From contig NZ_CP063373.1 in assembly GCF_015160855.1 (NCBI RefSeq), forward strand, positions 8,283,001 through 8,347,000: 64,000 bases of DNA. Direction: 5' to 3'. Made by a program: the position numbers and the translations under genes. Below are positions 1 to 64,000 of the stretch, in pieces. Within the stretch, counting starts at the first letter, position 1. Each line of letters opens with the position of its first letter. Under the pieces are notes generated by a model. The model was not told the origin of the DNA. It saw only the letters and a program-made list of their open reading frames with translations, and made no database searches. Source of the stretch: Streptomyces ferrugineus (GTDB lineage: Bacteria; Actinomycetota; Actinomycetes; Streptomycetales; Streptomycetaceae).

Positions 1-1
1 A

Positions 2-2449
2 CCCGCAATCGAGTACACCGGGTCGGCCCTGGTGCCGGCATTCGGCTCGGGGCTGCGCGGCAGCCTGCGTGTGATGCTGGTTTGGGACCGGCCATCGTCA
101 GAGCGGCTCATGTCCTGGATTCAGCAGGATCTGAACGACGACAGCCTGCTCATCGCATACTTCGGCACGCTGCCGGTGCGTGACCGCGAAGTACTCGCGG
201 CGCAGTGCGCGGGCGGACGGCGGGCCCTCGTGGTACTGGACGACTCGGCCCTGGCCCATCTGGCCGCCTGCGGCAACCAGCGTCTGGACTCTGCCATGCG
301 CGTGCTACTCCCCTTCTCGGCGGTCAATCCGTACGTGATGGGCAAACGCGCTCCGGTGGCTGAGGAGATGTTCTACGGCCGTGACACGGAACTCGACGAG
401 GTACTGAGCACCACAGGTGAGCAGGTCGTATTCGGTGGGCGTGGCCTCGGCAAGTCGGCCCTGCTGAAGGCCGCTGGGCGCAAATACGAAGCTCAGTTGC
501 CTGGAGCGCGGCTCAGTCTGCTCATCTCCCTGGACTCGACGTTCACCGGCACAAACGCTCCGTCATCCGTCGTCTGGGACCGGATCGGCCGCCGTCTTCT
601 GGAACGTGAAGAGTTCACGCCGTCTCGTAAGGTGAAATCAGGCTCCGCGCTCACCCGCGAGCATGTCCTAGCCGACATTCAGGCGTGGCTGCGCACGGAA
701 CCGAAGCGGAGACTACTGATCATGCTCGACGAGGCGGACGGCTTCTTTGAGTCCGACTCACCCCAGTTCACCGAGACCAGGCTTCTGCGCGATCTAGGTG
801 CCGATACGGATGACCGAGTGAAGGTGTTCTTCGCGGGCCTCCACTCCGTGCAGCGCTACGCGAAGATCGCCGAGAACAGCCCGTTCGGACATCTCTCTCA
901 GAATCCCACTGTGATCGGTCCGCTGCCGCCGCAAGACGCGGTCGACCTGCTCACGAAGCCACTCCAGGCACTGGGGTACCGGTTCGAGGAACCCGCGCTG
1001 GTGCACCGCATCCTCGGCCACTGCTCGTACCAGCCGTTCCTGCTCCAGATGTTCGGACACCGTCTGGTGCAGACCATGCACGGCAAGCGGACTGGTATGG
1101 CGTCCGGTCCGCCGTACACCATCACCAGGGCCGATGTGGAGACGGTCCAGTCGGACAAAGACCTGCGGTTCAGCATCACTGAGGCTTTCCACGACACACT
1201 ACGGCTCGATCCCCGCTATAACGTGATCGCGAACGTGGTCGCGCACCATGCACACCACTACGGCTTGGACGCCCGGCTCAGCCAGGTGCAGTTGCGGGAA
1301 GAGTGCACGTACTGGTGGCACGAGGGTTTCGAAAACCTGGACACGGACCGGTTCCGCGCCTACCTGTCAGAAATGGAAGGGCTCGGCGTACTCGCGCCCG
1401 ACCCGGATCACCGGGGCTGGCACCTGCGCAGTGCCAATGCGCTCAGCATGATCGGGACTCTGGGAACGGTGGAGGCCGAACTGGCTCAGGCATCCAACCG
1501 GAAAGTGCCCGAACACTTCGACAGGTTCGAAGCGCGCCACCGCTCGCGTAACGGGCACTCGCACTCCCCTCTCACCGCCGATCAGATCGCGGACGTGCTG
1601 CCCGGACATGGCAACCAGGCACGCCTGGTCATCGGGACACCCGCGACCGGCGTCGACCGGGTTGCCGCGGCTCTCAAAGACGTCGCCCAGGCAACCGGCT
1701 GGGAAATGCCGCAGGTGACCAAACGCTTGGACTTCGATCGCCACCTCATGGATGGCGTCCCTGGCCGCAAGCGGGTCGTGGTGTCGGACCTCACGGAGAA
1801 GTGCCCCCGTGACAACGCCTGCCTGGAGACGATGGAGAGCGCAGTCAGCCGCATCCCCGACCGGGCCGGTGTCACTCGCTCCGCCGTGATCGTCGCAGGC
1901 CCCAACCAGCGGGCCTTGTGGTCGCTGGCCGCTGGCGGCGGACTCGAGGACGATGCCAAGATTGAGGTGCTCACCCTGCGGCGGTTCAGCTCAGACGGAC
2001 TGCGCGCCTGGGCCCAGGACAACGAGGCATTCACATCCGACGCCCAGATAGAGCAGCTGCGGCAGTCCACCGGAGGCTGGCCTCTCCTCGTCGACCGGCT
2101 CTCCGCTGGTCTGTTCGCCAAGCTCCCCGAAGATGAAGCACTGCGCCAAGCGGTGGCCAGTTTGGAGGACGTCGAGGGGGCGAGGGAGTTCTTGACGGAG
2201 GCCGGCCTCGTACCGCGGACGCCGCAGTGGATTGCCTACCGCGCGGTCACTGAGTTCATGACGGATGAAGGCATGAGTGCCGGTGATCTCCTGGCTGCTG
2301 TGGAAGCCGCCACGGACGGTGACCAGATCGATGCCGTGGAGGCACTCAGCGCGCTGCGGGCCCTCCAGGTCTTCGACTCAGACACAGCGGGCAGACACCG
2401 CCTTGAGAGAGTGCTGCACGCATGCTGGGCTCGGGTTCACGCAGCCTGA
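2..2449 (+). CDS. STAND/AAA-type ATPase with two ATPase modules, N-terminally cut by the window edge
   Basis: The frame is open to the first base, so the N-terminus probably lies outside; the first internal start is GTG at 32. Counting from that GTG, a good Walker A (GGRGLGKS, about residues 135-142) and Walker B (LLIMLDEAD, about 228-236) define an active P-loop module, introduced by a VNPYV...FYGRD segment usual in STAND/ORC-like ATPases. A second half (about 520-780) has the same layout, including a lid-like TGGWPLLVDRL, but its P-loop is degenerate (GTPATGVD) and should not bind ATP normally. No catalytic effector is visible; it may lie in the missing N-terminus. STAND ATPases often act as regulators or immune sensors, and the position beside a defence-type island fits that, but the role is inferred. 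Confidence 0.75.
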   Translation, partial: PAIEYTGSALVPAFGSGLRGSLRVMLVWDRPSSERLMSWIQQDLNDDSLLIAYFGTLPVRDREVLAAQCAGGRRALVVLDDSALAHLAACGNQRLDSAMRVLLPFSAVNPYVMGKRAPVAEEMFYGRDTELDEVLSTTGEQVVFGGRGLGKSALLKAAGRKYEAQLPGARLSLLISLDSTFTGTNAPSSVVWDRIGRRLLEREEFTPSRKVKSGSALTREHVLADIQAWLRTEPKRRLLIMLDEADGFFESDSPQFTETRLLRDLGADTDDRVKVFFAGLHSVQRYAKIAENSPFGHLSQNPTVIGPLPPQDAVDLLTKPLQALGYRFEEPALVHRILGHCSYQPFLLQMFGHRLVQTMHGKRTGMASGPPYTITRADVETVQSDKDLRFSITEAFHDTLRLDPRYNVIANVVAHHAHHYGLDARLSQVQLREECTYWWHEGFENLDTDRFRAYLSEMEGLGVLAPDPDHRGWHLRSANALSMIGTLGTVEAELAQASNRKVPEHFDRFEARHRSRNGHSHSPLTADQIADVLPGHGNQARLVIGTPATGVDRVAAALKDVAQATGWEMPQVTKRLDFDRHLMDGVPGRKRVVVSDLTEKCPRDNACLETMESAVSRIPDRAGVTRSAVIVAGPNQRALWSLAAGGGLEDDAKIEVLTLRRFSSDGLRAWAQDNEAFTSDAQIEQLRQSTGGWPLLVDRLSAGLFAKLPEDEALRQAVASLEDVEGAREFLTEAGLVPRTPQWIAYRAVTEFMTDEGMSAGDLLAAVEAATDGDQIDAVEALSALRALQVFDSDTAGRHRLERVLHACWARVHAA

Positions 2450-2463
2450 CTACTGGGAGTGAA

Positions 2464-2505
2464 GTGCTACTGCGCACCGCGAACAGGCGGGGTGCGCAGT
2501 AGCAC
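2464..2505. terminator. Perfect 15-bp inverted repeat after the ATPase gene
   Basis: GTGCTACTGCGCACC (2464-2478) is exactly complementary to 2491-2505 with a 12-nt loop, 14 bp after the ATPase stop. There is no U-tract, which is usual for Streptomyces terminators. It most likely ends the ATPase transcript. Confidence 0.7.
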
Positions 2506-2664
2506 CGAGGTGACGTTCATCCACAACGGAAACTGAGCCCCTTCGCCTGATGCAGTGGAATAACACCCAGCCGGTGCCCGCAGGGCACACCGAGTCCAGC
2601 ACTCGAACAGAAAAGTAAAAAATCCGGGCATTTCTTTCTAGCGGGCTATTTGCGGGACGGCGGG

Positions 2665-2763
2665 CCTGACAAGGCATCAGATAGGCTCCTGACCTGGGGA
2701 AACGCCTGGGAGTCCAACGTCCTCCGGAGCCGTGTGCGCAGGTTCGAATCCTGCCGGGGGCAC
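2665..2763 (+). repeat. tRNA-3'-end att-like repeat, copy 1
   Basis: Bases 2721-2763 carry a T-arm (GCAGG-TTCGAAT-CCTGC), a GGGGGCA acceptor strand and a variable-arm-like CCTCCGGAG. They match 9948-9990 at 42 of 43 positions. Weaker similarity continues upstream to 2665. The matching 5' acceptor strand (GCCCCCG) is absent from at least the preceding 100 bases, so this is not an intact tRNA gene. It is best read as an attachment-site scar left by integration into a tRNA 3' end, with the intact tRNA probably upstream of the window. Confidence 0.65.
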
Positions 2764-2814
2764 TCGCCGAGGATCAGCAAGAATCAAGCGCTGACTAGGG
2801 CGGATGCCGACATG

Positions 2815-2851
2815 AAAGAGCGGGAGACAGTCTCACTGTCTCCCGCTCTTT
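2815..2851. terminator. Perfect 17-bp hairpin downstream of the tRNA-like repeat
   Basis: AAAGAGCGGGAGACAGT (2815-2831) pairs perfectly with 2835-2851 around a 3-nt loop, ending in a T-rich run. The symmetry allows termination in either direction. It lies about 50 bp after the tRNA-like 3' end, as a tRNA terminator would. Confidence 0.8.
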
Positions 2852-2869
2852 CTCGTTGCTGATCACGGT

Positions 2870-3274
2870 TCACGCGTGAGTAGCGTGTGAGGCCAACGGT
2901 CCGTGAACGCGCCACGCGCTCACTTCGGCCAGAGGGCGGCAGACAGTACCTCGTGAGTTTGCACGACCGAAAGCGCGGGCACGCCGGCGGCTAGGCTTTG
3001 CGGCGGGCCCAACTTCAAGGGGGGTTGATGACGGGATCATTTCCGACGGCAGTACCTCGGCGTTCTCATCTGCCTCGACCCGCTCCCGTAGCTTCTCTGA
3101 GATGACCAAGTAGGTTCCGCGCGGACTGGCCTCCGACACTCCGACTCCTCTCACTGCCTCCACTGCCCGCTGCCAAGAGTGCCACGAGGTGCGCAGGGCA
3201 ACGCCGGACAGATCGTGTCCCAGCTGTCCGACTGTCCCAAGACTGGGCCTGACCTGCACGAATGAGCCGGACAC
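2870..3274 (-). CDS. Possible small protein of unknown function
   Basis: An open frame of 134 codons from a GTG start. The first 80 or so codons look coding, with a helix-turn-helix-like stretch followed by PRGTYLVIS, a pattern seen at the end of winged-helix domains of the GntR kind. The rest is arginine- and serine-rich and may be read-through of a decayed gene. Nothing else in this roughly 590-bp gap looks coding. It may be a regulatory remnant of the mobile element; I do not recognise the family. Confidence 0.3.
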   Translation of the reverse strand: MSGSFVQVRPSLGTVGQLGHDLSGVALRTSWHSWQRAVEAVRGVGVSEASPRGTYLVISEKLRERVEADENAEVLPSEMIPSSTPLEVGPAAKPSRRRARAFGRANSRGTVCRPLAEVSAWRVHGPLASHATHA

Positions 3275-3352
3275 TTAGATAGTTGACTGTCCCACGTGTC
3301 CTACCGCATGCACCCCTGCCACGTCCGATGCAGTCGCCGACTGAGGTCGAAC

Positions 3353-4222
3353 TTAGTTGCCGTTACCAACGGCACACTCGTACCCGGACACACACAGAGA
3401 CCGGGCAGCCACACTGAAATTCTGATAGGAACCAGACCAAGAAAACGTTGGCCCCGTCATCTTAATTACATAAATCTTCCCATCCGGGCCGCGAGACGCG
3501 CGCATAATTACGCGCCGCACCCCGTCAGGTACAGCCTCGAAGTAATACTCCAGCTCAGCGGGATCACTTGGATTCTCGCCAATCCTTCCCGACCGGATAA
3601 TGCGGTAACCAGGCTCTTTCGAGGCGACCTTTTCCGCTGACCTAATTTCCCCCAATGGAGTTTCGCCTGCCATAGCCACCACTCGTATCTCAAGTTTTCG
3701 CCCTTTGGATTTCTCGATGTAGGTGGCGTACCCCGCATCCACATCTCGATCGAATGCGCGAGGGATGTAGAGTGAAAATCCGCCGGGATCCGTCACCCAT
3801 TTGTAATCCGACTTCCTCGCGCCAGTCTCGCCTAGCGCCCATTCTGAAGGTTGATATGGGCTCGGTGTGGACGAAGAAGTCGCTCCAAGAGTCACAACCG
3901 TTCCTAGTAATCCAACCAGGAGAGCTCCAGCACCAGCCGCCATCAAATTGCGACGCGCGAAACTCTTGACGGGACCACCCAATACGCCTGCCGTGGAAGG
4001 CTCCTGAGATTTGAGCGACGAGTATTTACCCTTCTTGGACGATACTTCACTCAAAGATTGCCCAGGGAGAGTGATACCCAGAATCGCGGCTACACATCGA
4101 CGCACAACGCCATATTCACCTCGCGTGGTACGACGCCCAACTGAGACATCAGTCAGAGTCTGACGGCCGAGGCCTAGCGTCGCAGCAAGCACACGCCGTG
4201 TCACATTCGCGCGGGCCATCAC
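3353..4222 (-). CDS. Single-pass membrane protein with kinase-type extracellular-like domain
   Basis: 289 residues. The N-terminal 60 are basic with a helix-turn-helix flavour (GRQTLTDVSVGRRTTRGEYG), a transmembrane helix follows at about 93-113, and the C-terminal 150 contain WVTDPGGFSLYIPRAF and later YYFEAVPDG. That last pattern is familiar from the outer domains of Streptomyces serine/threonine kinases, but no kinase domain is present. The start overlaps the stop of the upstream gene (ATGA), so the two are co-transcribed. The DNA is clearly lower in GC than the rest of the window, which points to foreign origin. Function unknown. Confidence 0.7.
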   Translation of the reverse strand: MMARANVTRRVLAATLGLGRQTLTDVSVGRRTTRGEYGVVRRCVAAILGITLPGQSLSEVSSKKGKYSSLKSQEPSTAGVLGGPVKSFARRNLMAAGAGALLVGLLGTVVTLGATSSSTPSPYQPSEWALGETGARKSDYKWVTDPGGFSLYIPRAFDRDVDAGYATYIEKSKGRKLEIRVVAMAGETPLGEIRSAEKVASKEPGYRIIRSGRIGENPSDPAELEYYFEAVPDGVRRVIMRASRGPDGKIYVIKMTGPTFSWSGSYQNFSVAARSLCVSGYECAVGNGN

Positions 4223-4785
4223 GCAGCCCCCTCCTGCCCCACACCAGATGGAGCATGAGACTGTGTTACCGCGCTCGAATTCTGCGGTTGAGTGGAATCG
4301 TTTGGTGGCGAACCAACCCCCTGTCCCACACCCGTAACCGCATCATTAATCGTCTGCACTCGCCCAAGCTGGGTCAACAATGCAGGAGCCGAGATTCCTA
4401 CAGCGATTGCCGCATAAGCACCCGAAATTTGGCCTGACATCCCAAACAGAGCAGCCCCCGCCGCACCCAGGACCATATGGAATATGGCCGCCGTGATATC
4501 TGCCACTGGATCAAGGAACTCTCGCAGGCTCGGCGGCGGCTGCGCATCCTCTACAGTTTCTGCTCTTTGATGCTCGCGCCGTGCCGCCTGCCACGCCATG
4601 GTCTGGTTGTAGACGTCGACCAACCCGCGTAGCGATCCACCTGCGGCTCCGAGCGCGAACAGCGTTGCCGTACCCACTACCCCCTCCAATGCCTCCACGG
4701 CCCCCTCCCCGAGCCCCACACGACAACTCTGCACGAGTTCATGGCGAACGGCAGCCCGCTTGGCGTAGAGATCTCCAAACGTCAC
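4219..4785 (-). CDS. Membrane protein of unknown function, possibly 5'-truncated by the IS
   Basis: 188 residues from the GTG at 4785, the best start left of the insertion sequence; the frame also runs on into the IS. Hydrophobic segments at about 35-50, 97-117 and 122-140 suggest two or three membrane passes, separated by a charged, proline-containing middle and followed by a Gln/Ser-rich tail. It overlaps the next gene by 4 bp. Only about 30 bp separate the start from the IS end and no ribosome-binding site is obvious, so the original N-terminus or promoter may have been lost. I do not recognise the family. Confidence 0.5.
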   Translation of the reverse strand: MTFGDLYAKRAAVRHELVQSCRVGLGEGAVEALEGVVGTATLFALGAAGGSLRGLVDVYNQTMAWQAARREHQRAETVEDAQPPPSLREFLDPVADITAAIFHMVLGAAGAALFGMSGQISGAYAAIAVGISAPALLTQLGRVQTINDAVTGVGQGVGSPPNDSTQPQNSSAVTQSHAPSGVGQEGAA

Positions 4786-4817
4786 TCGGGGTCCGGACGC
4801 CCCGCTGCAACATCTAG

Positions 4818-5652
4818 AGGTTGTCCCGTATGAGGCGTGAGTTATCCGGTGAGGGCCAGGTTGTGGAGCCGGGCGATGCCCAGCATGGCCTGATGAACAC
4901 CGTTGCCCTTGAGCCGACAGTCCCGCAGGATCTTCCAGTTCTTCACCGCGCCAGGGCGTGTTCCACCCGGGCCCGCGCCCTGCGGTGGACGGCATTCTCC
5001 GCTTCCTGGTGTGGGCTGAGGCGTGTCTGACCTCGTCGTTTGCGGTGCGGGACGAGCAGGCCGGTGCCTTGGTACCCGCCGTCGGCGATGGTCGGTGCGC
5101 CGCGGCAGGCCCGGTCGACGCCGGACTCGGTGAATGCCCGGCAGTCGTTGCGGCTGCCGGGCAGCGGAAGGCCGATCGCCACGACCAGACGGCTGTTGGC
5201 GTCGATAACGACCTGCAGGTTCGTCGAGTAGCGGTAGTTCTTGCTGGAGGCGGCGATGCTGCGGTCGCGGGTGGGCACGAGGGTGCCGTCGACGATGTAG
5301 ACGGTGTCTTTGCGCGGCCGACGGGCCGGCGAGATGGCCAGCAGGGGCGCCAGGTGATCGAGGATGCGGTCGGCCGCAGACTTCGAGACCCCGAACAGCG
5401 GCGCCACTTGCCGCAATGTGAGGTTCGTGCGCCAGTACGTCGCCACCAGCAACACGCGGTTCTCCAGCGGCAGCCGCCAGGGACGGCCGCGCTGAACATC
5501 ACCACCGCGACGCCGCACCAGAGCCACCAGCCTGGTGAACTGCGACTCGGTCAGTCCGGAGAACGGCTCAATCCACTTCGGATCATCCGCTGAGATCACC
5601 CCACCCATGCTCAGCCAACGCACCAACTGCCCCACCAGTTACGGGACAACCT
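4818..5652 (-). mobile_element. IS5-family insertion sequence, 835 bp
   Basis: The ends are perfect 13-bp inverted repeats, AGGTTGTCCCGTA at 4818-4830 and its complement at 5640-5652. Both are flanked by CTAG (4814-4817 and 5653-5656), a 4-bp target duplication of the YTAR kind used by the IS5 group. One transposase gene fills the element. The clean ends and intact duplication indicate a fairly recent insertion between the membrane-protein operon and the helicase-nuclease gene. Confidence 0.9.
4842..5635 (-). pseudogene. IS5-type DDE transposase, frameshifted near the C-terminus
   Basis: The frame starting at 5635 has an N-terminal helix-turn-helix (LTLRQVAPLFGVSKSAADRI) and a DDE domain: first Asp in YIVDGTLVP, second in TIADGGYQG, Glu in RARVEHALAR. 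It hits a stop at 4943-4945. The conserved ending (KNWKILRDCRL onward) continues in the -1 frame to a TAA at 4842-4844. Re-reading one base at CGG-TGA would join the frames. This is either an inactivating 1-bp deletion or programmed -1 frameshifting, known in some IS5 groups; no classic slippery run is seen, so inactivation is more likely. Confidence 0.8.
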
Positions 5653-5719
5653 CTAGCGGCGCGCTGGGGTACCGTGCCGCGTCCCCCGTCCGGCAAGACC
5701 GTGGGGGCGGAGATCGAGC

Positions 5720-8700
5720 TCAGCGGCGACGCCCCGAGCCGAAGCGCACCGGTGCTTCCCACGCCCGGGTACCCTGCCGCGCCGGGCACGCCCGGTTGAA
5801 ACACCTCCAGTGCCAGGAGCCGTCGCCTCGACGCCGTAGGTCCACGTCGTCTCCCTTGCACGCACCGCATCGCGGCGGCCTCGCGAAGTCCTCCGCGTGT
5901 TCGTGAGTGAGGATCTTGCGGGCGAAGTGGCCGCCCTTGATGGTCAGCATCACCTCGCGGGAACGGCTCTGCGAGAGGGAGTTGAGGCTCCCCAGCAGAA
6001 CCGTGTGCTCGTCGATGACGACGATCTTCTGGTGCATGACGTTGACGGAGACGACGGTGGGGACCACGGTCCGCAGTTGCCTGACCAGGTGTGCCTGCTT
6101 CTTCTGGCCGGTGTCGTAGGGGTCGCGGACGAAGACCGTCACGCGCACTCCACGGCGTACCGCGTCCTCCAGTACCGGGAGGATGCCGAGTAGGCGTTTC
6201 GCGGTCCAGGGGGACCAGATCCACAGGGAGGTGCGGGCCTCGGCCAGGCGGTCGGCGAACGTCTCGTAGAAGGAGATCTCGTCGTGAACGTCGGTGACTT
6301 CCACGTGGCGTGAGAGTACGTCCGCGAGGCGGGTGCTGAACGGGCCGAGAGGGATATCGGGCTGCCCACCGGGGGCAACGAGCTGACTCGCCGGGACCCA
6401 CTTGGCGCGCCGGTCGTGGATCAGCGCGGCGAGCTTGCCCATGGCCGTCTGCTCGCCCGCGGCGAGGATGCGGCTGCGGCTTCCAAGGACGTACAGCCTG
6501 GTCTGTACGCGGGTGACGGCGACGTTGAAGAGGCGTACACCGTTGCGGGCCCAGGTCGTCGCCTCGGGGACCCGAGTTGCCTGGGACATCCAGAGACCGT
6601 CGCCGTAGTCGTCCTCTACCGTGTCGAAGACGACCACCGGGAACTCACGGCCCTGGAAGCGGTGTGCCGTCCCAACTTCGGCGACCTGGCCATCTGTCGA
6701 CTCGTTGTCGCGGAGTGCCTCCAGAGTGGCTTCCGCCTGTACCGGGTAGGGCGTGACGACTCCGGCCGCCTCGCCGTCCTCGCGGTGGAGGTCGACCAGT
6801 GCCCGCGCCAGCAGGGCGCCGGCCGGCCACCATCCCTTGCGGCGACCCGTGCGGTGGGCCTGGGCCAGGCTCTGGAGTCCGTCGGTATCGATGATCACGA
6901 TTTCGGCGTCGTCGGGTGCGCGCCGCGCGGCACGTTGTTCGACGCCGGGGCCGGGTTTCAGCACGCCGTCGTACGCGAGGGCGTTCGCGAGGCTCATGAC
7001 GTCGTGGCCGAAGCGGTGCTGGATGTCCAGGACGACACAGCCGGGGTGGCTGACGGCAGCTGCGGGTGACTCGATGCCGAAGTGTTCGTAGACCTCGCGC
7101 AGGATCCAGCGGGCGACATCAGGCCTTTTCCTGGCGTCGAGTTTCGGCAGGACAGGGCCGAGCTGCATGAAGTCTCCGAGCAGAACGGCCGTGGTCTTCG
7201 CCTTGCCCACGGCCAGGAGGACTTCGGGCAGGGTCGCGGCTCCGGCCTCGTCGACCAGGACGACGTCGTACTCACCCTCGAACACGGCTCTGGTGGTTCG
7301 GAAGCGGGCGAGCGTGGTGGCCACGAGCTTCGCGCCGCGGATGATCTCGCCCTGGGCGTCGCGGGCGAGTTTGTCGTACTCCTCCTGGAGTTCGCGGTGG
7401 CGGCGTTCCAGAGCAGGACGGCTCTCCTGGTCCGCGACGACTTGAGGCTTGAGGGCTGTCGCCAGAGCATGGCGCCTGGGATGGCCGAGGTGGTCGGCCT
7501 CCGCAACGCGAGCCTCTGCCGCTTGCGAGAGGCCGAGTTCCCTGGCAAGGGTATCCAGGCGGGCGGCGGTGGTCCTGTGGGTTCGCCGGGCCTGGTCCAG
7601 GTCGTTCTCCACCGTGCGCAGGGTCGTCTGCCGGAGCGTGATCTCCTGCTTGCCGAACAGGATCCGCGCGCGCAACTCCGCCAGTCGTCCTGTGATGCCT
7701 CCCTCCTGGCGGGCGAGGACGGAACGGGCATCCGCCGCCTTCTTCTCGGCCTCCCGGGCCTGGGTTCGTACCGTCTCCAGTCTGACCCGCGCCGTTTCCC
7801 TGTCCCGCCTGGCCCGGCGCTTCGCGAAGCCCTTCAGCTGCTCGAGTCCGTCCAGAAGCTCCTGAGCCGCTGCACGATCGCTGTCAGCCAGGAGGGCCTT
7901 CGCCTCCAGGTCGGTGACCACCGACCGGAGTCGGGCGAGGTGTGCCTCGTGCTCGTCGTGGGACTTCCAGTCGGCTTGGGCCTGTTCCGTCGCCTTCACT
8001 GCTTCGACCGCGGACCGGTACGCCTCTTCCAGTCGGGTGACCGTATCTCCTTCCGCCTGAGAGTCGCGGTGCGCCTTGTCGCGCGCCCTCTTCAGGGCCC
8101 CGGATGTACGGGCGGGATCGTCCAGCCTCGTGCGGTCTGCCGCGTACGCTACTGGATCGAAGTCGGTCAGGCTCCGCTCCAGCTCCTCCAACTGACGTGC
8201 CCGCTCCCGGCCTTCGACCAATTGCGCGGCGACCGCGCGGCGCCGTGCATCGGCTTCGGCCAGCCGTTCACGCACCATCAGGGTGAGACAGACACTCGCG
8301 TCCTCTGCGACCTCTCGTAGGTGGGGCGGTCCCACTCGGACGATCTCCCCGTCTGCGTGCCGCCGCTGCTTCACTACGCCCCACAGGGCGTTGTCCACGG
8401 CGATGTTGGTGGCCGAGGCCAGCAGAACCCGTTTGCCCCGCGCGATCAGGTCACCGATGGCCCGCTTGAGGACCGTGGTCTTGCCGGTGCCCGGCGGGCC
8501 CCAGACCAGCCACAGGCCCTCACCCGTGCACGCGCGATACGCGTGCTCCTGGGCCGGCAGGAGCACGCCCTGCGGCGGCGGGGTCGGTGCGAGCCGACCC
8601 GTGCCCGCCTCGCCGCGGGCCATGAGGTGGGCCAGCGGGGCGTCGGTGAGCGCGGCCATGCCCTCCCGTAGCGCTTTGACGAGGAAGCCGGTGGGCTGCG

Positions 8701-9016
8701 GTTTCATCCACAGATGGGGGTCAGTGGGATCGGCGAACTCGGGAACGCGCACCCGCAAGGCGGTACCGTCCTTGAACACGTCGAGGACGGAGTGGCCGGT
8801 ATCGACACCCCTCTCGTCGGGCCCGGCCAGTCTCAGGCTGTCGCCCTGAAGCTGATCCGTGCCGATGTCGGAGCCGCGCACGTCGACGACGTACTCTCCG
8901 GGCTTTCGGCCCCGTACCGCCCGCCCCAGGAGACGCCACCGGGGCTCCCGCGCCGGTACGCCCTCGTGGGCCACCCAGGCATCCAACGCCGAGACGACTT
9001 CTTCCTGCCAGCCCAC
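5720..9016 (-). CDS. SF1 helicase-PLD nuclease fusion, Mokosh type II (MkoC)-like
   Basis: 1098 residues from GTG at 9016. Domains in order: a roughly 150-residue N-terminal region; an SF1/COG1112-type helicase with Walker A GPPGTGKTT (173-181); a long charged, probably coiled-coil insertion (about 230-560); Walker B VVLVDEAG (about 583-590); helicase motifs ending in FNVAVTRV; a phospholipase-D-type nuclease with one clear HKD-like motif, HQKIVVID (about 993); and a C-terminal zinc ribbon (CGAC...CFNRAC, about 1049-1072). Fusion of an RNA-helicase-like ATPase to PLD in one protein matches the described type II Mokosh antiphage protein. It is transcribed divergently from the toxin-antitoxin pair. 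The defence role is inferred from architecture and context. Confidence 0.75.
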   Translation of the reverse strand: MGWQEEVVSALDAWVAHEGVPAREPRWRLLGRAVRGRKPGEYVVDVRGSDIGTDQLQGDSLRLAGPDERGVDTGHSVLDVFKDGTALRVRVPEFADPTDPHLWMKPQPTGFLVKALREGMAALTDAPLAHLMARGEAGTGRLAPTPPPQGVLLPAQEHAYRACTGEGLWLVWGPPGTGKTTVLKRAIGDLIARGKRVLLASATNIAVDNALWGVVKQRRHADGEIVRVGPPHLREVAEDASVCLTLMVRERLAEADARRRAVAAQLVEGRERARQLEELERSLTDFDPVAYAADRTRLDDPARTSGALKRARDKAHRDSQAEGDTVTRLEEAYRSAVEAVKATEQAQADWKSHDEHEAHLARLRSVVTDLEAKALLADSDRAAAQELLDGLEQLKGFAKRRARRDRETARVRLETVRTQAREAEKKAADARSVLARQEGGITGRLAELRARILFGKQEITLRQTTLRTVENDLDQARRTHRTTAARLDTLARELGLSQAAEARVAEADHLGHPRRHALATALKPQVVADQESRPALERRHRELQEEYDKLARDAQGEIIRGAKLVATTLARFRTTRAVFEGEYDVVLVDEAGAATLPEVLLAVGKAKTTAVLLGDFMQLGPVLPKLDARKRPDVARWILREVYEHFGIESPAAAVSHPGCVVLDIQHRFGHDVMSLANALAYDGVLKPGPGVEQRAARRAPDDAEIVIIDTDGLQSLAQAHRTGRRKGWWPAGALLARALVDLHREDGEAAGVVTPYPVQAEATLEALRDNESTDGQVAEVGTAHRFQGREFPVVVFDTVEDDYGDGLWMSQATRVPEATTWARNGVRLFNVAVTRVQTRLYVLGSRSRILAAGEQTAMGKLAALIHDRRAKWVPASQLVAPGGQPDIPLGPFSTRLADVLSRHVEVTDVHDEISFYETFADRLAEARTSLWIWSPWTAKRLLGILPVLEDAVRRGVRVTVFVRDPYDTGQKKQAHLVRQLRTVVPTVVSVNVMHQKIVVIDEHTVLLGSLNSLSQSRSREVMLTIKGGHFARKILTHEHAEDFARPPRCGACKGDDVDLRRRGDGSWHWRCFNRACPARQGTRAWEAPVRFGSGRRR

Positions 9017-9158
9017 ATTCCCCCGCTACGACCGCGCTGCCCGGATCTTGATCCCGTAGTACCAGGGCAGACCAGCGCTGACCACCACCCAATCTGGCCA
9101 TGGTGAACGCCGACCGACTCGACACCCAGGCGGTAGCATCCGGAGTAGGATAAGGAGC

Positions 9159-9422
9159 ATGAGTGAGCCTACCCAGAAGTACTCGATCACGATGCCCCGG
9201 GACATCGCCGAAGCCGCCCGCGCCCGCAGCGGGCCCTCCGGCCTGTCTGCCTACGTCGCCGCCGCCGTCGCCCGCCAGATCGAGCGCGACAACCTCAACG
9301 AACTCATCCAGGTCGCCGAGGCAGAACACGGCCCCATCACCGAGGACGAGGTGCAGGCCCTGCGCGACCAGCTCCACGAAGCACGCGCACAGCAGACCGG
9401 CGATGAGGCGAGCGCGGCGTGA
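9159..9422 (+). CDS. Ribbon-helix-helix antitoxin-like protein
   Basis: 87 residues starting at an ATG preceded by AAGGAG. The N-terminus (KYSITMPRDIAEAARARSG) is the beta strand and first helix of a CopG/MetJ-type ribbon-helix-helix DNA-binding domain, followed by an acidic helical tail suited to binding a toxin. Its stop overlaps the start of the PIN-domain gene (GTGA), so translation is coupled. By analogy with vapBC it should neutralise the toxin and repress the shared promoter in the 142-bp gap upstream. Confidence 0.8.
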   Translation: MSEPTQKYSITMPRDIAEAARARSGPSGLSAYVAAAVARQIERDNLNELIQVAEAEHGPITEDEVQALRDQLHEARAQQTGDEASAA

Positions 9423-9832
9423 CACGCTCGCCGGCCACCCCGGGCGGCACGCTGGTGCTCGACAGCGAAGGGCTGGCCAAGGCCGTGCTGCGCGACCGCA
9501 CAGTCACCGGCTGGCTCGCCCTTGCACGCGCCGACGACCTGCGTGTGATCACGTCGGCGGCCACTCTGGTGGAAGTCGTCCATCCGCGCATCAACCGCCC
9601 GGCCCTGGAGTGGACACTCTCCCGCCTCGTCGTGGAGCCGGTCACCGACGCAGTCGCGCGCCACGCCGCCGCCCTGCTCACCGATGCCGGCCTGCACGGC
9701 CACAAGTACGCCATCGACGCCATGCTCAGCGCGACCGCCCTCGCCGTTCCGGGGCCCGTCACCGTGCTCACCTCCGACCCGGAAGACCTCACCGCCCTCT
9801 GCGGAACGCGCGCCACTGTCATCAAGATCTAA
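9419..9832 (+). CDS. PIN-domain ribonuclease toxin (VapC-like)
   Basis: 137 residues from GTG at 9419, overlapping the antitoxin by 4 bp. The acidic residues of a PIN active site are in order: Asp in LVLDSEGL, Glu in TLVEVV, Asp in YAIDAML and Asp in LTSDPEDL. Length and layout fit VapC toxins, which cut specific RNAs such as tRNA or rRNA until bound by their antitoxin. The pair lies just inside the right-hand repeat of the island, where it could stabilise the element. Confidence 0.85.
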   Translation: MTRSPATPGGTLVLDSEGLAKAVLRDRTVTGWLALARADDLRVITSAATLVEVVHPRINRPALEWTLSRLVVEPVTDAVARHAAALLTDAGLHGHKYAIDAMLSATALAVPGPVTVLTSDPEDLTALCGTRATVIKI

Positions 9833-9891
9833 CGCCCAAAAGTGAATGAACCACACATTTCACGATCGCGGGGCATAACCGGGATCTCACT

Positions 9892-9990
9892 CCTGACGCA
9901 GCATCAGAGAGCGCGCTGACCTGCGAGAACGACTGGGAGGGGTCCGGCCTCCGGAGCCGTGTGCGCAGGTTCGAATCCTGCCAGGGGCAC
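9892..9990 (+). repeat. tRNA-3'-end att-like repeat, copy 2
   Basis: Bases 9948-9990 match 2721-2763 with one mismatch, in the acceptor strand (CAGGGGCA against CGGGGGCA). Upstream similarity (GCATCAGA, CTGACCTG, CTGGGAG blocks) reaches back to about 9892. No complementary 5' acceptor (GCCCCTG) precedes it, so this too is a fragment. It marks the right end of the roughly 7.2-kb island. A weak 7-bp hairpin at 10012-10028 could be its old terminator. Confidence 0.65.
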
Positions 9991-10186
9991 CGGGCGTATG
10001 TCGCTCCGAGCGGCCCCGTGTCGGGGTCCCTGAACTCTTCAGCGGCTCTTCGATGTCGGTCGCGTCGACGACGGGGTTGGGTCAGGTCGGCGGGGGCGAG
10101 GGCCGGCTCTTCCGGGTGAGTGTCGGGTGCCGTCGGCTGCGCTGACGGTCGTAGGTCCGAGGGGGCGGCCTCACCGTGCCGTGTGG
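9991..10186. other. Non-coding stretch after the island
   Basis: Apart from the small hairpin at 10012-10028, I see no gene, repeat or regulatory motif here. Frames that run through it lack recognisable protein features. It separates island DNA from ordinary chromosomal genes. Confidence 0.5.
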
Positions 10187-11179
10187 TCAGCCGTCGTCGG
10201 CTGTTGTCTCGGCGTCCGCCAGTCTGCCGCGGAGCATCAGGTCCATCACCCTCATGTACCGCTGGGTGCGCGGGGCGCCGAGGATGAAGGGGTTGGGGCC
10301 GTGGGGGTCGGTGCGTAGTTGTTCGGCTCGTTGGAGGCCGTAGTCGTTGGGGTGGTTGGAGAGTTCCACGTCCGTGCCTGCTTGGTGCATGTGGGTGCGG
10401 AAGGTGTGGATGGAGGACAGGTAGGTGCGGAGTTCGGCGGGGGTGGGGGGTGGGTTGGTGCCGCCCCAGAGCATGGCCGTGTGGCGGTGGGGGCCGGTGT
10501 GGACGGGGAAGATCGGGGAGACGGTGCCGGGGGTGTGGCCCGGGGTGTGGTGCAGGTGGATGGTGGTGGCGCCGAGCGTGAGGCGTTGGCCGTCGGTGAT
10601 GTCCAGGTCCCGGGTGGGGGCGTGGGGTGAGTCGGAGTGGGCCGTCAGGTTCCAGTCGGCCGGTGTCATCAGGATGCGGGCGCCGTAGTGGTCGGCGAGG
10701 TGCTGTGCGCCGCCGTAGTGGTCGTCGTGGCCGTGGGTGACCACGATGTACTTGATGGTGTGCGGGTCGGCTCCCAGCGTGCGCAGGCCCGCTACGACGG
10801 TGCCTTCCGCCTCCTCCGGGGAGGTGAGGGCGTCGATCAGCACGATGCCGTCGTCCGTCAGTACGGCCGTCGCGGAGACCCAGCCCACGCTCAGCATGGC
10901 CACGTTGTCGAAGAGCAGCAGCGGCTGCGGCGCGGGTGGGCGGGGTACTACGGCGCCGGGGGTCAGTGCCTTCACGAGGGTGAGGAGCACCTGGTCGTCT
11001 CCGGCCAGTGCGCGGGCGCGGTCGTAGTACGCCTGGGCGGCTGATGTGGTGGCGCTCGCCGGTGTGGCCAGGGGGAGGGCGCCGGCTCCGGCCGTGAGGG
11101 TGAGGGCCGCGAGGTGGGTGAAGCGGCGCCTGGAGAGGGGGGCGGCCGGGTGATCGGGGTGCGGTAAGGGGGAGGTCAC
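10187..11179 (-). CDS. Secreted metallo-beta-lactamase-fold hydrolase (Tat signal)
   Basis: 330 residues from GTG at 11179. The N-terminus carries a twin-arginine-type signal (SRRRFTHLAALTLTAGAG) with likely cleavage after ATPASA, so the enzyme is probably exported folded. The metal-binding motif HGHDDH lies at 149-154, with a further ligand in HHTPGHTPG. It resembles the generic MBL-fold hydrolases related to glyoxalase II and alkylsulfatases; the substrate cannot be told. It stands alone with no operon partner. Confidence 0.85.
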   Translation of the reverse strand: MTSPLPHPDHPAAPLSRRRFTHLAALTLTAGAGALPLATPASATTSAAQAYYDRARALAGDDQVLLTLVKALTPGAVVPRPPAPQPLLLFDNVAMLSVGWVSATAVLTDDGIVLIDALTSPEEAEGTVVAGLRTLGADPHTIKYIVVTHGHDDHYGGAQHLADHYGARILMTPADWNLTAHSDSPHAPTRDLDITDGQRLTLGATTIHLHHTPGHTPGTVSPIFPVHTGPHRHTAMLWGGTNPPPTPAELRTYLSSIHTFRTHMHQAGTDVELSNHPNDYGLQRAEQLRTDPHGPNPFILGAPRTQRYMRVMDLMLRGRLADAETTADDG

Positions 11180-11329
11180 GGTGGTCCTCTCGGTGACTCG
11201 GAGGGCTGGGCCTGCCCTCGGGCACCTTGATCCTCACCTGTCGGCCTGCTCGCGTGGGCTGTTTGCCGTCGTGTTGGCCGGATGCGAGCCCTCAGCGGGC
11301 CGCCCCCGACTGTTCCGTCGTGCCGGCGG

Positions 11330-11524
11330 CTATCCGGCCTGGGGGCGGGGAGGCGGCCCCTGCTGTCGGTTCCAGTGGGCCGCATCCTCGTCGCTGAGCA
11401 GTTCCGCTGCCTGGTTCTGGGTGTGTGCGGCTGCCATTTGCGCCTCCGCCACCACATCTCCGCGTTCGCGCACCAGGTCTTCATAAATCGGCAGGTGATC
11501 GTTTTCGGCGGGTGTGCGTGTCAC
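11330..11524 (-). CDS. Small charged protein of unknown function
   Basis: 64 residues from GTG at 11524, preceded by AAAGGA at a usable distance. The sequence is hydrophilic and helical (EDLVRERGDVVAEAQMAAAH) with a Gln/Pro-rich end and no signal or membrane segment. It lies 27 bp after the small membrane protein on the same strand, so the two may be co-transcribed. No family recognised. Confidence 0.5.
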   Translation of the reverse strand: MTRTPAENDHLPIYEDLVRERGDVVAEAQMAAAHTQNQAAELLSDEDAAHWNRQQGPPPRPQAG

Positions 11525-11551
11525 TGTGCCGTCCTTTCGCTGGTAATGCCG

Positions 11552-11902
11552 TCAGGCCCGGTTGAGGCGTGCGGCAATTCCGTGCCCGAGCAGCAAATAG
11601 AGGACGGCCGGGAGGCCGTAATTGAGGATGACCCGTAGGCCTTCCGTGTCCATCGTGAAAATATCCCGTGCCCATCCGGACAGCAGGTTCGCCGAGCCGC
11701 GCACGAACTCCACGAACGCGTTCCCCTGGTTGGCGTCGAGCAGGTACAGCACGATCCACAGGCCGAGCAGCCCCGCCGACACATCGGCGATCGTGCAGAT
11801 CGTGACGGCCGTTCTGCGTGCGGTGGCCCGGTTGTCCCGGGGGCGGTTCTGGGGTGTGTGACCGTCGTGTGTCTGGTATCCGGGAACCGGGTCGGTGTTC
11901 AC
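11552..11902 (-). CDS. Small membrane protein of unknown function
   Basis: 116 residues. A hydrophilic N-terminal 30 residues is followed by two or three hydrophobic helices, one around ADVSAGLLGLWIVLYLLDA and one near the C-terminus (LPAVLYLLLGHGIAA). Between them lies FVEFVRGSANLLSGWARDIF, amphipathic and possibly at the membrane surface. The type is common in Streptomyces but without assigned function. The 255 bp upstream, before the ATP-binding protein gene, show nothing notable. Confidence 0.7.
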   Translation of the reverse strand: MNTDPVPGYQTHDGHTPQNRPRDNRATARRTAVTICTIADVSAGLLGLWIVLYLLDANQGNAFVEFVRGSANLLSGWARDIFTMDTEGLRVILNYGLPAVLYLLLGHGIAARLNRA

Positions 11903-12157
11903 GAGAAATCCGATCTGACGCGTTACTGGGGACGAGACGACGGGTCACCCCACAGTGCCGGGATTCGGCCATTGCGGGGCGACTCGCTTCCACTTGGTTC
12001 TGCGCCAGGGAAAGACGGCTGTGTTACACCGCGGTCCGGGACGTCCCAAATATGGCGCCAGCGCCATAAGGCGGGTTAAGGGCCCGGTCGGGTACTTGTC
12101 CAAATGTTCCCGTGCCAAGGCACATTTACCGAACGCGGTGCCGTGGCAGGGAGAGGG

Positions 12158-12745
12158 TCAGGGCTGGTCCGTCGTGGGGAGCATGGCCCAGACCGTTTTG
12201 CCCATGGGGTGTCTTCTCGTCCAGCCCCAGTGTTCGGACAAGGCGTCGATGATGCGCAGCCCGCGGCCGTGCTCGTCGAAGGGGTCGCTCGTGTGCGGGT
12301 ACACCGGCGGGTGGTCGCTGGGGTCGGTGACCGCGCAGACCAGGTGGGCGGGGCGGCGGATGCTGAGGCGGAGCCAGATCTCGGCCTCGGCGTCGGCGGG
12401 GGCGCGGCGGGCCGCGGGGCGGGGTGCGGCGTGCAGTACGGCGTTGGCGAGCAGCTCGGTGACCACCATGAGGGCGTCGGGGCCGCAGTGGCCCAGCTCC
12501 CAGCTCTCCAGGGTGCGGCGGACGAAGTCGCGGGCCTGGCCGCAGCCCTGTTCGGCGCCCGCCAGGGGCAGGACGGCGGATCGCGGCGAGGTGAGCGGGG
12601 GTTCGGGCCCGGTGAGCCGAGGACGCGGACCGGAGGCGTCGGGGCGCGCCTGCTGCGTCGCGGTCGAACCCGCGGGTGACGCAGGGCCGCTGGGCAGTCG
12701 GAGCCCTTCGTACGCAGGTAAGGACACAACGTCTCCCTGATACAT
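12158..12745 (-). CDS. Anti-sigma-type ATP-binding (GHKL) regulatory protein
   Basis: 195 residues from the ATG at 12745; longer upstream frames lack coding character. The C-terminal 120 residues form a GHKL/HATPase_c domain, with the N-box in ELLANAVLHA and a G-box in GRGLRIIDALSEHWG. There is no sensor or phosphoacceptor domain, so it is the stand-alone kind related to RsbW/SpoIIAB. Streptomyces encodes many, often next to DUF397 and helix-turn-helix partners, as here. It may bind or phosphorylate a regulator; the partner is unknown. Confidence 0.85.
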   Translation of the reverse strand: MYQGDVVSLPAYEGLRLPSGPASPAGSTATQQARPDASGPRPRLTGPEPPLTSPRSAVLPLAGAEQGCGQARDFVRRTLESWELGHCGPDALMVVTELLANAVLHAAPRPAARRAPADAEAEIWLRLSIRRPAHLVCAVTDPSDHPPVYPHTSDPFDEHGRGLRIIDALSEHWGWTRRHPMGKTVWAMLPTTDQP

Positions 12746-12925
12746 GGTCAGGACGGGTCGTCCGCGCCGCTCTTGACGCCAAGGGCTATTATCCACGCCG
12801 ACGGCGTCTCCGTGCAATTTCACGGGAAATTGCGCGAGCGGTGTCGACGCAGAGCGCGTGGTGCGGTCCGGGCCCGGTGGGGCGCGGAGGCGTACGCGTG
12901 ACGGAACGTGAGCAAGGAGAGTGCA

Positions 12926-13156
12926 GTGCCAACAGCACAGAACGGCGTACGGGCAAGCTCGTTGGGCGTCCGCTGGATCAAGAGCCGGCACAGCAATGCC
13001 GAGGGCAACTGCGTCGAGGTGGCCTCCCTCGGCGACGGCAGTGTCGCGATGCGCAATTCCCGTCACCCCGATGGCCCGGCCCTCGTCTACACCCCGGCCG
13101 AGATCTCGGCCTTCCTGGCGGGCGCCAAGGACGGGGAGTTCGACCACCTCGTGTGA
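12926..13156 (+). CDS. DUF397 protein
   Basis: 76 residues. GTG at 12926 is chosen over GTG at 12908 because AAGGAG ends 6 bp before it. The domain shows the usual WIKSRHSNAEGNCVEVA opening and VAMRNSRHPDGPAL middle. DUF397 proteins are actinomycete-specific, pair with a downstream DUF5753 helix-turn-helix regulator (present at 13419) and form toxin-antitoxin-like or signalling pairs. The exact activity is unsettled. Confidence 0.9.
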   Translation: MPTAQNGVRASSLGVRWIKSRHSNAEGNCVEVASLGDGSVAMRNSRHPDGPALVYTPAEISAFLAGAKDGEFDHLV

Positions 13157-13418
13157 GCCCCGCCCCGTGTGAGCCTCCCGTGGCCGGCGGCGGCCCGCCT
13201 CGTGCGAGTCGTCCGCCTGCCCGGGAACGGAACGCCATACCCCGGAGCACCGCATCCCGGAACACCACGCCCCGGAACACCGCACAACACCCGGCCGCGA
13301 CGGACGAAACGTCTCCCGCAAGCGGAAGTTGACTCTTCCACTTCCTGCGGTTCCGGCGGCGTGAGGCAGCGGGATGCGATAATGCGGTCTGTCGTATGCC
13401 GGTCTACGGGGAGTCAGG

Positions 13419-14342
13419 ATGTCCGCCGAGTTCCCTCGCATCTCCCGCCTGGAACCCTATCTGGAGCGGACCGAGCCCGCGCCGACCCTGCTGAAGATGC
13501 TGGTCGGCGTCCAGTTGGCGGGTATCCGGGAGGACCTCGGCCTGTCCCAGGACCAGGCGGCCCGTGCCGTGGGGTTCAGCCCGGCGAAGCTGTCGCGCAT
13601 CGAGGCGGGCAAGAGCCGTCGGCCGCCCACTGAGGCCGACGTCCGCAAGCTGCTGGAGCACTACCGCGCCGAGGAGTACGAGGTCTCGCTGCTGCTGCAG
13701 TTGCTGCGGCGGGCCGGTGAGCCGGGGTGGTGGCAGCGTTACGACAAGCGGCTGATGCCGGAGTGGTTCGACCGGCTGGTCGGGCTGCAGGAGGCCGCGA
13801 CGGCCATCCGTACCTTTGAACTGCAGTACGTCCCCGGTCTACTGCAGACCGACGCCTACACCCGAGCCGTGGTGGAGCGCGGGCTGCCGACGGCGCCGAC
13901 CCGTGAGGTGCTGCGGCGGGTGGAGCTGCGGACGCGCCGGCGCGAGCTGCTGTACCGACCGGACGCGCCCCAGCTCTGGGCGATCATGGACGAGTCGGTG
14001 CTCCTGCGCGTCCTGGGCAGCCGTGAGATGATGCGCGCCCAGCTCGAGCACCTCGTGGAGATGGCCCAGCGGCCGCAGGTGACCGTGCAGATCGTGCCGC
14101 TGGACGTGACCAACGCCTCGGCGCCGGCCATGCCGATCACCTATCTCCGGTTCGGCGGCATCGATCTGCCCGACATCGTCTACCTGGAGCACATCAAGAG
14201 CGCGGCCTTCCTGGAGGACCGCGACGAGACCGAGGAGTACCGCCTCGCCCTGGACCGGCTGGGTGACGAGGCCCTCAACCCGCGCGAGTCCCTGGAGCGG
14301 CTGCGCGAGACGGCGGAGCGGTACTCCCGCATGGGCTCATGA
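13419..14342 (+). CDS. Helix-turn-helix regulator with DUF5753 domain
   Basis: 307 residues. An Xre-type helix-turn-helix occupies about 30-85 (LGLSQDQAARAVGFSPAKLSRIEAGK). The remainder is the DUF5753 ligand/partner domain, with WFDRLVGLQEAATAIRTFE and YVPGLLQTDAYTRAV. This is the standard partner of the DUF397 protein 262 bp upstream; together with the GHKL protein they form the trio found many times in Streptomyces genomes. The gap upstream contains degenerate CCGGAACACC-type short repeats (about 13215-13287). Confidence 0.9.
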   Translation: MSAEFPRISRLEPYLERTEPAPTLLKMLVGVQLAGIREDLGLSQDQAARAVGFSPAKLSRIEAGKSRRPPTEADVRKLLEHYRAEEYEVSLLLQLLRRAGEPGWWQRYDKRLMPEWFDRLVGLQEAATAIRTFELQYVPGLLQTDAYTRAVVERGLPTAPTREVLRRVELRTRRRELLYRPDAPQLWAIMDESVLLRVLGSREMMRAQLEHLVEMAQRPQVTVQIVPLDVTNASAPAMPITYLRFGGIDLPDIVYLEHIKSAAFLEDRDETEEYRLALDRLGDEALNPRESLERLRETAERYSRMGS

Positions 14343-14368
14343 GTCGCCCTGAACTTGTCACCTGAGCT

Positions 14369-15184
14369 CTACGGGAGTCGGCCCACGCCGCCGTACTCGA
14401 TCCACTCCATGGTCAGCTGACGCGGCGTCACCTCGGTGTCGGGGCGCCAGGTGGAGACCTCCACCAGGCCGGGGTCCAGGATCTCCAGGCCCTCGAAGTA
14501 CTCCGCGACGTCCTTCTCCTGGCGCACCCGGCCCCAGTGGCCCTGCGTCGCCTGGTCCATGAAGTCGGTGACGAAGTCGCGGACCTCGGGGTCCTCGCTG
14601 ACCAGCTGGCACATCACCATGTAGCTGCCGGGCGCGAGGCGATCGCGCACGCGGCGGGCAACGGCGAGCGGGCCGTCGGTGTCGCTGTCGGGGATGCAGT
14701 GGAACACCGAGTTGAACAGCACGGCCACCGGCTGCGAGAAGTCGATCAGGCGCTTGGTGTCGTCGTGGGCGAAGATGCCGTCGGTGTCGCGCATGTCGGC
14801 GTGGATGACGGCGGTGTTGTCGTTCTGGTCCAGCAGGGCGCGGCCGTGGACCAGGACCATCGGGTCGTTGTCGACGTACACCACGCGCGAGGACGGGTCG
14901 ACGGCCTGCGCGACCTGGTGGACGTTGTTCTGGGTGGGCAGGCCGGAGCCGTGGTCGAGGAACTGCCGGATGCCGTACTCGCCGGCGAGCGTGCCGACCA
15001 CGCGCTGGAGGAAGCGCCGGTTGTTCAGCGCGAGGGCGCGGGTGCTGGGGACGACCTTGTCCAGCTCTTCGCAGGCGGCTCGGTCCGAGGCGTAGTTGTC
15101 CTTGCCTCCGAGGTAGTGGTCGTACATGCGCGCGGCCGTCGGGACCGTGGCATCGATCGACGTGGACAGCTTTCCAGGCTCCAT
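14369..15184 (-). CDS. SAM-dependent methyltransferase, DUF574 type
   Basis: 271 residues from ATG at 15184, preceded by GGGGGAAG. The family opening (TAARMYDHYLGGKDNYASDR) and a Rossmann-type SAM pocket (FLDHGSGLPT, then VVYVDNDPMV) are clear. The family is abundant in Streptomyces and mostly uncharacterised, so methyl acceptor and pathway are unknown. It is convergent with the DUF5753 regulator and divergent from the biosynthetic operon. A role in tailoring the NRPS product is possible but not supported by orientation. Confidence 0.85.
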   Translation of the reverse strand: MEPGKLSTSIDATVPTAARMYDHYLGGKDNYASDRAACEELDKVVPSTRALALNNRRFLQRVVGTLAGEYGIRQFLDHGSGLPTQNNVHQVAQAVDPSSRVVYVDNDPMVLVHGRALLDQNDNTAVIHADMRDTDGIFAHDDTKRLIDFSQPVAVLFNSVFHCIPDSDTDGPLAVARRVRDRLAPGSYMVMCQLVSEDPEVRDFVTDFMDQATQGHWGRVRQEKDVAEYFEGLEILDPGLVEVSTWRPDTEVTPRQLTMEWIEYGGVGRLP

Positions 15185-15505
15185 GGCTTCCCCCAGGGGC
15201 AGGACGGCCGAGGAGATCACCTCGCCGACAACACATCCTAGGGAGAGGGCAGTTGGTCGAGCCAGTCCATCGGTCAACCAGCGGGTGAATACCACCCTTG
15301 ACGGGGACGGCGGATGTGGAAGCCGCTGATGGAACGCGCGGGACGTGTCCGGTATGGGGGCCCTCGCCCCGGACATCTCGAATGCCGCTGTGTCGTCAAT
15401 TGTTCGTAGGTGCCTACGAGGTGAGTGTGCGACCACCCGGTTCGGGCTGTGCGGCACTCCGTTTCGAACTAGGGTTCTCGATCGGAAGCCACATTCGACG
15501 GGGGT
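15185..15505. promoter_or_regulatory. Divergent promoter region of the biosynthetic operon, with a palindrome
   Basis: This 321-bp gap separates the methyltransferase from the start of a roughly 21-kb operon, so it should hold promoters for both. The clearest structure is the perfect palindrome CGTAGG-TG-CCTACG at 15405-15418, about 95 bp before the exporter start. A shorter GAAC-N4-GTTC lies near 15468. Either could bind a regulator. I found no match to the actinomycete iron box, so iron control is not indicated. Confidence 0.4.
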
Positions 15506-15511
15506 ATGTAC

Positions 15512-16921
15512 GTGGCAGATGCGGCGCGCTCGCACAACGACACCGCGCACGACGGGGGAAAGACCGGCCGGTTCACCGGCATGGGTCCCTTCATGCTCGT
15601 CTGGAGCGGGCAGGCGATATCCCTGGTCGGCAACTCCGTCCTGCGGTTCGCCTTCGTCTTCGAGACCTGGTCGGCCACCGGCCGGGCCACCGCGCTCACC
15701 ACGCTCTCGCTGTGCGCGCTGCTCCCCCAGGTGCTGCTGAGCCCGCTCGCCGGGGCCTTCGTCGACCGGGTCAGGCGGCGTACGGCGCTCCAGCTCGCGG
15801 ACGGCGGCGGGCTGTTGATCGTGGCGCTGCTCGGCGTGCTGCACTTCACCGGCGGGCTGCACACCTGGGAGGTGTACGGCGCGGTGATGCTGCTCGGCTG
15901 CGCCGCCGCGTTCCAGTTCCCGGCGCTGGGCGCCGCCGTGCCGCTGCTGGTGGACAAGAGGCAGCTCCAGCGCGCGAACAGCCTGTTGGCGAGCGCCAAG
16001 AGCACGGCGGACGTCGGCGGTCCGGCGCTGGGCGGGCTGCTGGTGGCGTTCTCCGGGCTCGGCTTCATCCTGGTCGCCGACCTGGTGAGCTTCGCTCTCG
16101 CGCTGGTCGCGATCCGCGTCGTACGGCTGCGGGGGGACGGCGGCGCGGCGAAGCCGAAGGGCGGGGCGCGGGGGAAGCTCGTCGCCGAGGCCGTCGAGGG
16201 GATGCGGTTCCTGTTCCGGTTTCCGAGCCTGCGCGATCTGATGCTGGCGTTCTGCTTCGTCAACCTCGTCATGGTCTTCGGCTTCGCCGCCGTACAGCCG
16301 ATGGTGCTGGCCCGGTCCGGGGGCGAGACGTCGGCGCTGGCGAGCGTCAACACCGCGATCGGGGTCGGCGGGGTCGTCGGCGGGCTGCTGATGGCGGCCT
16401 GGAGCGGGCCGAGGAACCGGGCCCGGGGCATGCTGCTCGGCATCATCGGCATGTGCCTGTCCGCCCAGGTGGCGATGGCGCTGGTGGGCGGGGTGGTCGG
16501 CTGGTGCGCGGCCATTCTCGTGGGCGCGGCGCTGATGCCGATGATCAACGGCACGATGCAGGCGATCGTGCAGACCAAGGTGGACCAGGAGTGGCACGGC
16601 CGGGTCTTCGGCGCGGTGATGTTCCTGTCGCAGATCTCCGTCCCGCTGGCCACGGCGGTCTCCGGCCCGCTCGCCGACCATGTCTTCGAACCGCAGGCCG
16701 CCGCCGGCACCGGGATCTTCGTGGTGCTCGGGCCGCTGCTGGGCGACGGTCCGGGCAGCGGCATGGCCGCCATGCTGCTCATCGCGGGCCTGTGCGGCAT
16801 CACCGTCGCGGTGGTCGGCATGTCCCGGCGCACGGTGCGGGACATCGACGCGCTGCTGCCCGACGCCACCACCGACACCGCCGACGACAACCCCGAGAAC
16901 AGAGAACTCGTGGAGGGCTGA
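15512..16921 (+). CDS. MFS exporter, first gene of the biosynthetic operon
   Basis: 469 residues from GTG at 15512, which has GGGG 7 bp before it; the ATG at 15506 is too close to that site. About 12 membrane helices follow the major facilitator pattern, with the cytoplasmic motif after helix 2 seen as DRVRRRTALQLADGGG. It resembles the MFS_3/EntS-type drug and siderophore exporters. Standing 2 bp before the MbtH gene in an NRPS operon, it most likely exports the product and may give self-resistance. Confidence 0.85.
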   Translation: MADAARSHNDTAHDGGKTGRFTGMGPFMLVWSGQAISLVGNSVLRFAFVFETWSATGRATALTTLSLCALLPQVLLSPLAGAFVDRVRRRTALQLADGGGLLIVALLGVLHFTGGLHTWEVYGAVMLLGCAAAFQFPALGAAVPLLVDKRQLQRANSLLASAKSTADVGGPALGGLLVAFSGLGFILVADLVSFALALVAIRVVRLRGDGGAAKPKGGARGKLVAEAVEGMRFLFRFPSLRDLMLAFCFVNLVMVFGFAAVQPMVLARSGGETSALASVNTAIGVGGVVGGLLMAAWSGPRNRARGMLLGIIGMCLSAQVAMALVGGVVGWCAAILVGAALMPMINGTMQAIVQTKVDQEWHGRVFGAVMFLSQISVPLATAVSGPLADHVFEPQAAAGTGIFVVLGPLLGDGPGSGMAAMLLIAGLCGITVAVVGMSRRTVRDIDALLPDATTDTADDNPENRELVEG

Positions 16922-16923
16922 CC

Positions 16924-17130
16924 ATGACCACCAACCCCTTCGAGGACGAGGACGGCACCTATCTCGTGCTCACCAACGCCCAGGGCCAGCACTCGCTGTG
17001 GCCCGACGAGATCGCCGTGCCGGACGGGTGGGACGTGGCGCTGACCGCGAGCAGCCGTGCCGAGTGCCTCGCCTTCGTCGAGGAGCACTGGACGGACATA
17101 CGTCCCACCCGCACGGGTGCACATGCCTGA
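16924..17130 (+). CDS. MbtH-like protein
   Basis: 68 residues. It shows the family core: [24 protein letters not shown], then PDGW and a C-terminal EEHWTDIRP. MbtH proteins bind adenylation domains and are needed for folding or activity of many of them. Two bp after the exporter and overlapping the first NRPS by 8 bp, it probably serves the adenylation domains encoded downstream. Confidence 0.95.
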
Positions 17131-20100
17131 GGCGGGGGCAGCGGGGGCGTCGCACGGCGTGCATGGACGCTTCGAGGAACAGGCCCGGCGGACACCGGCG
17201 GCGACCGCGCTGGTGTGCGGTGACGAGCGGCTGAGCTACGGCGAACTCGACGCCCGCGCCGCCCGGTTGGCCGCGCTGCTGCGGCGGCGCGGGGTGCGGC
17301 CGGGGGCCCTGGTGGGCGTGCACCTCGAGCGGTCCGCGGAGATGGTGGTGGCGCTGCTCGGCGCGCTGAAGGCCGGCGCCGGCTACGTGATGCTCGACCC
17401 GGACTTCCCGGCGGAGCGGCTGCGCGGGATGGCGGCCGACGCGCGGGTCGCCGTGGTCGTGTCGCGGCGGGGGTGCCAACAGCCGCTGCCCTCCGTCGAG
17501 TCGGTGGCGGTGGAGGACGCCGAGCACTCCGGACCTCTTGAGCCCGGGTCCGTGGCCGTACGGCCGCACGACCCCGCCTGCGTCATGTTCACCTCCGGCT
17601 CCACCGGCCGACCGAAGGGCATCGTCGCCTCCCACTCCGCGATCACCGGGACGCTGACCGGGCAGGACTTCGCCTCCTTCGGGAGCGGCGCGGTGTGGTT
17701 GCAGTGCTCGCCGGTGTCCTGGGACGCGTTCGCGCTGGAGCTGTGGGGTCCGCTGCTGGGCGGCGGCCGGTGCGTCCTGCATCCCGGGCAGCGGCCCGAC
17801 CCGGTGCTGATGGCGGACCTGGTCGACCGGCACGCCGTGACGTCCCTGTACCTCTCCGCCTCCCTGTTCCATGTGATCGTCGACGAGTACCCGCGCGCCC
17901 TCGACGGAGTGCGCGAACTGATCGTCGGCGGCGAGCCGATGTCGCCCGCGCACGCGGCCCGCGCCCTGGAACGCCACCCCGGGCTGCGGCTGAGCAACGG
18001 CTACGGCCCGGTCGAGGGCATGGTCTTCCTGACCGTCCATCCGGTCACCGCCGAGGAGGTGCGGGACGGAAGGCCGGTGCCGATCGGGCGCCCGCTCAAC
18101 GGCAAGCGGCTGCGGGTGCTCGACGAGGGGCTGCGGCCCGTCGCGGACGGGGAGACCGGTGAGCTGTACGCCGCCGGGGCGGGTGTCGCGCTGGGCTACC
18201 GCGGCCGGCCCGGGCTGACCGCCGAGCGGTTCGTGGCCGATCCCTACGGGCCCGCAGGCGAGCTGATGTACCGCACGGGGGACCTGGTGCGGCGGCGGGC
18301 GGACGGGGTGCTGGAGTATCTCGGGCGGGCCGATGACCAGGTGAAGATCCGCGGGTTCCGGGTGGAGCCCGGCGAGGTGGAGACGGTCCTGGCCGGGCAT
18401 CCGGGGGTCGTCCGGGCGGCTGTGGTCGCGCGTCCCGACAGCACGGGTGACAAGCGGCTCGTCGCCTACGTCGTCCCAGGTGATCCGCGGCCGTCCGAGG
18501 GCGAGTTGCGCGAGCACGCCGCCCGTGTGCTGGCCGACTATCTGGTGCCGGCCGCCTTCGTGCTCCTGGACGCCCTGCCCCTCACCCCCAACGGCAAGCT
18601 GGACCGCGCCGCCCTGCCGGAGCCCGGCCCGATCACCGGCTCGCTCGCCTCGGCGTCCGCGCGGGAGCCGTCGGGCGAGGTCGAGCGGGCGCTGTGCGGG
18701 CTGTTCTCCGAGGTGCTGGGGGTGGCGTCGGTCGGTCCCGAGGACGACTTCTTCGACCTCGGCGGCAACTCGCTGATGGTGACCCGGCTGCTGGGCCGGA
18801 TCCGGCTGACGCTGAGCGCGCCGATCGACGTACGGACGCTGTTCGAGTGCCGGACGCCGGCGGCGCTGGTGCCGCACGTGGCGAGGGCGGAGCGGGACGA
18901 ACCGGCCGCCGCACCCGCCCCGCCGCCGGACGGGGGCGCGCTTGCCCTGTCGTACGCCCAGCGCCGCCTCTGGTTCCTCGACCGGGTCGACGCCGGTACC
19001 GCCTACACCCTCCCGGTGCTGGTGCGGCTGCGCGGCGGGATCGACGCCGAGGCCCTTCGGGCGGCCCTCGCGGACGTGGCCGCGCGGCAGACGGTGCTGC
19101 GTACCGTCTTCGAGGAGCGCGACGGTGAACCGGGGCAGCGGGTGCTGAACGGCGACGCGGCCCGGCCCCGGCTCAGGCAGGTCGACGTCGATGCCGGTGA
19201 GTTGGCGGGGGCCGTCGCCGAGGCCGCCCGGCATCGCTTCGACCTCGCGGCCGAACTCCCCCTGCACGCCGTGCTGTTCGGGGTCCGGGACCGGCCCGGT
19301 GAGCACGCCCTCCTGCTCGTGCTGCACCACATCGCGGGCGACGGCTGGTCGCTGCCCCCGCTGTTCCGGGACCTGTCGCACGCCTACGCCGCCCGGGCCT
19401 CCGGTGCCGAGCCGGGGCTGGCCCCGCTGCCCGTCCCGTACGCCGAATTCGCGCGGCGTCAGGCGGAGCGGCTCGGCTCGGCGCACGCGCCGGGGTCGCT
19501 CGCGGCGGCCCAGCTCGACTTCTGGCACAAGGCCCTCGCCGATCTCCCGCCCGGCGGGCCGCTGCTCCCCCGCCGCCCGGGGCGCCCCGCCGTGCCGGGC
19601 CGGGACGCCGCCACCGTCGTACGGCGGCTGGACGCGGCGGCGCACGCGCGGATCGTCGAAGTGGCGCGGGCACAGGGCGCGACGCTCTTCATGGCGCTGC
19701 ACGCCGCTCTCGCCGCCGTGCTGGTGCGGGCGGGGGCGGGCGAGGATCTGGCGGTCGGGTCGCCGATCGCCGGGCGCGGGCACGACGGCACGGTGGACGA
19801 CGTCGTCGGGTTCTTCGTCAACATGCTGGTGCTGCGCACCGACGCCTCCGGCGACCCCACCGTCCGGCAACTGCTCGCCCGCACGCGGGAGACGGCTCTG
19901 GACGCCTTCGCCCACCAGGACATGCCGTTCGAGGAGGTCGTGGAGGCGCTCAATCCCGTACGGCCGCCGGGACGGCAGCCGTTCACGGAGGTGGTGCTGG
20001 CGTTGCAGAACAACGCCCGCGCCGGCGTGGACCTGCCCGGTGCCCGGGCCGGGGTGGAGCCGTTACGCACCGGCACCGCGCGGTTCGAGCTGCTGGTCGA

Positions 20101-20677
20101 CGTGACGGACGATCACTCCCCGTCGGGGGCGCCGGACGGCATGACGCTGGTCTTCGAGTACCGGACCTCGTGTCTGGAGCCGGAGTTCGTCCAGTGGCTG
20201 GCGGACGCGGTCGTCGAGGCGCTGTGCGCGGCGGCCGACGAGCCGGACCGTCCGCTGTCCCGGCTTCCGCTGCCCGAGCCTCCCCGGCGTGCGGACGCGG
20301 GCCGGGACACGGTCCGCGCCCCCGCCGTCGCCACCGGCACCCCGGCGGACTCCGCACTGCACCGGGAGATCGCCGCCGTCTGGTCCGACGTCCTCGGCGT
20401 CGACGGCGTCGGCCCGCACGACGACTTCTTCCGGCTCGGCGGCAACTCGCTGCGCGCGGTGCGGGTCGCGGCCCGTCTCACCGGCGCCGGGCGCACGGTG
20501 ACCGCCGCCCAGCTCTTCACCTCGCCCACCGTCGCCGCCCTCGCCGCCGAGCTGGAGCGGGCACCGGCCGACACACCCGCGGCACCGGCGCCCATCCCGC
20601 GCCGGCCGCGCGTGCCCCGACAGCCCGGCCGCGAGGGCCGTACCGACACAGGTCAGAAGGAGGTGCCATGGAGCTGA
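17123..20677 (+). CDS. NRPS, A-T-C-T
   Basis: 1184 residues from the ATG at 17123 inside the mbtH stop. Domains: adenylation (about 20-500; A3 core [11 protein letters not shown] near 156), carrier T1 (GGNSL, Ser550), condensation (about 610-1050; HHIAGDGWS near 735, LCL-like), carrier T2 (GGNSL, Ser1109). No adenylation domain lies between C and T2, so T2 must be charged in trans. My manual read of the specificity pocket is D-A-L-L-I-G-G-V-F, suggesting a hydrophobic substrate, but this is weak. With an N-terminal A domain it is the likely loading module. Codon 981 is TTA, read by the bldA tRNA. Confidence 0.9.
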
Positions 20678-21723
20678 GCGTGATGTTCTTCGGCGCGGAC
20701 GCCCCCGGCGGGAGCGCGGCCCGCCACAGCGAGGCCTACGACGACATCCTCACCGTCGCCCGGACCGCGGACCGGCTCGGCTTTCACGCGATCTGGACGC
20801 CCGAGCGGCACTTCCAGCAGGTGGGGCAGGTGTTCCCCAGCCCGCCGGTGCTCAGCGCGGCGCTCGCGGTGGCCACCGAGCGGATCAACATCCGGGCGGG
20901 CAGCGTGATCCTGCCGCTGCACCATCCGCTGCGGATCGCGGAGGACTGGGCGGTCGTCGACAACCTCTCGCACGGCCGGATCGGCCTGTCGGCGGCGACG
21001 GGCTGGCACTCCGCCGACTTCGTACTGGCCCCCGACCACTACGAGGGCCGCCGCGAGCGGACCCTGCGGGACATCCCGCTGCTGCGCCGGCTGTGGGCGG
21101 GCGAGGCGGCCGAGTTCACCGACGGCACCGGCGCCGAGGTCACCGTCCTGCCGCAGCCCCGGCCCGTGCAGCACACCCTGCCGCTGTGGCTGACCACCTC
21201 CGGCAACCCGGCGACCTGGGAGGCCGCCGGAGGTCTGCGCACCGGCGTCCTGGGGGCGACCGTCGGGCAGAGCAGGGAGGAGCTGGCCGAGAAGATCGGC
21301 CGGTACCGGGCCGCCTGCGCCGCCGCGCCGGAGCAGGGCGGCACCGACGCGCACGGCCGGGTGACGCTGATGGCGCACACGTTCGTCGGCGCGGACGACG
21401 AGGAGGCACGGCGGCTGACGGCCGCACCGCTCAAGCGGTATCTGCAGTCGTACGTACGGCAGACCACGGCGAACCGCACGGCCGACAGGGCGACGGCGGA
21501 GCTGACCGAGGAACAGACCGCGCTGCTCGCCGAGTTCGCCTTCCACCGCTATCTGACCTGGGGCAGTCTGCTCGGCTCCGCCGAGAGCTGCCGCAAGATG
21601 CTCGCCGATCTGCGCGAGCTGGGCTGTGACGAGGTCGCCTGCTTCGTGGACTTCGGCCTCGGCCGCGACGAGATGCTGGCCGGGCTGCACCGGCTGGCCG
21701 AACTCCGGGAGGACGTGGCGTGA
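20668..21723 (+). CDS. FMN-dependent luciferase-like monooxygenase (MupA/Atu3671 type)
   Basis: 351 residues; the start is preceded by AGGAGG and overlaps the NRPS stop by 10 bp. The TIM-barrel luciferase-like pattern is plain: [50 protein letters not shown]. This subgroup (natural-product luciferase-like monooxygenases) occurs inside or next to NRPS/PKS proteins and is thought to oxidise carrier-bound intermediates using reduced FMN. Lying between two NRPS genes it probably hydroxylates or N-oxidises a residue on the line. No flavin reductase is seen nearby. Confidence 0.85.
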
Positions 21724-24700
21724 GCGGCGCTTCGGGCACGTCGATGGCGGACCGTTTCAGCGCGCTCAGCGGTGAGCAGCGCGTCCGCCTGATGCGGCGG
21801 CTGGTGGAGTCCGGGCAGGCGGGGCTGATCCCCGCGGTGGTGCCTCGGCGCGACGGGGACGGGCCGGTGCGGCTCAGCCCGGCGCAGGAGGACCTGTGGG
21901 TGTACGAGTCGCTGTATCCCGGCACTCCGGCGCTCAACCTGTGCTGTGCCTACCACTTCGACGACCCGGTCGACGCGGACCTGCTGGAGACGGCGCTGAC
22001 GCTGGTCCGGGCGCACCACGACATCCTGCGGGCCCGTATCGAGGGCGAGCCGGGTGCGCTGAGCGTCACGTTCCCGCCCGAGGAGCGCTTCCGGCTGGAG
22101 CGGGAGGACCTGCGCGGCACCGGCACCACCATCGCCGAGGCCTTCGAGACGTTCCGGCGCCGTCCCTTCGACCTGGCCGGTGAGCCGCTGATGCGGGCCC
22201 GGTTCGTCACGGTCGACGACCGGCGGACCACGCTGATGCTGAGCCTGCACCACGTCATCGCCGACTGGTGGTCCTTCGACGTGCTCCAGGCCGAGTTCGC
22301 CGCGGCCCACGGGGCGCTGCGCTCGGGTACGGCGGGGACCGCGCTGACCCGGCCCCCCATCCAGTACGCCGATTTCGCCTCCTGGCAGGGCGAGTTGGAG
22401 GAGGCCGGGGTCTTCGAGGCGCGGCTGGCGTTCTGGCGCCGCTACCTCGCCGAGCCGCCCGGGCCGCTCACCGTGCCCGGGGCCCGCGCGGGGTCGTCCG
22501 AGGAGATCGCCCAGATCCCGTTCCGCGTCGACGCCGACACCGCCCGGGCCGTACGGGCGCTGGCCCGGGAGCGCGGCGCGTCCGTGTACGTCGTGCTGAT
22601 GGCGGCCTTCGCGGTCCTGGCGCACCGCCTCACCGGCGCCGACGACATGGTGCTCGGCACCCCGACGGCCAACCGGGCCGCCAAGGGCCTGGAGCGGGTC
22701 ATCGGGTACGTCATGAACGCCATCCCCACCCGCTGGCGGATCCGGACCGGCGACTCCTTCGCCGACGTACTGGCCCGGTTCGCGGCCGACTTCCCCGAGC
22801 TGATGGCCAACGCCGACGTGCCGGTGGGGCGGATCGTCTCGGCGGTCGCGCCGGACCGCAGCGCCGGGCGCTCCCCGCTGTTCCAGTGGGTGTTCATGCA
22901 CCTCACCCAGCAGCGCAGCGTGGCCGCGCTGCGGGAGTTCAGCGAGCCCGAGCGGATCCACACGGGCGGCGAGCACGACCTGGTGGGCATCGTCCGGGAC
23001 GCCGACGACGGGGCGATGGACGGCAGCTTCGAGATCCGTACGGCCCTCTTCGACGCGGATGCCGTGCGGCACTGGACGGACGCGTACCTGGAGCTGCTGC
23101 GGCGCTTCACCGCGGAGCCGGAGGTGCCGCTGGCCGAGGTGGGGCTGGTGCCCGAGGCCGACCGGCGCCGGGTGGCGGAGCTGAGCTCCGGCGGGCCCGC
23201 GCCCGAGCCGCTGACCCTGCCCGACCTGGTCGCCCGGCAGGCGGCCCGCACGCCTGACGCGCCGGCGCTGGAGACCGGGGCGCTGGCGCTGACCTACGCC
23301 GATCTTGTTACGCGCGTTGATCAGTTGGCCTCCGTGTTCGCCGAGTACGGGGCGGGGCCCGGTGAGGTCGTGGCCCTCGCGTTGGGGCGCACCGGCGCGA
23401 TGACGCCTGCGCTGCTGGCGGTTCAGCGGACTGGTGCCGCGTACTTGCCGATCGACCCCGACTATCCGCCGGAGCGGGTTTCGATGGCGTTGGCGGATGT
23501 GGGGCCGGTGTTGGTGGTTGTGGGGGAGCGGGGGGTGCCGGTCGATACGGATGTGTCGACGTTGATGCTGAGCTCTTCGCTGGAATTGCCACGTGATGCC
23601 GTCGATCGGCTGCCGCGCCGTCGTGGCTCGTCGCGCCCACGCGGCGGTAGCCGCAAATCGACAACAGCCCCGCGCCCCTATGGGGCGCCGGCACCCGCGT
23701 ACGTCATACACACCTCCGGCTCCACTGGCCGTCCCAAGGGCGTCGTCGTCCCGCACACCGGGCTTGCCGCCCTCGCCCAGGGCCTCGTGGATGCCATGGC
23801 GCTGACCCCGGACAGCAGGGTGCTGCAGCTCGGCTCGCCCGCCTTCGACATCTCCCTGGGCGAGATGTGCATGGCGTTCGGCTCGGGCGGGACGCTGGTC
23901 GTGGCGCCGGAGGGGCCGCTCACCGGGCAGGAGCTGGGTGATGTGCTCACCGGGCGGCGCATCAGTGCCGCCCTCGTGCCGCCCTCCGTGCTCGCGACCG
24001 TCCCCGCCGGGCAGTACCCGGAGCTGCGGTCGCTCGCCGTGGGCGCGGAGGTGTGTCCGCCGGAGCTGGTGGCGCGCTGGGCCGTCGGCGGGCGCCGGTT
24101 CCACAACGCGTACGGGCCCACCGAGTGCACCGTCGGCGCCACCGTCTCCGGCCCGCTGACCGGCGACGGCACCCGGCCGCCGATCGGCGCGCCGCTCCCG
24201 GGCACGCGCGCGTACGTCCTGGACGAGCGGCTGCGGCCGGTGCCGCCGGGGGTGTGCGGTGAGCTGTATCTGGCGGGGCCGGGGGTGGCGTACGGCTATC
24301 TGGGGCGGGCGGCGGCGAGTGCCGAGCGGTTCGTCGCCGATCCGTACGGGCCGCCCGGTGAGCGCATGTACCGCACCGGGGACCTGGCCCGCCGCCGGCA
24401 CGACGGGCAACTCGACTACCTGGGCCGGTCCGACGACCAGGTGAAGATCCGGGGGCTGCGGATCGAGCCGGGCGAGATCGCCGCCGTGCTCACCGGGCAT
24501 CCCTCGGTGGAGCGGGCGGTGGCCATCGTACGGGAGGACCGGCCGGGCCGGCCGCGGCTCGTCGCGTACGTCGTCGGCGGCGAGGGCGCCGAGCCGGTGC
24601 CGGGCGCGCTGCTGGCGTACGCCGCCGGGCGGTTGCCGGCCGCGATGGTGCCGGCCGACGTGGTGGTGCTGGACGCGCTGCCGCTGGCGCCGAACGGCAA

Positions 24701-26402
24701 GCTGGACCGGGCGGCGCTGCCCGCGCCGGGAGGCGGGCCGAGCGCCGGCGGGCGGGCTCCCCAGGGCTCTCGTGAGGTCGCCCTGTGCGCCCTGTTCGAG
24801 GAGGTGCTGGGCGTCGAGGAGGTGGGGGCCGACGACGACTTCTTCCGGCTGGGCGGCGACAGCATCATGGCGATCCAGCTCGCGGGGCGGGCCTCGGGGG
24901 CGGGGCTGGGCGTCACGCCGCGTGATGTCTTCACGGCCCGTACGCCCGCGGCGCTGGCGCTGACCGCGCGGGAGGTCGCCGACCTCGGCGCGGACCGCGG
25001 CACCGGGCGTTTCCCGCTCACGCCGGTCATGCGCTGGTGGCGTGAACAGGGCGGGGACGCGGCGGCGTTCACGCAGTCGATGGTGTTCCCGGTGCCGTCG
25101 GGCGCGGGCCCGGGGCGTGTCGAGGCGGCCGTGCGCGGGCTGGTCGAGCGGCACGGTGTGCTGCGGATGCGGCTGGTGGAGGGCGAGCTGGAGATTCCCG
25201 AGGCCGTCCCCGACGTGGCCGTCGAGCGGGTCGAGGTGCCCGCCGGTGCCGATCCGCGCGAACTGGCCGGCGAAGCGGCGGCTTCGGTGCGGCTCGATCC
25301 CGAGCAGGGGGAGATGCTGCGGGCCGTCTGGCTCGACCCGGGCTCCGGGCGGCCGGGACTGCTGTTGCTGACGGTGCATCACCTCGCGGTGGACGGGGTG
25401 TCCTGGCGGCTGCTGGGGCCCGAGCTGGCGGCCGGGGAGCGGCCGATCCCGGCGCCGGGCACGTCGTTCGCGGGCTGGGCGCGGCTGCTGGCCGAGGAGG
25501 CGCTGCGGCCCGAACTGGCCGATGTGCAGTCGGCCTGGTGGGAGCGGATGCTGAGCGGCCCGGACGCGCGGATCGCGGGCGGCCGGGGTGCCGGCGCGCC
25601 CCGTGCCGTGCTCACCGTCGAGCTGGCGCCCGAGGTCACCGAGGCGGTTCTGGCCGAGGTGACGGAGGCCTTCCACTGCGGCCCCGACGCGGTACTGCTG
25701 ACCGCGCTGGCCGCGGCGGCGCTGCGACGCCGGGACGCCGGCACCGGCCTGCTGGTCCACCTGGAGGGCCACGGCCGCGAGGGGCTGTCCCGGCCGGCCG
25801 ACGTCTCGCGCACCGTGGGCTGGTTCACCACCCAGTACCCGGTCCGGCTGGACGCGGGCGACGCGCTCGGCGCGGACTTCTGGCAGCCCGCGCGGGACGC
25901 GGCCGGCGAGGCCCTCAAGCAGGTCAAGGAACAGCTCCGGGCGGTTCCGTCGGCCGGTCTCGGCTGGGGCCTGCTGCGGTACCTCAACCCGGACACGGCC
26001 CCGAAGCTGGCCACGCTGCCCGTCCCCGACCTGCGCTTCAACTACCTGGGCCGGTTCTCGGGTGGCGACACCGCCGACGGCGAGCTGCTCGGCATGGCCG
26101 CCGAGGCGCTGCCGCTCGGGCACGCCGTGGAGGTGGACGCGGTGGTCGTGGAGCGGGACGCCGGGCGGCTGTGTCTGAGCGCCGGGTTCTCGTATGCGCG
26201 CGGGGTGCTCGACGAGGACGAGGTGTCGGAGCTGGCGCGGCTGTGGTGCGAGGCGATCGAGGTGCTGGTCGAGCACGCGCGGCGAGGCGGCACGGGCGGC
26301 CACACCAGCTCCGACTTCCCGCTGGTGGACCTGTCGCCGGACCAGCTCGCGCTGCTGGAGGACGACCTGGACCTCGGCCTCGACGACGAAGGGGACGACT
26401 GA
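21720..26402 (+). CDS. NRPS, C-A-T-E
   Basis: 1560 residues, overlapping the monooxygenase by 4 bp. Domains: condensation with the variant active site HHVIADWWS (His177; Trp replaces the usual Gly after Asp), adenylation (about 500-1000; core [11 protein letters not shown] near 661), carrier (GGDSIM, Ser1048, the form typical before epimerases) and epimerase ([11 protein letters not shown] near 1220, NYLGRF). It should therefore add one residue and turn it into the D form. The pocket reads roughly D-I-G-L-A-G-A-V-G, aromatic-like at best. About 26 residues (631-657) just before the A3 core come from a dispersed repeat that kept the frame open. Confidence 0.9.
23612..23689. repeat. Dispersed GC-rich palindromic repeat inside the adenylation domain
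   Basis: The DNA runs from GCCGCGCCGTCGTGG to the hairpin GCGCCCC-TAT-GGGGCGC (23672-23688). I recognise this type of sequence (CGTGGCTxGTCGCG followed by CCCCGCGCCCCT) as a common interspersed element between Streptomyces genes. Here it lies in frame within an NRPS gene and encodes an Arg/Ser-rich loop ([11 protein letters not shown]) absent from normal adenylation domains. Confidence 0.75.
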
Positions 26403-29400
26403 TGGGCGCCCGTATCGCGGACGTGCTGCCGCTCTCCCCCGCCCAGGAGGGCCTGCTCTTCCATGCCCTGCGCGATCCGGAGCGCCCCGACCCGTATCTG
26501 GTGCAGGCCCGCTTCCGGGCCGGCCCGGACACGGCGCCCGAGGCGTTACGGGCCGCGGTGAGCGCGCTGCTGGAACGGCACCCCAATCTGCGGGCCTGCT
26601 TTCGGCACGCGCACGTCGACCGTCCGGTGCAGGTGATCCCGCGTGCCGTGAAACCGCCGTGGACGGAGATCGACCGCACCGGGCGGACGCCGGTCGAGAC
26701 GGAGGCGGAGCTGGCGCGTCTCATGGCGAAGGACCGGGAGCGCCGGTTCGACCTGGCCCGCCCGCCGCTGGTGCGGGCCACACTGGTCCGGCACGACGAG
26801 GGCGCCGAACTGCTGCTGACCTTCCATCACATCCTGCTGGACGGCTGGTCCCTGCCGTTGCTCGCGCGGGAGCTGGAGGCGCTGACGACAGGGGCCGCCG
26901 AGCTGCCGCCCGCCGTGCCGTTCAAGCAGTACCTGGTCTGGCTGCGGGGCCAGGACCAGGAGCGCGCGGAGGCCGCGTGGCGTGCGGCGCTGGGCGGGCT
27001 GACGCGGCCCGCGCCGCTGGCGCCGGAGGGCGCCGACGACGGCCCTCAGGACACCCTCGACATCGAGCTGACCCCCCGGCTGACAGCGGCGATCACCCGC
27101 CGGGCGGCGGACGCCGGTGTCACCGTCAACACCGTGGCGCAGACCGCCTGGGCCCTGGTCCTGGCCCGGCTGACCGGCGCCGACGACCTGGTCTTCGGCG
27201 CGGTCGTCTCCGGGCGGCCGCACGATCTGCCCGGCGTCGAGCGGATGGTGGGGCTGTTCATCAACACCCTGCCGGTGCGGATCGCGCTGCGCTCCGGCGA
27301 GGGCATCGACGAACTGCTGGCCCGGGTGCAGCGGGAGCAGCTCCGGCTGGCGCCGTATCATCACGTACGGCTGTCGCAGGTGCAGCGGGCGGCCGGGGCG
27401 GGCGAACTCTTCGACACGGTCCTGGCGTTCGAGAACTTCCCGCGTGCCGAGAGCGCCGCCCCGGCCGTCGAGCTGGTCGAGACGCGGGACGCGACGCACT
27501 ACCCGGTGACGATCGCCGTCGTCGCCGGCGAGCGGATGCTGCTGCGGGTGAGCTGCCGCCGGGGCGTGCCGGCGGCCGCGGTCGGCGCCCGACTGGTGCA
27601 CGCCTTCGAGGCGCTGACCTGCGCGAACGGCACCCCGGCCGACCGGCTCGACGTCCTCCCCGGGGAGGAGCGACGGCATCTGCTCGCCCTGGCCGACGGA
27701 CCGGCCCGTCCCCTGTCCGGTGCGCCGGGCATCCCCGGGCGCTTCGCCGAGCAAGTGGCCCGTACGCCGGACGCGCCGGCCGTCGAGTCCGGCGGTGCGG
27801 TGCTGACGTACGGCGATCTGGACGCGGCCTCCGACGGGCTGGCGGGGCGGCTGCGGGAGGCGGGAGTGCGGCCCGGCGACACGGTCGCGCTGCCGCTGGC
27901 CCGGTCCGTGTCCATGGTCGTCGCGCAGCTCGCGGTGCTGAAGGCGGGCGCGTGCTGTCTGCCGCTGGATCCGACGGCTCCGGCGGAACGGCTGGCGGCG
28001 CTGGTGGGGGCGGCCGGTGCGAAGGTGGCGGTCGGGGACGCACGACTGCCGTCGCGGATACGGGTGGTGGACCCCTCCGAACCGGACTCCGCCGCGCCAC
28101 CGGGCATGCCCGTGCCCGCCGAATCCGCCGCCTACGTGATGTACACCTCCGGCTCCACCGGCGAGCCCAAGGGCATCGTCACCCCGCACCGGGCCGTCGT
28201 GGAGCTCGCCGCCGACAGCCGCTTCGCGGGCGGTGCGCACCAGCGGGTCCTGCTGCACAGCCCGCACACCTTCGACGCCGCCACCTACGAGACCTGGGTG
28301 CCCCTGCTGAACGGCGGCACGGTCGTGATCGCCCCACCCGGGCCCGTCACACCCGAACTGCTCGAGCGGCTGCTGCCCGAAGCACGTGTCACGGCGCTGT
28401 GGCTGACGGCCGAACTGCTGCGCACCGTCGCGGAGATCGCGCCCGGGGCGCTGGGCGCCGTGCGCGAGGTGTGGGCGGGCGGGGACGTGCTGGCGCCCGA
28501 GGCGGTCCGGCGGGTGCGCGAGCACTGCCCCGGCACCCGGGTGGTCAACGGCTACGGGCCCACCGAGACGACGGTGTTCGCCACGGCCCACCCGGTGACG
28601 GGGGACGTCGGCGCGTCCGTGCCCGTCGGGCGGCCGCTCGACAACACCCGCGCCCATGTCCTCGACCACCTGCTGCGCCCGGTGCCGGCCGGAGCGGTGG
28701 GCGAGTTGTACATCGCCGGCACCGGTCTCGCGCACGGCTATCTCAACCGTGCGGGGCAGACCGCCGAGCGCTTCGTCGCCGACCCGTACGGGCCGCCCGG
28801 CGCCCGGATGTACCGCACGGGCGACCTGGTGCGCCGGCTGCCCGGCGGCGAGCTGGAGTTCCGGGGCCGGTCCGACGACCAGGTCAAGGTGCGCGGCTTC
28901 CGGATCGAGCCCGGCGAGGTGGAGGCCGCGCTGGCCGCGTGCCCCGGCGTGGAGCGGGCCGTGGTCGCCGCGCGCCCCGGGCCGGACGGCGGCAAGAAGC
29001 TCGTCGCGTATGTCGTGGGCGGCGACCTGGACCTCGTACGGGAGCATGCGGCGCGCACACTGCCCGCGCATCTGGTGCCGTCGGCGTGGGCCGCGCTGGA
29101 CGCCGTACCGCTGACCGCGCACGGCAAGGTGGACCGGGCCGCGCTGCCCGAGCCCGGGCCCGAGCGCCCGGGCCGGGGCCACGGCCGGATCGCCCGGCCC
29201 GGGCGGGAGCAGCGGCTGTGCGCGCTGTTCGCCCGGGCGCTCGGGACGGACGCGATCGGCCCCGACGCCGACTTCTTCGCGCACGGCGGCCACTCGCTGC
29301 TCGCCCTGCGCCTGACCGCGAGCATCCAGGCGGAGCTCGGGGCCCGGGTGTCGCCCGCCGCGCTGTTCGAGGCACCGACCCCGGCCGCGCTCGCCGCCCG

Positions 29401-30244
29401 GCTCGCCGCCGGGCAGGCCGGAGGGGACGACGAGGACGCCTACGCACCGCTGCTCGCCCTGCGCCGCGAGGGCGACCTGCCGCCGCTGTTCTGTCTGCAC
29501 CCGGGGCTGGGCCTCGGCTGGGGCTACGCGGCGCTGCTGCCGCACCTCGCCCCCGGCCGGCCGGTGTACGCGCTCCAGACACCGGCACTGCACGGCGAGC
29601 AGCTCCCCAAGACGCTGGGCGAACTGGCGGACGACTGTCTGCCGCGCATCCGGGCGGTGCGCCCGCACGGGCCGTATCTGCTGCTGGGCCGCTCCTTCGG
29701 CGGGCCCTTCGCCCATGAGCTGGCGGTGCGGCTGCGGGCGGCCGGTGAGGAGGTCGCGCTGGTCGCCGTGCTGGACGCGATGCCGAAGCCGCCCGAGGTG
29801 GCGCGGGTGCCGCTGGACCCGGCGGTCGTGGAGCAGGTGGCACTGGGCAACCTGCTGCGCAACGCGCTGCCCGGAGTGCCGGCCGGGCCCGGACCGCTGG
29901 ACCGCGCCGAGGTGATCGCCCGCGTCCACGCGCACAGCGCGCTCCTCGCCGACCTCGACGAACCGCGCCTCGGCGCACTGCTCGGCGCGATGGAGCGGTA
30001 CATCGAGATGGCCCGCGCCTGGCAGCCGTCGCCGTACGACGGCCGGGTGACCCTCTTCTCCGCGACCCGCGCCTCGGAGGCGAGCACCGAGGACAAGCGC
30101 ACGGCCTGGCGCGCCTGCGCGGCCGGGGTGGACGTACACGAACTGGACTGCGAGCACAGCGATGTGCTCACGCCGGGGCCGGTCGGCGAGATCGCCGCGG
30201 CCGTCGAGGACGTACTACAGGGGGAACGAACCGTTGGACGCTGA
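26402..30244 (+). CDS. NRPS, C-A-T-TE
   Basis: 1280 residues; its ATG overlaps the previous stop (TGATG). Domains: condensation of the DCL type (opening [23 protein letters not shown], His142), which fits an upstream epimerised D-residue; adenylation (core [11 protein letters not shown] near 581); carrier (GGHSL, Ser965); thioesterase (GRSFGG, Ser1098). The TE should hydrolyse or cyclise the finished chain, making this the terminal module even though more NRPS/PKS genes follow. Pocket estimate D-A-Y-L-W-G-G-V-F, uncertain. Codon 49 is TTA, a second bldA-dependent site in the operon. Confidence 0.9.
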
Positions 30245-33200
30245 AACGGACTCCACGGCCGAGGAGTACGAGTTCCCGGCCTCCGACGCGCAGAGCCGGC
30301 TGCTGGTCCTGGACCGGATGAACCCGGGCACCGCGCAGTACAACGTGCCCGCCGCCTACGCCGTGCACGGCCCGTTCGACGTGGCCGCGTTCGGCCGCGC
30401 GCTGGACAGCCTGGTCGCCCGCCACGAGTCGCTGCGCACGATGGTGCGGACGGCGCCGGACGGTACCGCCGTGCAGATCGTGGTGGCCTCGGCACGCGCC
30501 GCACTGACCGTCGAACGGGCCGTCCCCGCGAAGGACGTGGGCGACCTGCTGCGCGCCGAAGCAGCCCGCCCCTTCGACCCGGAGACCGGCCCACTGCTGC
30601 GCTGCACGGTGTACGCCCTCGACGACGGCAGCCACCGCGTCCTCCTGGTGGCCCACCATCTGGTCTGTGACGGCTGGTCGCTGGGCGTGCTGCTGCGCGA
30701 GCTGTCCGCCGCCTACGAGAACGAGACCAAGGGCCTGGCCCACACCCTTCCCGAACTGCCCCTGCAGTTCGCCGACTTCGCCGCCTGGCAGCGCGAACGC
30801 CAGGCGAACGGGGAGTACTCCCGCTCCGTGTCCCACTGGGTCGCACAACTGCGCGGCGCCCCGGAGACGGTGGCGCTGCCGCTGGACCGGCCGCGCGGGG
30901 CGGTCCGTACGGCGGCGGGCGGCACCGAACGGTTCACGCTGCCGGCCGGGGTGCGTGAGCGGATCGCCGAGACGGCCCGGGTGCGCGGCGGTACGCCGTT
31001 CATGGCGGTGTTCGCCGCGTACGCCGCGTTCGTGAGCCGGCTGTCCGGCGCCGAGGACCTGGTGATCGGATTCCCCGTCTCCGGCCGGGACCGCCCCGAG
31101 CTCCAGGACATGGTCGGCATGCTGACCAACACCCTCGCGCTGCGCGTCGACCTGTCCGGCGACCCGTCGTACCACGACCTGATCACCCGCCTGCGCACCG
31201 CGCTGCTGGACTCCCAGCCGTACCAGGACGCCCCCTTCGAGACGGTGGTGAACGAGGTCGCCCCGGCCCGCGAGATCAGTCACGACCCGGTCGTACAGGT
31301 GGTGTTCGGCTACGACGACGACACGGAGTTGACACTGAGGCTGGCTGGAGCGGAGGTGGAGCGGCTTCATGTGGGGCTGGACAGCGCCAAGTTCGACTTC
31401 CATCTCCAGGTGGAGCGCTGGGGCGAGGACCTCGCCGCGTACCTGATCTACCGCAGCGCGCTGTTCGACGCGGAGACGGTACGGCGGTGGGTGGGGTGCT
31501 TCGAGACGCTGCTGGACGGCTTGCTGGAACGACCCGGGGCACCGCTGTCGACCATCGACATGCTGCCGGCGGATGAGAGGGACAGACTGCTCGCGCAAGG
31601 GACCGCGACGCCGCCAAGGGGCGCGGGGCTGTCATCAGACCGCCTCGTACCTGACCTGATCGCGGACCGGGCCGCCGCCCAACCGGACACGACGGCCCTG
31701 GTGTACGGCGAGCTACGGCTGACGTACCGCGAACTCCTGGAGCGCGCAGACCACTTGGCGGCCCTCCTGCACAAGCGAGGCGTCCGCCGAGGAGACCGCG
31801 TCGGCCTGCTCCTCCCCCGCGGCGCCGACATGGCCATATCCGCCCTCGCGGTGCTGCGCGCGGGCGCCGCATACGTCCCACTGGACCCGGCACATCCCGC
31901 CGCCCGCCTCGCCTACATGATCACCGACTCCGGTACGTCCCTCCTGCTGACGGCGAGGGAAACGACGGCCCTGGCCGGAACCGACGTACCGGAACTCCGA
32001 GTGGACGAACACACGGAAGCCGCCCCGCCACGCGTCCCCGTGCCCTGCACCCCCGACGACCTCGCCTACGTCCTCTACACCTCCGGCTCCACCGGCGTCC
32101 CCAAGGGCGTGGCCGTCGAGCACCGAGCCCTGCGCAACCTCGCGGTGAACGTCCGCCCCGTGTTCCCGGTGACCGGGACGGACCGTGTCCTGCAGTTCGT
32201 GTCGTTCGGCTTCGACGTGGCCGTGTCCGACCTGTTCTTCCCGTGGGTCGCGGGCGCGGAGCTGCACATCGCGCAGGAGGACGAGCGGCTGGGCGAGGCG
32301 CTGCAGGCACGGCTGCGGGACTCCCGCGTCACGTACGTCTTCCTGCCGCCGTCCGCCGCGATGACGCTCCCCCGGGCACCGGGCGCGCTGCCGGAGCTGC
32401 GCACCCTCGCGGTCGGCGGCGAGGCGTGCCCGGCCGAGCTGGTCGAGCGGCTCGGCGAGGAGGGACGGCGGATCGTCAACGCGTACGGCCCCAGCGAGGC
32501 GACGGTGTACTCGACCACGGCCGAGCTGCGCCCGGGCGAGCCGGTGGTGATCGGTCACGCGGTCCCCGGCTCCCGCGCCCACGTACTGGACGGCCGGCTG
32601 CGGCCGGTCCCGGTCGGCGTGACCGGCGAACTGTATGTCGCGGGCGCCACCCTGGCCCGCGGCTACATCGGCCGGCCCGGCATGACCGCCGAACGCTTCG
32701 TCGCCGACCCCTACGGCCCGCCCGGCAGCCGTATGTACCGCACGGGCGATCTATGCCGGATCGACGCGCACGGCGTGCTGCACTACCTGGGCCGGGGCGA
32801 CTCGCAGGTGAAGCTGCGCGGTTACCGGATCGAGCTGGGCGAGATCGAGGCGCTCCTCGCGGGGCACCCCGACGTCACGGTGGCCGCTGCCGCAGTGCGC
32901 GGGGAGGGCGCCGAACAGCGGCTGGTGGCCTACCTCGTCACCACCGCCGACGTGCCGGACACGGCGCTGCGCGCCGACCTGGCCGGCCGGCTCCCCGGCT
33001 ACATGGTCCCGGAGGTCTTCGTACGCCTGCCGGAGCTGCCCCTGAACCGCTCGGGCAAGGTCGACCGGTCCCGGCTGCCCGAACCGCCCTCCACCCGGCC
33101 CGCGTTGAGCGAGTCGTACGCCGCTCCACGTACCGAGGCCGAGTGGCGGGTGGCCCGGGTCTGGCAGCGGGTGCTGACCCTGGACCGGGTCGGCGTCCAC

Positions 33201-33449
33201 GACAACTTCTTCGACCTGGGCGGCAATTCGGTACGGCTGCTGGCCGTGCTCGCCGCGCTCCAGGACCACCCGGAGTACCGGGACCTCACCCTGATCGACC
33301 TGTTCCGGCATCCGACGGTCGCCGCCGCGGCGGCGCATCTCGACCGTACGGCCGAGCAGACCGCACCGCACGAGGAGGCGGCCCGGCGCGGCAGCGACCG
33401 CCGGGCGGCCGTGCACAAGCTCCGTTCCAGGAAGGGCACGACGCGATGA
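30234..33449 (+). CDS. NRPS, C-A-T
   Basis: 1071 residues from a TTG at 30234, preceded by GGGGGAA and overlapping the TE-module gene by 11 bp; longer frames run into the TE region. Domains: condensation (HHLVCDGWS, His141, LCL-like), adenylation (core [11 protein letters not shown] near 614) and carrier (GGNSV, Ser999). There is no terminating domain, so its peptide must pass to another protein, most simply the KS-ACP encoded next. Pocket estimate D-V-S-F-A-G-A-V-Y, not confidently assigned. The C-A linker contains a 16-nt inverted copy of the dispersed repeat found in the C-A-T-E gene. Confidence 0.88.
31617..31632. repeat. Fragment of the dispersed repeat in the C-A linker
   Basis: AGGGGCGCGGGGCTGT is the exact reverse complement of 23664-23679 in the adenylation-domain repeat. 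It falls in the flexible linker between condensation and adenylation domains, encoding roughly PPRGAGLSS, where extra residues are harmless. Confidence 0.5.
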
Positions 33450-35482
33450 CGACCGAGGAAGCAGCACCGCACGATCTGGAGTCCGCGGTGGCCGTCGTGG
33501 GGATGAGCGGACGCTTCCCCGGCGCCCCCGACCTCGACACGTACTGGGCCAACCTGCGCGACGGTGTCTGCTCCATCTCCACCTTCACGGAGAAGGAGCT
33601 GCTGGCCGACGGGGCGGACGAGGCGGAGGTGCGCGCTCCGGCGTACGTCCCCGCCCAGGGCCGGCTCGCCGACGCGGACCGCTTCGAGGCGGACCTCTTC
33701 GGCTTCAGCGGCAGCGAGGCGGCGGCCCTCGACCCACAGCACCGGGTGCTGCTGGAGACGGCCTGGTCCGCCCTGGAGGACGCCGGGTACGCCCCGCTGA
33801 ACGCGCCCCGGCACACCGGCGTCTACGTCGGCGGCAGCCCGACCGAACACGCCCTGGCCGCCGGCACCGACCCCGCGCTCGCCGCGTCGATCGGCGCTCT
33901 TCAGGTCCGTATCCTCACCGACCGCGAGTTCCTGGCGCCCTGGATCTCCTACCGGCTGGGCCTGGACGGCCCGAGCATGACGGTCCAGACGGCCTGCTCG
34001 ACCTCCCTGACGGCGGTCCATCTCGCCGTGCAGGCCCTGCTGCTGGGCGAGTGCGACACGGCGCTCGCGGGCGGCGTGTCCATCGGCAGTGTGCGCAGGC
34101 AGGGCTATGTCCACTTCCAGGGCGGGATCTTCTCTCCCGACGGCCGCTGCCGGCCCTTCGACGAGAAGGCGGCCGGCACGGTGCCGGGCAGCGGGGTGGG
34201 CGTACTGGTGCTGCGGCGGCTTCAGGACGCGCTGGCCGACGGCGACCCGGTGCGCGCGGTGATCCGGGGCACGGCGGTCACCAACGACGGTTCCGGCAAG
34301 GTCGGCTTCACCGCTCCGGGGGTGGACCAGCAGACGGCGGCGATCACGGAGGCATGGTCGGCGGCGGGTCTGGAGCCGTCGGCGGCGCAGTACGTGGAGG
34401 CGCACGGGACCGGGACGGAGCTGGGGGACCGGATCGAACTGGCGGCGGCGAGCGCGGCGTTCGCATCCGGCGCGGACACCGACATCGCGCTGGGCTCGGT
34501 GAAGTCGAACATCGGGCACGCGGACGCGGCGGCCGGGGCGGCGGCGCTGATCAAGACGATCCTGATGCTGGAGCACACGACACTGGCCCCGACGGTGGAC
34601 GTCACCAGTCCGGTGGCCGCTCTCCAGGACTCACCGCTGCGCCTGGTGACCCAGGCGCGGGAATGGCCGGGCAGACCGGGCCTGCCCCGGCTGGCGGGCG
34701 TGACGTCGGTGGGCATCGGCGGCACGAACGTGCATGTGGTGGTGCAGGAGGCTCCGGAGCGCCGGTCACCCGCGAGTGCCGCGCCGCGTCCGGTCGTACT
34801 GCCGCTGTCGGCCCGCACAAAGTCACAGCTCGCGCTGGTCGCCGACCGGCTGGCGAGGCGTCTGCGCGACGCGGACGACGCCCCATGCCTGGCCGATGTC
34901 GCGCACACCCTGCGCACCGGCCGGGTCGGGATGCCCGTACGCGCCTATGTCGTGGCGGCCGGCGTACGGGAGGCGTCGGACAAGCTGACGGCCCTGGCCG
35001 AGGGCCGCCGGGACACGGTGACGGACCCGCTGGGCGAGGCATGGCTGAGGGGCGAGGAGGTGACCTGGCCGGCCCTCGACGGCGCGGTACGGCGGGTGCG
35101 GCTCCCGGCGTATCCGTTCGCGGGCGAGAGCCACGGCGCCCTGACGCTGCGCAGGCCGGCGGCGGAGGCGACCGAGCTGCCGTCATCGGCGCCGGAGGAC
35201 GAACTCGACGCCAGGGTCGCCGCGTTGGTGATCGAGGCGCTGGATCTGGGCGATGCCGCCGCTCTGGAGCGGACGTACTTCGAGGCGGGCGGTGACTCGC
35301 TGACGGCCGTTCATCTCGCCGGCAGGCTGCGCGACGAGATGGGCGTCGACGTACCGATCCAGCTGTTCCTGGAGCCGGTCACCCTCAAGGAGATGACGAC
35401 CCGGATCGTGGAGATGAAGCAGAACGGCGACGCGGACGGCGCTCTGGACGCGCTGCTCGCCGAGTTCGAGGCGGAGTCGTGA
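33446..35482 (+). CDS. PKS module, KS-ACP without acyltransferase
   Basis: 678 residues overlapping the previous gene by 4 bp. The ketosynthase is complete: Cys184 in TACSTSL, His in [11 protein letters not shown] and His in [12 protein letters not shown]. The usual post-KS linker with LPAYPFAGE follows, then an acyl carrier domain (GGDSL, Ser618). No acyltransferase, reductase, dehydratase or thioesterase domain is present. Malonyl loading would have to come in trans, for example from the fatty-acid synthase transacylase. Its place after the C-A-T protein suggests it extends a peptidyl intermediate by two carbons. Confidence 0.9.
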
Positions 35483-36231
35483 CCGTCTTCGATGTCCGCA
35501 CCCGCTGGCTCCGGGGCGTGGGCGCACCCGGCGCGAAGATCCGCCTGGTGTGCTTGCCGCACGCGGGCGGGGCGGCGAGCTCCTTCCACGCCTGGACGGC
35601 GCTGACGCCTCCGGAGGTCGAGGTCGTGTCGGTGCAGTACCCGGGCCGCCAGGACCGGCTGTCCGAGCCCTGCCCGGCCACGATGGAGGAGCTGGCGGAC
35701 GCGGTCACGAACGCCCTGCTGCACGAGCTGACGGACGATCTGCCGCTGGCGCTGTTCGGCCACAGCATGGGGTCGGCGGTGGCGTACGAGGTGGCCCGCC
35801 GGCTGGCGGAGATCCCCGGCCGCACCGTCACCCGGCTGATCGTGTCGGGCCGCAGCCGGCCCCGCACGGCGCGGGAGCTGGCGCCGCGCCCGGCCCCGGC
35901 CGACGCGGAGATCCTGGACTACGTCCGGGTGCTGGATCCGGGGGGCGCGGCGGTCTACGAGCATCCCGCGCTGCGGGAGGTGATCATGCCGTCCCTGCGG
36001 GCGGACTTCGGGATCCTGGCCAGGTACCGGCCGACTCGACTGCACCGGCTGGACGTTCCCGTGACGGCGTGCGGGGGCGACCGCGATCCCGCGTGCGCGG
36101 TGGCGGGCCTGTCCCAGTGGGCGGACGTCACGACGCAGGGGCTGGAGATCCGGGCCTTCGAGGGGAACCACTTCTATCTCAACCCGAGGAGGGAGGAGTT
36201 GGTCGAGTTCGTCGTGGGGCGTGTGCTGTGA
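35479..36231 (+). CDS. Type II thioesterase
   Basis: 250 residues from GTG at 35479, overlapping the PKS by 4 bp. It is an alpha/beta hydrolase with the usual opening CLPHAGGAASSFHAW, the nucleophile in GHSMGS and the catalytic His in GNHFYL near the end. Free-standing thioesterases of this kind remove wrongly primed or stalled groups from carrier domains. It is the last gene of the tightly overlapping part of the operon. Confidence 0.95.
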   Translation: MTVFDVRTRWLRGVGAPGAKIRLVCLPHAGGAASSFHAWTALTPPEVEVVSVQYPGRQDRLSEPCPATMEELADAVTNALLHELTDDLPLALFGHSMGSAVAYEVARRLAEIPGRTVTRLIVSGRSRPRTARELAPRPAPADAEILDYVRVLDPGGAAVYEHPALREVIMPSLRADFGILARYRPTRLHRLDVPVTACGGDRDPACAVAGLSQWADVTTQGLEIRAFEGNHFYLNPRREELVEFVVGRVL

Positions 36232-36307
36232 GGCGGTTCTCATTCCGCATGTGCCGGACTTGAGATGGGCATGTTTGCCTTTCAACGACCCGAGGAGGCA
36301 TGCCGAG

Positions 36308-37579
36308 ATGAGCGAGGCACCCCCCAGGCCCCGCAGGGTCGTCGTCACCGGGCTTGGGGCGGTCACGCCGCTGGGTGTCGGGGTCGGGGAGCTGTGGCGG
36401 GGGCTGCTCGACGGGCGGCACGGGATACGGGAGCTGGCCGGGGAGGAGTTCGCCGGGCTGCCGGTGCGGGTCGCCGGGGTCGTGCCCGTGGACCCCGCCG
36501 GGCTGCTGCCCCGGCCGATGGCGCGGCGGATGAACCGGGCCGCGCAGTTCGGGGTGCTGGCGGCGCGGGAGGCGTGGGTCGATGCCGGGTTCACGGCGGG
36601 CGGGACCCGGGAGAGCGGGGTCGATCCGGCGCGGGTGGGGGTGAGCCTCGGGGCCATACTCGGTGACGCGTCCGTGCTGGTGGGCGGGGACCGCAGGCTG
36701 CGGGAGAAGGGGCCGCGGGCCGTCTCGCCGCTCACCACTCCGATGACGGTGCCCTCGCAGGCCGCCTCCCAGGTCTCCCTCGACCTGCACATCACCGGCG
36801 AGGCCCGGACCGTGACGAGCGCGTGCGCGTCGGGGACGGAGGCGATAGGGCAGGCGATCGACCGCATACGGTACGGGCGGATCGACGTGGCGCTCGCGGG
36901 CGGCGCCGAAGCGGTCGTCACGCCGGCGATCATGGCGTCCTTCGCGGCGATGCGGGCGCTGGCCGGCGGGGACGCGGCGTCGGGCCTCTCCCCCTCCCGC
37001 CCGTTCGCCAAGGACCGGGCCGGGTTCGTCAACGGGGAGGGCGCCGGGATCCTCGTCCTGGAGGCCGAGGAGCACGCGCGAGCCCGGGGTGCGCGGATCT
37101 ACTGCGAGGCCGCGGGCTGGGGACTGTCGGCCGACGCCCACCACATGGCGGCGCCCGACCCGTCCGGGCACGGCATCGCGCTGGCGGTGCGGCGGGCCCT
37201 GCGGGATGCCGGGGCCGGTGTCCCGGACGTCGTCCACGTCAACGCCCACGCCACGGCGACGACCGAGGGCGATCTCGCGGAGGCGGGCGCGCTGCAGGCG
37301 GTGCTCGGGGACCGGGCGGTGCCGGTCACCGCGCTCAAGGGACACCTGGGGCATCTCCAGGGCGCGGCGGGCGGGGTGGAGGCCGTGGCCGCCGCGCTGA
37401 CGCTGCGGCACGGGGTGATACCGCCGACCGCGGGGTGCCTCGAGGTCGACGACGCGATCGGGCTGGACGTGGTGACGGGGGCGGCGCGGGCGCTGCCGGA
37501 GGACGGGGACGTGGTGCTGAGCAATTCCTTCGGGTTCGGGGGGCACAACGCGGTGCTGGCGCTGCGGCGGGTGGGGTGA
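36308..37579 (+). CDS. Discrete beta-ketoacyl synthase, FabF type
   Basis: 423 residues from ATG at 36308, 9 bp after AGGAGG. The KAS II fold is complete with Cys173 in SACASGTEA, His in NAHATATTEGD and His in GHLGHLQGAAG. It follows the thioesterase after a 76-bp gap with its own ribosome-binding site, so it may belong to the operon or be expressed separately. Possible jobs are making a fatty starter for the peptide, acting with the KS-ACP carrier, or generic fatty-acid elongation. No cognate carrier protein or ketoreductase gene is adjacent. Confidence 0.85.
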   Translation: MSEAPPRPRRVVVTGLGAVTPLGVGVGELWRGLLDGRHGIRELAGEEFAGLPVRVAGVVPVDPAGLLPRPMARRMNRAAQFGVLAAREAWVDAGFTAGGTRESGVDPARVGVSLGAILGDASVLVGGDRRLREKGPRAVSPLTTPMTVPSQAASQVSLDLHITGEARTVTSACASGTEAIGQAIDRIRYGRIDVALAGGAEAVVTPAIMASFAAMRALAGGDAASGLSPSRPFAKDRAGFVNGEGAGILVLEAEEHARARGARIYCEAAGWGLSADAHHMAAPDPSGHGIALAVRRALRDAGAGVPDVVHVNAHATATTEGDLAEAGALQAVLGDRAVPVTALKGHLGHLQGAAGGVEAVAAALTLRHGVIPPTAGCLEVDDAIGLDVVTGAARALPEDGDVVLSNSFGFGGHNAVLALRRVG

Positions 37580-37766
37580 TCCGGTGGGCGTTCGGTGCGG
37601 TGCGGTGGGTTCGGCACCGCCGGGATGCGCCGTGAGGGCCGAGCGCCACTGCGGCGGGCATGGGGGCAGTGGCGGAGAACGGTGAGGCCGAGCCACAGCG
37701 GTCGGTCGTTCACGGAGTCCCGGAGCCGGCTGCCCGCGCCCCCGCGACACCGGTCGTCGGCGCCCG

Positions 37767-38831
37767 TCACGCCGTACGTTTGCGTGAGGCCGTCTTCTTC
37801 GCCGCCGTCTTCTTCTGCGCCGTCTTCTTCTGCGCCGTCTTCTTCGTGGCCGTCGACTTCTTCGCCGTGCTCTTCGCGGCCGTCTTCTTCGTGCCCTGGG
37901 CCGACTTCGCCGTCGACTTCCTGGCCGGCGCCGCGGTCTTCTTCGCCGCCGTCCTCTTCGTGGCCGTGGACTTCTTGCCCGTCGGCTGCTTCGGGGCCGC
38001 TCTGGCCGACTTGCGCTGGGGCAGGCGTCTGACCTCGGCCTCCTCCGGTTCCTCGCCGCGGGATTCCTTGGCCGCGCGGACGCTGCTCTCCAGGGCCGCC
38101 ATGAGGTCGAGGACCTTGCCGCCGGCGGCGGGCTCGGGGGCGGCCGGCGGGGCCTCGCCGGCGGCCTTCGCGGCGATGACCTCCTCGACGGCCTCGCGGT
38201 ACTCGTCGTGCAGGTCCTCCAGCTCGACCTCGCCGAGGGTGTCCATCAGGGCGTCCGCGAGATCGAGCTCCTTGTCGCGGACGGTGACGTCGGCGTCGGG
38301 GGCGACGCCCTCGGGGGCGCGGACCTCGTCGGGCCAGAGCAGGCCGTGCATGGCGATGGCGTCGCCGACGACCCGGAGCATGCCCAGCCGCTCCCGGCCG
38401 CGCAGCGCGAACTTGGCGATGGCGACCTTGTTGCTGCGCTTGAGCGCCTCGCGCAGCAGGGTGTACGGCTTGGCGGCCGGGGCGCCGCTCGCGGCGAGGT
38501 AGTACGCGGCGTCCATCTGGAGCGGGTCGATCCGGTCGCCCGGCACGAAGGCCACGATCTCGATCGTCTTCGCCGTGGGGATGGGGAGCTGGGCCAGGTC
38601 CTCGTCGGTGATCGGGATGATCGAGCCGTCCGCGTCCTCGTACCCCTTGCCGATCTCGGCCTGGCTGACCTCGCGGTCCTCCACTTCGCAGAACTTGCGG
38701 TAGCGGATCCGGCCGCCGTCCTCGGTGTGGATCTGGCGGAAGGAGATCGAGTGGCTCTCGGTCGCGTTCACCACCTTGATCGGGATGCTGACCAGGCCGA
38801 AGGAGATGGCGCCGTTCCATATGGATCGCAC
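37767..38831 (-). CDS. ku: Ku, DNA-end-binding protein of NHEJ
   Basis: 354 residues from GTG at 38831, chosen because it gives the canonical start (M)RSIWNGAISFGLVSIPIKV with AAAGG 8 bp upstream; GTG at 38840 is possible. The Ku core covers about 1-250. It ends in a long Lys/Ala/Thr tail of KKTA-type repeats, as in other Streptomyces Ku proteins, which helps DNA binding. As a dimer it threads onto double-strand ends and recruits LigD. It is divergent, with a 51-bp shared promoter region, from the LigD polymerase gene. Confidence 0.95.
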   Translation of the reverse strand: MRSIWNGAISFGLVSIPIKVVNATESHSISFRQIHTEDGGRIRYRKFCEVEDREVSQAEIGKGYEDADGSIIPITDEDLAQLPIPTAKTIEIVAFVPGDRIDPLQMDAAYYLAASGAPAAKPYTLLREALKRSNKVAIAKFALRGRERLGMLRVVGDAIAMHGLLWPDEVRAPEGVAPDADVTVRDKELDLADALMDTLGEVELEDLHDEYREAVEEVIAAKAAGEAPPAAPEPAAGGKVLDLMAALESSVRAAKESRGEEPEEAEVRRLPQRKSARAAPKQPTGKKSTATKRTAAKKTAAPARKSTAKSAQGTKKTAAKSTAKKSTATKKTAQKKTAQKKTAAKKTASRKRTA

Positions 38832-38882
38832 GTTCAGCACCTTTCGAGGCGGTTCCGGCCGATTTCATGTGATTCTCATCGT

Positions 38883-39764
38883 ATGACGCCGATCACAGAG
38901 GTGGAGGGACGGCGCCTGGCACTCAGCAACCTGGAGAAGGTGCTGTATCCGGCGACCGGGTTCACCAAGGGCGAGGTGCTGCACTACTACGCGACCATCG
39001 CCGACGTACTGCTGCCGCAGCTGCGTGACCGTCCGGTGTCCTTTCTGCGCTACCCGGACGGGCCGGACGGACAGGTGTTCTTCACCAAGAACGTGCCGCC
39101 GGGTACGCCCGAGTGGGTCACCGCGGCCGAGGTGCCCCGTTCCGAGGGGCCGGCGCGGATGGTGCTGGTGCAGGATCTGCCGTCGCTGATGTGGGCGGCC
39201 AACCTGGTCACGGAGTTCCACACGCCGCAGTGGCTGATCGGGGCGCCGGGCGAGGCGGACCGGCTGGTCTTCGACCTGGACCCCGGGGTGCCGGCGAGCG
39301 TGGTGGAGTGCTGCGAGGTCGCGCTGTGGCTGCGCGAGCGGCTGGCGGCGGACGGCATCGAGGCGTACGCGAAGACCTCCGGCTCGAAGGGCCTGCATCT
39401 CACGGCGGCCATCCGGCCCGTCCCGTCCGAGCGGGCGACGGAGTACGCCAAGGAACTCGCCGTGGAGGCCGAGCGGGCGATGCCCCGGCTCGTGATCCAC
39501 CGGATGACGAGAAGCCTGCGCCCCGGAAAGGTCTTCGTCGACTGGAGCCAGAACGCCGCCCGCAAGACGACGGCGACCCCCTACACCCTGCGGGCCCGCC
39601 CCGAGCCGACGGTGTCGGCCCCGGTCACCTGGGAGGAGGTGGAGAACTGCCGCTCCCCCAACAGCCTGACCTTCCTCGCCCCGGACCTCGCCCCACGCCT
39701 ACAGGACTACGGCGACCTGTTGGCCCCGCTCCTCGCCCCGGACCAGGCAGGCGCGCTGCCCTGA
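38883..39764 (+). CDS. ligD: LigD-type polymerase (primase-polymerase) domain protein
   Basis: 293 residues. This is the archaeo-eukaryotic primase-like polymerase of NHEJ: LSNLEKVLYPATGFTKGEV opening, catalytic LVFDLDPG and SGSKGLHL, and a later VDWSQN motif. Only the polymerase part is present; the ligase and phosphoesterase domains of full LigD are absent, as in other Streptomyces where they are separate genes. It fills and remodels broken ends held by Ku, encoded divergently next door. Confidence 0.9.
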   Translation: MTPITEVEGRRLALSNLEKVLYPATGFTKGEVLHYYATIADVLLPQLRDRPVSFLRYPDGPDGQVFFTKNVPPGTPEWVTAAEVPRSEGPARMVLVQDLPSLMWAANLVTEFHTPQWLIGAPGEADRLVFDLDPGVPASVVECCEVALWLRERLAADGIEAYAKTSGSKGLHLTAAIRPVPSERATEYAKELAVEAERAMPRLVIHRMTRSLRPGKVFVDWSQNAARKTTATPYTLRARPEPTVSAPVTWEEVENCRSPNSLTFLAPDLAPRLQDYGDLLAPLLAPDQAGALP

Positions 39765-39803
39765 CCCACCCCCGGGGACGGCCACCCCAGCCGACCCGCG
39801 CAC

Positions 39804-40613
39804 TCAGCCGGCGGTACCCCAGACCCTCCGGTCCCGCGCCATGGCATGCAGCGCCTCCACATCCGCCGGCTTCAGCACCCCGCCCGTGCGGGCCAGCCCC
39901 TGCACCTCCGTGTCCTTCAGGACCCGTACCTCCCTGAGCGGCGGGGACGTGATCGTCACGTCGGCCGGGGCGACGAGGGCGAGGACGGGGTGGACCTCGG
40001 CGGTCAGGGCGTAGGAGGCGCGGTCGGCGTCGGCGCGGACGCGGCGCAGCAGGGGGCGGCCGTCGCGGCGGCCGAGGGAGACCAACGGGTCGGCGACGGT
40101 GACCCGCTGCTTACGGGCGTACAGGGTGTGCAGCGCGAACAGCCCGCCCGGCCCGATCACCAGATGGTGGATGCGGTCGCCGCCGGGCAGCGGCACCGAG
40201 TGCAGCGTGTGCCAGCCCGCGCCGTCCAGCCGGTCCAGGGCCTCGCCGACCGTCTGCTCCGCCGCCAGCGCCCGTCGCCGGGGGTCGGGCCGCAGCCGGT
40301 GCGCGGGGCCGGGGTCCCGGTCCAGGGAGATCAGCAGCGCCTCGCCGGGGCGGTTGGGCGCGAGGTCGTCGTCGGGATGCAGGGTCAGCCGGGCCAGCTC
40401 GGCGGGTGTGGGCACCGGGGGCGGGCCCACCGTCACCGGGCCGGTCACGAAGGGGCCGAGCGCCTCCAGCACCTCCTCCCTGCGCTCGTCGCTGAGCAGG
40501 TTGATCCGGCCCGCCTCACGGTCGTACCAGGCGAGGTTGTGCCCGTCCCGCCGGCAGACGTAGAGCCGTTCCTGGCCGTGCCGCCAGGTCGGTACGACGC
40601 GCAGTCCGCTCAT
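39804..40613 (-). CDS. NERD-domain protein
   Basis: 269 residues. The middle (about 125-230) has the nuclease-related-domain pattern: VGEALDRLDGAGWHTLHSVPLPGGDRIHHL, then IGPGGLFALHTL. A short N-terminal region and a helical C-terminal tail flank it. NERD proteins are often linked to DNA metabolism, and this one ends close to the LigD gene (convergent, 39 bp apart). No nuclease activity can be assumed because the motifs are divergent. Confidence 0.75.
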   Translation of the reverse strand: MSGLRVVPTWRHGQERLYVCRRDGHNLAWYDREAGRINLLSDERREEVLEALGPFVTGPVTVGPPPVPTPAELARLTLHPDDDLAPNRPGEALLISLDRDPGPAHRLRPDPRRRALAAEQTVGEALDRLDGAGWHTLHSVPLPGGDRIHHLVIGPGGLFALHTLYARKQRVTVADPLVSLGRRDGRPLLRRVRADADRASYALTAEVHPVLALVAPADVTITSPPLREVRVLKDTEVQGLARTGGVLKPADVEALHAMARDRRVWGTAG

Positions 40614-40727
40614 GCACCATCACCCCACTGACCATGGGAACAGGCGGGGTGCTGCGGGGGCAAGAACCCGGTTACCTTTGAGAGCAGTTGGGCAGACCCC
40701 CCGCGAGGGGTGGTTGGGGAGGCGCCG

Positions 40728-41234
40728 TTGCGTACCCGCAGGAAGCAACCCGACGTACCTGCTCCGGACAGCCCGTGGAGCGAGGTCGTGCCCGGCCTGT
40801 GGATGGGCGGGCACGAGTTCCGGGGCCGGACGGGGCAACTGGAGTTCGCCGTCGTACGGGACGAGTTCGATCTCGTGCAGACGCTGCTGCGCCTGCCCGG
40901 GCACGGGCCCGATCCCGGCGTCGAGCACCATGTGTGGCCGATCCCGGACGGGCCGCTGGACGGCACCCAGCTCGCCGGGGTGATCCGGCTGGCGGAGGCG
41001 GCGTGCGAGGCGCTGGACGGGGGCCGCAGGGTGCTCGTCCGCTGCTATCACGGGTACAACCGCTCGGGCCTGGTGGTCGCCCACGCCCTGGTCCGCCGGA
41101 GCCACTCCGTCGAGCAGGCGATCCGGCTGATACGCTCCCGCCGCTCTCCGTGGGCCCTGCACAACGACCTGTTCGTCGACTACCTCCGGGCCGGGCTGTC
41201 GACCGCGCGGCTCCTCGAGGAACTCGCCGAGTGA
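40728..41234 (+). CDS. Dual-specificity-type protein phosphatase
   Basis: 168 residues from TTG at 40728, with GGGGAGG 5 bp before it; GTG at 40710 is in frame but lacks such a site. The phosphate-binding loop is CYHGYNRSG (Cys106), a valid CX5R signature, but the residue before the Cys is Arg rather than the usual His. A likely general acid Asp lies in IPDGPLDG. It should remove phosphate from Ser/Thr/Tyr or from nucleotides or lipids. It stands alone, upstream of a lipoprotein. Confidence 0.8.
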   Translation: MRTRRKQPDVPAPDSPWSEVVPGLWMGGHEFRGRTGQLEFAVVRDEFDLVQTLLRLPGHGPDPGVEHHVWPIPDGPLDGTQLAGVIRLAEAACEALDGGRRVLVRCYHGYNRSGLVVAHALVRRSHSVEQAIRLIRSRRSPWALHNDLFVDYLRAGLSTARLLEELAE

Positions 41235-41323
41235 CTTCGCCCGTCCGCCCACCGGGTGCGCAAAAAGGACTTCCGTACGAATAGGGTGTACGGGCCGACC
41301 ACCAGCCAGACCCCGGGAGAACC

Positions 41324-42067
41324 GTGCCCCGCCGCCGCCTCACGCGCACCACCGCGCTCGGTGCCCTCGTCGCACTGCTGCTGGCGGCCGCGACGGCCTG
41401 CGGTGACGCCGGGGGACTCCAGGGCGCGGGCCCGACGGAGACCGCGGTCAGCCCGGACAAGCTGTGGCCGAAGCTGACGCCGGCGTCCCGGCCCGCCTAT
41501 GAGATCGGCGAGGTGGTCCGGGAGGTCGTGAAGGGCGTCACCATCCCCCCGGGCGGCATCCGCGACGTGGACCCGGTGACGGTCGTGCGCAAGGAGATGG
41601 CCAGGAGCCCCGGGGACTACGAGGGCGACGCCGCGCAGTACCGCGAGACCGGCCGTCTGATGGACCGGTGCGGCGACGGCGCCGGACACGGACAGTGCCC
41701 GGTGCTCCAGCCGTACTACCGGGACCTGACCGGCGACGGGCGCCCCGAGCTGACGCTGGGCTTCCGGCTGCTGCCCGGCCGGACGACCGCGGTGCGCGTC
41801 TACACCGTGGAGAAGCAGCGGCTGATGCAGGTGATGAGCTGGGACGACGCCATCAGCGGCGTCGAGCTGGCCGGGCGGTCGGTGATCATACGCTCGCCGT
41901 CCGAGGTGGCCGGCTACGAGTACCGGCTCCAGTGGACGTGGGACGCGGACCAGAAGGCGATGCTGCTGACCCACGACGAGATGCTGCGCACCGGATCACG
42001 CAAGAAGACGCACCAGCCGTCGCCCTCGCCCTCCGTCTCCCCCTTCCCCTCCGCGAGCACGCCATGA
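41324..42067 (+). CDS. Lipoprotein paired with a histidine kinase
   Basis: 247 residues from GTG. A basic N-terminus and hydrophobic stretch end in a lipobox (ATACG), so the mature protein starts at the Cys and is membrane-anchored outside. The body contains YYRDLTGDGRPELTLG, resembling an FG-GAP/calcium-loop motif, and the tail is Pro/Ser-rich. Its stop overlaps the kinase start (ATGA), so the pair is translationally coupled. By analogy with CseA/CseC-type pairs it may modulate sensing by the kinase. Confidence 0.8.
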   Translation: MPRRRLTRTTALGALVALLLAAATACGDAGGLQGAGPTETAVSPDKLWPKLTPASRPAYEIGEVVREVVKGVTIPPGGIRDVDPVTVVRKEMARSPGDYEGDAAQYRETGRLMDRCGDGAGHGQCPVLQPYYRDLTGDGRPELTLGFRLLPGRTTAVRVYTVEKQRLMQVMSWDDAISGVELAGRSVIIRSPSEVAGYEYRLQWTWDADQKAMLLTHDEMLRTGSRKKTHQPSPSPSVSPFPSASTP

Positions 42068-43299
42068 GGCTCGCGCTGCCCCAGTGGGCGGGCACGCTCG
42101 CCGTGAAGGCGGCCGTCTTCATCACGGTGATGTGCTGTGCGCTCGCCGCGCTGCTCGGCATCCTCGTGCATGTCTCGGTGACCAACCAGACCGTCGGCCA
42201 GGCCCGCGACCGCGCGCTGTCCCGGCTGACGGACGCGACGGCGGCGTTCGAGGCCGGGGATCCGATCGGGCGCGGCGTCGGCCTGGATCCGCCGGAGCTG
42301 CCCGGGGCACTGCGGGATCTGGCGCGGGCCGGGGACCGGGGCACGATGGTCGCCGACCACCACGGCCGTCCCACGATGTGGGCGGCGGGCCCGGCCGACC
42401 ATGAGCGGGTCCTCGCGGTCGAGGTGGACTACTCGCAGCAGGCCCGCACCATCGAGGGCCTCGACCGGGCGATCCTGTGGTCGTCGGGGCTGGCCATCGG
42501 CGTGACGGTGCTGGTGGGCGCGTTCGCGGTGACGCGGGTGACGCGCCGGCTGCACGCCACGGCCCGGGTGGCCCGGCGGATCAGCGGGGGCGACCTGGAC
42601 GCCCGGGTGGACGACCCCCGTACGAACGACGCAACCCGGCCGCAGGACGAGGTGGCCGCGGTCGCCGCCGCGCTGGACTCGATGGCGTCGTCGCTGCAGA
42701 GCAAGCTGCTGGCCGAGCAGCGGTTCACGGCGGACGTGGCGCACGAACTGCGCACTCCGCTGACCGGGCTGCACGCGGCGGCCGAGCTGCTGCCGCCGGG
42801 GCGGCCCACGGAGCTGGTGCGGGACCGGGTGGCCGCGTTGCGCACGCTGACCGAGGACCTGCTGGAGATCTCGCGGCTGGACAGCGGGCGGGAGCGGTCG
42901 GAGCCGGACAGCGAGCCGCTCGGGGCACTGGCCGAGCGGGTGGTGCGGGCGTCCGGGACCGAGACCGAGGTCGTCGTCCTGCGGGACGTCGTGGTGGAGA
43001 CCGACCGGCGGCGGCTGGAGCGGGTGCTGGGCAACCTGGTGGCCAACGCGCACAAGCACGGGCGCACACCGGTGTCCCTGACCGTGGACGGGCCGGTGGT
43101 CACCGTACGCGATCACGGTGACGGCTATCCCGACTACCTCGTCGCGCACGGACCCCAGCGGTTCCGTACGGAGGGCGGCGCCAAGGGGCACGGCCTGGGG
43201 CTGACCATCGCGCTGGGGCAGGCGGAGGTGCTGGGGGCGCGGTTGTCGTTCTCGAACGCCGTGGACGGTGGAGCCGTCGCGCGACTGACCCTGCGATAG
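42064..43299 (+). CDS. Sensor histidine kinase without adjacent response regulator
   Basis: 411 residues. Two membrane helices (about 14-38 and 140-160) bracket an outer sensor region of about 100 residues. Next come a HAMP domain, the phosphoacceptor motif DVAHELRTPLTGLH (His227), an N-box (NLVANAHKHG) and glycine boxes (DHGDGYP, GHGLGLT). Lipoprotein and kinase share an operon, but no response-regulator gene flanks them, which is unusual. The partner regulator must be encoded elsewhere or have been lost. Confidence 0.9.
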   Translation: MRLALPQWAGTLAVKAAVFITVMCCALAALLGILVHVSVTNQTVGQARDRALSRLTDATAAFEAGDPIGRGVGLDPPELPGALRDLARAGDRGTMVADHHGRPTMWAAGPADHERVLAVEVDYSQQARTIEGLDRAILWSSGLAIGVTVLVGAFAVTRVTRRLHATARVARRISGGDLDARVDDPRTNDATRPQDEVAAVAAALDSMASSLQSKLLAEQRFTADVAHELRTPLTGLHAAAELLPPGRPTELVRDRVAALRTLTEDLLEISRLDSGRERSEPDSEPLGALAERVVRASGTETEVVVLRDVVVETDRRRLERVLGNLVANAHKHGRTPVSLTVDGPVVTVRDHGDGYPDYLVAHGPQRFRTEGGAKGHGLGLTIALGQAEVLGARLSFSNAVDGGAVARLTLR

Positions 43300-43404
43300 G
43301 GACGGGGCGCTTCCCCTATGGCCCATTAGGACGCGCGAAGTACCCATATGGCCCCTAATGTGGCGGTTAGTCAGGTTCGTTCCGCTGTCCTGGAGGTGGT
43401 CCAC

Positions 43405-43755
43405 ATGGCTCTGCGCTCCCGCTTCGCCATATCCATATCCGCCGGCATACTCGCCGCCGCGGCCGCCGTCACGCCCGCCGTCGCCGATGACGGAGGTGGG
43501 GACTGGGGCGGCGGCCACGACCAGGAGTTCACACCCGGCCGCGTCACCGCGAGCACCCTGCTGCTGCGCAGTGCGCCCAACCGGGGCAGCCAGGTGATCC
43601 GGACCGTCCACCGGGGGGACCGCGTCAGGATCTTCTGCAAGACCAAGGGGCAGAGCGTGCAGGGCAACCGGCACTGGTACCTCCTCGCCGACGGCACCTG
43701 GGCCTGGGGATCGGCCCGGTACATCGAGACCCGGCACTCGCCGCGCTGGTGCTGA
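43405..43755 (+). CDS. Secreted small SH3-domain protein
   Basis: 116 residues from ATG at 43405, with GGAGGTGG upstream. A Sec signal peptide (FAISISAGILAAAAAVTPAVA) is followed by a Gly-rich linker and a bacterial SH3-like fold (LLLRSAPNRGSQVIRTVHRGDRVRIFC, then WYLLADGTWAWGSARYI) with two cysteines able to form a disulfide. Bacterial SH3 domains usually bind cell-wall peptides, which fits its place just before the SEDS/PBP pair. Confidence 0.8.
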   Translation: MALRSRFAISISAGILAAAAAVTPAVADDGGGDWGGGHDQEFTPGRVTASTLLLRSAPNRGSQVIRTVHRGDRVRIFCKTKGQSVQGNRHWYLLADGTWAWGSARYIETRHSPRWC

Positions 43756-43798
43756 ACCACAAGGCGCGCAAGACAGACTATTTGGGTAGGTTCCGGAC

Positions 43799-45217
43799 AT
43801 GACCAAGGCCGGAACCACCCTGGTGGCAGCGGACGCTCCCGCTCCCGCCGCACCACTCCCCCGGCGCCGTGGCATCGAACTGGCCCTCATCGTCGTGGCC
43901 GTCCTGCTCTCCGTGTACGGCTACTGCGCGGTCGGCCTCGCCCGCAGCGGCACCGTCCCGCCCGGCGCCGCCGGCTACGGCGCCGGGCTCGGCGTACTCG
44001 CGCTGGTAGCGCATCTGGCCGTACGCCTGCGCGCCCCCTGCGCGGACCCCCTTCTGCTGCCGATCGGCGTGCTGCTCAACGGCATCGGCCTCGTCCTGAT
44101 CTACCGGCTCGACCTGGAGACACCGGGCGACCGGGCGGCGCCCACCCAACTCGTGTGGTCCACGCTAGGAGTGGCGCTGTTCATCGTGGTGGTCCTCCTC
44201 CTGCGCGACCACCGTGTGCTCCAGCGGTACTCCTACGTCTGTGTGGTCGCCGCGCTCGTCCTGCTCACCCTGCCGATCTTCTTCCCGTCGGTGAACGGCG
44301 CCCGCATCTGGATCCGGGTCGCCGGATTCTCCATCCAGCCCGGCGAGTTCGCGAAGGTGCTGCTCGCGGTGTTCTTCGCGGCGTATCTGGCCGCCAACCG
44401 CAGCGCGCTGGCGTACACGGGCCGGCGCGTCCTCGGCATCGACCGGCTCCAACTGCCCACCGGTCGCGTGCTCGGCCCGATCGTCGCGATCTGGCTGCTG
44501 AGCGTGGGCGTCCTCGTCCTGGAACGCGACCTCGGCACCTCGCTGCTGTTCTTCGGCCTGTTCGTGGTCCTGCTGTACGTCGCCACCGGCCGCACCGGCT
44601 GGATCGCCGTCGGCCTGCTGCTGGCGGCGCTCGGCGCGGTGGCCGTCGGGGAGTTGGAGCCGCATGTGCACGGCCGGGTCGAGGACTGGCAGCACCCGTT
44701 CGCCTCGATCGAGGCGGGCGAGGGCCCCAACCAGCTGTCCCAGTCGCTGTTCGCCTTCGCGGCCGGCGGCCTGACCGGCACGGGGCTGGGCCTCGGCCAC
44801 TCGATCCTGATCGGCTTCGCGGCCAAGTCGGACTTCATCCTGGCGACGGCCGGCGAGGAGCTGGGCCTGGCGGGCCTGTCCGCCCTCTTCATCCTCTACG
44901 GCCTGCTGGTGGAGCGCGGCTACCGGGCCGGCCTCGCCCTGCGCGACTCCTTCGGCCGGCTGCTCGCGGTGGGGCTGGCCTCGATCGTGGCGCTCCAGGT
45001 GTTCGTGATCGCGGGCGGGGTGACCGGCCTGATCCCGCTGACCGGCATGGCGATGCCGTTCCTGGCACAGGGCGGCTCCTCGGTGGTCACCAACTGGGCG
45101 ATCGTGGCGCTGCTGATCCGGGTGAGCGACAGGGCGCGCAGCCGGCTCGGCGTGCCCAAGGGCGAGGAGAGTGCCGCACCGACACCACAGGACAAGCACA
45201 TGGAGACCGCCCGATGA
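43799..45217 (+). CDS. rodA: SEDS-family glycosyltransferase (RodA/FtsW type)
   Basis: 472 residues with about 10-12 membrane helices. Family landmarks: IFFPSVNGARIWIRVAGFSIQPGEFAK, VLERDLGTSLLFFGLF with the catalytic Asp, and GLIPLTGMAMPFLAQGGSS near the C-terminus. SEDS proteins polymerise glycan from lipid II with a class B PBP, and one is encoded immediately downstream (ATGA overlap). Whether it serves vegetative growth or sporulation is unclear; the gene symbol marks the family, since Streptomyces has several paralogues. Confidence 0.9.
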   Translation: MTKAGTTLVAADAPAPAAPLPRRRGIELALIVVAVLLSVYGYCAVGLARSGTVPPGAAGYGAGLGVLALVAHLAVRLRAPCADPLLLPIGVLLNGIGLVLIYRLDLETPGDRAAPTQLVWSTLGVALFIVVVLLLRDHRVLQRYSYVCVVAALVLLTLPIFFPSVNGARIWIRVAGFSIQPGEFAKVLLAVFFAAYLAANRSALAYTGRRVLGIDRLQLPTGRVLGPIVAIWLLSVGVLVLERDLGTSLLFFGLFVVLLYVATGRTGWIAVGLLLAALGAVAVGELEPHVHGRVEDWQHPFASIEAGEGPNQLSQSLFAFAAGGLTGTGLGLGHSILIGFAAKSDFILATAGEELGLAGLSALFILYGLLVERGYRAGLALRDSFGRLLAVGLASIVALQVFVIAGGVTGLIPLTGMAMPFLAQGGSSVVTNWAIVALLIRVSDRARSRLGVPKGEESAAPTPQDKHMETAR

Positions 45218-46689
45218 CCCGGCACATCCGGCACGCCGCCTTCTTCTGCGCCCTGCTGCTGGTCGCGCTGCTGGTCAACGCCACCCGCATCCAGCTGTTC
45301 GAGGCCCCGTCCTACGATGACAACATCGCCAACCGCCGCACCACGATCGCCCGTTACGGCCAGCCGCGCGGCGACATCCTGGTCGACGGCGAACCGGTCA
45401 CCGGCTCCCACGACACCGGCGAGCACCTGCGCTACGAGCGGACGTACACCAACGGCCCGATGTACGCGCCCGTCACCGGCTTCGCCTCGCAGGAGTACGG
45501 CACGACGCTCCTGGAGCACGCCGAGGACGGCGTCCTCGCGGGCACGGACCCGCTGCTGTCGCCGTTCGCGCTGTGGAACGGCGTCGCCCGCGACCGCTAC
45601 CCCGGCGGCGACGTCGTCACCACGCTGCGCAGGGCCGCGCAGGAGGCGGCGTACGAGGGGCTGGCCGGCCGCAAGGGCGCGGTGGCGGCGATCGAACCGT
45701 CGACGGGCCGCGTCCTGGCCCTGGTCTCGGCCCCGTCCTACGACCCGTCGGCGCTGTCCGGGAACGGCGCGTCGGTGACCCGTTCCTGGTCGTCCCTGAA
45801 CCGCGACGCCGACAAGCCGATACTCAACCGGGCCGTGCGCAAGACGTATCCGCCGGGTTCGACCTTCAAGGTGGTCACGGCGGCCGCGGCGCTGGACGCG
45901 GGCGTGGTCGAGGACCTGGACGACAAGACCGACTCCCCGGACCCGTACACCCTGCCGGGCACCCGGACCTCGCTGACCAACGAGTCCGAGGGCTGCGAGA
46001 ACGCCCCGCTGCGCAAGGCGTTCGAGTGGTCGTGCAACACGGTGTTCGCGCGCCTGGGCGTCCAGGTGGGGGTGGACCGCATGGCGGCGACGGCGGGCGC
46101 CTTCGGCTTCAACGACGCCGACCTGAGGATCCCGTTCTCGGTCGCCGAGAGCACCTTCGACACCAAGGTCGACAAGGCGCAGCTCGCCCTGTCGTCGATC
46201 GGGCAGTACAACACGCGTGCGACCCCGCTGCAGATGGCGATGGTCGCGGCGGCCGTGGCGAACGGCGGCCAGGTGCGCTCGCCGTATCTGGTGGAGCGCA
46301 CGACCCGGGAGGGCGGCGCCACGGTGGCGACGGCCGGGTCCCGCCCGAGCCGGCAGGCGATGCGCCCGTCGACCGCGAGGCTCATGAAGGAAATGATGGT
46401 GGACGTGGTGCGGGAGGGCACCGGCACCAACGCCTGGATCCCCGGCGCGACGGTGGGCGGCAAGACCGGCACGGCCCAGCACGGCCTGGGCAACTCCGGT
46501 ACGCCGTACGCCTGGTTCGTCTCCTGGGCCAAGGGCGACCGCGACCTGGAGCCCAAGGTGGCGGTCGCGGTGGTGGTGGAGGACGCGGCCGCGGACCGGG
46601 GCGAGATCAGCGGGGGCGGGGACGCCGCGCCGATCGCCCGCGCGGTGATGGAGGCGGTGCTGAAGTCACCGGCGCGGAAGGGAGGTTGA
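45214..46689 (+). CDS. Class B penicillin-binding protein, transpeptidase
   Basis: 491 residues. An N-terminal membrane anchor (ALLLVALLVNA) precedes a short PBP dimerisation region and the transpeptidase domain with STFK (nucleophile Ser216), SCN and KTG (Lys417). It cross-links peptidoglycan outside the membrane as partner of the SEDS protein, whose gene it overlaps by 4 bp. The start gives a very short cytoplasmic tail, normal for this group. Confidence 0.93.
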   Translation: MTRHIRHAAFFCALLLVALLVNATRIQLFEAPSYDDNIANRRTTIARYGQPRGDILVDGEPVTGSHDTGEHLRYERTYTNGPMYAPVTGFASQEYGTTLLEHAEDGVLAGTDPLLSPFALWNGVARDRYPGGDVVTTLRRAAQEAAYEGLAGRKGAVAAIEPSTGRVLALVSAPSYDPSALSGNGASVTRSWSSLNRDADKPILNRAVRKTYPPGSTFKVVTAAAALDAGVVEDLDDKTDSPDPYTLPGTRTSLTNESEGCENAPLRKAFEWSCNTVFARLGVQVGVDRMAATAGAFGFNDADLRIPFSVAESTFDTKVDKAQLALSSIGQYNTRATPLQMAMVAAAVANGGQVRSPYLVERTTREGGATVATAGSRPSRQAMRPSTARLMKEMMVDVVREGTGTNAWIPGATVGGKTGTAQHGLGNSGTPYAWFVSWAKGDRDLEPKVAVAVVVEDAAADRGEISGGGDAAPIARAVMEAVLKSPARKGG

Positions 46690-46722
46690 CGAGGGCAACC
46701 ACGACCACGCTCTGAGCCGGAC

Positions 46723-47041
46723 GGATTCGTCTGGCGGCTGAAGGACGACTCCGGCGACGCGACGGACGTGAGCGTCTTCGGCGACGAGTGGCTGATCATC
46801 AACCTGACGGTGTGGCGGGACACGAACGCCCTTACCGCGTACATGTACCAGGGCCGTCACCGCGAGATGCTGGGTCCCCGCGGGCCACCGCCCCACGGTG
46901 GCCGAGGCCGAGTCCCGTCTCCTCCACCTGCGCACCAACGGCCCGACGCCGTACGCCTTCACCCTGCGCACGTCGTACCCGCCGCAGGGGGCGGAGCCCG
47001 TACTGGGCGAGGTGCCGGAGGGACTGGGCTGCTCGGCGTAG
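46723..47041 (+). pseudogene. DUF3291 gene remnant
   Basis: The first frame encodes GFVWRL and then DEWLIINLTVWRDTNALTAY...YQGRHREML, matching the centre of DUF3291 proteins. After a frameshift near 46880 a second frame gives PTVAEAESRLLHLRTNGPTP and YAFTLR, the family C-terminus. The segment normally between them is missing, as is the N-terminus. The pieces are in order, so this is a gene destroyed by deletion and frameshift. Confidence 0.75.
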
Positions 47042-47053
47042 GACAACCGGCCA

Positions 47054-48160
47054 TCAGCCTTCCGCACCCCCCTCGATCGCCTGCTCCACCTCCGCCACTC
47101 GCTCCCGCTCCTCCGCCGCGAACCGCTCGGCGTCGAGCTTCTCGGCGATCTCCTCGTCCTGAGCCATCAGCAGATCCAGATTGGAGTCGCCCATCTCGAA
47201 CACCCCCATGTCGACATAGGCCTGCTGAAGCCGCTTGCCCCACAGCCCGATGTCCTTCACACAAGGGACGATGCGCGAGAAGAGCAGCCGCCGGAACAAC
47301 TGCAGAAACTCGGACCGCTCGCTGATCTCCTCCGCCTCGGCCCTCGGAATGCCGAAGTTCTCCAGAACCTCGACCCCCCGCAGCCGGTCCCGCATCAGAT
47401 AGCAGCCCTCGATGACGAACTCCTCCCGCTCACGGAGTTCGGCATCGGTCAACTGCTTGTAGTAGTCCCTGAGCGCCATCCGCCCGAAGGCCACGTGCCG
47501 CGCCTCGTCCTGCATCACATAGGCCAGGATCTGCTTGGGCAGCGGCTTGTTGGTGGTGTCCCGGATCATGCCGAACGCGGCCAGCGCGAGCCCCTCGATC
47601 AGCACCTGCATACCGAGGTACGGCATGTCCCACCGGCTGTCGCGCAGCGTGTCACCCAGCAACGACTGCAGATTGTCGTTGATCGGATAGACCATCCCGA
47701 TCTTCTCGTGCAGAAAACGCCCGTAGATCTCCGCGTGCCGCGCCTCGTCCATCGTCTGCGTCGCCGAATAGAACTTCGCGTCCATATCCGGAACCGACTC
47801 CACGATCCGCGCCGCACAGATCATCGCGCCCTGCTCACCGTGCAGAAACTGGCTGAACTGCCAGGACGCGTAGTGCCGCCGCAGCTCGCCCCGCTCCCGT
47901 TCGCTCATCCTCGCCCAGTACGGCGTCCCGTAGAGCGCCATCGCCTCCTCCGGCGTACCGAGCGCGTCGAACGGATCGACCTCCAGATCCCAGTCGATCC
48001 TTCTCTGCCCGTCCCACTGCTTGTCCTTGCCCTTCTGGTACAGCGCCAGCAGCCGGTCGCGCCCGTCGTCGTACTCCCAGCTGAAGCGGGCCGCGCCGGC
48101 CGCGGGCACCTGCCAGAGAGGTTCTCCCGGATCGCCTGCGTACAGGTCCTGTGTCGGCAT
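47054..48160 (-). CDS. Ferritin-like (ribonucleotide-reductase-like) diiron protein
   Basis: 368 residues from ATG at 48160; an in-frame start at 48199 is less likely. The helical core has metal-ligand patterns typical of diiron ferritin-like proteins: a Glu in LHGEQGAMI, then DEARH twice (MDEARHAEIY and QDEARHVAFG). Such proteins activate oxygen at a two-iron centre. The substrate is unknown. It is transcribed away from the AurF-like gene, also a diiron enzyme, across a 89-bp region, suggesting shared control or joint function. Confidence 0.8.
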   Translation of the reverse strand: MPTQDLYAGDPGEPLWQVPAAGAARFSWEYDDGRDRLLALYQKGKDKQWDGQRRIDWDLEVDPFDALGTPEEAMALYGTPYWARMSERERGELRRHYASWQFSQFLHGEQGAMICAARIVESVPDMDAKFYSATQTMDEARHAEIYGRFLHEKIGMVYPINDNLQSLLGDTLRDSRWDMPYLGMQVLIEGLALAAFGMIRDTTNKPLPKQILAYVMQDEARHVAFGRMALRDYYKQLTDAELREREEFVIEGCYLMRDRLRGVEVLENFGIPRAEAEEISERSEFLQLFRRLLFSRIVPCVKDIGLWGKRLQQAYVDMGVFEMGDSNLDLLMAQDEEIAEKLDAERFAAEERERVAEVEQAIEGGAEG

Positions 48161-48249
48161 GCCCCGCAGGCTCACACGTAGTAGACGCGGGGTCAACAAG
48201 TCTTGCGCAAGGGATTGACGACCTTGCTGACAGGCAGTCTCATAAGCAC

Positions 48250-49188
48250 ATGACGACGCTGACGGAAGCCGACGCGCTCACCGGCCTGCGCGATGCCCTC
48301 GGCCTGCTCAAGGACCGCGAACAGGTGGCCGAACGCCTCCTGGCCTCCTCCGCGAAGCACAGCTTCGACCCGGACAAGGAGCTGGACTGGGACGCGCCCT
48401 TCGAGGAGGGCAAGTGGTTCTGGCCCCCGGAGCTGGTCTCGCTCTACGACACGCCCCTGTGGAAGCGCATGAGCGAGGAGCAGCGCATCCTGCTCTCCCA
48501 GCACGAGGCCGCCGCCCTCGCCTCCCTGGGCATCTGGTTCGAGATCATCCTCATGCAGCTCCTGGTGCGCCACATCTACGACAAATCAGCGACAAGCGCC
48601 CATGTCCGCTACGCACTCACCGAGATCGAGGACGAGTGCCGCCACTCCAAGATGTTCGCCCGGCTGATCTCCCACGGCGACACCCCCTGGTACCCCGTCG
48701 GCCGCGTCCACCAGAACCTCGGCCGCCTGTTCAAGACAATCTCCACCACCCCCGGCTCCTTCACGGCCACCCTCCTCGGCGAGGAGGTCCTCGACTGGAT
48801 GCAGCGCCTGACCTTCCCCGACGAACGGATCCAGCCCCTCATCCGCGGCGTCACCCGCATCCACGTGGTCGAGGAGGCCCGCCACGTCCGCTACGCCCGC
48901 GAGGAACTGCGCCGCCAGATGGTGACGGCCCCGAGGTGGTCCCAGGAATTCACCCGCGTCACCTCCGGCGAGTTCGCCCGCGTCTTCTCCGTGGCCTTCG
49001 TCAACCCCGAGGTCTACACGAACGTAGGGCTGGACAAGCGCGAGGCGATGGCGCAGGTCAAGGCCAGTGCCCACCGCCGCGAGGTCATGCAGACAGGGGC
49101 CAGGCGCCTCACCGACTTCCTGGACGACATAGGCGTGCTGCGCGGAGTGGGCCGCCGCCTGTGGAGGTCGTCGGGCCTGCTCGCGTAG
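48250..49188 (+). CDS. AurF-like diiron oxygenase
   Basis: 312 residues. The diiron ligands appear in order: a Glu in LSQHEAAALAS, EIEDECRHSKMF and VVEEARHVRYA, the pattern of the AurF/CmlI p-aminobenzoate N-oxygenase family. These enzymes oxidise amines or hydroxylate carbon using oxygen. Many Streptomyces carry this paralogue outside antibiotic clusters, often beside a TetR regulator, as here (49442). A substrate cannot be named. Confidence 0.85.
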   Translation: MTTLTEADALTGLRDALGLLKDREQVAERLLASSAKHSFDPDKELDWDAPFEEGKWFWPPELVSLYDTPLWKRMSEEQRILLSQHEAAALASLGIWFEIILMQLLVRHIYDKSATSAHVRYALTEIEDECRHSKMFARLISHGDTPWYPVGRVHQNLGRLFKTISTTPGSFTATLLGEEVLDWMQRLTFPDERIQPLIRGVTRIHVVEEARHVRYAREELRRQMVTAPRWSQEFTRVTSGEFARVFSVAFVNPEVYTNVGLDKREAMAQVKASAHRREVMQTGARRLTDFLDDIGVLRGVGRRLWRSSGLLA

Positions 49189-49233
49189 CTCGGCCGCGAA
49201 CCCCCACGGACCGGCACTCGCGTACGGCGGGGA

Positions 49234-49341
49234 GGGGACGTGCCGGGGGGTGTCCGCCCGCAGCGGCGGGCGTCAACGCAGGGCACCCCTTTGAGACACC
49301 GAGCCGCCCGACCGAGGACGGACACCCCCCGGCGCGGCCCC
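49234..49341. repeat. Intergenic inverted-repeat unit
   Basis: Outer arms at 49234-49256 and 49319-49341 are inverted copies (20 of 23 match, core CCGGGGGGTGTCCG). Inside lies a perfect 7-bp hairpin (CGCCCGC-AGCG-GCGGGCG, 49255-49272). The sequence resembles dispersed palindromic units I know from between other Streptomyces genes. It may fold as a terminator for the AurF-like gene or be a miniature mobile unit. Confidence 0.6.
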
Positions 49342-49441
49342 GCCCCCAACACAACCGTTGGCGCCACGCGCACCCCCACCGCACCCGCGCAGGCCGCCGC
49401 AGGCATCCCACGGGAGCAACCCCCCGACTACGCTGCTGGTC

Positions 49442-50095
49442 ATGACGCCCTCGGCCGCCACCCCCGCCTACCGTCGCCTCAGCGTCGAGGAGCGCCGCAC
49501 CCAGCTCCTCAACGCCGCCCTCACCCTCTTCGCCCACCGCACCCCCGAGGATGTGTCCCTGGACGACGTGGCGGAGGCGGCCGGCGTCTCCCGCCCCCTG
49601 GTGTACCGCTACTTCCCCGGCGGCAAGCAGCAGCTCTACGAGGCCGCCCTGCGCTCCGCCGCCGAGGAACTCCGGCACTGCTTCGACGAACCCCGCGACG
49701 GCCCCCTCCTCCCCCGCCTCGCCCGCGCCCTCGACCGCTACCTCACCTTCGTCGACGAGCACGACACCGGATTCAGCGCCCTGCTCCAGGGCGGCAGCGT
49801 CGTGGAGACCTCCCGCACCACGGCCATAGTGGACGGAGTGCGCCGCGCCGCGGCCGAGCACATCCTCAGCCACCTGGACGTCACCGACCCCGGCCGCCAC
49901 CTCCGTATGACCGTCCGGATGTGGATCACGGCGGTCGAGGCGGCCTCCCTGATCTGGCTGGACGAGGGCAAGCAGCCTCCGAGGGACGACCTACGGGACT
50001 GGCTGGTCGAACAGTTCGAGGCCACGCTCGCCGTCACGGCGGCCCGAGACCCCCAGACGGCCGCCCTGGCCCAGCGGCTCACGGCCGACGAGTGA
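49442..50095 (+). CDS. TetR-family regulator
   Basis: 217 residues. The N-terminal helix-turn-helix is clear (SLDDVAEAAGVSRPLVYRYFPGGKQQLYEAAL), followed by an all-helical ligand domain. It lies downstream of the AurF-like gene on the same strand and is a likely repressor of that gene and its divergent neighbour, sensing their substrate. No operator could be defined with confidence. Confidence 0.9.
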   Translation: MTPSAATPAYRRLSVEERRTQLLNAALTLFAHRTPEDVSLDDVAEAAGVSRPLVYRYFPGGKQQLYEAALRSAAEELRHCFDEPRDGPLLPRLARALDRYLTFVDEHDTGFSALLQGGSVVETSRTTAIVDGVRRAAAEHILSHLDVTDPGRHLRMTVRMWITAVEAASLIWLDEGKQPPRDDLRDWLVEQFEATLAVTAARDPQTAALAQRLTADE

Positions 50096-50105
50096 CACTG
50101 TTGCG

Positions 50106-50420
50106 GTGAAGAGCGAAGACACCCCCTTCGAGGGCGGCCCCATGGACGGCCGCGTCCTGCCGGTCCTGCTGGGCATCACCGGCCACCCGCCCAAGACGTA
50201 CCGCATCCCGGTCCCCGACCCGCACGGCGGCCCGCCCACGGTCCTCGTCTACCGCCGCGTCCCCCGCAAGCAGGGCCCCCGCACCGGCCTCACCCAGCGC
50301 TGGAAGTACGAGTACGACCCCGAGGGCAGGCACGCCCGCCGCCTGAACTGGCCGTGGTCCAAACCGGACACCACGCCGGACGCCACGCCGCCTGGCAAGC
50401 CGCACGACCCGGACGAGTGA
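50106..50420 (+). CDS. Small conserved-type hypothetical protein
   Basis: 104 residues from GTG, 10 bp after the TetR stop, so probably co-transcribed. It is hydrophilic and Pro/Arg-rich with a short ordered part (KTYRIPVPDPHGGPPTVLVY and RWKYEYDPEG). It has no signal, membrane segment or known domain. The type appears familiar from Streptomyces genomes; function unknown. Confidence 0.65.
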   Translation: MKSEDTPFEGGPMDGRVLPVLLGITGHPPKTYRIPVPDPHGGPPTVLVYRRVPRKQGPRTGLTQRWKYEYDPEGRHARRLNWPWSKPDTTPDATPPGKPHDPDE

Positions 50421-50519
50421 CGCGACTGCGCCGAACCGCGCACACCTACCGCGCGAACCCGCCCCCTCCGACACATGCTCACGATGCGGAGCAAAGCGCC
50501 CCGCATCGGAGGTGATGAC

Positions 50520-51653
50520 ATGTCAGGAAGGCTTCTGCGTCTGGCGTGTACGGCGGCAGCCGCCACACTCCTCGCGCCCGCCCCCGCGACGGCGGCCCCC
50601 ACGGCGCCCGCGGTCCCCGTTCCCCTCAAACCCCAAAGCCGGTCCACGGCAGAGCTGCTGACAGACCTTCAGCGCCTGTACCGACAGGCCGAACAGGCCA
50701 CGGAGACCTACAACGCCACCGAGGAGAAGCTGAAGAAGCAGCGCACCGAGGTGACCCGCCTGGACACCGCCCTGACCCGCGCCCGGCTCTCCCTGCACGA
50801 CAGCCGCGGTGCCGCCGGCCGCCTGGCCCGCCAGCAGTACCAGAACTCCACCGACATCTCGCCGTACGTACGCCTGCTCCTGGCCCAGGACCCCCAGCAC
50901 GCCCTCGACCAGGGCCATGTCATCGGCCGACTGGCACGCGAGCGCGCGGCGACGGTCGGCCGTCTGACCGGCACCGAACGCAAGGCCGCCGAGCTGGCCC
51001 GCAAGGCCCGCAAGGCCCTGGACACCCAACTCGCCCTCGCGGAACGCCAGAAGAAGAACCGGGACGCCGTACACCAGCGCCTCAAGGGGGTGGAGGAACT
51101 CCTCGCCTCCCTGACCGCCGAACAGCTCACCGCGCTGGCCGAACTGGAGAAGAAGGACACCGCGAAGGCCCAGCGGGCGTTCCTGGCCTCGGGCGCCCTC
51201 GCACACGACGACCACAAGCCGTCCCGCGAGAGCGCCCGGGCGATCCGCTACGCCAAGAGACAGCTCGGGAAGCCGTACAAGTGGGGTGCGGAGGGCCCGA
51301 AGTCCTACGACTGCTCAGGGCTGACGTCCAAGGCCTGGGCCCACGCGGGCACCCGCATCCCCCGTACCAGCCAGGAGCAGTGGGCGAAGCTCAAGCGCGT
51401 TCCGCTCACCGAACTGCGCCCCGGCGACCTGGTCGTCTACTTCCCGGACGCCACCCACGTGGCCCTGTACCTGGGCAAGGGCAAGGTGGTCCAGGCCCCG
51501 CGGACCGGAGAGAAGATCAAGATCTCCCCGATCGCGTCGAACCCGGTCCTGGGGGCCGTACGCCCGGAGGTCAGGCCCCGGAAACCTCAGCGAGATACGC
51601 CGCGGTCTTCTCGGGCTCATAAAAGAAGTTCTCGAAGTCAGCAGGATCGTTGA
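50520..51653 (+). CDS. Secreted NlpC/P60 peptidoglycan hydrolase
   Basis: 377 residues from ATG at 50520, with GGAGG upstream. A signal peptide (LACTAAAATLLAPAPATA) is followed by a long coiled-coil region (about 45-240) and an NlpC/P60 domain with Cys265 in YDCSGL and His in ATHVALYLG. This is the RipA/SwlA-type endopeptidase layout, cutting gamma-D-Glu-diamino-acid bonds in wall stem peptides. Its basic C-terminal tail overlaps the convergent flavoenzyme gene by 83 bp, so the last residues may be poorly conserved. Confidence 0.9.
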   Translation: MSGRLLRLACTAAAATLLAPAPATAAPTAPAVPVPLKPQSRSTAELLTDLQRLYRQAEQATETYNATEEKLKKQRTEVTRLDTALTRARLSLHDSRGAAGRLARQQYQNSTDISPYVRLLLAQDPQHALDQGHVIGRLARERAATVGRLTGTERKAAELARKARKALDTQLALAERQKKNRDAVHQRLKGVEELLASLTAEQLTALAELEKKDTAKAQRAFLASGALAHDDHKPSRESARAIRYAKRQLGKPYKWGAEGPKSYDCSGLTSKAWAHAGTRIPRTSQEQWAKLKRVPLTELRPGDLVVYFPDATHVALYLGKGKVVQAPRTGEKIKISPIASNPVLGAVRPEVRPRKPQRDTPRSSRAHKRSSRSQQDR

Positions 51654-52824
51654 AGCCGTTCGCGAAGCGATCGGCCACGGGCGGCAGCTGACCGGCCGCC
51701 CCGATCAGGCCCAGGATGTGCTCCGGCGGCGGCGCCAGCATGGCGTTGGTCCACTTGGTGACATGCTGCGCGGTGGCCCAGTACCGGTCGAACGTGGCCC
51801 GCATCCAGTCCTCGTCGAACTCCTTGTCCCCGTGCTCCAGGATCGAGGCGAGGTAGGCGGCCGCGCACTTGGCGGCCGAGTTGGAGCCCTGGCCGGTGAT
51901 GGGGTCGTTGGCCACGACGACGTCCGCCACGCCCAGCACGAGACCGCCGCCGGGCAGCCGCCCCACCGGGTTGCGCACCGTCGGCGCGTACCGCCCGCTG
52001 AGCACACCGCCGGCGTCGGTGAGCTCGACCTCCCTCGCCCGGGCGTACTCCCACGGCGTGTACTTCTCCATGAGTCCCAGGGTCAGCGAGAGGTGCTCCG
52101 CCGGGTCCTTCACCCCGTCGAAGACGTCGAGCGGGCCGCCGGGTATGCCCTCCCAGAACAGGATGTCGGCGCGCCCGGAGGTGGTCAGACACGGCATGAC
52201 GAACAGCTCGCCGACGCCGGGGACGAGATTGCAGCGGACGGCCTCGGTGTCCGGGTGCTCCGGACGCGGGCCCATTCCGTGGACGTACGACACGGCCAGC
52301 GCCCGCTGCGGCTCGCTGTACGGGGAACGCTCCGGGTCCCGGCCGAACATCTGGACCAGCTCACCCTTGCCCGCCGACACCAGCACCAGGTCGTAGGTAC
52401 GCGAGAAGTAGTCGAGGTCGCCGACCGCCGCGCCGTGGATGACGAGCTGTCCGCCGCGCTGGGCGAACGTCTCCATCCAGCCGGCCATCTTCACCCGCTG
52501 GTCCACGGACTGCGCGAACCCGTCGAGGTGGCCCAGCCAGTCGATGGCGCGCGCCGCGGGGCCCTCGCCCCAGGAGCCGGGGCCCGCCACCGAGACGCCG
52601 AGCCCCTCGATCTTCGGGGCCTGGGACTCCCAGAAGTTCAGCTGGAGATCGCGCTCGTGCTGCAGGGCGGTGTGGAACATGCACTGCGTGGACATGACCC
52701 GGCCGGTGCGGATCTCGTCCGCCGTCCGGTTGGACATCAGGGTGACCTCGTACCCGTTCGACTGGAGTCCGAGGGCGAGCTGGAGTCCGGACTGGCCGGC
52801 TCCGACGACGAGTATCTTCCGCAT
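51571..52824 (-). CDS. Styrene/indole-monooxygenase-like flavoprotein at the conservon end
   Basis: 417 residues. An N-terminal FAD Rossmann motif (VVGAGQSGLQLALGL), a central segment typical of StyA-type monooxygenases and a second FAD-contact region (GVADVVVANDPITGQGSNSA) identify the family. These enzymes epoxidise or hydroxylate aromatic alkenes with FADH2 from a separate reductase. It starts 14 bp after cvnD and should be the fifth gene of the conservon operon, where some conservons instead carry a cytochrome P450. No reductase is adjacent. Confidence 0.85.
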   Translation of the reverse strand: MRKILVVGAGQSGLQLALGLQSNGYEVTLMSNRTADEIRTGRVMSTQCMFHTALQHERDLQLNFWESQAPKIEGLGVSVAGPGSWGEGPAARAIDWLGHLDGFAQSVDQRVKMAGWMETFAQRGGQLVIHGAAVGDLDYFSRTYDLVLVSAGKGELVQMFGRDPERSPYSEPQRALAVSYVHGMGPRPEHPDTEAVRCNLVPGVGELFVMPCLTTSGRADILFWEGIPGGPLDVFDGVKDPAEHLSLTLGLMEKYTPWEYARAREVELTDAGGVLSGRYAPTVRNPVGRLPGGGLVLGVADVVVANDPITGQGSNSAAKCAAAYLASILEHGDKEFDEDWMRATFDRYWATAQHVTKWTNAMLAPPPEHILGLIGAAGQLPPVADRFANGFNDPADFENFFYEPEKTAAYLAEVSGA

Positions 52825-52838
52825 GCGGGGGTGTTCTC

Positions 52839-53450
52839 CTACTCGGGGGTGACGTCCAGTGCGTGGCCGACGAGGGACAGCAGGGTCTCGATCACCGAGA
52901 TCCGCCGCCGCGCATCCATGATCATTACAGGTATGTGCGCGGGGATCGTCAACGCCTCTCGCACGTCCTCCGGTTCGAAGCGCTCACTGCCGTCGAAGTG
53001 GTTGACCGCGACCACGTAGGGCAGCCCACAGCTCTCGAAGTAGTCCAGCGCGGGAAAGCTGTCCTTCAGCCGCCGGGTGTCCGCGAGGACGACCGCACCG
53101 ATCGCGCCCCGCACGATGTCGTCCCACATGAACCAGAACCGCTGCTGGCCCGGCGTGCCGAACAGATAGAGCACCAGGTCGTCGTCGAGCGTGATGCGGC
53201 CGAAGTCCATGGCCACGGTGGTGGTCAGCTTGCCGGGCGTCGAGGTGAGGTCGTCGGTGTCCTCGCTCGCCTCGGTCATCAGCGCCTCGGTCTGCAGGGG
53301 CGTGATCTCCGAGACGGCGGTGACCAGCGTGGTCTTGCCGACCCCGAAGCCACCCGCCACCACTATCTTCGTGGCGATGGGCGCCCGGGTGCGGTCCGTC
53401 TGCCAGGACTTCAGGTCCTCGTTGGTGTCTTCAGAGACGACGGAGTCCAC
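52839..53450 (-). CDS. cvnD: CvnD-type small GTPase-like protein
   Basis: 203 residues from GTG at 53450, overlapping cvnC by 20 bp. The P-loop is GGFGVGKTTLV, followed by DFGRITL, LFGTPGQQRF (a Ras-like G3 motif with Thr for Asp) and NHFDG. This is the ATP/GTP-binding member of actinomycete conservons, thought to work with CvnA-C as a membrane-associated G-protein-like switch. Confidence 0.93.
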   Translation of the reverse strand: MDSVVSEDTNEDLKSWQTDRTRAPIATKIVVAGGFGVGKTTLVTAVSEITPLQTEALMTEASEDTDDLTSTPGKLTTTVAMDFGRITLDDDLVLYLFGTPGQQRFWFMWDDIVRGAIGAVVLADTRRLKDSFPALDYFESCGLPYVVAVNHFDGSERFEPEDVREALTIPAHIPVMIMDARRRISVIETLLSLVGHALDVTPE

Positions 53451-53868
53451 TCAGCACCCTTTCGAGCAGAGCGCGGTCCGGACGGCCGGTGCCGTGACCG
53501 GTGCCGGTGCCGTACACACGGATCTTTCCCTGGTCCGCGAGGTCGCTGAGCAGCACGCGGACCACACCGAGCGGCATCTTCAGCAGCGCGGCGATCTCGG
53601 CCACCGTGCGCATACGGCGGCACAGTTCGACGATGGCCCGCATCTCCGGCATCACCCGGGTGGTGAGGGAACCATTCGTCAGTTCCTTGCGCTCCTCGGG
53701 GGCCGCCAGCGCTGCCGTGCTGCCGACGATCGTCTCGACGAGCAGGACGTGGCCGAAGCGGGTACGGCCGCCGGTGAGCGAGTAGGGGCGTACGCGGGCG
53801 GGCCTGCGGTCGCCGCCGCGGACGGGGAGCTGGGGCCTGTTCTGCGGTTTCTTCGGGGCGTTGCTCAT
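53431..53868 (-). CDS. cvnC: CvnC-type DUF742 protein
   Basis: 145 residues. The DUF742 pattern is seen in VRPYSLTGGRTRFGH and the C-terminal winged-helix-like part (VAEIAALLKMPLGVVRVLLSDLADQGKI). It overlaps cvnB by 4 bp and cvnD by 20 bp, so the operon is translationally coupled. In conservons this protein joins CvnA, CvnB and CvnD in a complex. Confidence 0.93.
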   Translation of the reverse strand: MSNAPKKPQNRPQLPVRGGDRRPARVRPYSLTGGRTRFGHVLLVETIVGSTAALAAPEERKELTNGSLTTRVMPEMRAIVELCRRMRTVAEIAALLKMPLGVVRVLLSDLADQGKIRVYGTGTGHGTGRPDRALLERVLSGLRRL

Positions 53869-54368
53869 CGGGTACTCCCTGCCGACGCGGCCTCGAGGGA
53901 CTTCCGTAGCTCGCTGCGGAGCTCTGGGGTGAGGACGTGGCCGGCGCGGCCGACGAAGAGCGCCATATGGTACGCCACGACGCTCATGTCGCAGTCCGCG
54001 GAGCCGTGCACACCGAGCAGCGAGCCGTCGCTGATGGACATCACGAACAGGCTGCCCTCGTCCATCGCGACCATCGTGTGCTTCACGCCGCCGAACTCCA
54101 TCAGCCTGGCGGCGCCGATGGTGAGGCTGCCGATGCCGGAGACGACGGTGGCGAGGTCGGCGGAGGAGCCGCGGGGTCCGGTGGGCCGGTCGCCCTTCGG
54201 CTCGCGGGCTTCCTCGTTGCGTGCCTGATCGGAGGAGAGGAGGAGCAGGCCGTCGGAGGAGACGACGGCGACCGACTGGATGCCCGGCACCTCCTCGACC
54301 AGATTCGTCAGCAACCAGTGCAGGTTGCGGGCTTCACTGCTCAGTCCGAAGGTACTGGGCGCGGTCAA
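53865..54368 (-). CDS. cvnB: CvnB-type roadblock/LC7 protein
   Basis: 167 residues from TTG at 54368, which overlaps the cvnA stop as TTGA and has GAGGAGG about 8 bp upstream. The roadblock/LC7 fold is seen in LLTNLVEEVPGIQSVAVVSSDGLLLLSS and SISDGSLLGVHGSADCDMSVVAYHMA. Such proteins regulate small GTPases and here should act on CvnD. Confidence 0.92.
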   Translation of the reverse strand: MTAPSTFGLSSEARNLHWLLTNLVEEVPGIQSVAVVSSDGLLLLSSDQARNEEAREPKGDRPTGPRGSSADLATVVSGIGSLTIGAARLMEFGGVKHTMVAMDEGSLFVMSISDGSLLGVHGSADCDMSVVAYHMALFVGRAGHVLTPELRSELRKSLEAASAGSTR

Positions 54369-57300
54369 CTGCTTGCCTCCTCGACTGTGCCCCCCGTGGC
54401 TGCTTCGGATTCCGTGCTCGGTGTCTGGTTCTGGCCGGTCTGCTCGGCGATCTCCGCCTGTACGTCGCGGTGGCCGGCCTCCGCGCCGCGACGGAAGCCG
54501 CCGAGCCTTCTGCGGAGGGCTTCGGCGTCCACGCCGGTGGTCTGCCGGCGCGGGGCCTGGGCGGGTGCGGTGATCTTCGGGGTGCGCTTGGGCAGGCCCT
54601 TGTCGGTGAGCTGCTCCTCGTCCGGGGCACGGGTGTGCTCCGCCTCGGCTTCGCCTTCGGCGGGACTGTTCCCACCCGCACCGCCCGTGCGACTTTCGTC
54701 GTCGGGTGCGGGTGGCCCCTGTGGGGCGTCCCCGCCGTCGGCGGCCGCGGGTCCGTCGCTCGACTGCGCCGGAATCGCGGCCATCGGCTTCGCCGGGATT
54801 TCCACCGGCGGCTGCGTCGGGGTCTCCGTCGGTTGCGCCGGGGCCTCCGTCGTCGGCTGCGCCGGGGCTCCCACCGACGGCTGCGCCGGGACCTCCGTCC
54901 TCGGCTGCACCGGGGCCCCCACCTCCGGCTGCGCCGGGACCTCCGTCCTCGGCTGCACCGGGGCCCCCACCTCCGGCTGCGCCGAGGCCTCCGTCCTCGG
55001 CTGCACCGGGGCCCCCACCGACGGCTGTGCCGAGGCTTCCGTCGACGGCTGCGTCGGGGCCTCCGTCGTCGGCTGGGTCGGGAGTAGCAGTTCCATGGTC
55101 GTCTCGGCGGGATGCTCGCGCTCCTGCTCCGGCTCGGCCCCGGTCTCCTCCACGGCCTTCTCCGCCAGCTCCACCAGCGGGTCGGCGTTCTTCGCGCGGC
55201 CGCGCAGGACGTTGGAGTTGGCCTCCGCGTCGGCGCCGGGCAGGGAGAAGGCGTGGTGCGGGGCGTCCGCGGGGACCGCTGCGGTGGGGGCCGGTGCCAA
55301 CAGGCCCTTGGGCAGGACCGCGACCGCGGCGATGCCGCCCTGCTTCTGATCGCGGAGCTGGACGCGGATGCCGTGGCGGTGGGCGAGACGGGCGACGACG
55401 TAGAGGCCGAGGCCCAGACCGTCGTCGCCCTCCTGGTCGTAGGAGGCCTCGGGGTCGAAGTCGGCGAGGCGGGCGTTGAGGCGGGTCAGGCGCTCGCCGG
55501 TCATCCCGATGCCCTCGTCCTGCACGGAGAGCATCACCTCGCCGTTCTCCAGCAGCCAGCCGGAGACCTCGACGGGCAGGTCGGGCGGGGAGAACGACGT
55601 CGCGTTCTCCATCAGCTCGGCCAGGAGGTGGGAGAGGTCGTCGGCCGCGAAGCCCGCCACCTGCGCGTGCGGCGGCAACGCGGCGATGCGCACGCGCTCG
55701 TACCGCTCGATCTCGCTGACCGCCGCGCGGACGACGTCGACGAGCGGGACCGGTCCCGCGTGCTGCTGGACATGCTCGGTGCCGGCCAGCACGAGGAGGT
55801 TCTCGCTGTGGCGGCGCATGACCGTGGCGAAGTGGTCGAGCTTGAAGAGGGTCGCGAGGCGCTCGGGGTCCTGTTCGCGCTCTTCCAGGGCCTCGATGAC
55901 ACCGAGCTGCCGCTCGACCAGGCCCAGGGTGCGCAGGGCGAGGTTGACGAAGGTGCTGCCGATGCTGTCGCGCAGTCGCTCCAGCTGGGCGGCGGACTCG
56001 GCGAGTTCGGTGCGCAGCCCCTCGCGGGCGTCGGCCATCTTCTGGCGCTGCCCGACCAGGTGCTTGCGGTCGGACTCCAGGGTGGTGATGCGCTCGTGGA
56101 GGGCGACGGCGTGGGCGTGCAGGGCGTTGACGGAGTCCACGACCTGGGCGAACTCGTCCTTGCGGCCGGTGAACCTGACGGGCTCCTCGGCCGCCGGGTC
56201 CTCGGCCCGGGCGAGCCGCGCGGAACCGAGGCGGAGGACGGCGAGGGGGCGGGTGAGGCTGCGGGCCATGCCGGTGGCGACGCCGACGGCGAGCAGCATC
56301 AGGGCGCCGAGGATCGCGATGCGGATCTCCAGCGCGGTGACGTCGTCGTCGCGGAGCTGCTCCAGGGCCTTGGTGCGGCGGTCGTAGAGGGCGGACTCGG
56401 CGCCGCGCATCAGGTCGACGCGGGCGGAGAGGGCGGCCTCGGCGCGCTCGGTGTCGGTGGCCAGGTCCCGGTCGGAGAGCGTGGCCTGGTCGGTGAGGGA
56501 GGTCAGGTACCGCTCGGCGGTGTCGACCTCGGGGCCGGTGACCGTGGAGTCGTAGGAGGTCCGCGCGGACTTGGGCGCGGTGTCGCGGAAGTCGGCGAGT
56601 GCGGCGTCGGAGCGCACCCGGGCCTGCTGGGCGGCGGCGCTGAGCGCGGCGCGCTGCTTGGCGTCGGCGTCCGAGGAGGTCTCCTGGGTCGACGCGATGC
56701 CGGTGATCGGGTCGATGACGGTCTCGGTGGTGGTCGGCACGCTGAGCGCGGCGAGCAGCAGCCCGCGGGCGGCGGCGGCCTGCTGGACGGCGGTGTCCAG
56801 CTCGGCCAGCGCGTGGGCGCCGGCGCCCGCGCGGGGCGGCAGCTGCTCGGCCAGCCGCTCGGCGAGCCGGTGCAGTTCGGTGATGGCGGCGGAGTAGGCG
56901 TCGTGCGACTGCAGCGCCGTGCTCTTGCCGGTGAGCGCCGCCCTGCGCAGGGCGGCGATGCCGTCGAGGTCGTCGCGCAGCGAGGCGGGGGTGTCGGTGT
57001 CGGCGCGCAGTTCCTCGACCTGTCGGTCGACGCGGGTGCTGCGCTGTTCGCTGGGCGCCTTGGACCTGGGGCGGCCGGCGGCGACGTAGGAGGTGACCTC
57101 GTCGCGCTCGTCGGCCAGGGAGTGGGCGAGGGTGAGCGCGTTCTCGGTCTGTTCGGCGAGGGTCACCAACTGCTGCGCGTCGTGCAGTTGCCCGGAGGCG
57201 GCGACGACCGAGGGGACACCGGCGCCCGCGATGGCGGCGGCGACCACCGCCACGGCCACGATCAGCCGGTTGCGTACGTGGGTCGGGCGCCCCTTGCCCG

Positions 57301-57406
57301 CGGGTGTGGTGTCGGGGGCGGTGCCGGGAGTGGGCTGGGCGCCCCCTGCGGAGGCCGTCTTCTTGCCTGAGCGACGTGGCCGCATCTTCTGCACCGGTGC
57401 TCGCAT
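54365..57406 (-). CDS. cvnA: CvnA-type sensor histidine kinase with nitrate-sensor-like region
   Basis: 1013 residues from ATG at 57406 (ATG at 57385 is an alternative). A membrane helix near 45-65 and another near 350-370 enclose a roughly 290-residue helical outer sensor. Next come a HAMP-like stretch, a coiled coil, and a kinase core with N-box LLAELMENATSFSPP and G-boxes (VQDEGIGM, GDDGLGLGLYVVARLA). The C-terminal 300 residues are disordered, with 16-residue Pro/Gln-rich repeats and a short conserved end (LRRRLGGFRRGAEAG). It heads the conservon operon. Confidence 0.92.
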   Translation of the reverse strand: MRAPVQKMRPRRSGKKTASAGGAQPTPGTAPDTTPAGKGRPTHVRNRLIVAVAVVAAAIAGAGVPSVVAASGQLHDAQQLVTLAEQTENALTLAHSLADERDEVTSYVAAGRPRSKAPSEQRSTRVDRQVEELRADTDTPASLRDDLDGIAALRRAALTGKSTALQSHDAYSAAITELHRLAERLAEQLPPRAGAGAHALAELDTAVQQAAAARGLLLAALSVPTTTETVIDPITGIASTQETSSDADAKQRAALSAAAQQARVRSDAALADFRDTAPKSARTSYDSTVTGPEVDTAERYLTSLTDQATLSDRDLATDTERAEAALSARVDLMRGAESALYDRRTKALEQLRDDDVTALEIRIAILGALMLLAVGVATGMARSLTRPLAVLRLGSARLARAEDPAAEEPVRFTGRKDEFAQVVDSVNALHAHAVALHERITTLESDRKHLVGQRQKMADAREGLRTELAESAAQLERLRDSIGSTFVNLALRTLGLVERQLGVIEALEEREQDPERLATLFKLDHFATVMRRHSENLLVLAGTEHVQQHAGPVPLVDVVRAAVSEIERYERVRIAALPPHAQVAGFAADDLSHLLAELMENATSFSPPDLPVEVSGWLLENGEVMLSVQDEGIGMTGERLTRLNARLADFDPEASYDQEGDDGLGLGLYVVARLAHRHGIRVQLRDQKQGGIAAVAVLPKGLLAPAPTAAVPADAPHHAFSLPGADAEANSNVLRGRAKNADPLVELAEKAVEETGAEPEQEREHPAETTMELLLPTQPTTEAPTQPSTEASAQPSVGAPVQPRTEASAQPEVGAPVQPRTEVPAQPEVGAPVQPRTEVPAQPSVGAPAQPTTEAPAQPTETPTQPPVEIPAKPMAAIPAQSSDGPAAADGGDAPQGPPAPDDESRTGGAGGNSPAEGEAEAEHTRAPDEEQLTDKGLPKRTPKITAPAQAPRRQTTGVDAEALRRRLGGFRRGAEAGHRDVQAEIAEQTGQNQTPSTESEAATGGTVEEASS
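54826..55080 (-). repeat. 48-bp tandem repeats encoding a Pro/Gln-rich linker in CvnA
   Basis: About five degenerate copies of a 48-bp unit encode AQP(S/E)VGAPVQPRTE(V/A)(P/S)-type 16-residue repeats. Two adjacent copies are nearly identical at the DNA level, indicating recent expansion. The segment keeps the reading frame and lies in a disordered linker. Confidence 0.8.
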
Positions 57407-57811
57407 TCCTGACTCGTGATACCCATGGTCCGGATGACGCCCCGTCAACTTCCGTCGACGGTACGCACACCCCTCCCCCAAGCTCTCGACTTGGCTCGAG
57501 CAGGGGGTGCCCTCACCGGTCCCCGACCCTCCCAGTGCCGGTGGGCAACGGTCGCGCATCACCCGACCCGCCACCCGAAGGAGTGAACCCCGGAGGGGAG
57601 TTGGCGGGCAAGTTCCTCCGGCGCCCGCACATGCCTTGCGCGGCGGGCCGGTTGGACGTCTGCGGCGGGCGATGGCAATATTCGCCGCCACGCCCGTCCG
57701 GAGCCTGCCATTCCACCTCAAATCAGGCGCCTGACCTGCGCGGCCGTACCGATTGGGCGACCGATGCGGCCCCTTCGCGAACTGTGTGAAGGGCTCGTGC
57801 AGACTGGCCGG
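57407..57811. other. Divergent promoter region of the conservon, with a dispersed repeat
   Basis: 405 bp without a convincing gene. At about 57470-57513, CCTCCCCCAAGCTCTCGACT continues to GAGCAGGGGGTGCCC. I recognise this as a frequent interspersed inverted-repeat sequence in Streptomyces. The remainder should hold the promoters of cvnA and of the PP2C-like gene; no motif could be assigned. Confidence 0.5.
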
Positions 57812-58600
57812 ATGCGAACAGAGCTTGTTTCGGAGCCCGGCGATCCGGCCCGCCCCAACGAGGACTTCGCCGGTGTCGGCCTTCCCGCCTCGGGACAGGG
57901 CGGCGCGCTGGTGGTCCTGGACGGAGTGACCCCACCGAGGGGCGAGACGGGCTGTCTGCATTCCGTCCACTGGTTCACCGCGCGACTCGGCGGAGCCCTG
58001 ACCGAACTGACCGTTTCACTCCCCGATGTTCCCCTCTCCGAAGCCCTGGCCCGCGCCATCTCGCGTACCGCTGACGCACACCGGGAAACCTGTGACCTTT
58101 CTCACCCACGCACCCCACAGGCAACGGTGGTCCTGGCGCGCTGGTCGGCGCGGTCGGTGGAGTACCTGATCCTCTCGGACTCGACCCTGCTGGCGGAGTC
58201 GCCGGACGGCACGGTCACGCCCTACCTGGACGACCGGCTGTCCCGCCTCCCCCGCGCCTCCCTGGCCACGGACGCCGTGATCGACGCCCACGTCCGCAAC
58301 AAGGAGGGCGGCTTCTTCACGGCGGCCGCGGATCCGTCGGTGGCGGCACGGGCGGTGACGGGGGTGCTGCCGCGCGCCGAGGTGCGGACGCTGACCGCTC
58401 TGACGGACGGGGCGACCCGGTGGGTGGAGAAGTTCCGGGAGGGCGACTGGGCCGACTGCTTCACCTTCGTACGCAAGGAGGGCGCGCGGGCGCTGGTGGA
58501 CCGGGTACGGGAGCTGGAGCTGGCCGACGCGCGGGAGCGGACGTATCTGCGGCGCGGCAAGACGCACGACGATGCGACGGTCGTGCACGTGGAGCTGTGA
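57812..58600 (+). CDS. PP2C-like phosphatase domain protein
   Basis: 262 residues. PP2C landmarks are present though divergent: PARPNEDFAGVG at the start, ALVVLDGVT (the metal-binding Asp-Gly pair), then ILSDSTLL and ALTDGATRW, and a C-terminal DDATVVHVEL. It lacks the serine-rich sensor domains of Streptomyces SpoIIE-type PP2C proteins. It probably dephosphorylates a protein Ser/Thr. It stands alone, divergent from the conservon. Confidence 0.8.
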   Translation: MRTELVSEPGDPARPNEDFAGVGLPASGQGGALVVLDGVTPPRGETGCLHSVHWFTARLGGALTELTVSLPDVPLSEALARAISRTADAHRETCDLSHPRTPQATVVLARWSARSVEYLILSDSTLLAESPDGTVTPYLDDRLSRLPRASLATDAVIDAHVRNKEGGFFTAAADPSVAARAVTGVLPRAEVRTLTALTDGATRWVEKFREGDWADCFTFVRKEGARALVDRVRELELADARERTYLRRGKTHDDATVVHVEL

Positions 58601-58769
58601 GCCCAGGCCTGCGGCGGAAGCGGCGTCGTCCGCGCGGGGGACCTCCATCGCCGCCGCCCGGGTTCAGGCGTGGCTCTCGGCGGTGCCGGACGGTCGTACC
58701 GGACGCACTCGGACTTTCGCCCGGCAGCCGCCGTCTCCGACACGGGCCCTGAGCCTCTCGCGGGGGCGG

Positions 58770-59219
58770 CTACTTCTCCATCTCTCGGTTGAGCTGGTTC
58801 AGCAGTCGGGCCAGCTCTGCCACCTCGCGCCGGTCCCAGTTCGACATCTGCTCGACGTAGCGGGCCCGTCGGGCCTCCCGGACCTTGGCGACCCGCCGGC
58901 GGCCCTCCTGCGTGAGGTGGACCAGCCACGCCCGGCCGTCGGCGGGGTCCGGCTCGCGGGCGACCAGGCCGAGGTCCTCCAGGGCACGCAGCTGGCGGGA
59001 CATGGTGGCCTTGCCGACGCCGATGTAGGCGGCGAGTTCGGTGGCCCGCAGGCGCCCGGCGTCGTCCAGACGGACCAGCAGGCCGTACGCCGCGGACTCC
59101 AGGTCCGGATGGACCTCGCGGGCCATCTCGCCCTGCTTGGCCCGGGCGCGGCGCAACAGCACGGTCAACTCGCGTTCGAGATCGAGGAACTCGGGCTGGT
59201 CCAGACCACCACCGGACAT
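58770..59219 (-). CDS. MarR-family regulator
   Basis: 149 residues from ATG at 59219; GTG at 59264 would add 15 Gly/Asp-rich residues. The winged helix is typical (LRATELAAYIGVGKATMSRQLRALEDLGLV, then DPADGRAWLVHLTQEG). MarR proteins are dimeric repressors released by small ligands. No target is evident; the roughly 290-bp region upstream towards the lysozyme gene shows no obvious gene or operator. Confidence 0.9.
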   Translation of the reverse strand: MSGGGLDQPEFLDLERELTVLLRRARAKQGEMAREVHPDLESAAYGLLVRLDDAGRLRATELAAYIGVGKATMSRQLRALEDLGLVAREPDPADGRAWLVHLTQEGRRRVAKVREARRARYVEQMSNWDRREVAELARLLNQLNREMEK

Positions 59220-59513
59220 CCCGGACCCGCCCCGCCGTCCGTCGCCGTTTCCGTCTTCGTGCACGTCAGCTCTGCCTCGATTTCCCGGTCCGTGAAAGTT
59301 TCCGCCGACCACCGTCATTGCCGCAGCTTCGCCAGTATTTCGCAGGCGTAGACCAACGGCAGCCCCCGGACCCCCTTTCACCTGCCCTTCCGGCTGCCCG
59401 GCTTCTCTATCAGAAACCGCGCCTGGCATGCCCACGCCCCAGCCTGGACACCCTCTCGTCACAGGACACGCACATTCCCCCACCGAGCGTCACCGCGCCT
59501 TCGGAGGCACGCT

Positions 59514-60341
59514 ATGCCCGTGCACAGACCCGAACACCTCCGCCCCCGCCGCCGACCCCTGCTCACCGCCCTCCCGCTCCTCGTCGTCCTGATACTCGCC
59601 ACCCAGCCCGCCCCCGCGTCCGCCGACGACACCCCGCCGCGCGGCTCGGCCTACATGGGCATGGGCGTCATGGCCCACGACGGCGAGGACGGCCTCCCCG
59701 TCTCCGACCTGGCAGCTCAGACGGAAGGCGTCGACGTCTCCAGCCACCAGGGCGACGTCGCCTGGCAGACCCTGTGGGACAGCGGGGTGAAGTGGGCCTA
59801 TGTGAAGGCCACCGAGGGGACGTACTACACCAACCCGTCCTTCACCCAGCAGTACAACGGCTCCTACGACGTCGGCATGATCCGCGGCGCGTACCACTTC
59901 GCGACGCCGGACACCACCGATGGAGCAACCCAGGCGGACTATTTCGTCGACCACGGCGGCGGCTGGTCCCGCGACGGCAAGACGCTGCCCGGCGCCCTCG
60001 ACATCGAGTGGAACCCGTACGGGGACGCCTGCTACGGCAAGTCGCCGAGCGCGATGGTCACCTGGATCCGCGACTTCCTGAACCGGTACAAGGCCCGCAC
60101 CGGCCGCGCCCCGGTCATCTACACGGCCACGAACTGGTGGAAGCAGTGCACCGGCAACCACAGCGGCTTCGCCACCACCAACCCGCTGTGGGTCGCCAGG
60201 TACGCGGCACAGGTGGGGGAACTGCCGGCCGGCTGGAGCTACTACACGATGTGGCAGTACACGTCCTCCGGACCGACCGTCGGCGACCACAACAAGTTCA
60301 ACGGCGCCCTCGACAGGGTCGTGGCGCTCGCCAACGGCTAG
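59514..60341 (+). CDS. Secreted GH25 lysozyme (cellosyl type)
   Basis: 275 residues. A signal peptide (LLTALPLLVVLILATQPAPASA) leads into a GH25 N-acetylmuramidase with catalytic acids in GVDVSSHQGDV and ALDIEWNPYG. Aromatic residues line the cleft (NWWKQC, YYTMWQYTSSG). Length and layout match the single-domain Streptomyces lysozymes that cleave peptidoglycan including O-acetylated forms. It is monocistronic, ending at a strong inverted repeat. Confidence 0.95.
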   Translation: MPVHRPEHLRPRRRPLLTALPLLVVLILATQPAPASADDTPPRGSAYMGMGVMAHDGEDGLPVSDLAAQTEGVDVSSHQGDVAWQTLWDSGVKWAYVKATEGTYYTNPSFTQQYNGSYDVGMIRGAYHFATPDTTDGATQADYFVDHGGGWSRDGKTLPGALDIEWNPYGDACYGKSPSAMVTWIRDFLNRYKARTGRAPVIYTATNWWKQCTGNHSGFATTNPLWVARYAAQVGELPAGWSYYTMWQYTSSGPTVGDHNKFNGALDRVVALANG

Positions 60342-60359
60342 CGACAGCCAGCACGGCGA

Positions 60360-60391
60360 GGGCCCGGGCCTCCCTCACGGGACCCGGGCCC
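60360..60391. terminator. Inverted repeat between lysozyme and lon
   Basis: GGGCCCGGG (60360-60368) and its complement (60383-60391) form a 9-bp GC stem with a 14-nt loop between two convergent genes. It can serve as a bidirectional terminator. Confidence 0.75.
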
Positions 60392-60411
60392 TGCCTCTCC
60401 GGACGCGTCCG

Positions 60412-62826
60412 TCACGCCGCGACCGGAACCTCGGGCGCCGCGCCGTCGGTGGCCGGCGTCAGCGCCAGTTCCAGGACCTGGCGGACGTCGGTCACGGCGT
60501 GGACGTCGAGCTTGTCCAGCACCTCGGCCGGGACGTCGTCCAGGTCGGGCTCGTTGCGCTTCGGGATGACCACCGTGGTCACCCCGGCGCGGTGCGCGGC
60601 GAGCAGCTTCTGCTTCACGCCGCCGATCGGCAGGACCCGGCCGGTCAGCGACACCTCGCCGGTCATCGCCACGTCCGTGCGCACCAGCCGCCCGCTCAGC
60701 AGCGACGCCAGTGCCGTCGTCATCGTGACGCCGGCGCTCGGGCCGTCCTTCGGCACCGCGCCCGCCGGGAAGTGGATGTGCACGCCCCGGTCCTTCAGGT
60801 CGGCGACCGGCAGCTCCAGTTCGGCGCCGTGCGAGCGCAGGAAGGACAGGGCGATCTGCGCGCTCTCCTTCATCACGTCACCCAGCTGCCCGGTCAGCGT
60901 CAGCCCTGCCGCGCCGGTCTCCGGGTCGGCCAGCGACGCCTCCACGAACAGCACGTCACCGCCCGCTCCCGTGACCGCGAGCCCCGTCGCCACGCCGGGC
61001 ACCGCCGTACGGCGCTCCGCCGGGTCCTGGGCGGACTCGGGCACGTGGTGCGGCCGGCCGATCAGGCCCCGCAGGTCGCCCTCGCCGATCGTGAACGGCA
61101 GTTCCCGGTCGCCCAGTTCGTGCTGGGCCGCCACCTTGCGCAGCAGCCGCGCGATGGACCGCTCGAGGTTGCGCACGCCCGCCTCGCGCGTGTACTCGCC
61201 GGCGAGCCTGCGCAGCGCGCCGTCGTCGATGGCGACCTCGTCCGTCTTCAGTCCCGCCCGCTCCAGCTGGCGCGGGAGCAGGTGGTCACGGGCGATGACG
61301 ATCTTCTCGTCCTCGGTGTAGCCGTCGAGCCGGACCAGTTCCATCCGGTCGAGCAGGGCCTCGGGGATGGCCTCCAGAACGTTGGCCGTGGCCAGGAAGA
61401 CCACGTCCGACAGGTCCAGTTCCACCTCCAGGTAGTGGTCCCGGAAGGTGTGGTTCTGGGCCGGGTCGAGCACCTCCAGCAGAGCGGCCGCCGGGTCGCC
61501 CCGGAAGTCGGAGCCCACCTTGTCGATCTCGTCCAGCAGGACGACCGGGTTCATCGAGCCGGCCTCCTTGATGGCACGCACGATCCGGCCGGGCAGCGCG
61601 CCGACGTACGTACGCCGGTGACCGCGGATCTCGGCCTCGTCGCGGACGCCGCCGAGGGCGACCCGGACGAACTTGCGCCCCATCGCGTGCGCGACGGACT
61701 CCCCGAGCGAGGTCTTGCCGACGCCGGGCGGGCCGACGAGCGCGAGCACGGCACCGCCGCGCCGCCCGCCTACGACACCGAGGCCGCGGTCGGTACGGCG
61801 CTTGCGCACCGCCAGGTACTCGGTGATCCGCTCCTTCACGTCCTCCAGACCGGCGTGCTCGGCGTCCAGCACGCCCTTCGCGCCCTGGATGTCGTAGGCG
61901 TCCTCGGTCCGCTCGCTCCAGGGCAGTTCGAGCACCGTGTCCAGCCAGGTGCGGATCCACGATCCCTCGGGCGACTGGTCGCTGGACCGCTCCAGCTTGT
62001 CGACCTCCTTGAGCGCGGCCTCGCGGACCTTCTCGGGCAGGTCGGCGGCCTCGACCCGGGCGCGGTAGTCGTCCGACTCCTCGCCGTCCTGCTCGCCGTT
62101 CAGCTCGCGCAGCTCCTTGCGTACGGCTTCGAGCTGACGGCGCAGCAGGAACTCGCGCTGCTGCTTGTCGACGCCTTCCTGGACGTCCTTGGCGATGGTC
62201 TCGGCGACGTCCTGCTCGGCGAGGTGGTCACGCAGCTGCTGGGTGGCGAGCTTCAGCCGGGCCACCGGGTCGGCGGTCTCCAGCAGCTCGACCTTCTGAT
62301 CGGTGGTCAGGAAGGGCGAGTACCCGGAGTTGTCGGCGAGCTGGGACACATCGTCGATGGCCTGCACGCGATCGACGACCTGCCAGGCGCCGCGCTTGCG
62401 CAGCCAGGCGGTGGCGAGGGCCTTGTACTCCTTCACCAGCTCGCCGACCTGTCCGGGCAGCGGCTCGGGCACGCTCTCGTCGATCCGGGTCCCCTCGACC
62501 CACAGTGCGGCACCCGGCCCGGTCGTCCCGGCGCCGATCCGCACCCGACCGCGCCCGCGGATCAGGGCCCCGGGGTCGCCGTCGGCCAGCCGGCCGACCT
62601 GCTCGACGGTGCCGAGCACACCGGTGCCCGGGTACGTCCCGTCGATGCGCGGCACCAACAGCACCCTGGGCTTTCCGGGTGTGGCCCGGGCGGCGGCCTG
62701 GGCGGCCTCCACCGCGGCGCGTACATCGGCGTCGTTCAAGTCCAGCGGGACCACCATCCCGGGCAGCACGACGTCGTCGTCGAGCGGCAGCACGGGCAGG
62801 GTGAGCGATGTGGACGTTGAAGCCAT
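60412..62826 (-). CDS. lon: Lon ATP-dependent protease
   Basis: 804 residues, full length for bacterial Lon. Domains: N-terminal substrate-binding domain (starts [20 protein letters not shown]), AAA+ module with GPPGVGKTS (Lys371) and VLLDEIDKV, and a C-terminal Ser-Lys peptidase with PKDGPSAGV (Ser697) and GGVKQKLL (Lys738). It degrades misfolded and regulatory proteins in the cytoplasm. The HspR-type operator 23 bp upstream of the start indicates heat-shock repression control. Confidence 0.97.
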
Positions 62827-62848
62827 GATCTCCCCTTAGGCAGTCAAG

Positions 62849-62867
62849 TTGAGTTATGCCGACTCAA
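62849..62867. promoter_or_regulatory. HAIR element (HspR operator) upstream of lon
   Basis: TTGAGT-N7-ACTCAA at 62849-62867 matches the core of the HAIR consensus CTTGAGT-N7-ACTCAAG, to which HspR binds. It lies just before lon, a known HspR-regulon member in Streptomyces as I recall. A wider partial symmetry (TCAAG...CTTGA) surrounds it. Confidence 0.85.
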
Positions 62868-62915
62868 TGCTTGAGGGAGCCCTGATGTTCCCCGCCATCC
62901 GTTCGCTGTCAGCGA

Positions 62916-63701
62916 TCAGCTCCTCGACAGCCGGTGACCTCGGCTTTTGTGCCAGCGCCGCACCATCGGCCACAGACCCACCCCGACGATCAGGGCGAAC
63001 AGATGCCCCCAGTTGGTCAGCGGGTCCGTGAGGTTCAGCAGGTCCTGGATCAGCAGCCCCCCGAACAGCGCCGGCACCGACCACCGCAGCCACGGCCGCA
63101 GCAGCCCGGCCAGCGCGCCGACGCTCGCCGCGACGCCGAAGCTGACGCCGTAGTCGAGTCGGTGCAGCGAACTGCCGGGAAGGTGGCCGGCCAGCACCGC
63201 GAGCCCCACCGGAACCTCGGTCGCGAGGGTGGCCAGGACATGCCCGGCCAGGAAGACGACGGCCGTGCGCGCACCGCCGACGCGCCGCTCCAGCGCGGTG
63301 AGCACGAGCAGGAAGCAGAGGGTGTACGGCGCCGTGATCCCGCCCGCCGTCCACAGCGCACTGGCGAGCAGCACCAGCATCGGCGTGCGCACGAGGTGGG
63401 CCACATCGGTGCTGGAGCCCTGGTGCAGGGCGTGGACGAGGACCGGGTCGGCGTAGGCGGCGAACAGGGAGGTGACGGCCAGTACGGCGCCGAAGGCGAA
63501 GGTGAACGGGGTGCCGGTCGGGGTGGGAAGCAGGCGCCAGGGCCGGAGGGACCGGACTCGCGCCGCCGGGGCCTCACCCTCGGCGACCTCGGCGACCTCG
63601 ACGACGCCCGGCGCCGCACCGACGGCACCCGGCAGCGGCCCGCGCTGCCGCGGCATCCCGTCCAGCAGCTTGGGCGCCTCCGCCGTCACAGTCCGTTTCA
63701 A
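62916..63701 (-). CDS. Rhomboid-like membrane protein
   Basis: 261 residues from TTG at 63701, which has GGAAGGAG 9 bp upstream; GTG at 63743 is an alternative. After a soluble 55-residue N-terminus there are about six membrane helices. DYGVSFGVAAS contains a GxSxG-like serine and NWGHLFALIVGVGL a late histidine, the arrangement of rhomboid intramembrane serine proteases. The family in actinomycetes is uncharacterised and activity is uncertain. It reads in the same direction as lon but starts separately. Confidence 0.7.
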   Translation of the reverse strand: MKRTVTAEAPKLLDGMPRQRGPLPGAVGAAPGVVEVAEVAEGEAPAARVRSLRPWRLLPTPTGTPFTFAFGAVLAVTSLFAAYADPVLVHALHQGSSTDVAHLVRTPMLVLLASALWTAGGITAPYTLCFLLVLTALERRVGGARTAVVFLAGHVLATLATEVPVGLAVLAGHLPGSSLHRLDYGVSFGVAASVGALAGLLRPWLRWSVPALFGGLLIQDLLNLTDPLTNWGHLFALIVGVGLWPMVRRWHKSRGHRLSRS

Positions 63702-63894
63702 GGTGAGGCGCTCCTTCCGATCACCCCACCCTTGGACCGCCACCCACCCATGTCTGTGATCAGCGCCACACCTGGGCCGATTCTCAGCAACCTCTCAAGA
63801 ACCACTCGCGTCTTACGGGGTTCGCACCCCGTCAACCCGGAGCGCCCCGGGTAATTCCCCCGGCCGGGCCAACCGGAGCTGCGAGGATGACCCG

Positions 63895-64000
63895 ATGCCC
63901 ACTTCGTACGACATCCCCGAAGTCCTGGACCGTCGCGAGGGCCCGCACGGCGAGATCGTGTTGCGGCGGCACGGTGAACTGCTCCAGATCATCGCGAACG
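63895..64000 (+). CDS. Start of a spermidine-synthase-like gene, cut by the window
   Basis: Only the first 35 codons are present, beginning PTSYDIPEVLDRREGPHGEI. This opening, from memory, matches Streptomyces proteins annotated as spermidine synthase (aminopropyltransferase-like methyltransferase fold). The start follows GAGGATGACCCG. The call rests on the N-terminus alone. Confidence 0.5.
   Translation, partial: MPTSYDIPEVLDRREGPHGEIVLRRHGELLQIIAN

Follow-up and report, generated by a model that had tools for sequence, protein, structure and literature searches.

A nine-gene operon of Streptomyces ferrugineus is a new member of the published ichizinone-type family of gene clusters, and we favour, with moderate confidence, the linear peptide Val-Val-(3-amino-2-oxo acid)-D-Leu-Val as its product, most likely the α-ketoamide protease inhibitor poststatin. 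Poststatin, described in 1991, would thereby gain a candidate gene cluster and a tie to the ichizinones. The product class is known, and the making of its ketone-bearing amino acid is disputed between two routes, which labelling predictions for the origin of the α-ketoamide can separate.

The window, the whole stretch analysed, comprises 64,000 nt of S. ferrugineus NZ_CP063373.1, and positions are given within it. The cluster spans 15506-36231 on the + strand in the order MFS exporter, MbtH, A-T-C-T, luciferase-like monooxygenase (LLM), C-A-T-E, C-A-T-TE, C-A-T, KS-ACP and type II thioesterase (Table 1), with strong Pfam or NCBIfam scores for every named domain in profile searches. The domain set claimed in a preliminary description, from exporter through type II thioesterase, is therefore all present and in order. 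Most neighbouring genes touch or share a few bases at their ends, giving a one-operon-like arrangement, and the identical order is found again in other genera and is thus beyond chance.

Table 1 Features of the cluster and its downstream neighbour, in window positions.
Feature	Position	Strand	Evidence
MFS exporter, ichB counterpart, cluster left edge	15506..16921	+	Pfam MFS_1 4.8e-24
MbtH-like protein, ichA counterpart	16924..17130	+	Pfam MbtH 1.5e-25
NRPS A-T-C-T, ichC counterpart	17123..20677 (start inferred)	+	Pfam
FMN-type LLM, ichD counterpart	20662..21723	+	TIGR04020 387.6 bits
NRPS C-A-T-E, ichE counterpart	21720..26402	+	Pfam, TIGR01720
NRPS C-A-T-TE, ichF counterpart	26402..30244 (start inferred from TGATG overlap)	+	Pfam
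NRPS C-A-T, ichG counterpart	30162..33449 (start uncertain)	+	Pfam
KS-ACP without AT, ichH counterpart	33446..35482	+	Pfam
Type II thioesterase, cluster right edge, ichI-like function	35479..36231	+	Pfam Thioesterase 1.7e-44
Discrete FabF-like KS, Ku neighbour, judged outside pathway	~36311..37579	+	Gene-neighbourhood comparison

The discrete KS had also been counted as a member of the set, which is not borne out. As a pathway enzyme it was rejected: the cluster is present in only 6 of the 57 fetched stretches carrying this KS (six of the 57 ended early at contig ends), and Ku follows it in 43. Two genomes (G206 and G318) encode the full cluster without it, the MFS gene there following p14358 and the type II thioesterase being followed by Ku. 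Many genomes that lack the cluster have this KS next to Ku, and two whole clusters do without it; the discrete KS is a neighbour and not a part.

The ichizinone cluster, ichA-ichP of Streptomyces sp. LV45-129, was published in June 2025 (PMC12144821). In the accessible part of that report, ichizinones are pyrazinone peptides, Val-(α-keto-β-amino acid)-D-Leu-Val, cyclised, and the three reported products are all tetrapeptides with a single N-terminal Val. The formula of ichizinone A, C21H34N4O5, equals by arithmetic Val + 3-amino-2-oxovaleric acid + Leu + Val minus 4 H2O and 2 H, and ichizinones B and C fit the same scheme. As far as the available text describes it, the ich cluster shares with the window MbtH, MFS, an FMN-type LLM, a KS-ACP without AT, a type II thioesterase and four NRPS proteins (Val, Leu plus E, Val plus TE, and an unpredicted A). 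The window thus holds the whole ich-type core (MFS, MbtH, A-T(-C-T), FMN LLM, C-A-T-E, C-A-T-TE, C-A-T and AT-less KS-ACP), and its LLM falls in the ich-type clade. The product had been called unassigned, which fails in substance, since known products have been published for a cluster sharing this core gene set, in essence the kind of contrary evidence that the preliminary description had named. Its forecast of a small oxidised peptide with one D-residue and a possible polyketide extension agrees with the structures of ichizinones and poststatin, the product and chemistry being here predicted.

The two clusters also differ. In the window the MFS gene precedes MbtH, unlike in ich, and Ku adjoins both clusters but at opposite ends (PMC12144821, accessible part). 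Among the window neighbours scanned, there are no counterparts of the ichK-ichO genes described there (ABC transporter, regulators) except a DUF5753-type regulator, which is also found where the cluster is absent. The type II thioesterase of an ich-type locus (L163) is only 39% identical to that of the window and lies on the opposite strand; by sequence, the window enzyme is perhaps not an ichI orthologue, though of the same function. A relative of the SRPBCC cyclase ichJ, the mark of an ichizinone cluster proper, does not lie beside the window cluster. When the ichJ-like protein of L163 was used as query, relatives were found beside the cluster in only 2 of 32 genomes (G399 and G396), and the best match in the window's genome was 37% identical and 1.6 Mb from the cluster. 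The PF10604 profile gave 12-32 matches per genome across 27 genomes, among the matches listed, and these include one ~13-16 kb downstream of KS-ACP in each of G393, G394, G395 and G397. The latter four places were not recovered with the ichJ-like protein of L163, and these clusters may have a cyclase-like gene of another kind nearby.

The LLM scores 387.6 bits against TIGR04020 (cut-off 244.45), while F420 families remain below their own cut-offs (best 25 of 26 matches), and by profile it belongs to the FMN MupA/Atu3671 family. Its nearest solved structure is PuwE (6ket); the predicted model has a mean pLDDT of 73 and a poor stretch at 49-105, so the fold match alone was used. In the LLM tree, the 13 ich-type rows used, a selection from the window and 39 loci, group on a single branch with 100/100 support. 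LLMs embedded in A domains (19 of the 53 rows, and a further 6 that are doubtful) fall outside this clade.

The adenylation codes bear on the residues. A3 (DAYWWGGVFK) is a Val code by comparison with the published DAYWWGGT(FK) (PMC9113097, PMC6920865), suggesting the C-terminal Val of the product. A1 (DALYIGGVFK) appears Val-like by code resemblance, and the A1, A2 (DIGLAGAVGK) and A4 (DVSFAGAVYK) codes gave no published match in a literature search; in the assignment Val/Leu/Val for A1/A2/A3, A3 thus has a literature match, A1 a resemblance only and A2 no match. A4 has the same code as in L163 and keeps Asp at 235 and Val at 230, which are marks of an A domain for α-amino acids, and it would load the residue destined to become the α-keto-β-amino acid. 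C-A-T-E is expected, by analogy, to add D-Leu, and the second condensation-type stretch of its protein (21720-26402) is an E domain by Pfam and TIGR01720. That the operon makes an unrelated new peptide whose domains are merely common with ich is highly unlikely: no metabolite is known from the strain and three codes lack a match in print, but the gene set is that of ich in near-identical order, the A4 code is that of an ich-type cluster and the LLM clade is fully supported.

Poststatin, L-Val-L-Val-3-amino-2-oxovaleryl-D-Leu-L-Val, comes from S. viridochromogenes, the known producer being MH534-30F3, and its sequence Val-Val-postine-D-Leu-Val fits the module set, which would give Val-Val-X-D-Leu-Val provided that A1 serves both T domains. 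In A-T-C-T, the C motif HHIAGDG and the last T motif GGNS are intact. Together, the Val code of A3, the Val-like A1, the intact extra C-T and the lack of an adjoining ichJ relative make poststatin the best fit. A syntenic cluster is present in S. viridochromogenes NRRL 3413 (L007, L160), a different strain from the producer, with the T-TE part of L007 only 53-60% identical to that of the window. Counting against poststatin, two relatives with ich order (L015 and L022) also encode A-T-C-T, while the ich products in the accessible report carry one N-terminal Val; the extra C-T may therefore be idle or the first Val clipped. An ichizinone-type tetrapeptide of the same family, Val-X-D-Leu-Val as pyrazinone or open form with the extra C-T silent, would accommodate this, as well as the three reported tetrapeptides and the loci L018 and L028, where the first synthetase is A-T only. 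We nevertheless consider it rather unlikely, given the absence of an adjoining ichJ relative, the exact Val-Val of a known natural product, and retention of the C1 HHxxxDG motif in 31 of 39 loci (the others being two with A-T only, three too short, one decayed, one without A-T-C-T upstream of the LLM and one with the motif unmatched). Literature searches on poststatin biosynthesis and on JBIR-56, ichizinone and postine returned nothing on poststatin genes by title among the matches listed, nor a bestatin/amastatin cluster by title, and no literature was found tying poststatin to genes or to ichizinones.

For poststatin, the two T domains of A-T-C-T would each receive Val from A1, with C1 coupling Val-Val, after which C-A-T would add Abu (alternatively Ala or Phe). 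KS-ACP has no AT and would be malonylated in trans; it would extend this residue, and the LLM would oxidise the new carbon to the α-keto level with loss of one carbon. C-A-T-E would then add D-Leu, and C-A-T-TE would add Val and release the peptide for export by MFS, with the type II thioesterase clearing misloaded carriers. If an ichJ cyclase is there, or if the peptide lacks its N-terminal Val, ring closure between the free amine and the ketone could yield the ichizinone pyrazinone.

The ichizinone authors put forward a different origin for this one residue, which we regard as possible but less than probable. In the available text (PMC12144821), the starting point is condensation of acetyl-, propionyl- or phenylacetyl-CoA with malonate by KS-ACP; the type II thioesterase then frees the β-keto acid, and a distant aminotransferase gives a free β-amino acid, which C-A-T loads and the LLM oxidises at the α-carbon. 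Carbons balance without any loss, only traces remain after ichI deletion, and the related PuwE domain is assigned 2-hydroxylation of a β-amino acyl chain (PMC4219810, accessible part), but deletion of ichH was not rescued by feeding three β-amino acids, for which the authors allow poor uptake or lost protein contacts. The scan of genes in the window cluster and its surroundings showed no aminotransferase, and 24 of 26 stretches have C-A-T immediately before KS-ACP; the other two are a paralogue of the reductase type and a copy that has decayed. The α-amino acid marks of A4 likewise speak against loading of a β-amino acid.

The gene context speaks rather for malonyl extension of an α-amino acid in line, followed by LLM oxidation. 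Homologues of KS-ACP with 75-82% identity are fusions with a thioester reductase; one paralogue sits after a plain A-T (L161; tblastn); and the set [A-T]+[KS-AT-ACP]+[LLM] is seen again in L067 and L154, where the genes scanned include no aminotransferase. On the other side, in-line extension requires loss of one carbon, unlike the published route and with no precedent in this analysis, and PuwE, the nearest solved relative of the LLM, is assigned a 3-amino-2-hydroxy acyl product formed with an aminotransferase. More tentatively, this may be the missing poststatin cluster, and C-A-T, AT-less KS-ACP and FMN LLM a general machine that converts a carrier-bound α-amino acid plus one net carbon to an α-keto-β-amino acid. 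One conceivable course is that the β-ketoacyl thioester undergoes double α-oxidation and then a Baeyer-Villiger-like insertion, so that an activated α-ketoacyl group would be left to form the amide, carbon dioxide being lost. If true, the in-line route would be a compact way of installing a protease-inhibiting ketoamide in peptides.

Three known systems offer partial parallels, each as described in the accessible part of its report. In pepstatin pepA-J, C-A-T lies beside a KS module with truncated AT, and malonate extension of the amino acid is proposed, as here; however, PepI is an F420-dependent ketone reductase, and no E domain is mentioned, whereas the window has one (PMC12081711). A pepstatin-like statine pathway was rejected on the assignment of the LLM to TIGR04020 and not an F420 family. 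Coralinone CorA resembles the window in that KS extends a dipeptide in line before cyclisation and oxidation to a pyrazinone, but it has an AT, its domain string is given without an LLM, and its β-keto acid decarboxylates to a 5-methyl group, not a carboxamide (PMC10979478). The oxygenase domain of puwainaphycin PuwE is of the same LLM family and is assigned 2-position oxygenation of the chain, but is embedded with an aminotransferase and acts on a fatty chain (PMC4219810). A microginin/puwainaphycin-type route was rejected because the window cluster proteins lack an aminotransferase domain.

The KS-ACP itself lacks AT and retains an LPAYPF stretch, which we take to resemble a leftover post-AT linker. 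It ends in an acidic C-terminal tail (an 11-residue stretch), and this tail and the helix before C2, itself not established as a β-hairpin domain, hint at a candidate SLiM/β-hairpin docking pair.

The nine-gene operon of the host genome (9.96 Mb, one contig) has few-base overlaps at most junctions, and Pfam and NCBIfam bear out the domain set and order of the preliminary description. That description left the product unassigned, but the gene table of the ichizinone (ich) cluster, in the excerpts of PMC12144821 used here, has the same core set: MbtH, MFS, NRPS, FMN luciferase-like monooxygenase (LLM), three NRPS, then a type I PKS holding KS and ACP only, a thioesterase and a cyclase, with Ku adjoining the cluster. 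The product class of the window's cluster is already known, and the initial observation stands with its boundary trimmed. Two compared stretches, L015 and L022, share the ich gene order with Ku upstream over the stretch covered, and their IchC counterpart is A-T-C-T. According to the same excerpts, ichizinones consist of Val, an oxidised 3-amino acid (its side chain ethyl, benzyl or methyl), D-Leu and L-Val; by arithmetic, the formulas of ichizinones A, B and C equal Val-(3-amino-2-oxo acid)-Leu-Val minus four waters and two hydrogens in total. Of 32 genomes searched, only 2 have a relative of the cyclase gene ichJ beside the cluster; none was found next to the window's cluster. PF10604 (cyclase-like) matches lie about 13-16 kb past KS-ACP in four related genomes (G393, G394, G395 and G397).

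Features by coordinate in the window and in two compared stretches
Sequence	Position	Strand	Feature
Window	5720-9016	-	Helicase-like AAA protein with PLD-type domain; adjoins lower-GC stretch at 1-6 kb
Window	15506-36231	+	Nine genes, MFS exporter to type II thioesterase (TEII)
Window	~36311-37579		Discrete KS, FabF-like
Window	37767-38840		Ku
Window	47054-49188		Two AurF-like N-oxygenase genes, divergent
L154	6589-16534		A-T, KS-AT-ACP, LLM, TEII: another small LLM cluster; a discrete KS (71%) and a homoserine dehydrogenase gene lie nearby
L162 (Rhodococcus rhodnii)	6062-15973	-	3303-aa frame directly after KS-ACP; matches C, LLM (41%) and KS

Poststatin, L-valyl-L-valyl-3-amino-2-oxovaleryl-D-leucyl-L-valine from S. 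viridochromogenes (PMC3991021; also PMC8154582, both as excerpted), corresponds to ichizinone A in its open form with an extra N-terminal Val. In the window, the second half (C-T) of A-T-C-T is intact, its adenylation code (A1) is Val-like by resemblance, with no match found in published literature, and the C-A-T-TE code (A3), DAYWWGG, is a Val code in excerpts of PMC9113097 and PMC6920865. S. viridochromogenes NRRL 3413 (L007, L160) carries a syntenic cluster with the same flanks, its T-TE part only 53-60% identical to the window's. We lean slightly towards poststatin as the product; that the A1 code, too, is without a match in print weakens this a little. Among the openly licensed papers listed for poststatin, JBIR-56, ichizinone and postine, none deals with genes for poststatin, and PMC12144821 is not one of those that contain the word poststatin.

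For the keto residue, PMC12144821, as excerpted, proposes that acyl-CoA and malonate are joined, and the product released, aminated elsewhere, loaded and alpha-oxidised. Alternatively, KS-ACP could extend in line the residue loaded on C-A-T. Asp at position 235 of an adenylation domain marks an alpha-amino acid substrate, and the domain of C-A-T (A4) has Asp235. In-line extension is also favoured by C-A-T immediately preceding KS-ACP in 24 of 26 stretches, by a thioester reductase fused to KS-ACP homologues of 75-82% identity (P0044 and P0047-P0064, P0054 included, from other Streptomyces), by L161, where a KS-ACP paralogue lies behind a plain A-T (from tblastn and frames only), and by L067 and L154, which combine A-T, KS-AT-ACP and LLM with no aminotransferase in ten frames scanned. 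Excerpts describe a KS step of this kind as shown for coralinone (PMC10979478) and a similar one as proposed for pepstatin (PMC12081711), and feeding three beta-amino acids did not rescue an ichH (KS-ACP) deletion, although the authors caution about uptake and protein contacts (PMC12144821, excerpts). However, in-line extension requires loss of one carbon, and PuwE, the nearest LLM structure, comes from a system that makes a beta-amino acid and includes an aminotransferase (PMC4219810). In the sequence tree, the closest neighbours of the ich clade may be the L067 and L074 LLMs, under a long-branch warning. In L161 (G396), P450-like frames, judged by eye, flank the A-T and KS-ACP paralogue on both sides.

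KS-ACP terminates in an acidic tail of the LLxE type in 26 of 30 rows, which include four genomes twice; the tail is missing in L161 (paralogue) and L029/L175 (decayed), and the L036 row is truncated. The tail is consistent with hand-over to the next synthetase, without being proof of it.

With the LLM as query, 39 loci (L003-L041; identity at least 60%) were found in species genomes, among them Streptomyces, Nonomuraea, Micromonospora and Actinocatenispora. In 38 of these loci the LLM is directly followed by a C domain resembling the one in the window's C-A-T-E, the exception being decayed L029, and the C-A-T-TE protein is missing from its usual position in L027, L036 and L040. The decayed copy (L029/L175) has a shortened MFS, fused A1 and C1 pieces and T-KS straight after the LLM. 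A cytochrome P450 gene immediately past KS-ACP in L168, L170 and L173 is likely a tailoring variant.

The discrete KS, previously counted as a cluster member, is instead a boundary gene, because KS and Ku occur without NRPS, full clusters occur without the KS, and no such gene was found in the stretches compared outside the window's clade. Its protein gave 57 further matches in 392 Streptomyces genomes (identity at least 64%), retrieved together with as much as about 18 kb of upstream and about 1.5 kb of downstream sequence, six shortened by contig ends. Within these limits, Ku lies past the KS in 43 of 57, and the NRPS cluster is present in six (L103, L104, L108, L112, L114 and L115). A close LLM occurs in 18 of the 392 genomes, and in seven of them, these six and the window's, the KS adjoins the cluster. 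In L105, L106, L109 and L119, the genes of the window's left flank are followed by TEII, KS and Ku, with NRPS absent, an arrangement that looks like a deletion scar; L111 likewise lacks NRPS, and also TEII. G206 and G318 carry the full cluster from MFS to TEII, then Ku, the KS missing. No discrete KS gene was found in 18 KS-ACP stretches outside the clade (L162-L179), where weak matches (27-32%) fall on other KS domains. TEII is not conserved: where stretches outside the clade have one, identity is 34-40% and the gene lies on the opposite strand. Across L015, L022, L168 and the window, the cluster and Ku are found close together in three differing arrangements, which suggests a preferred site.
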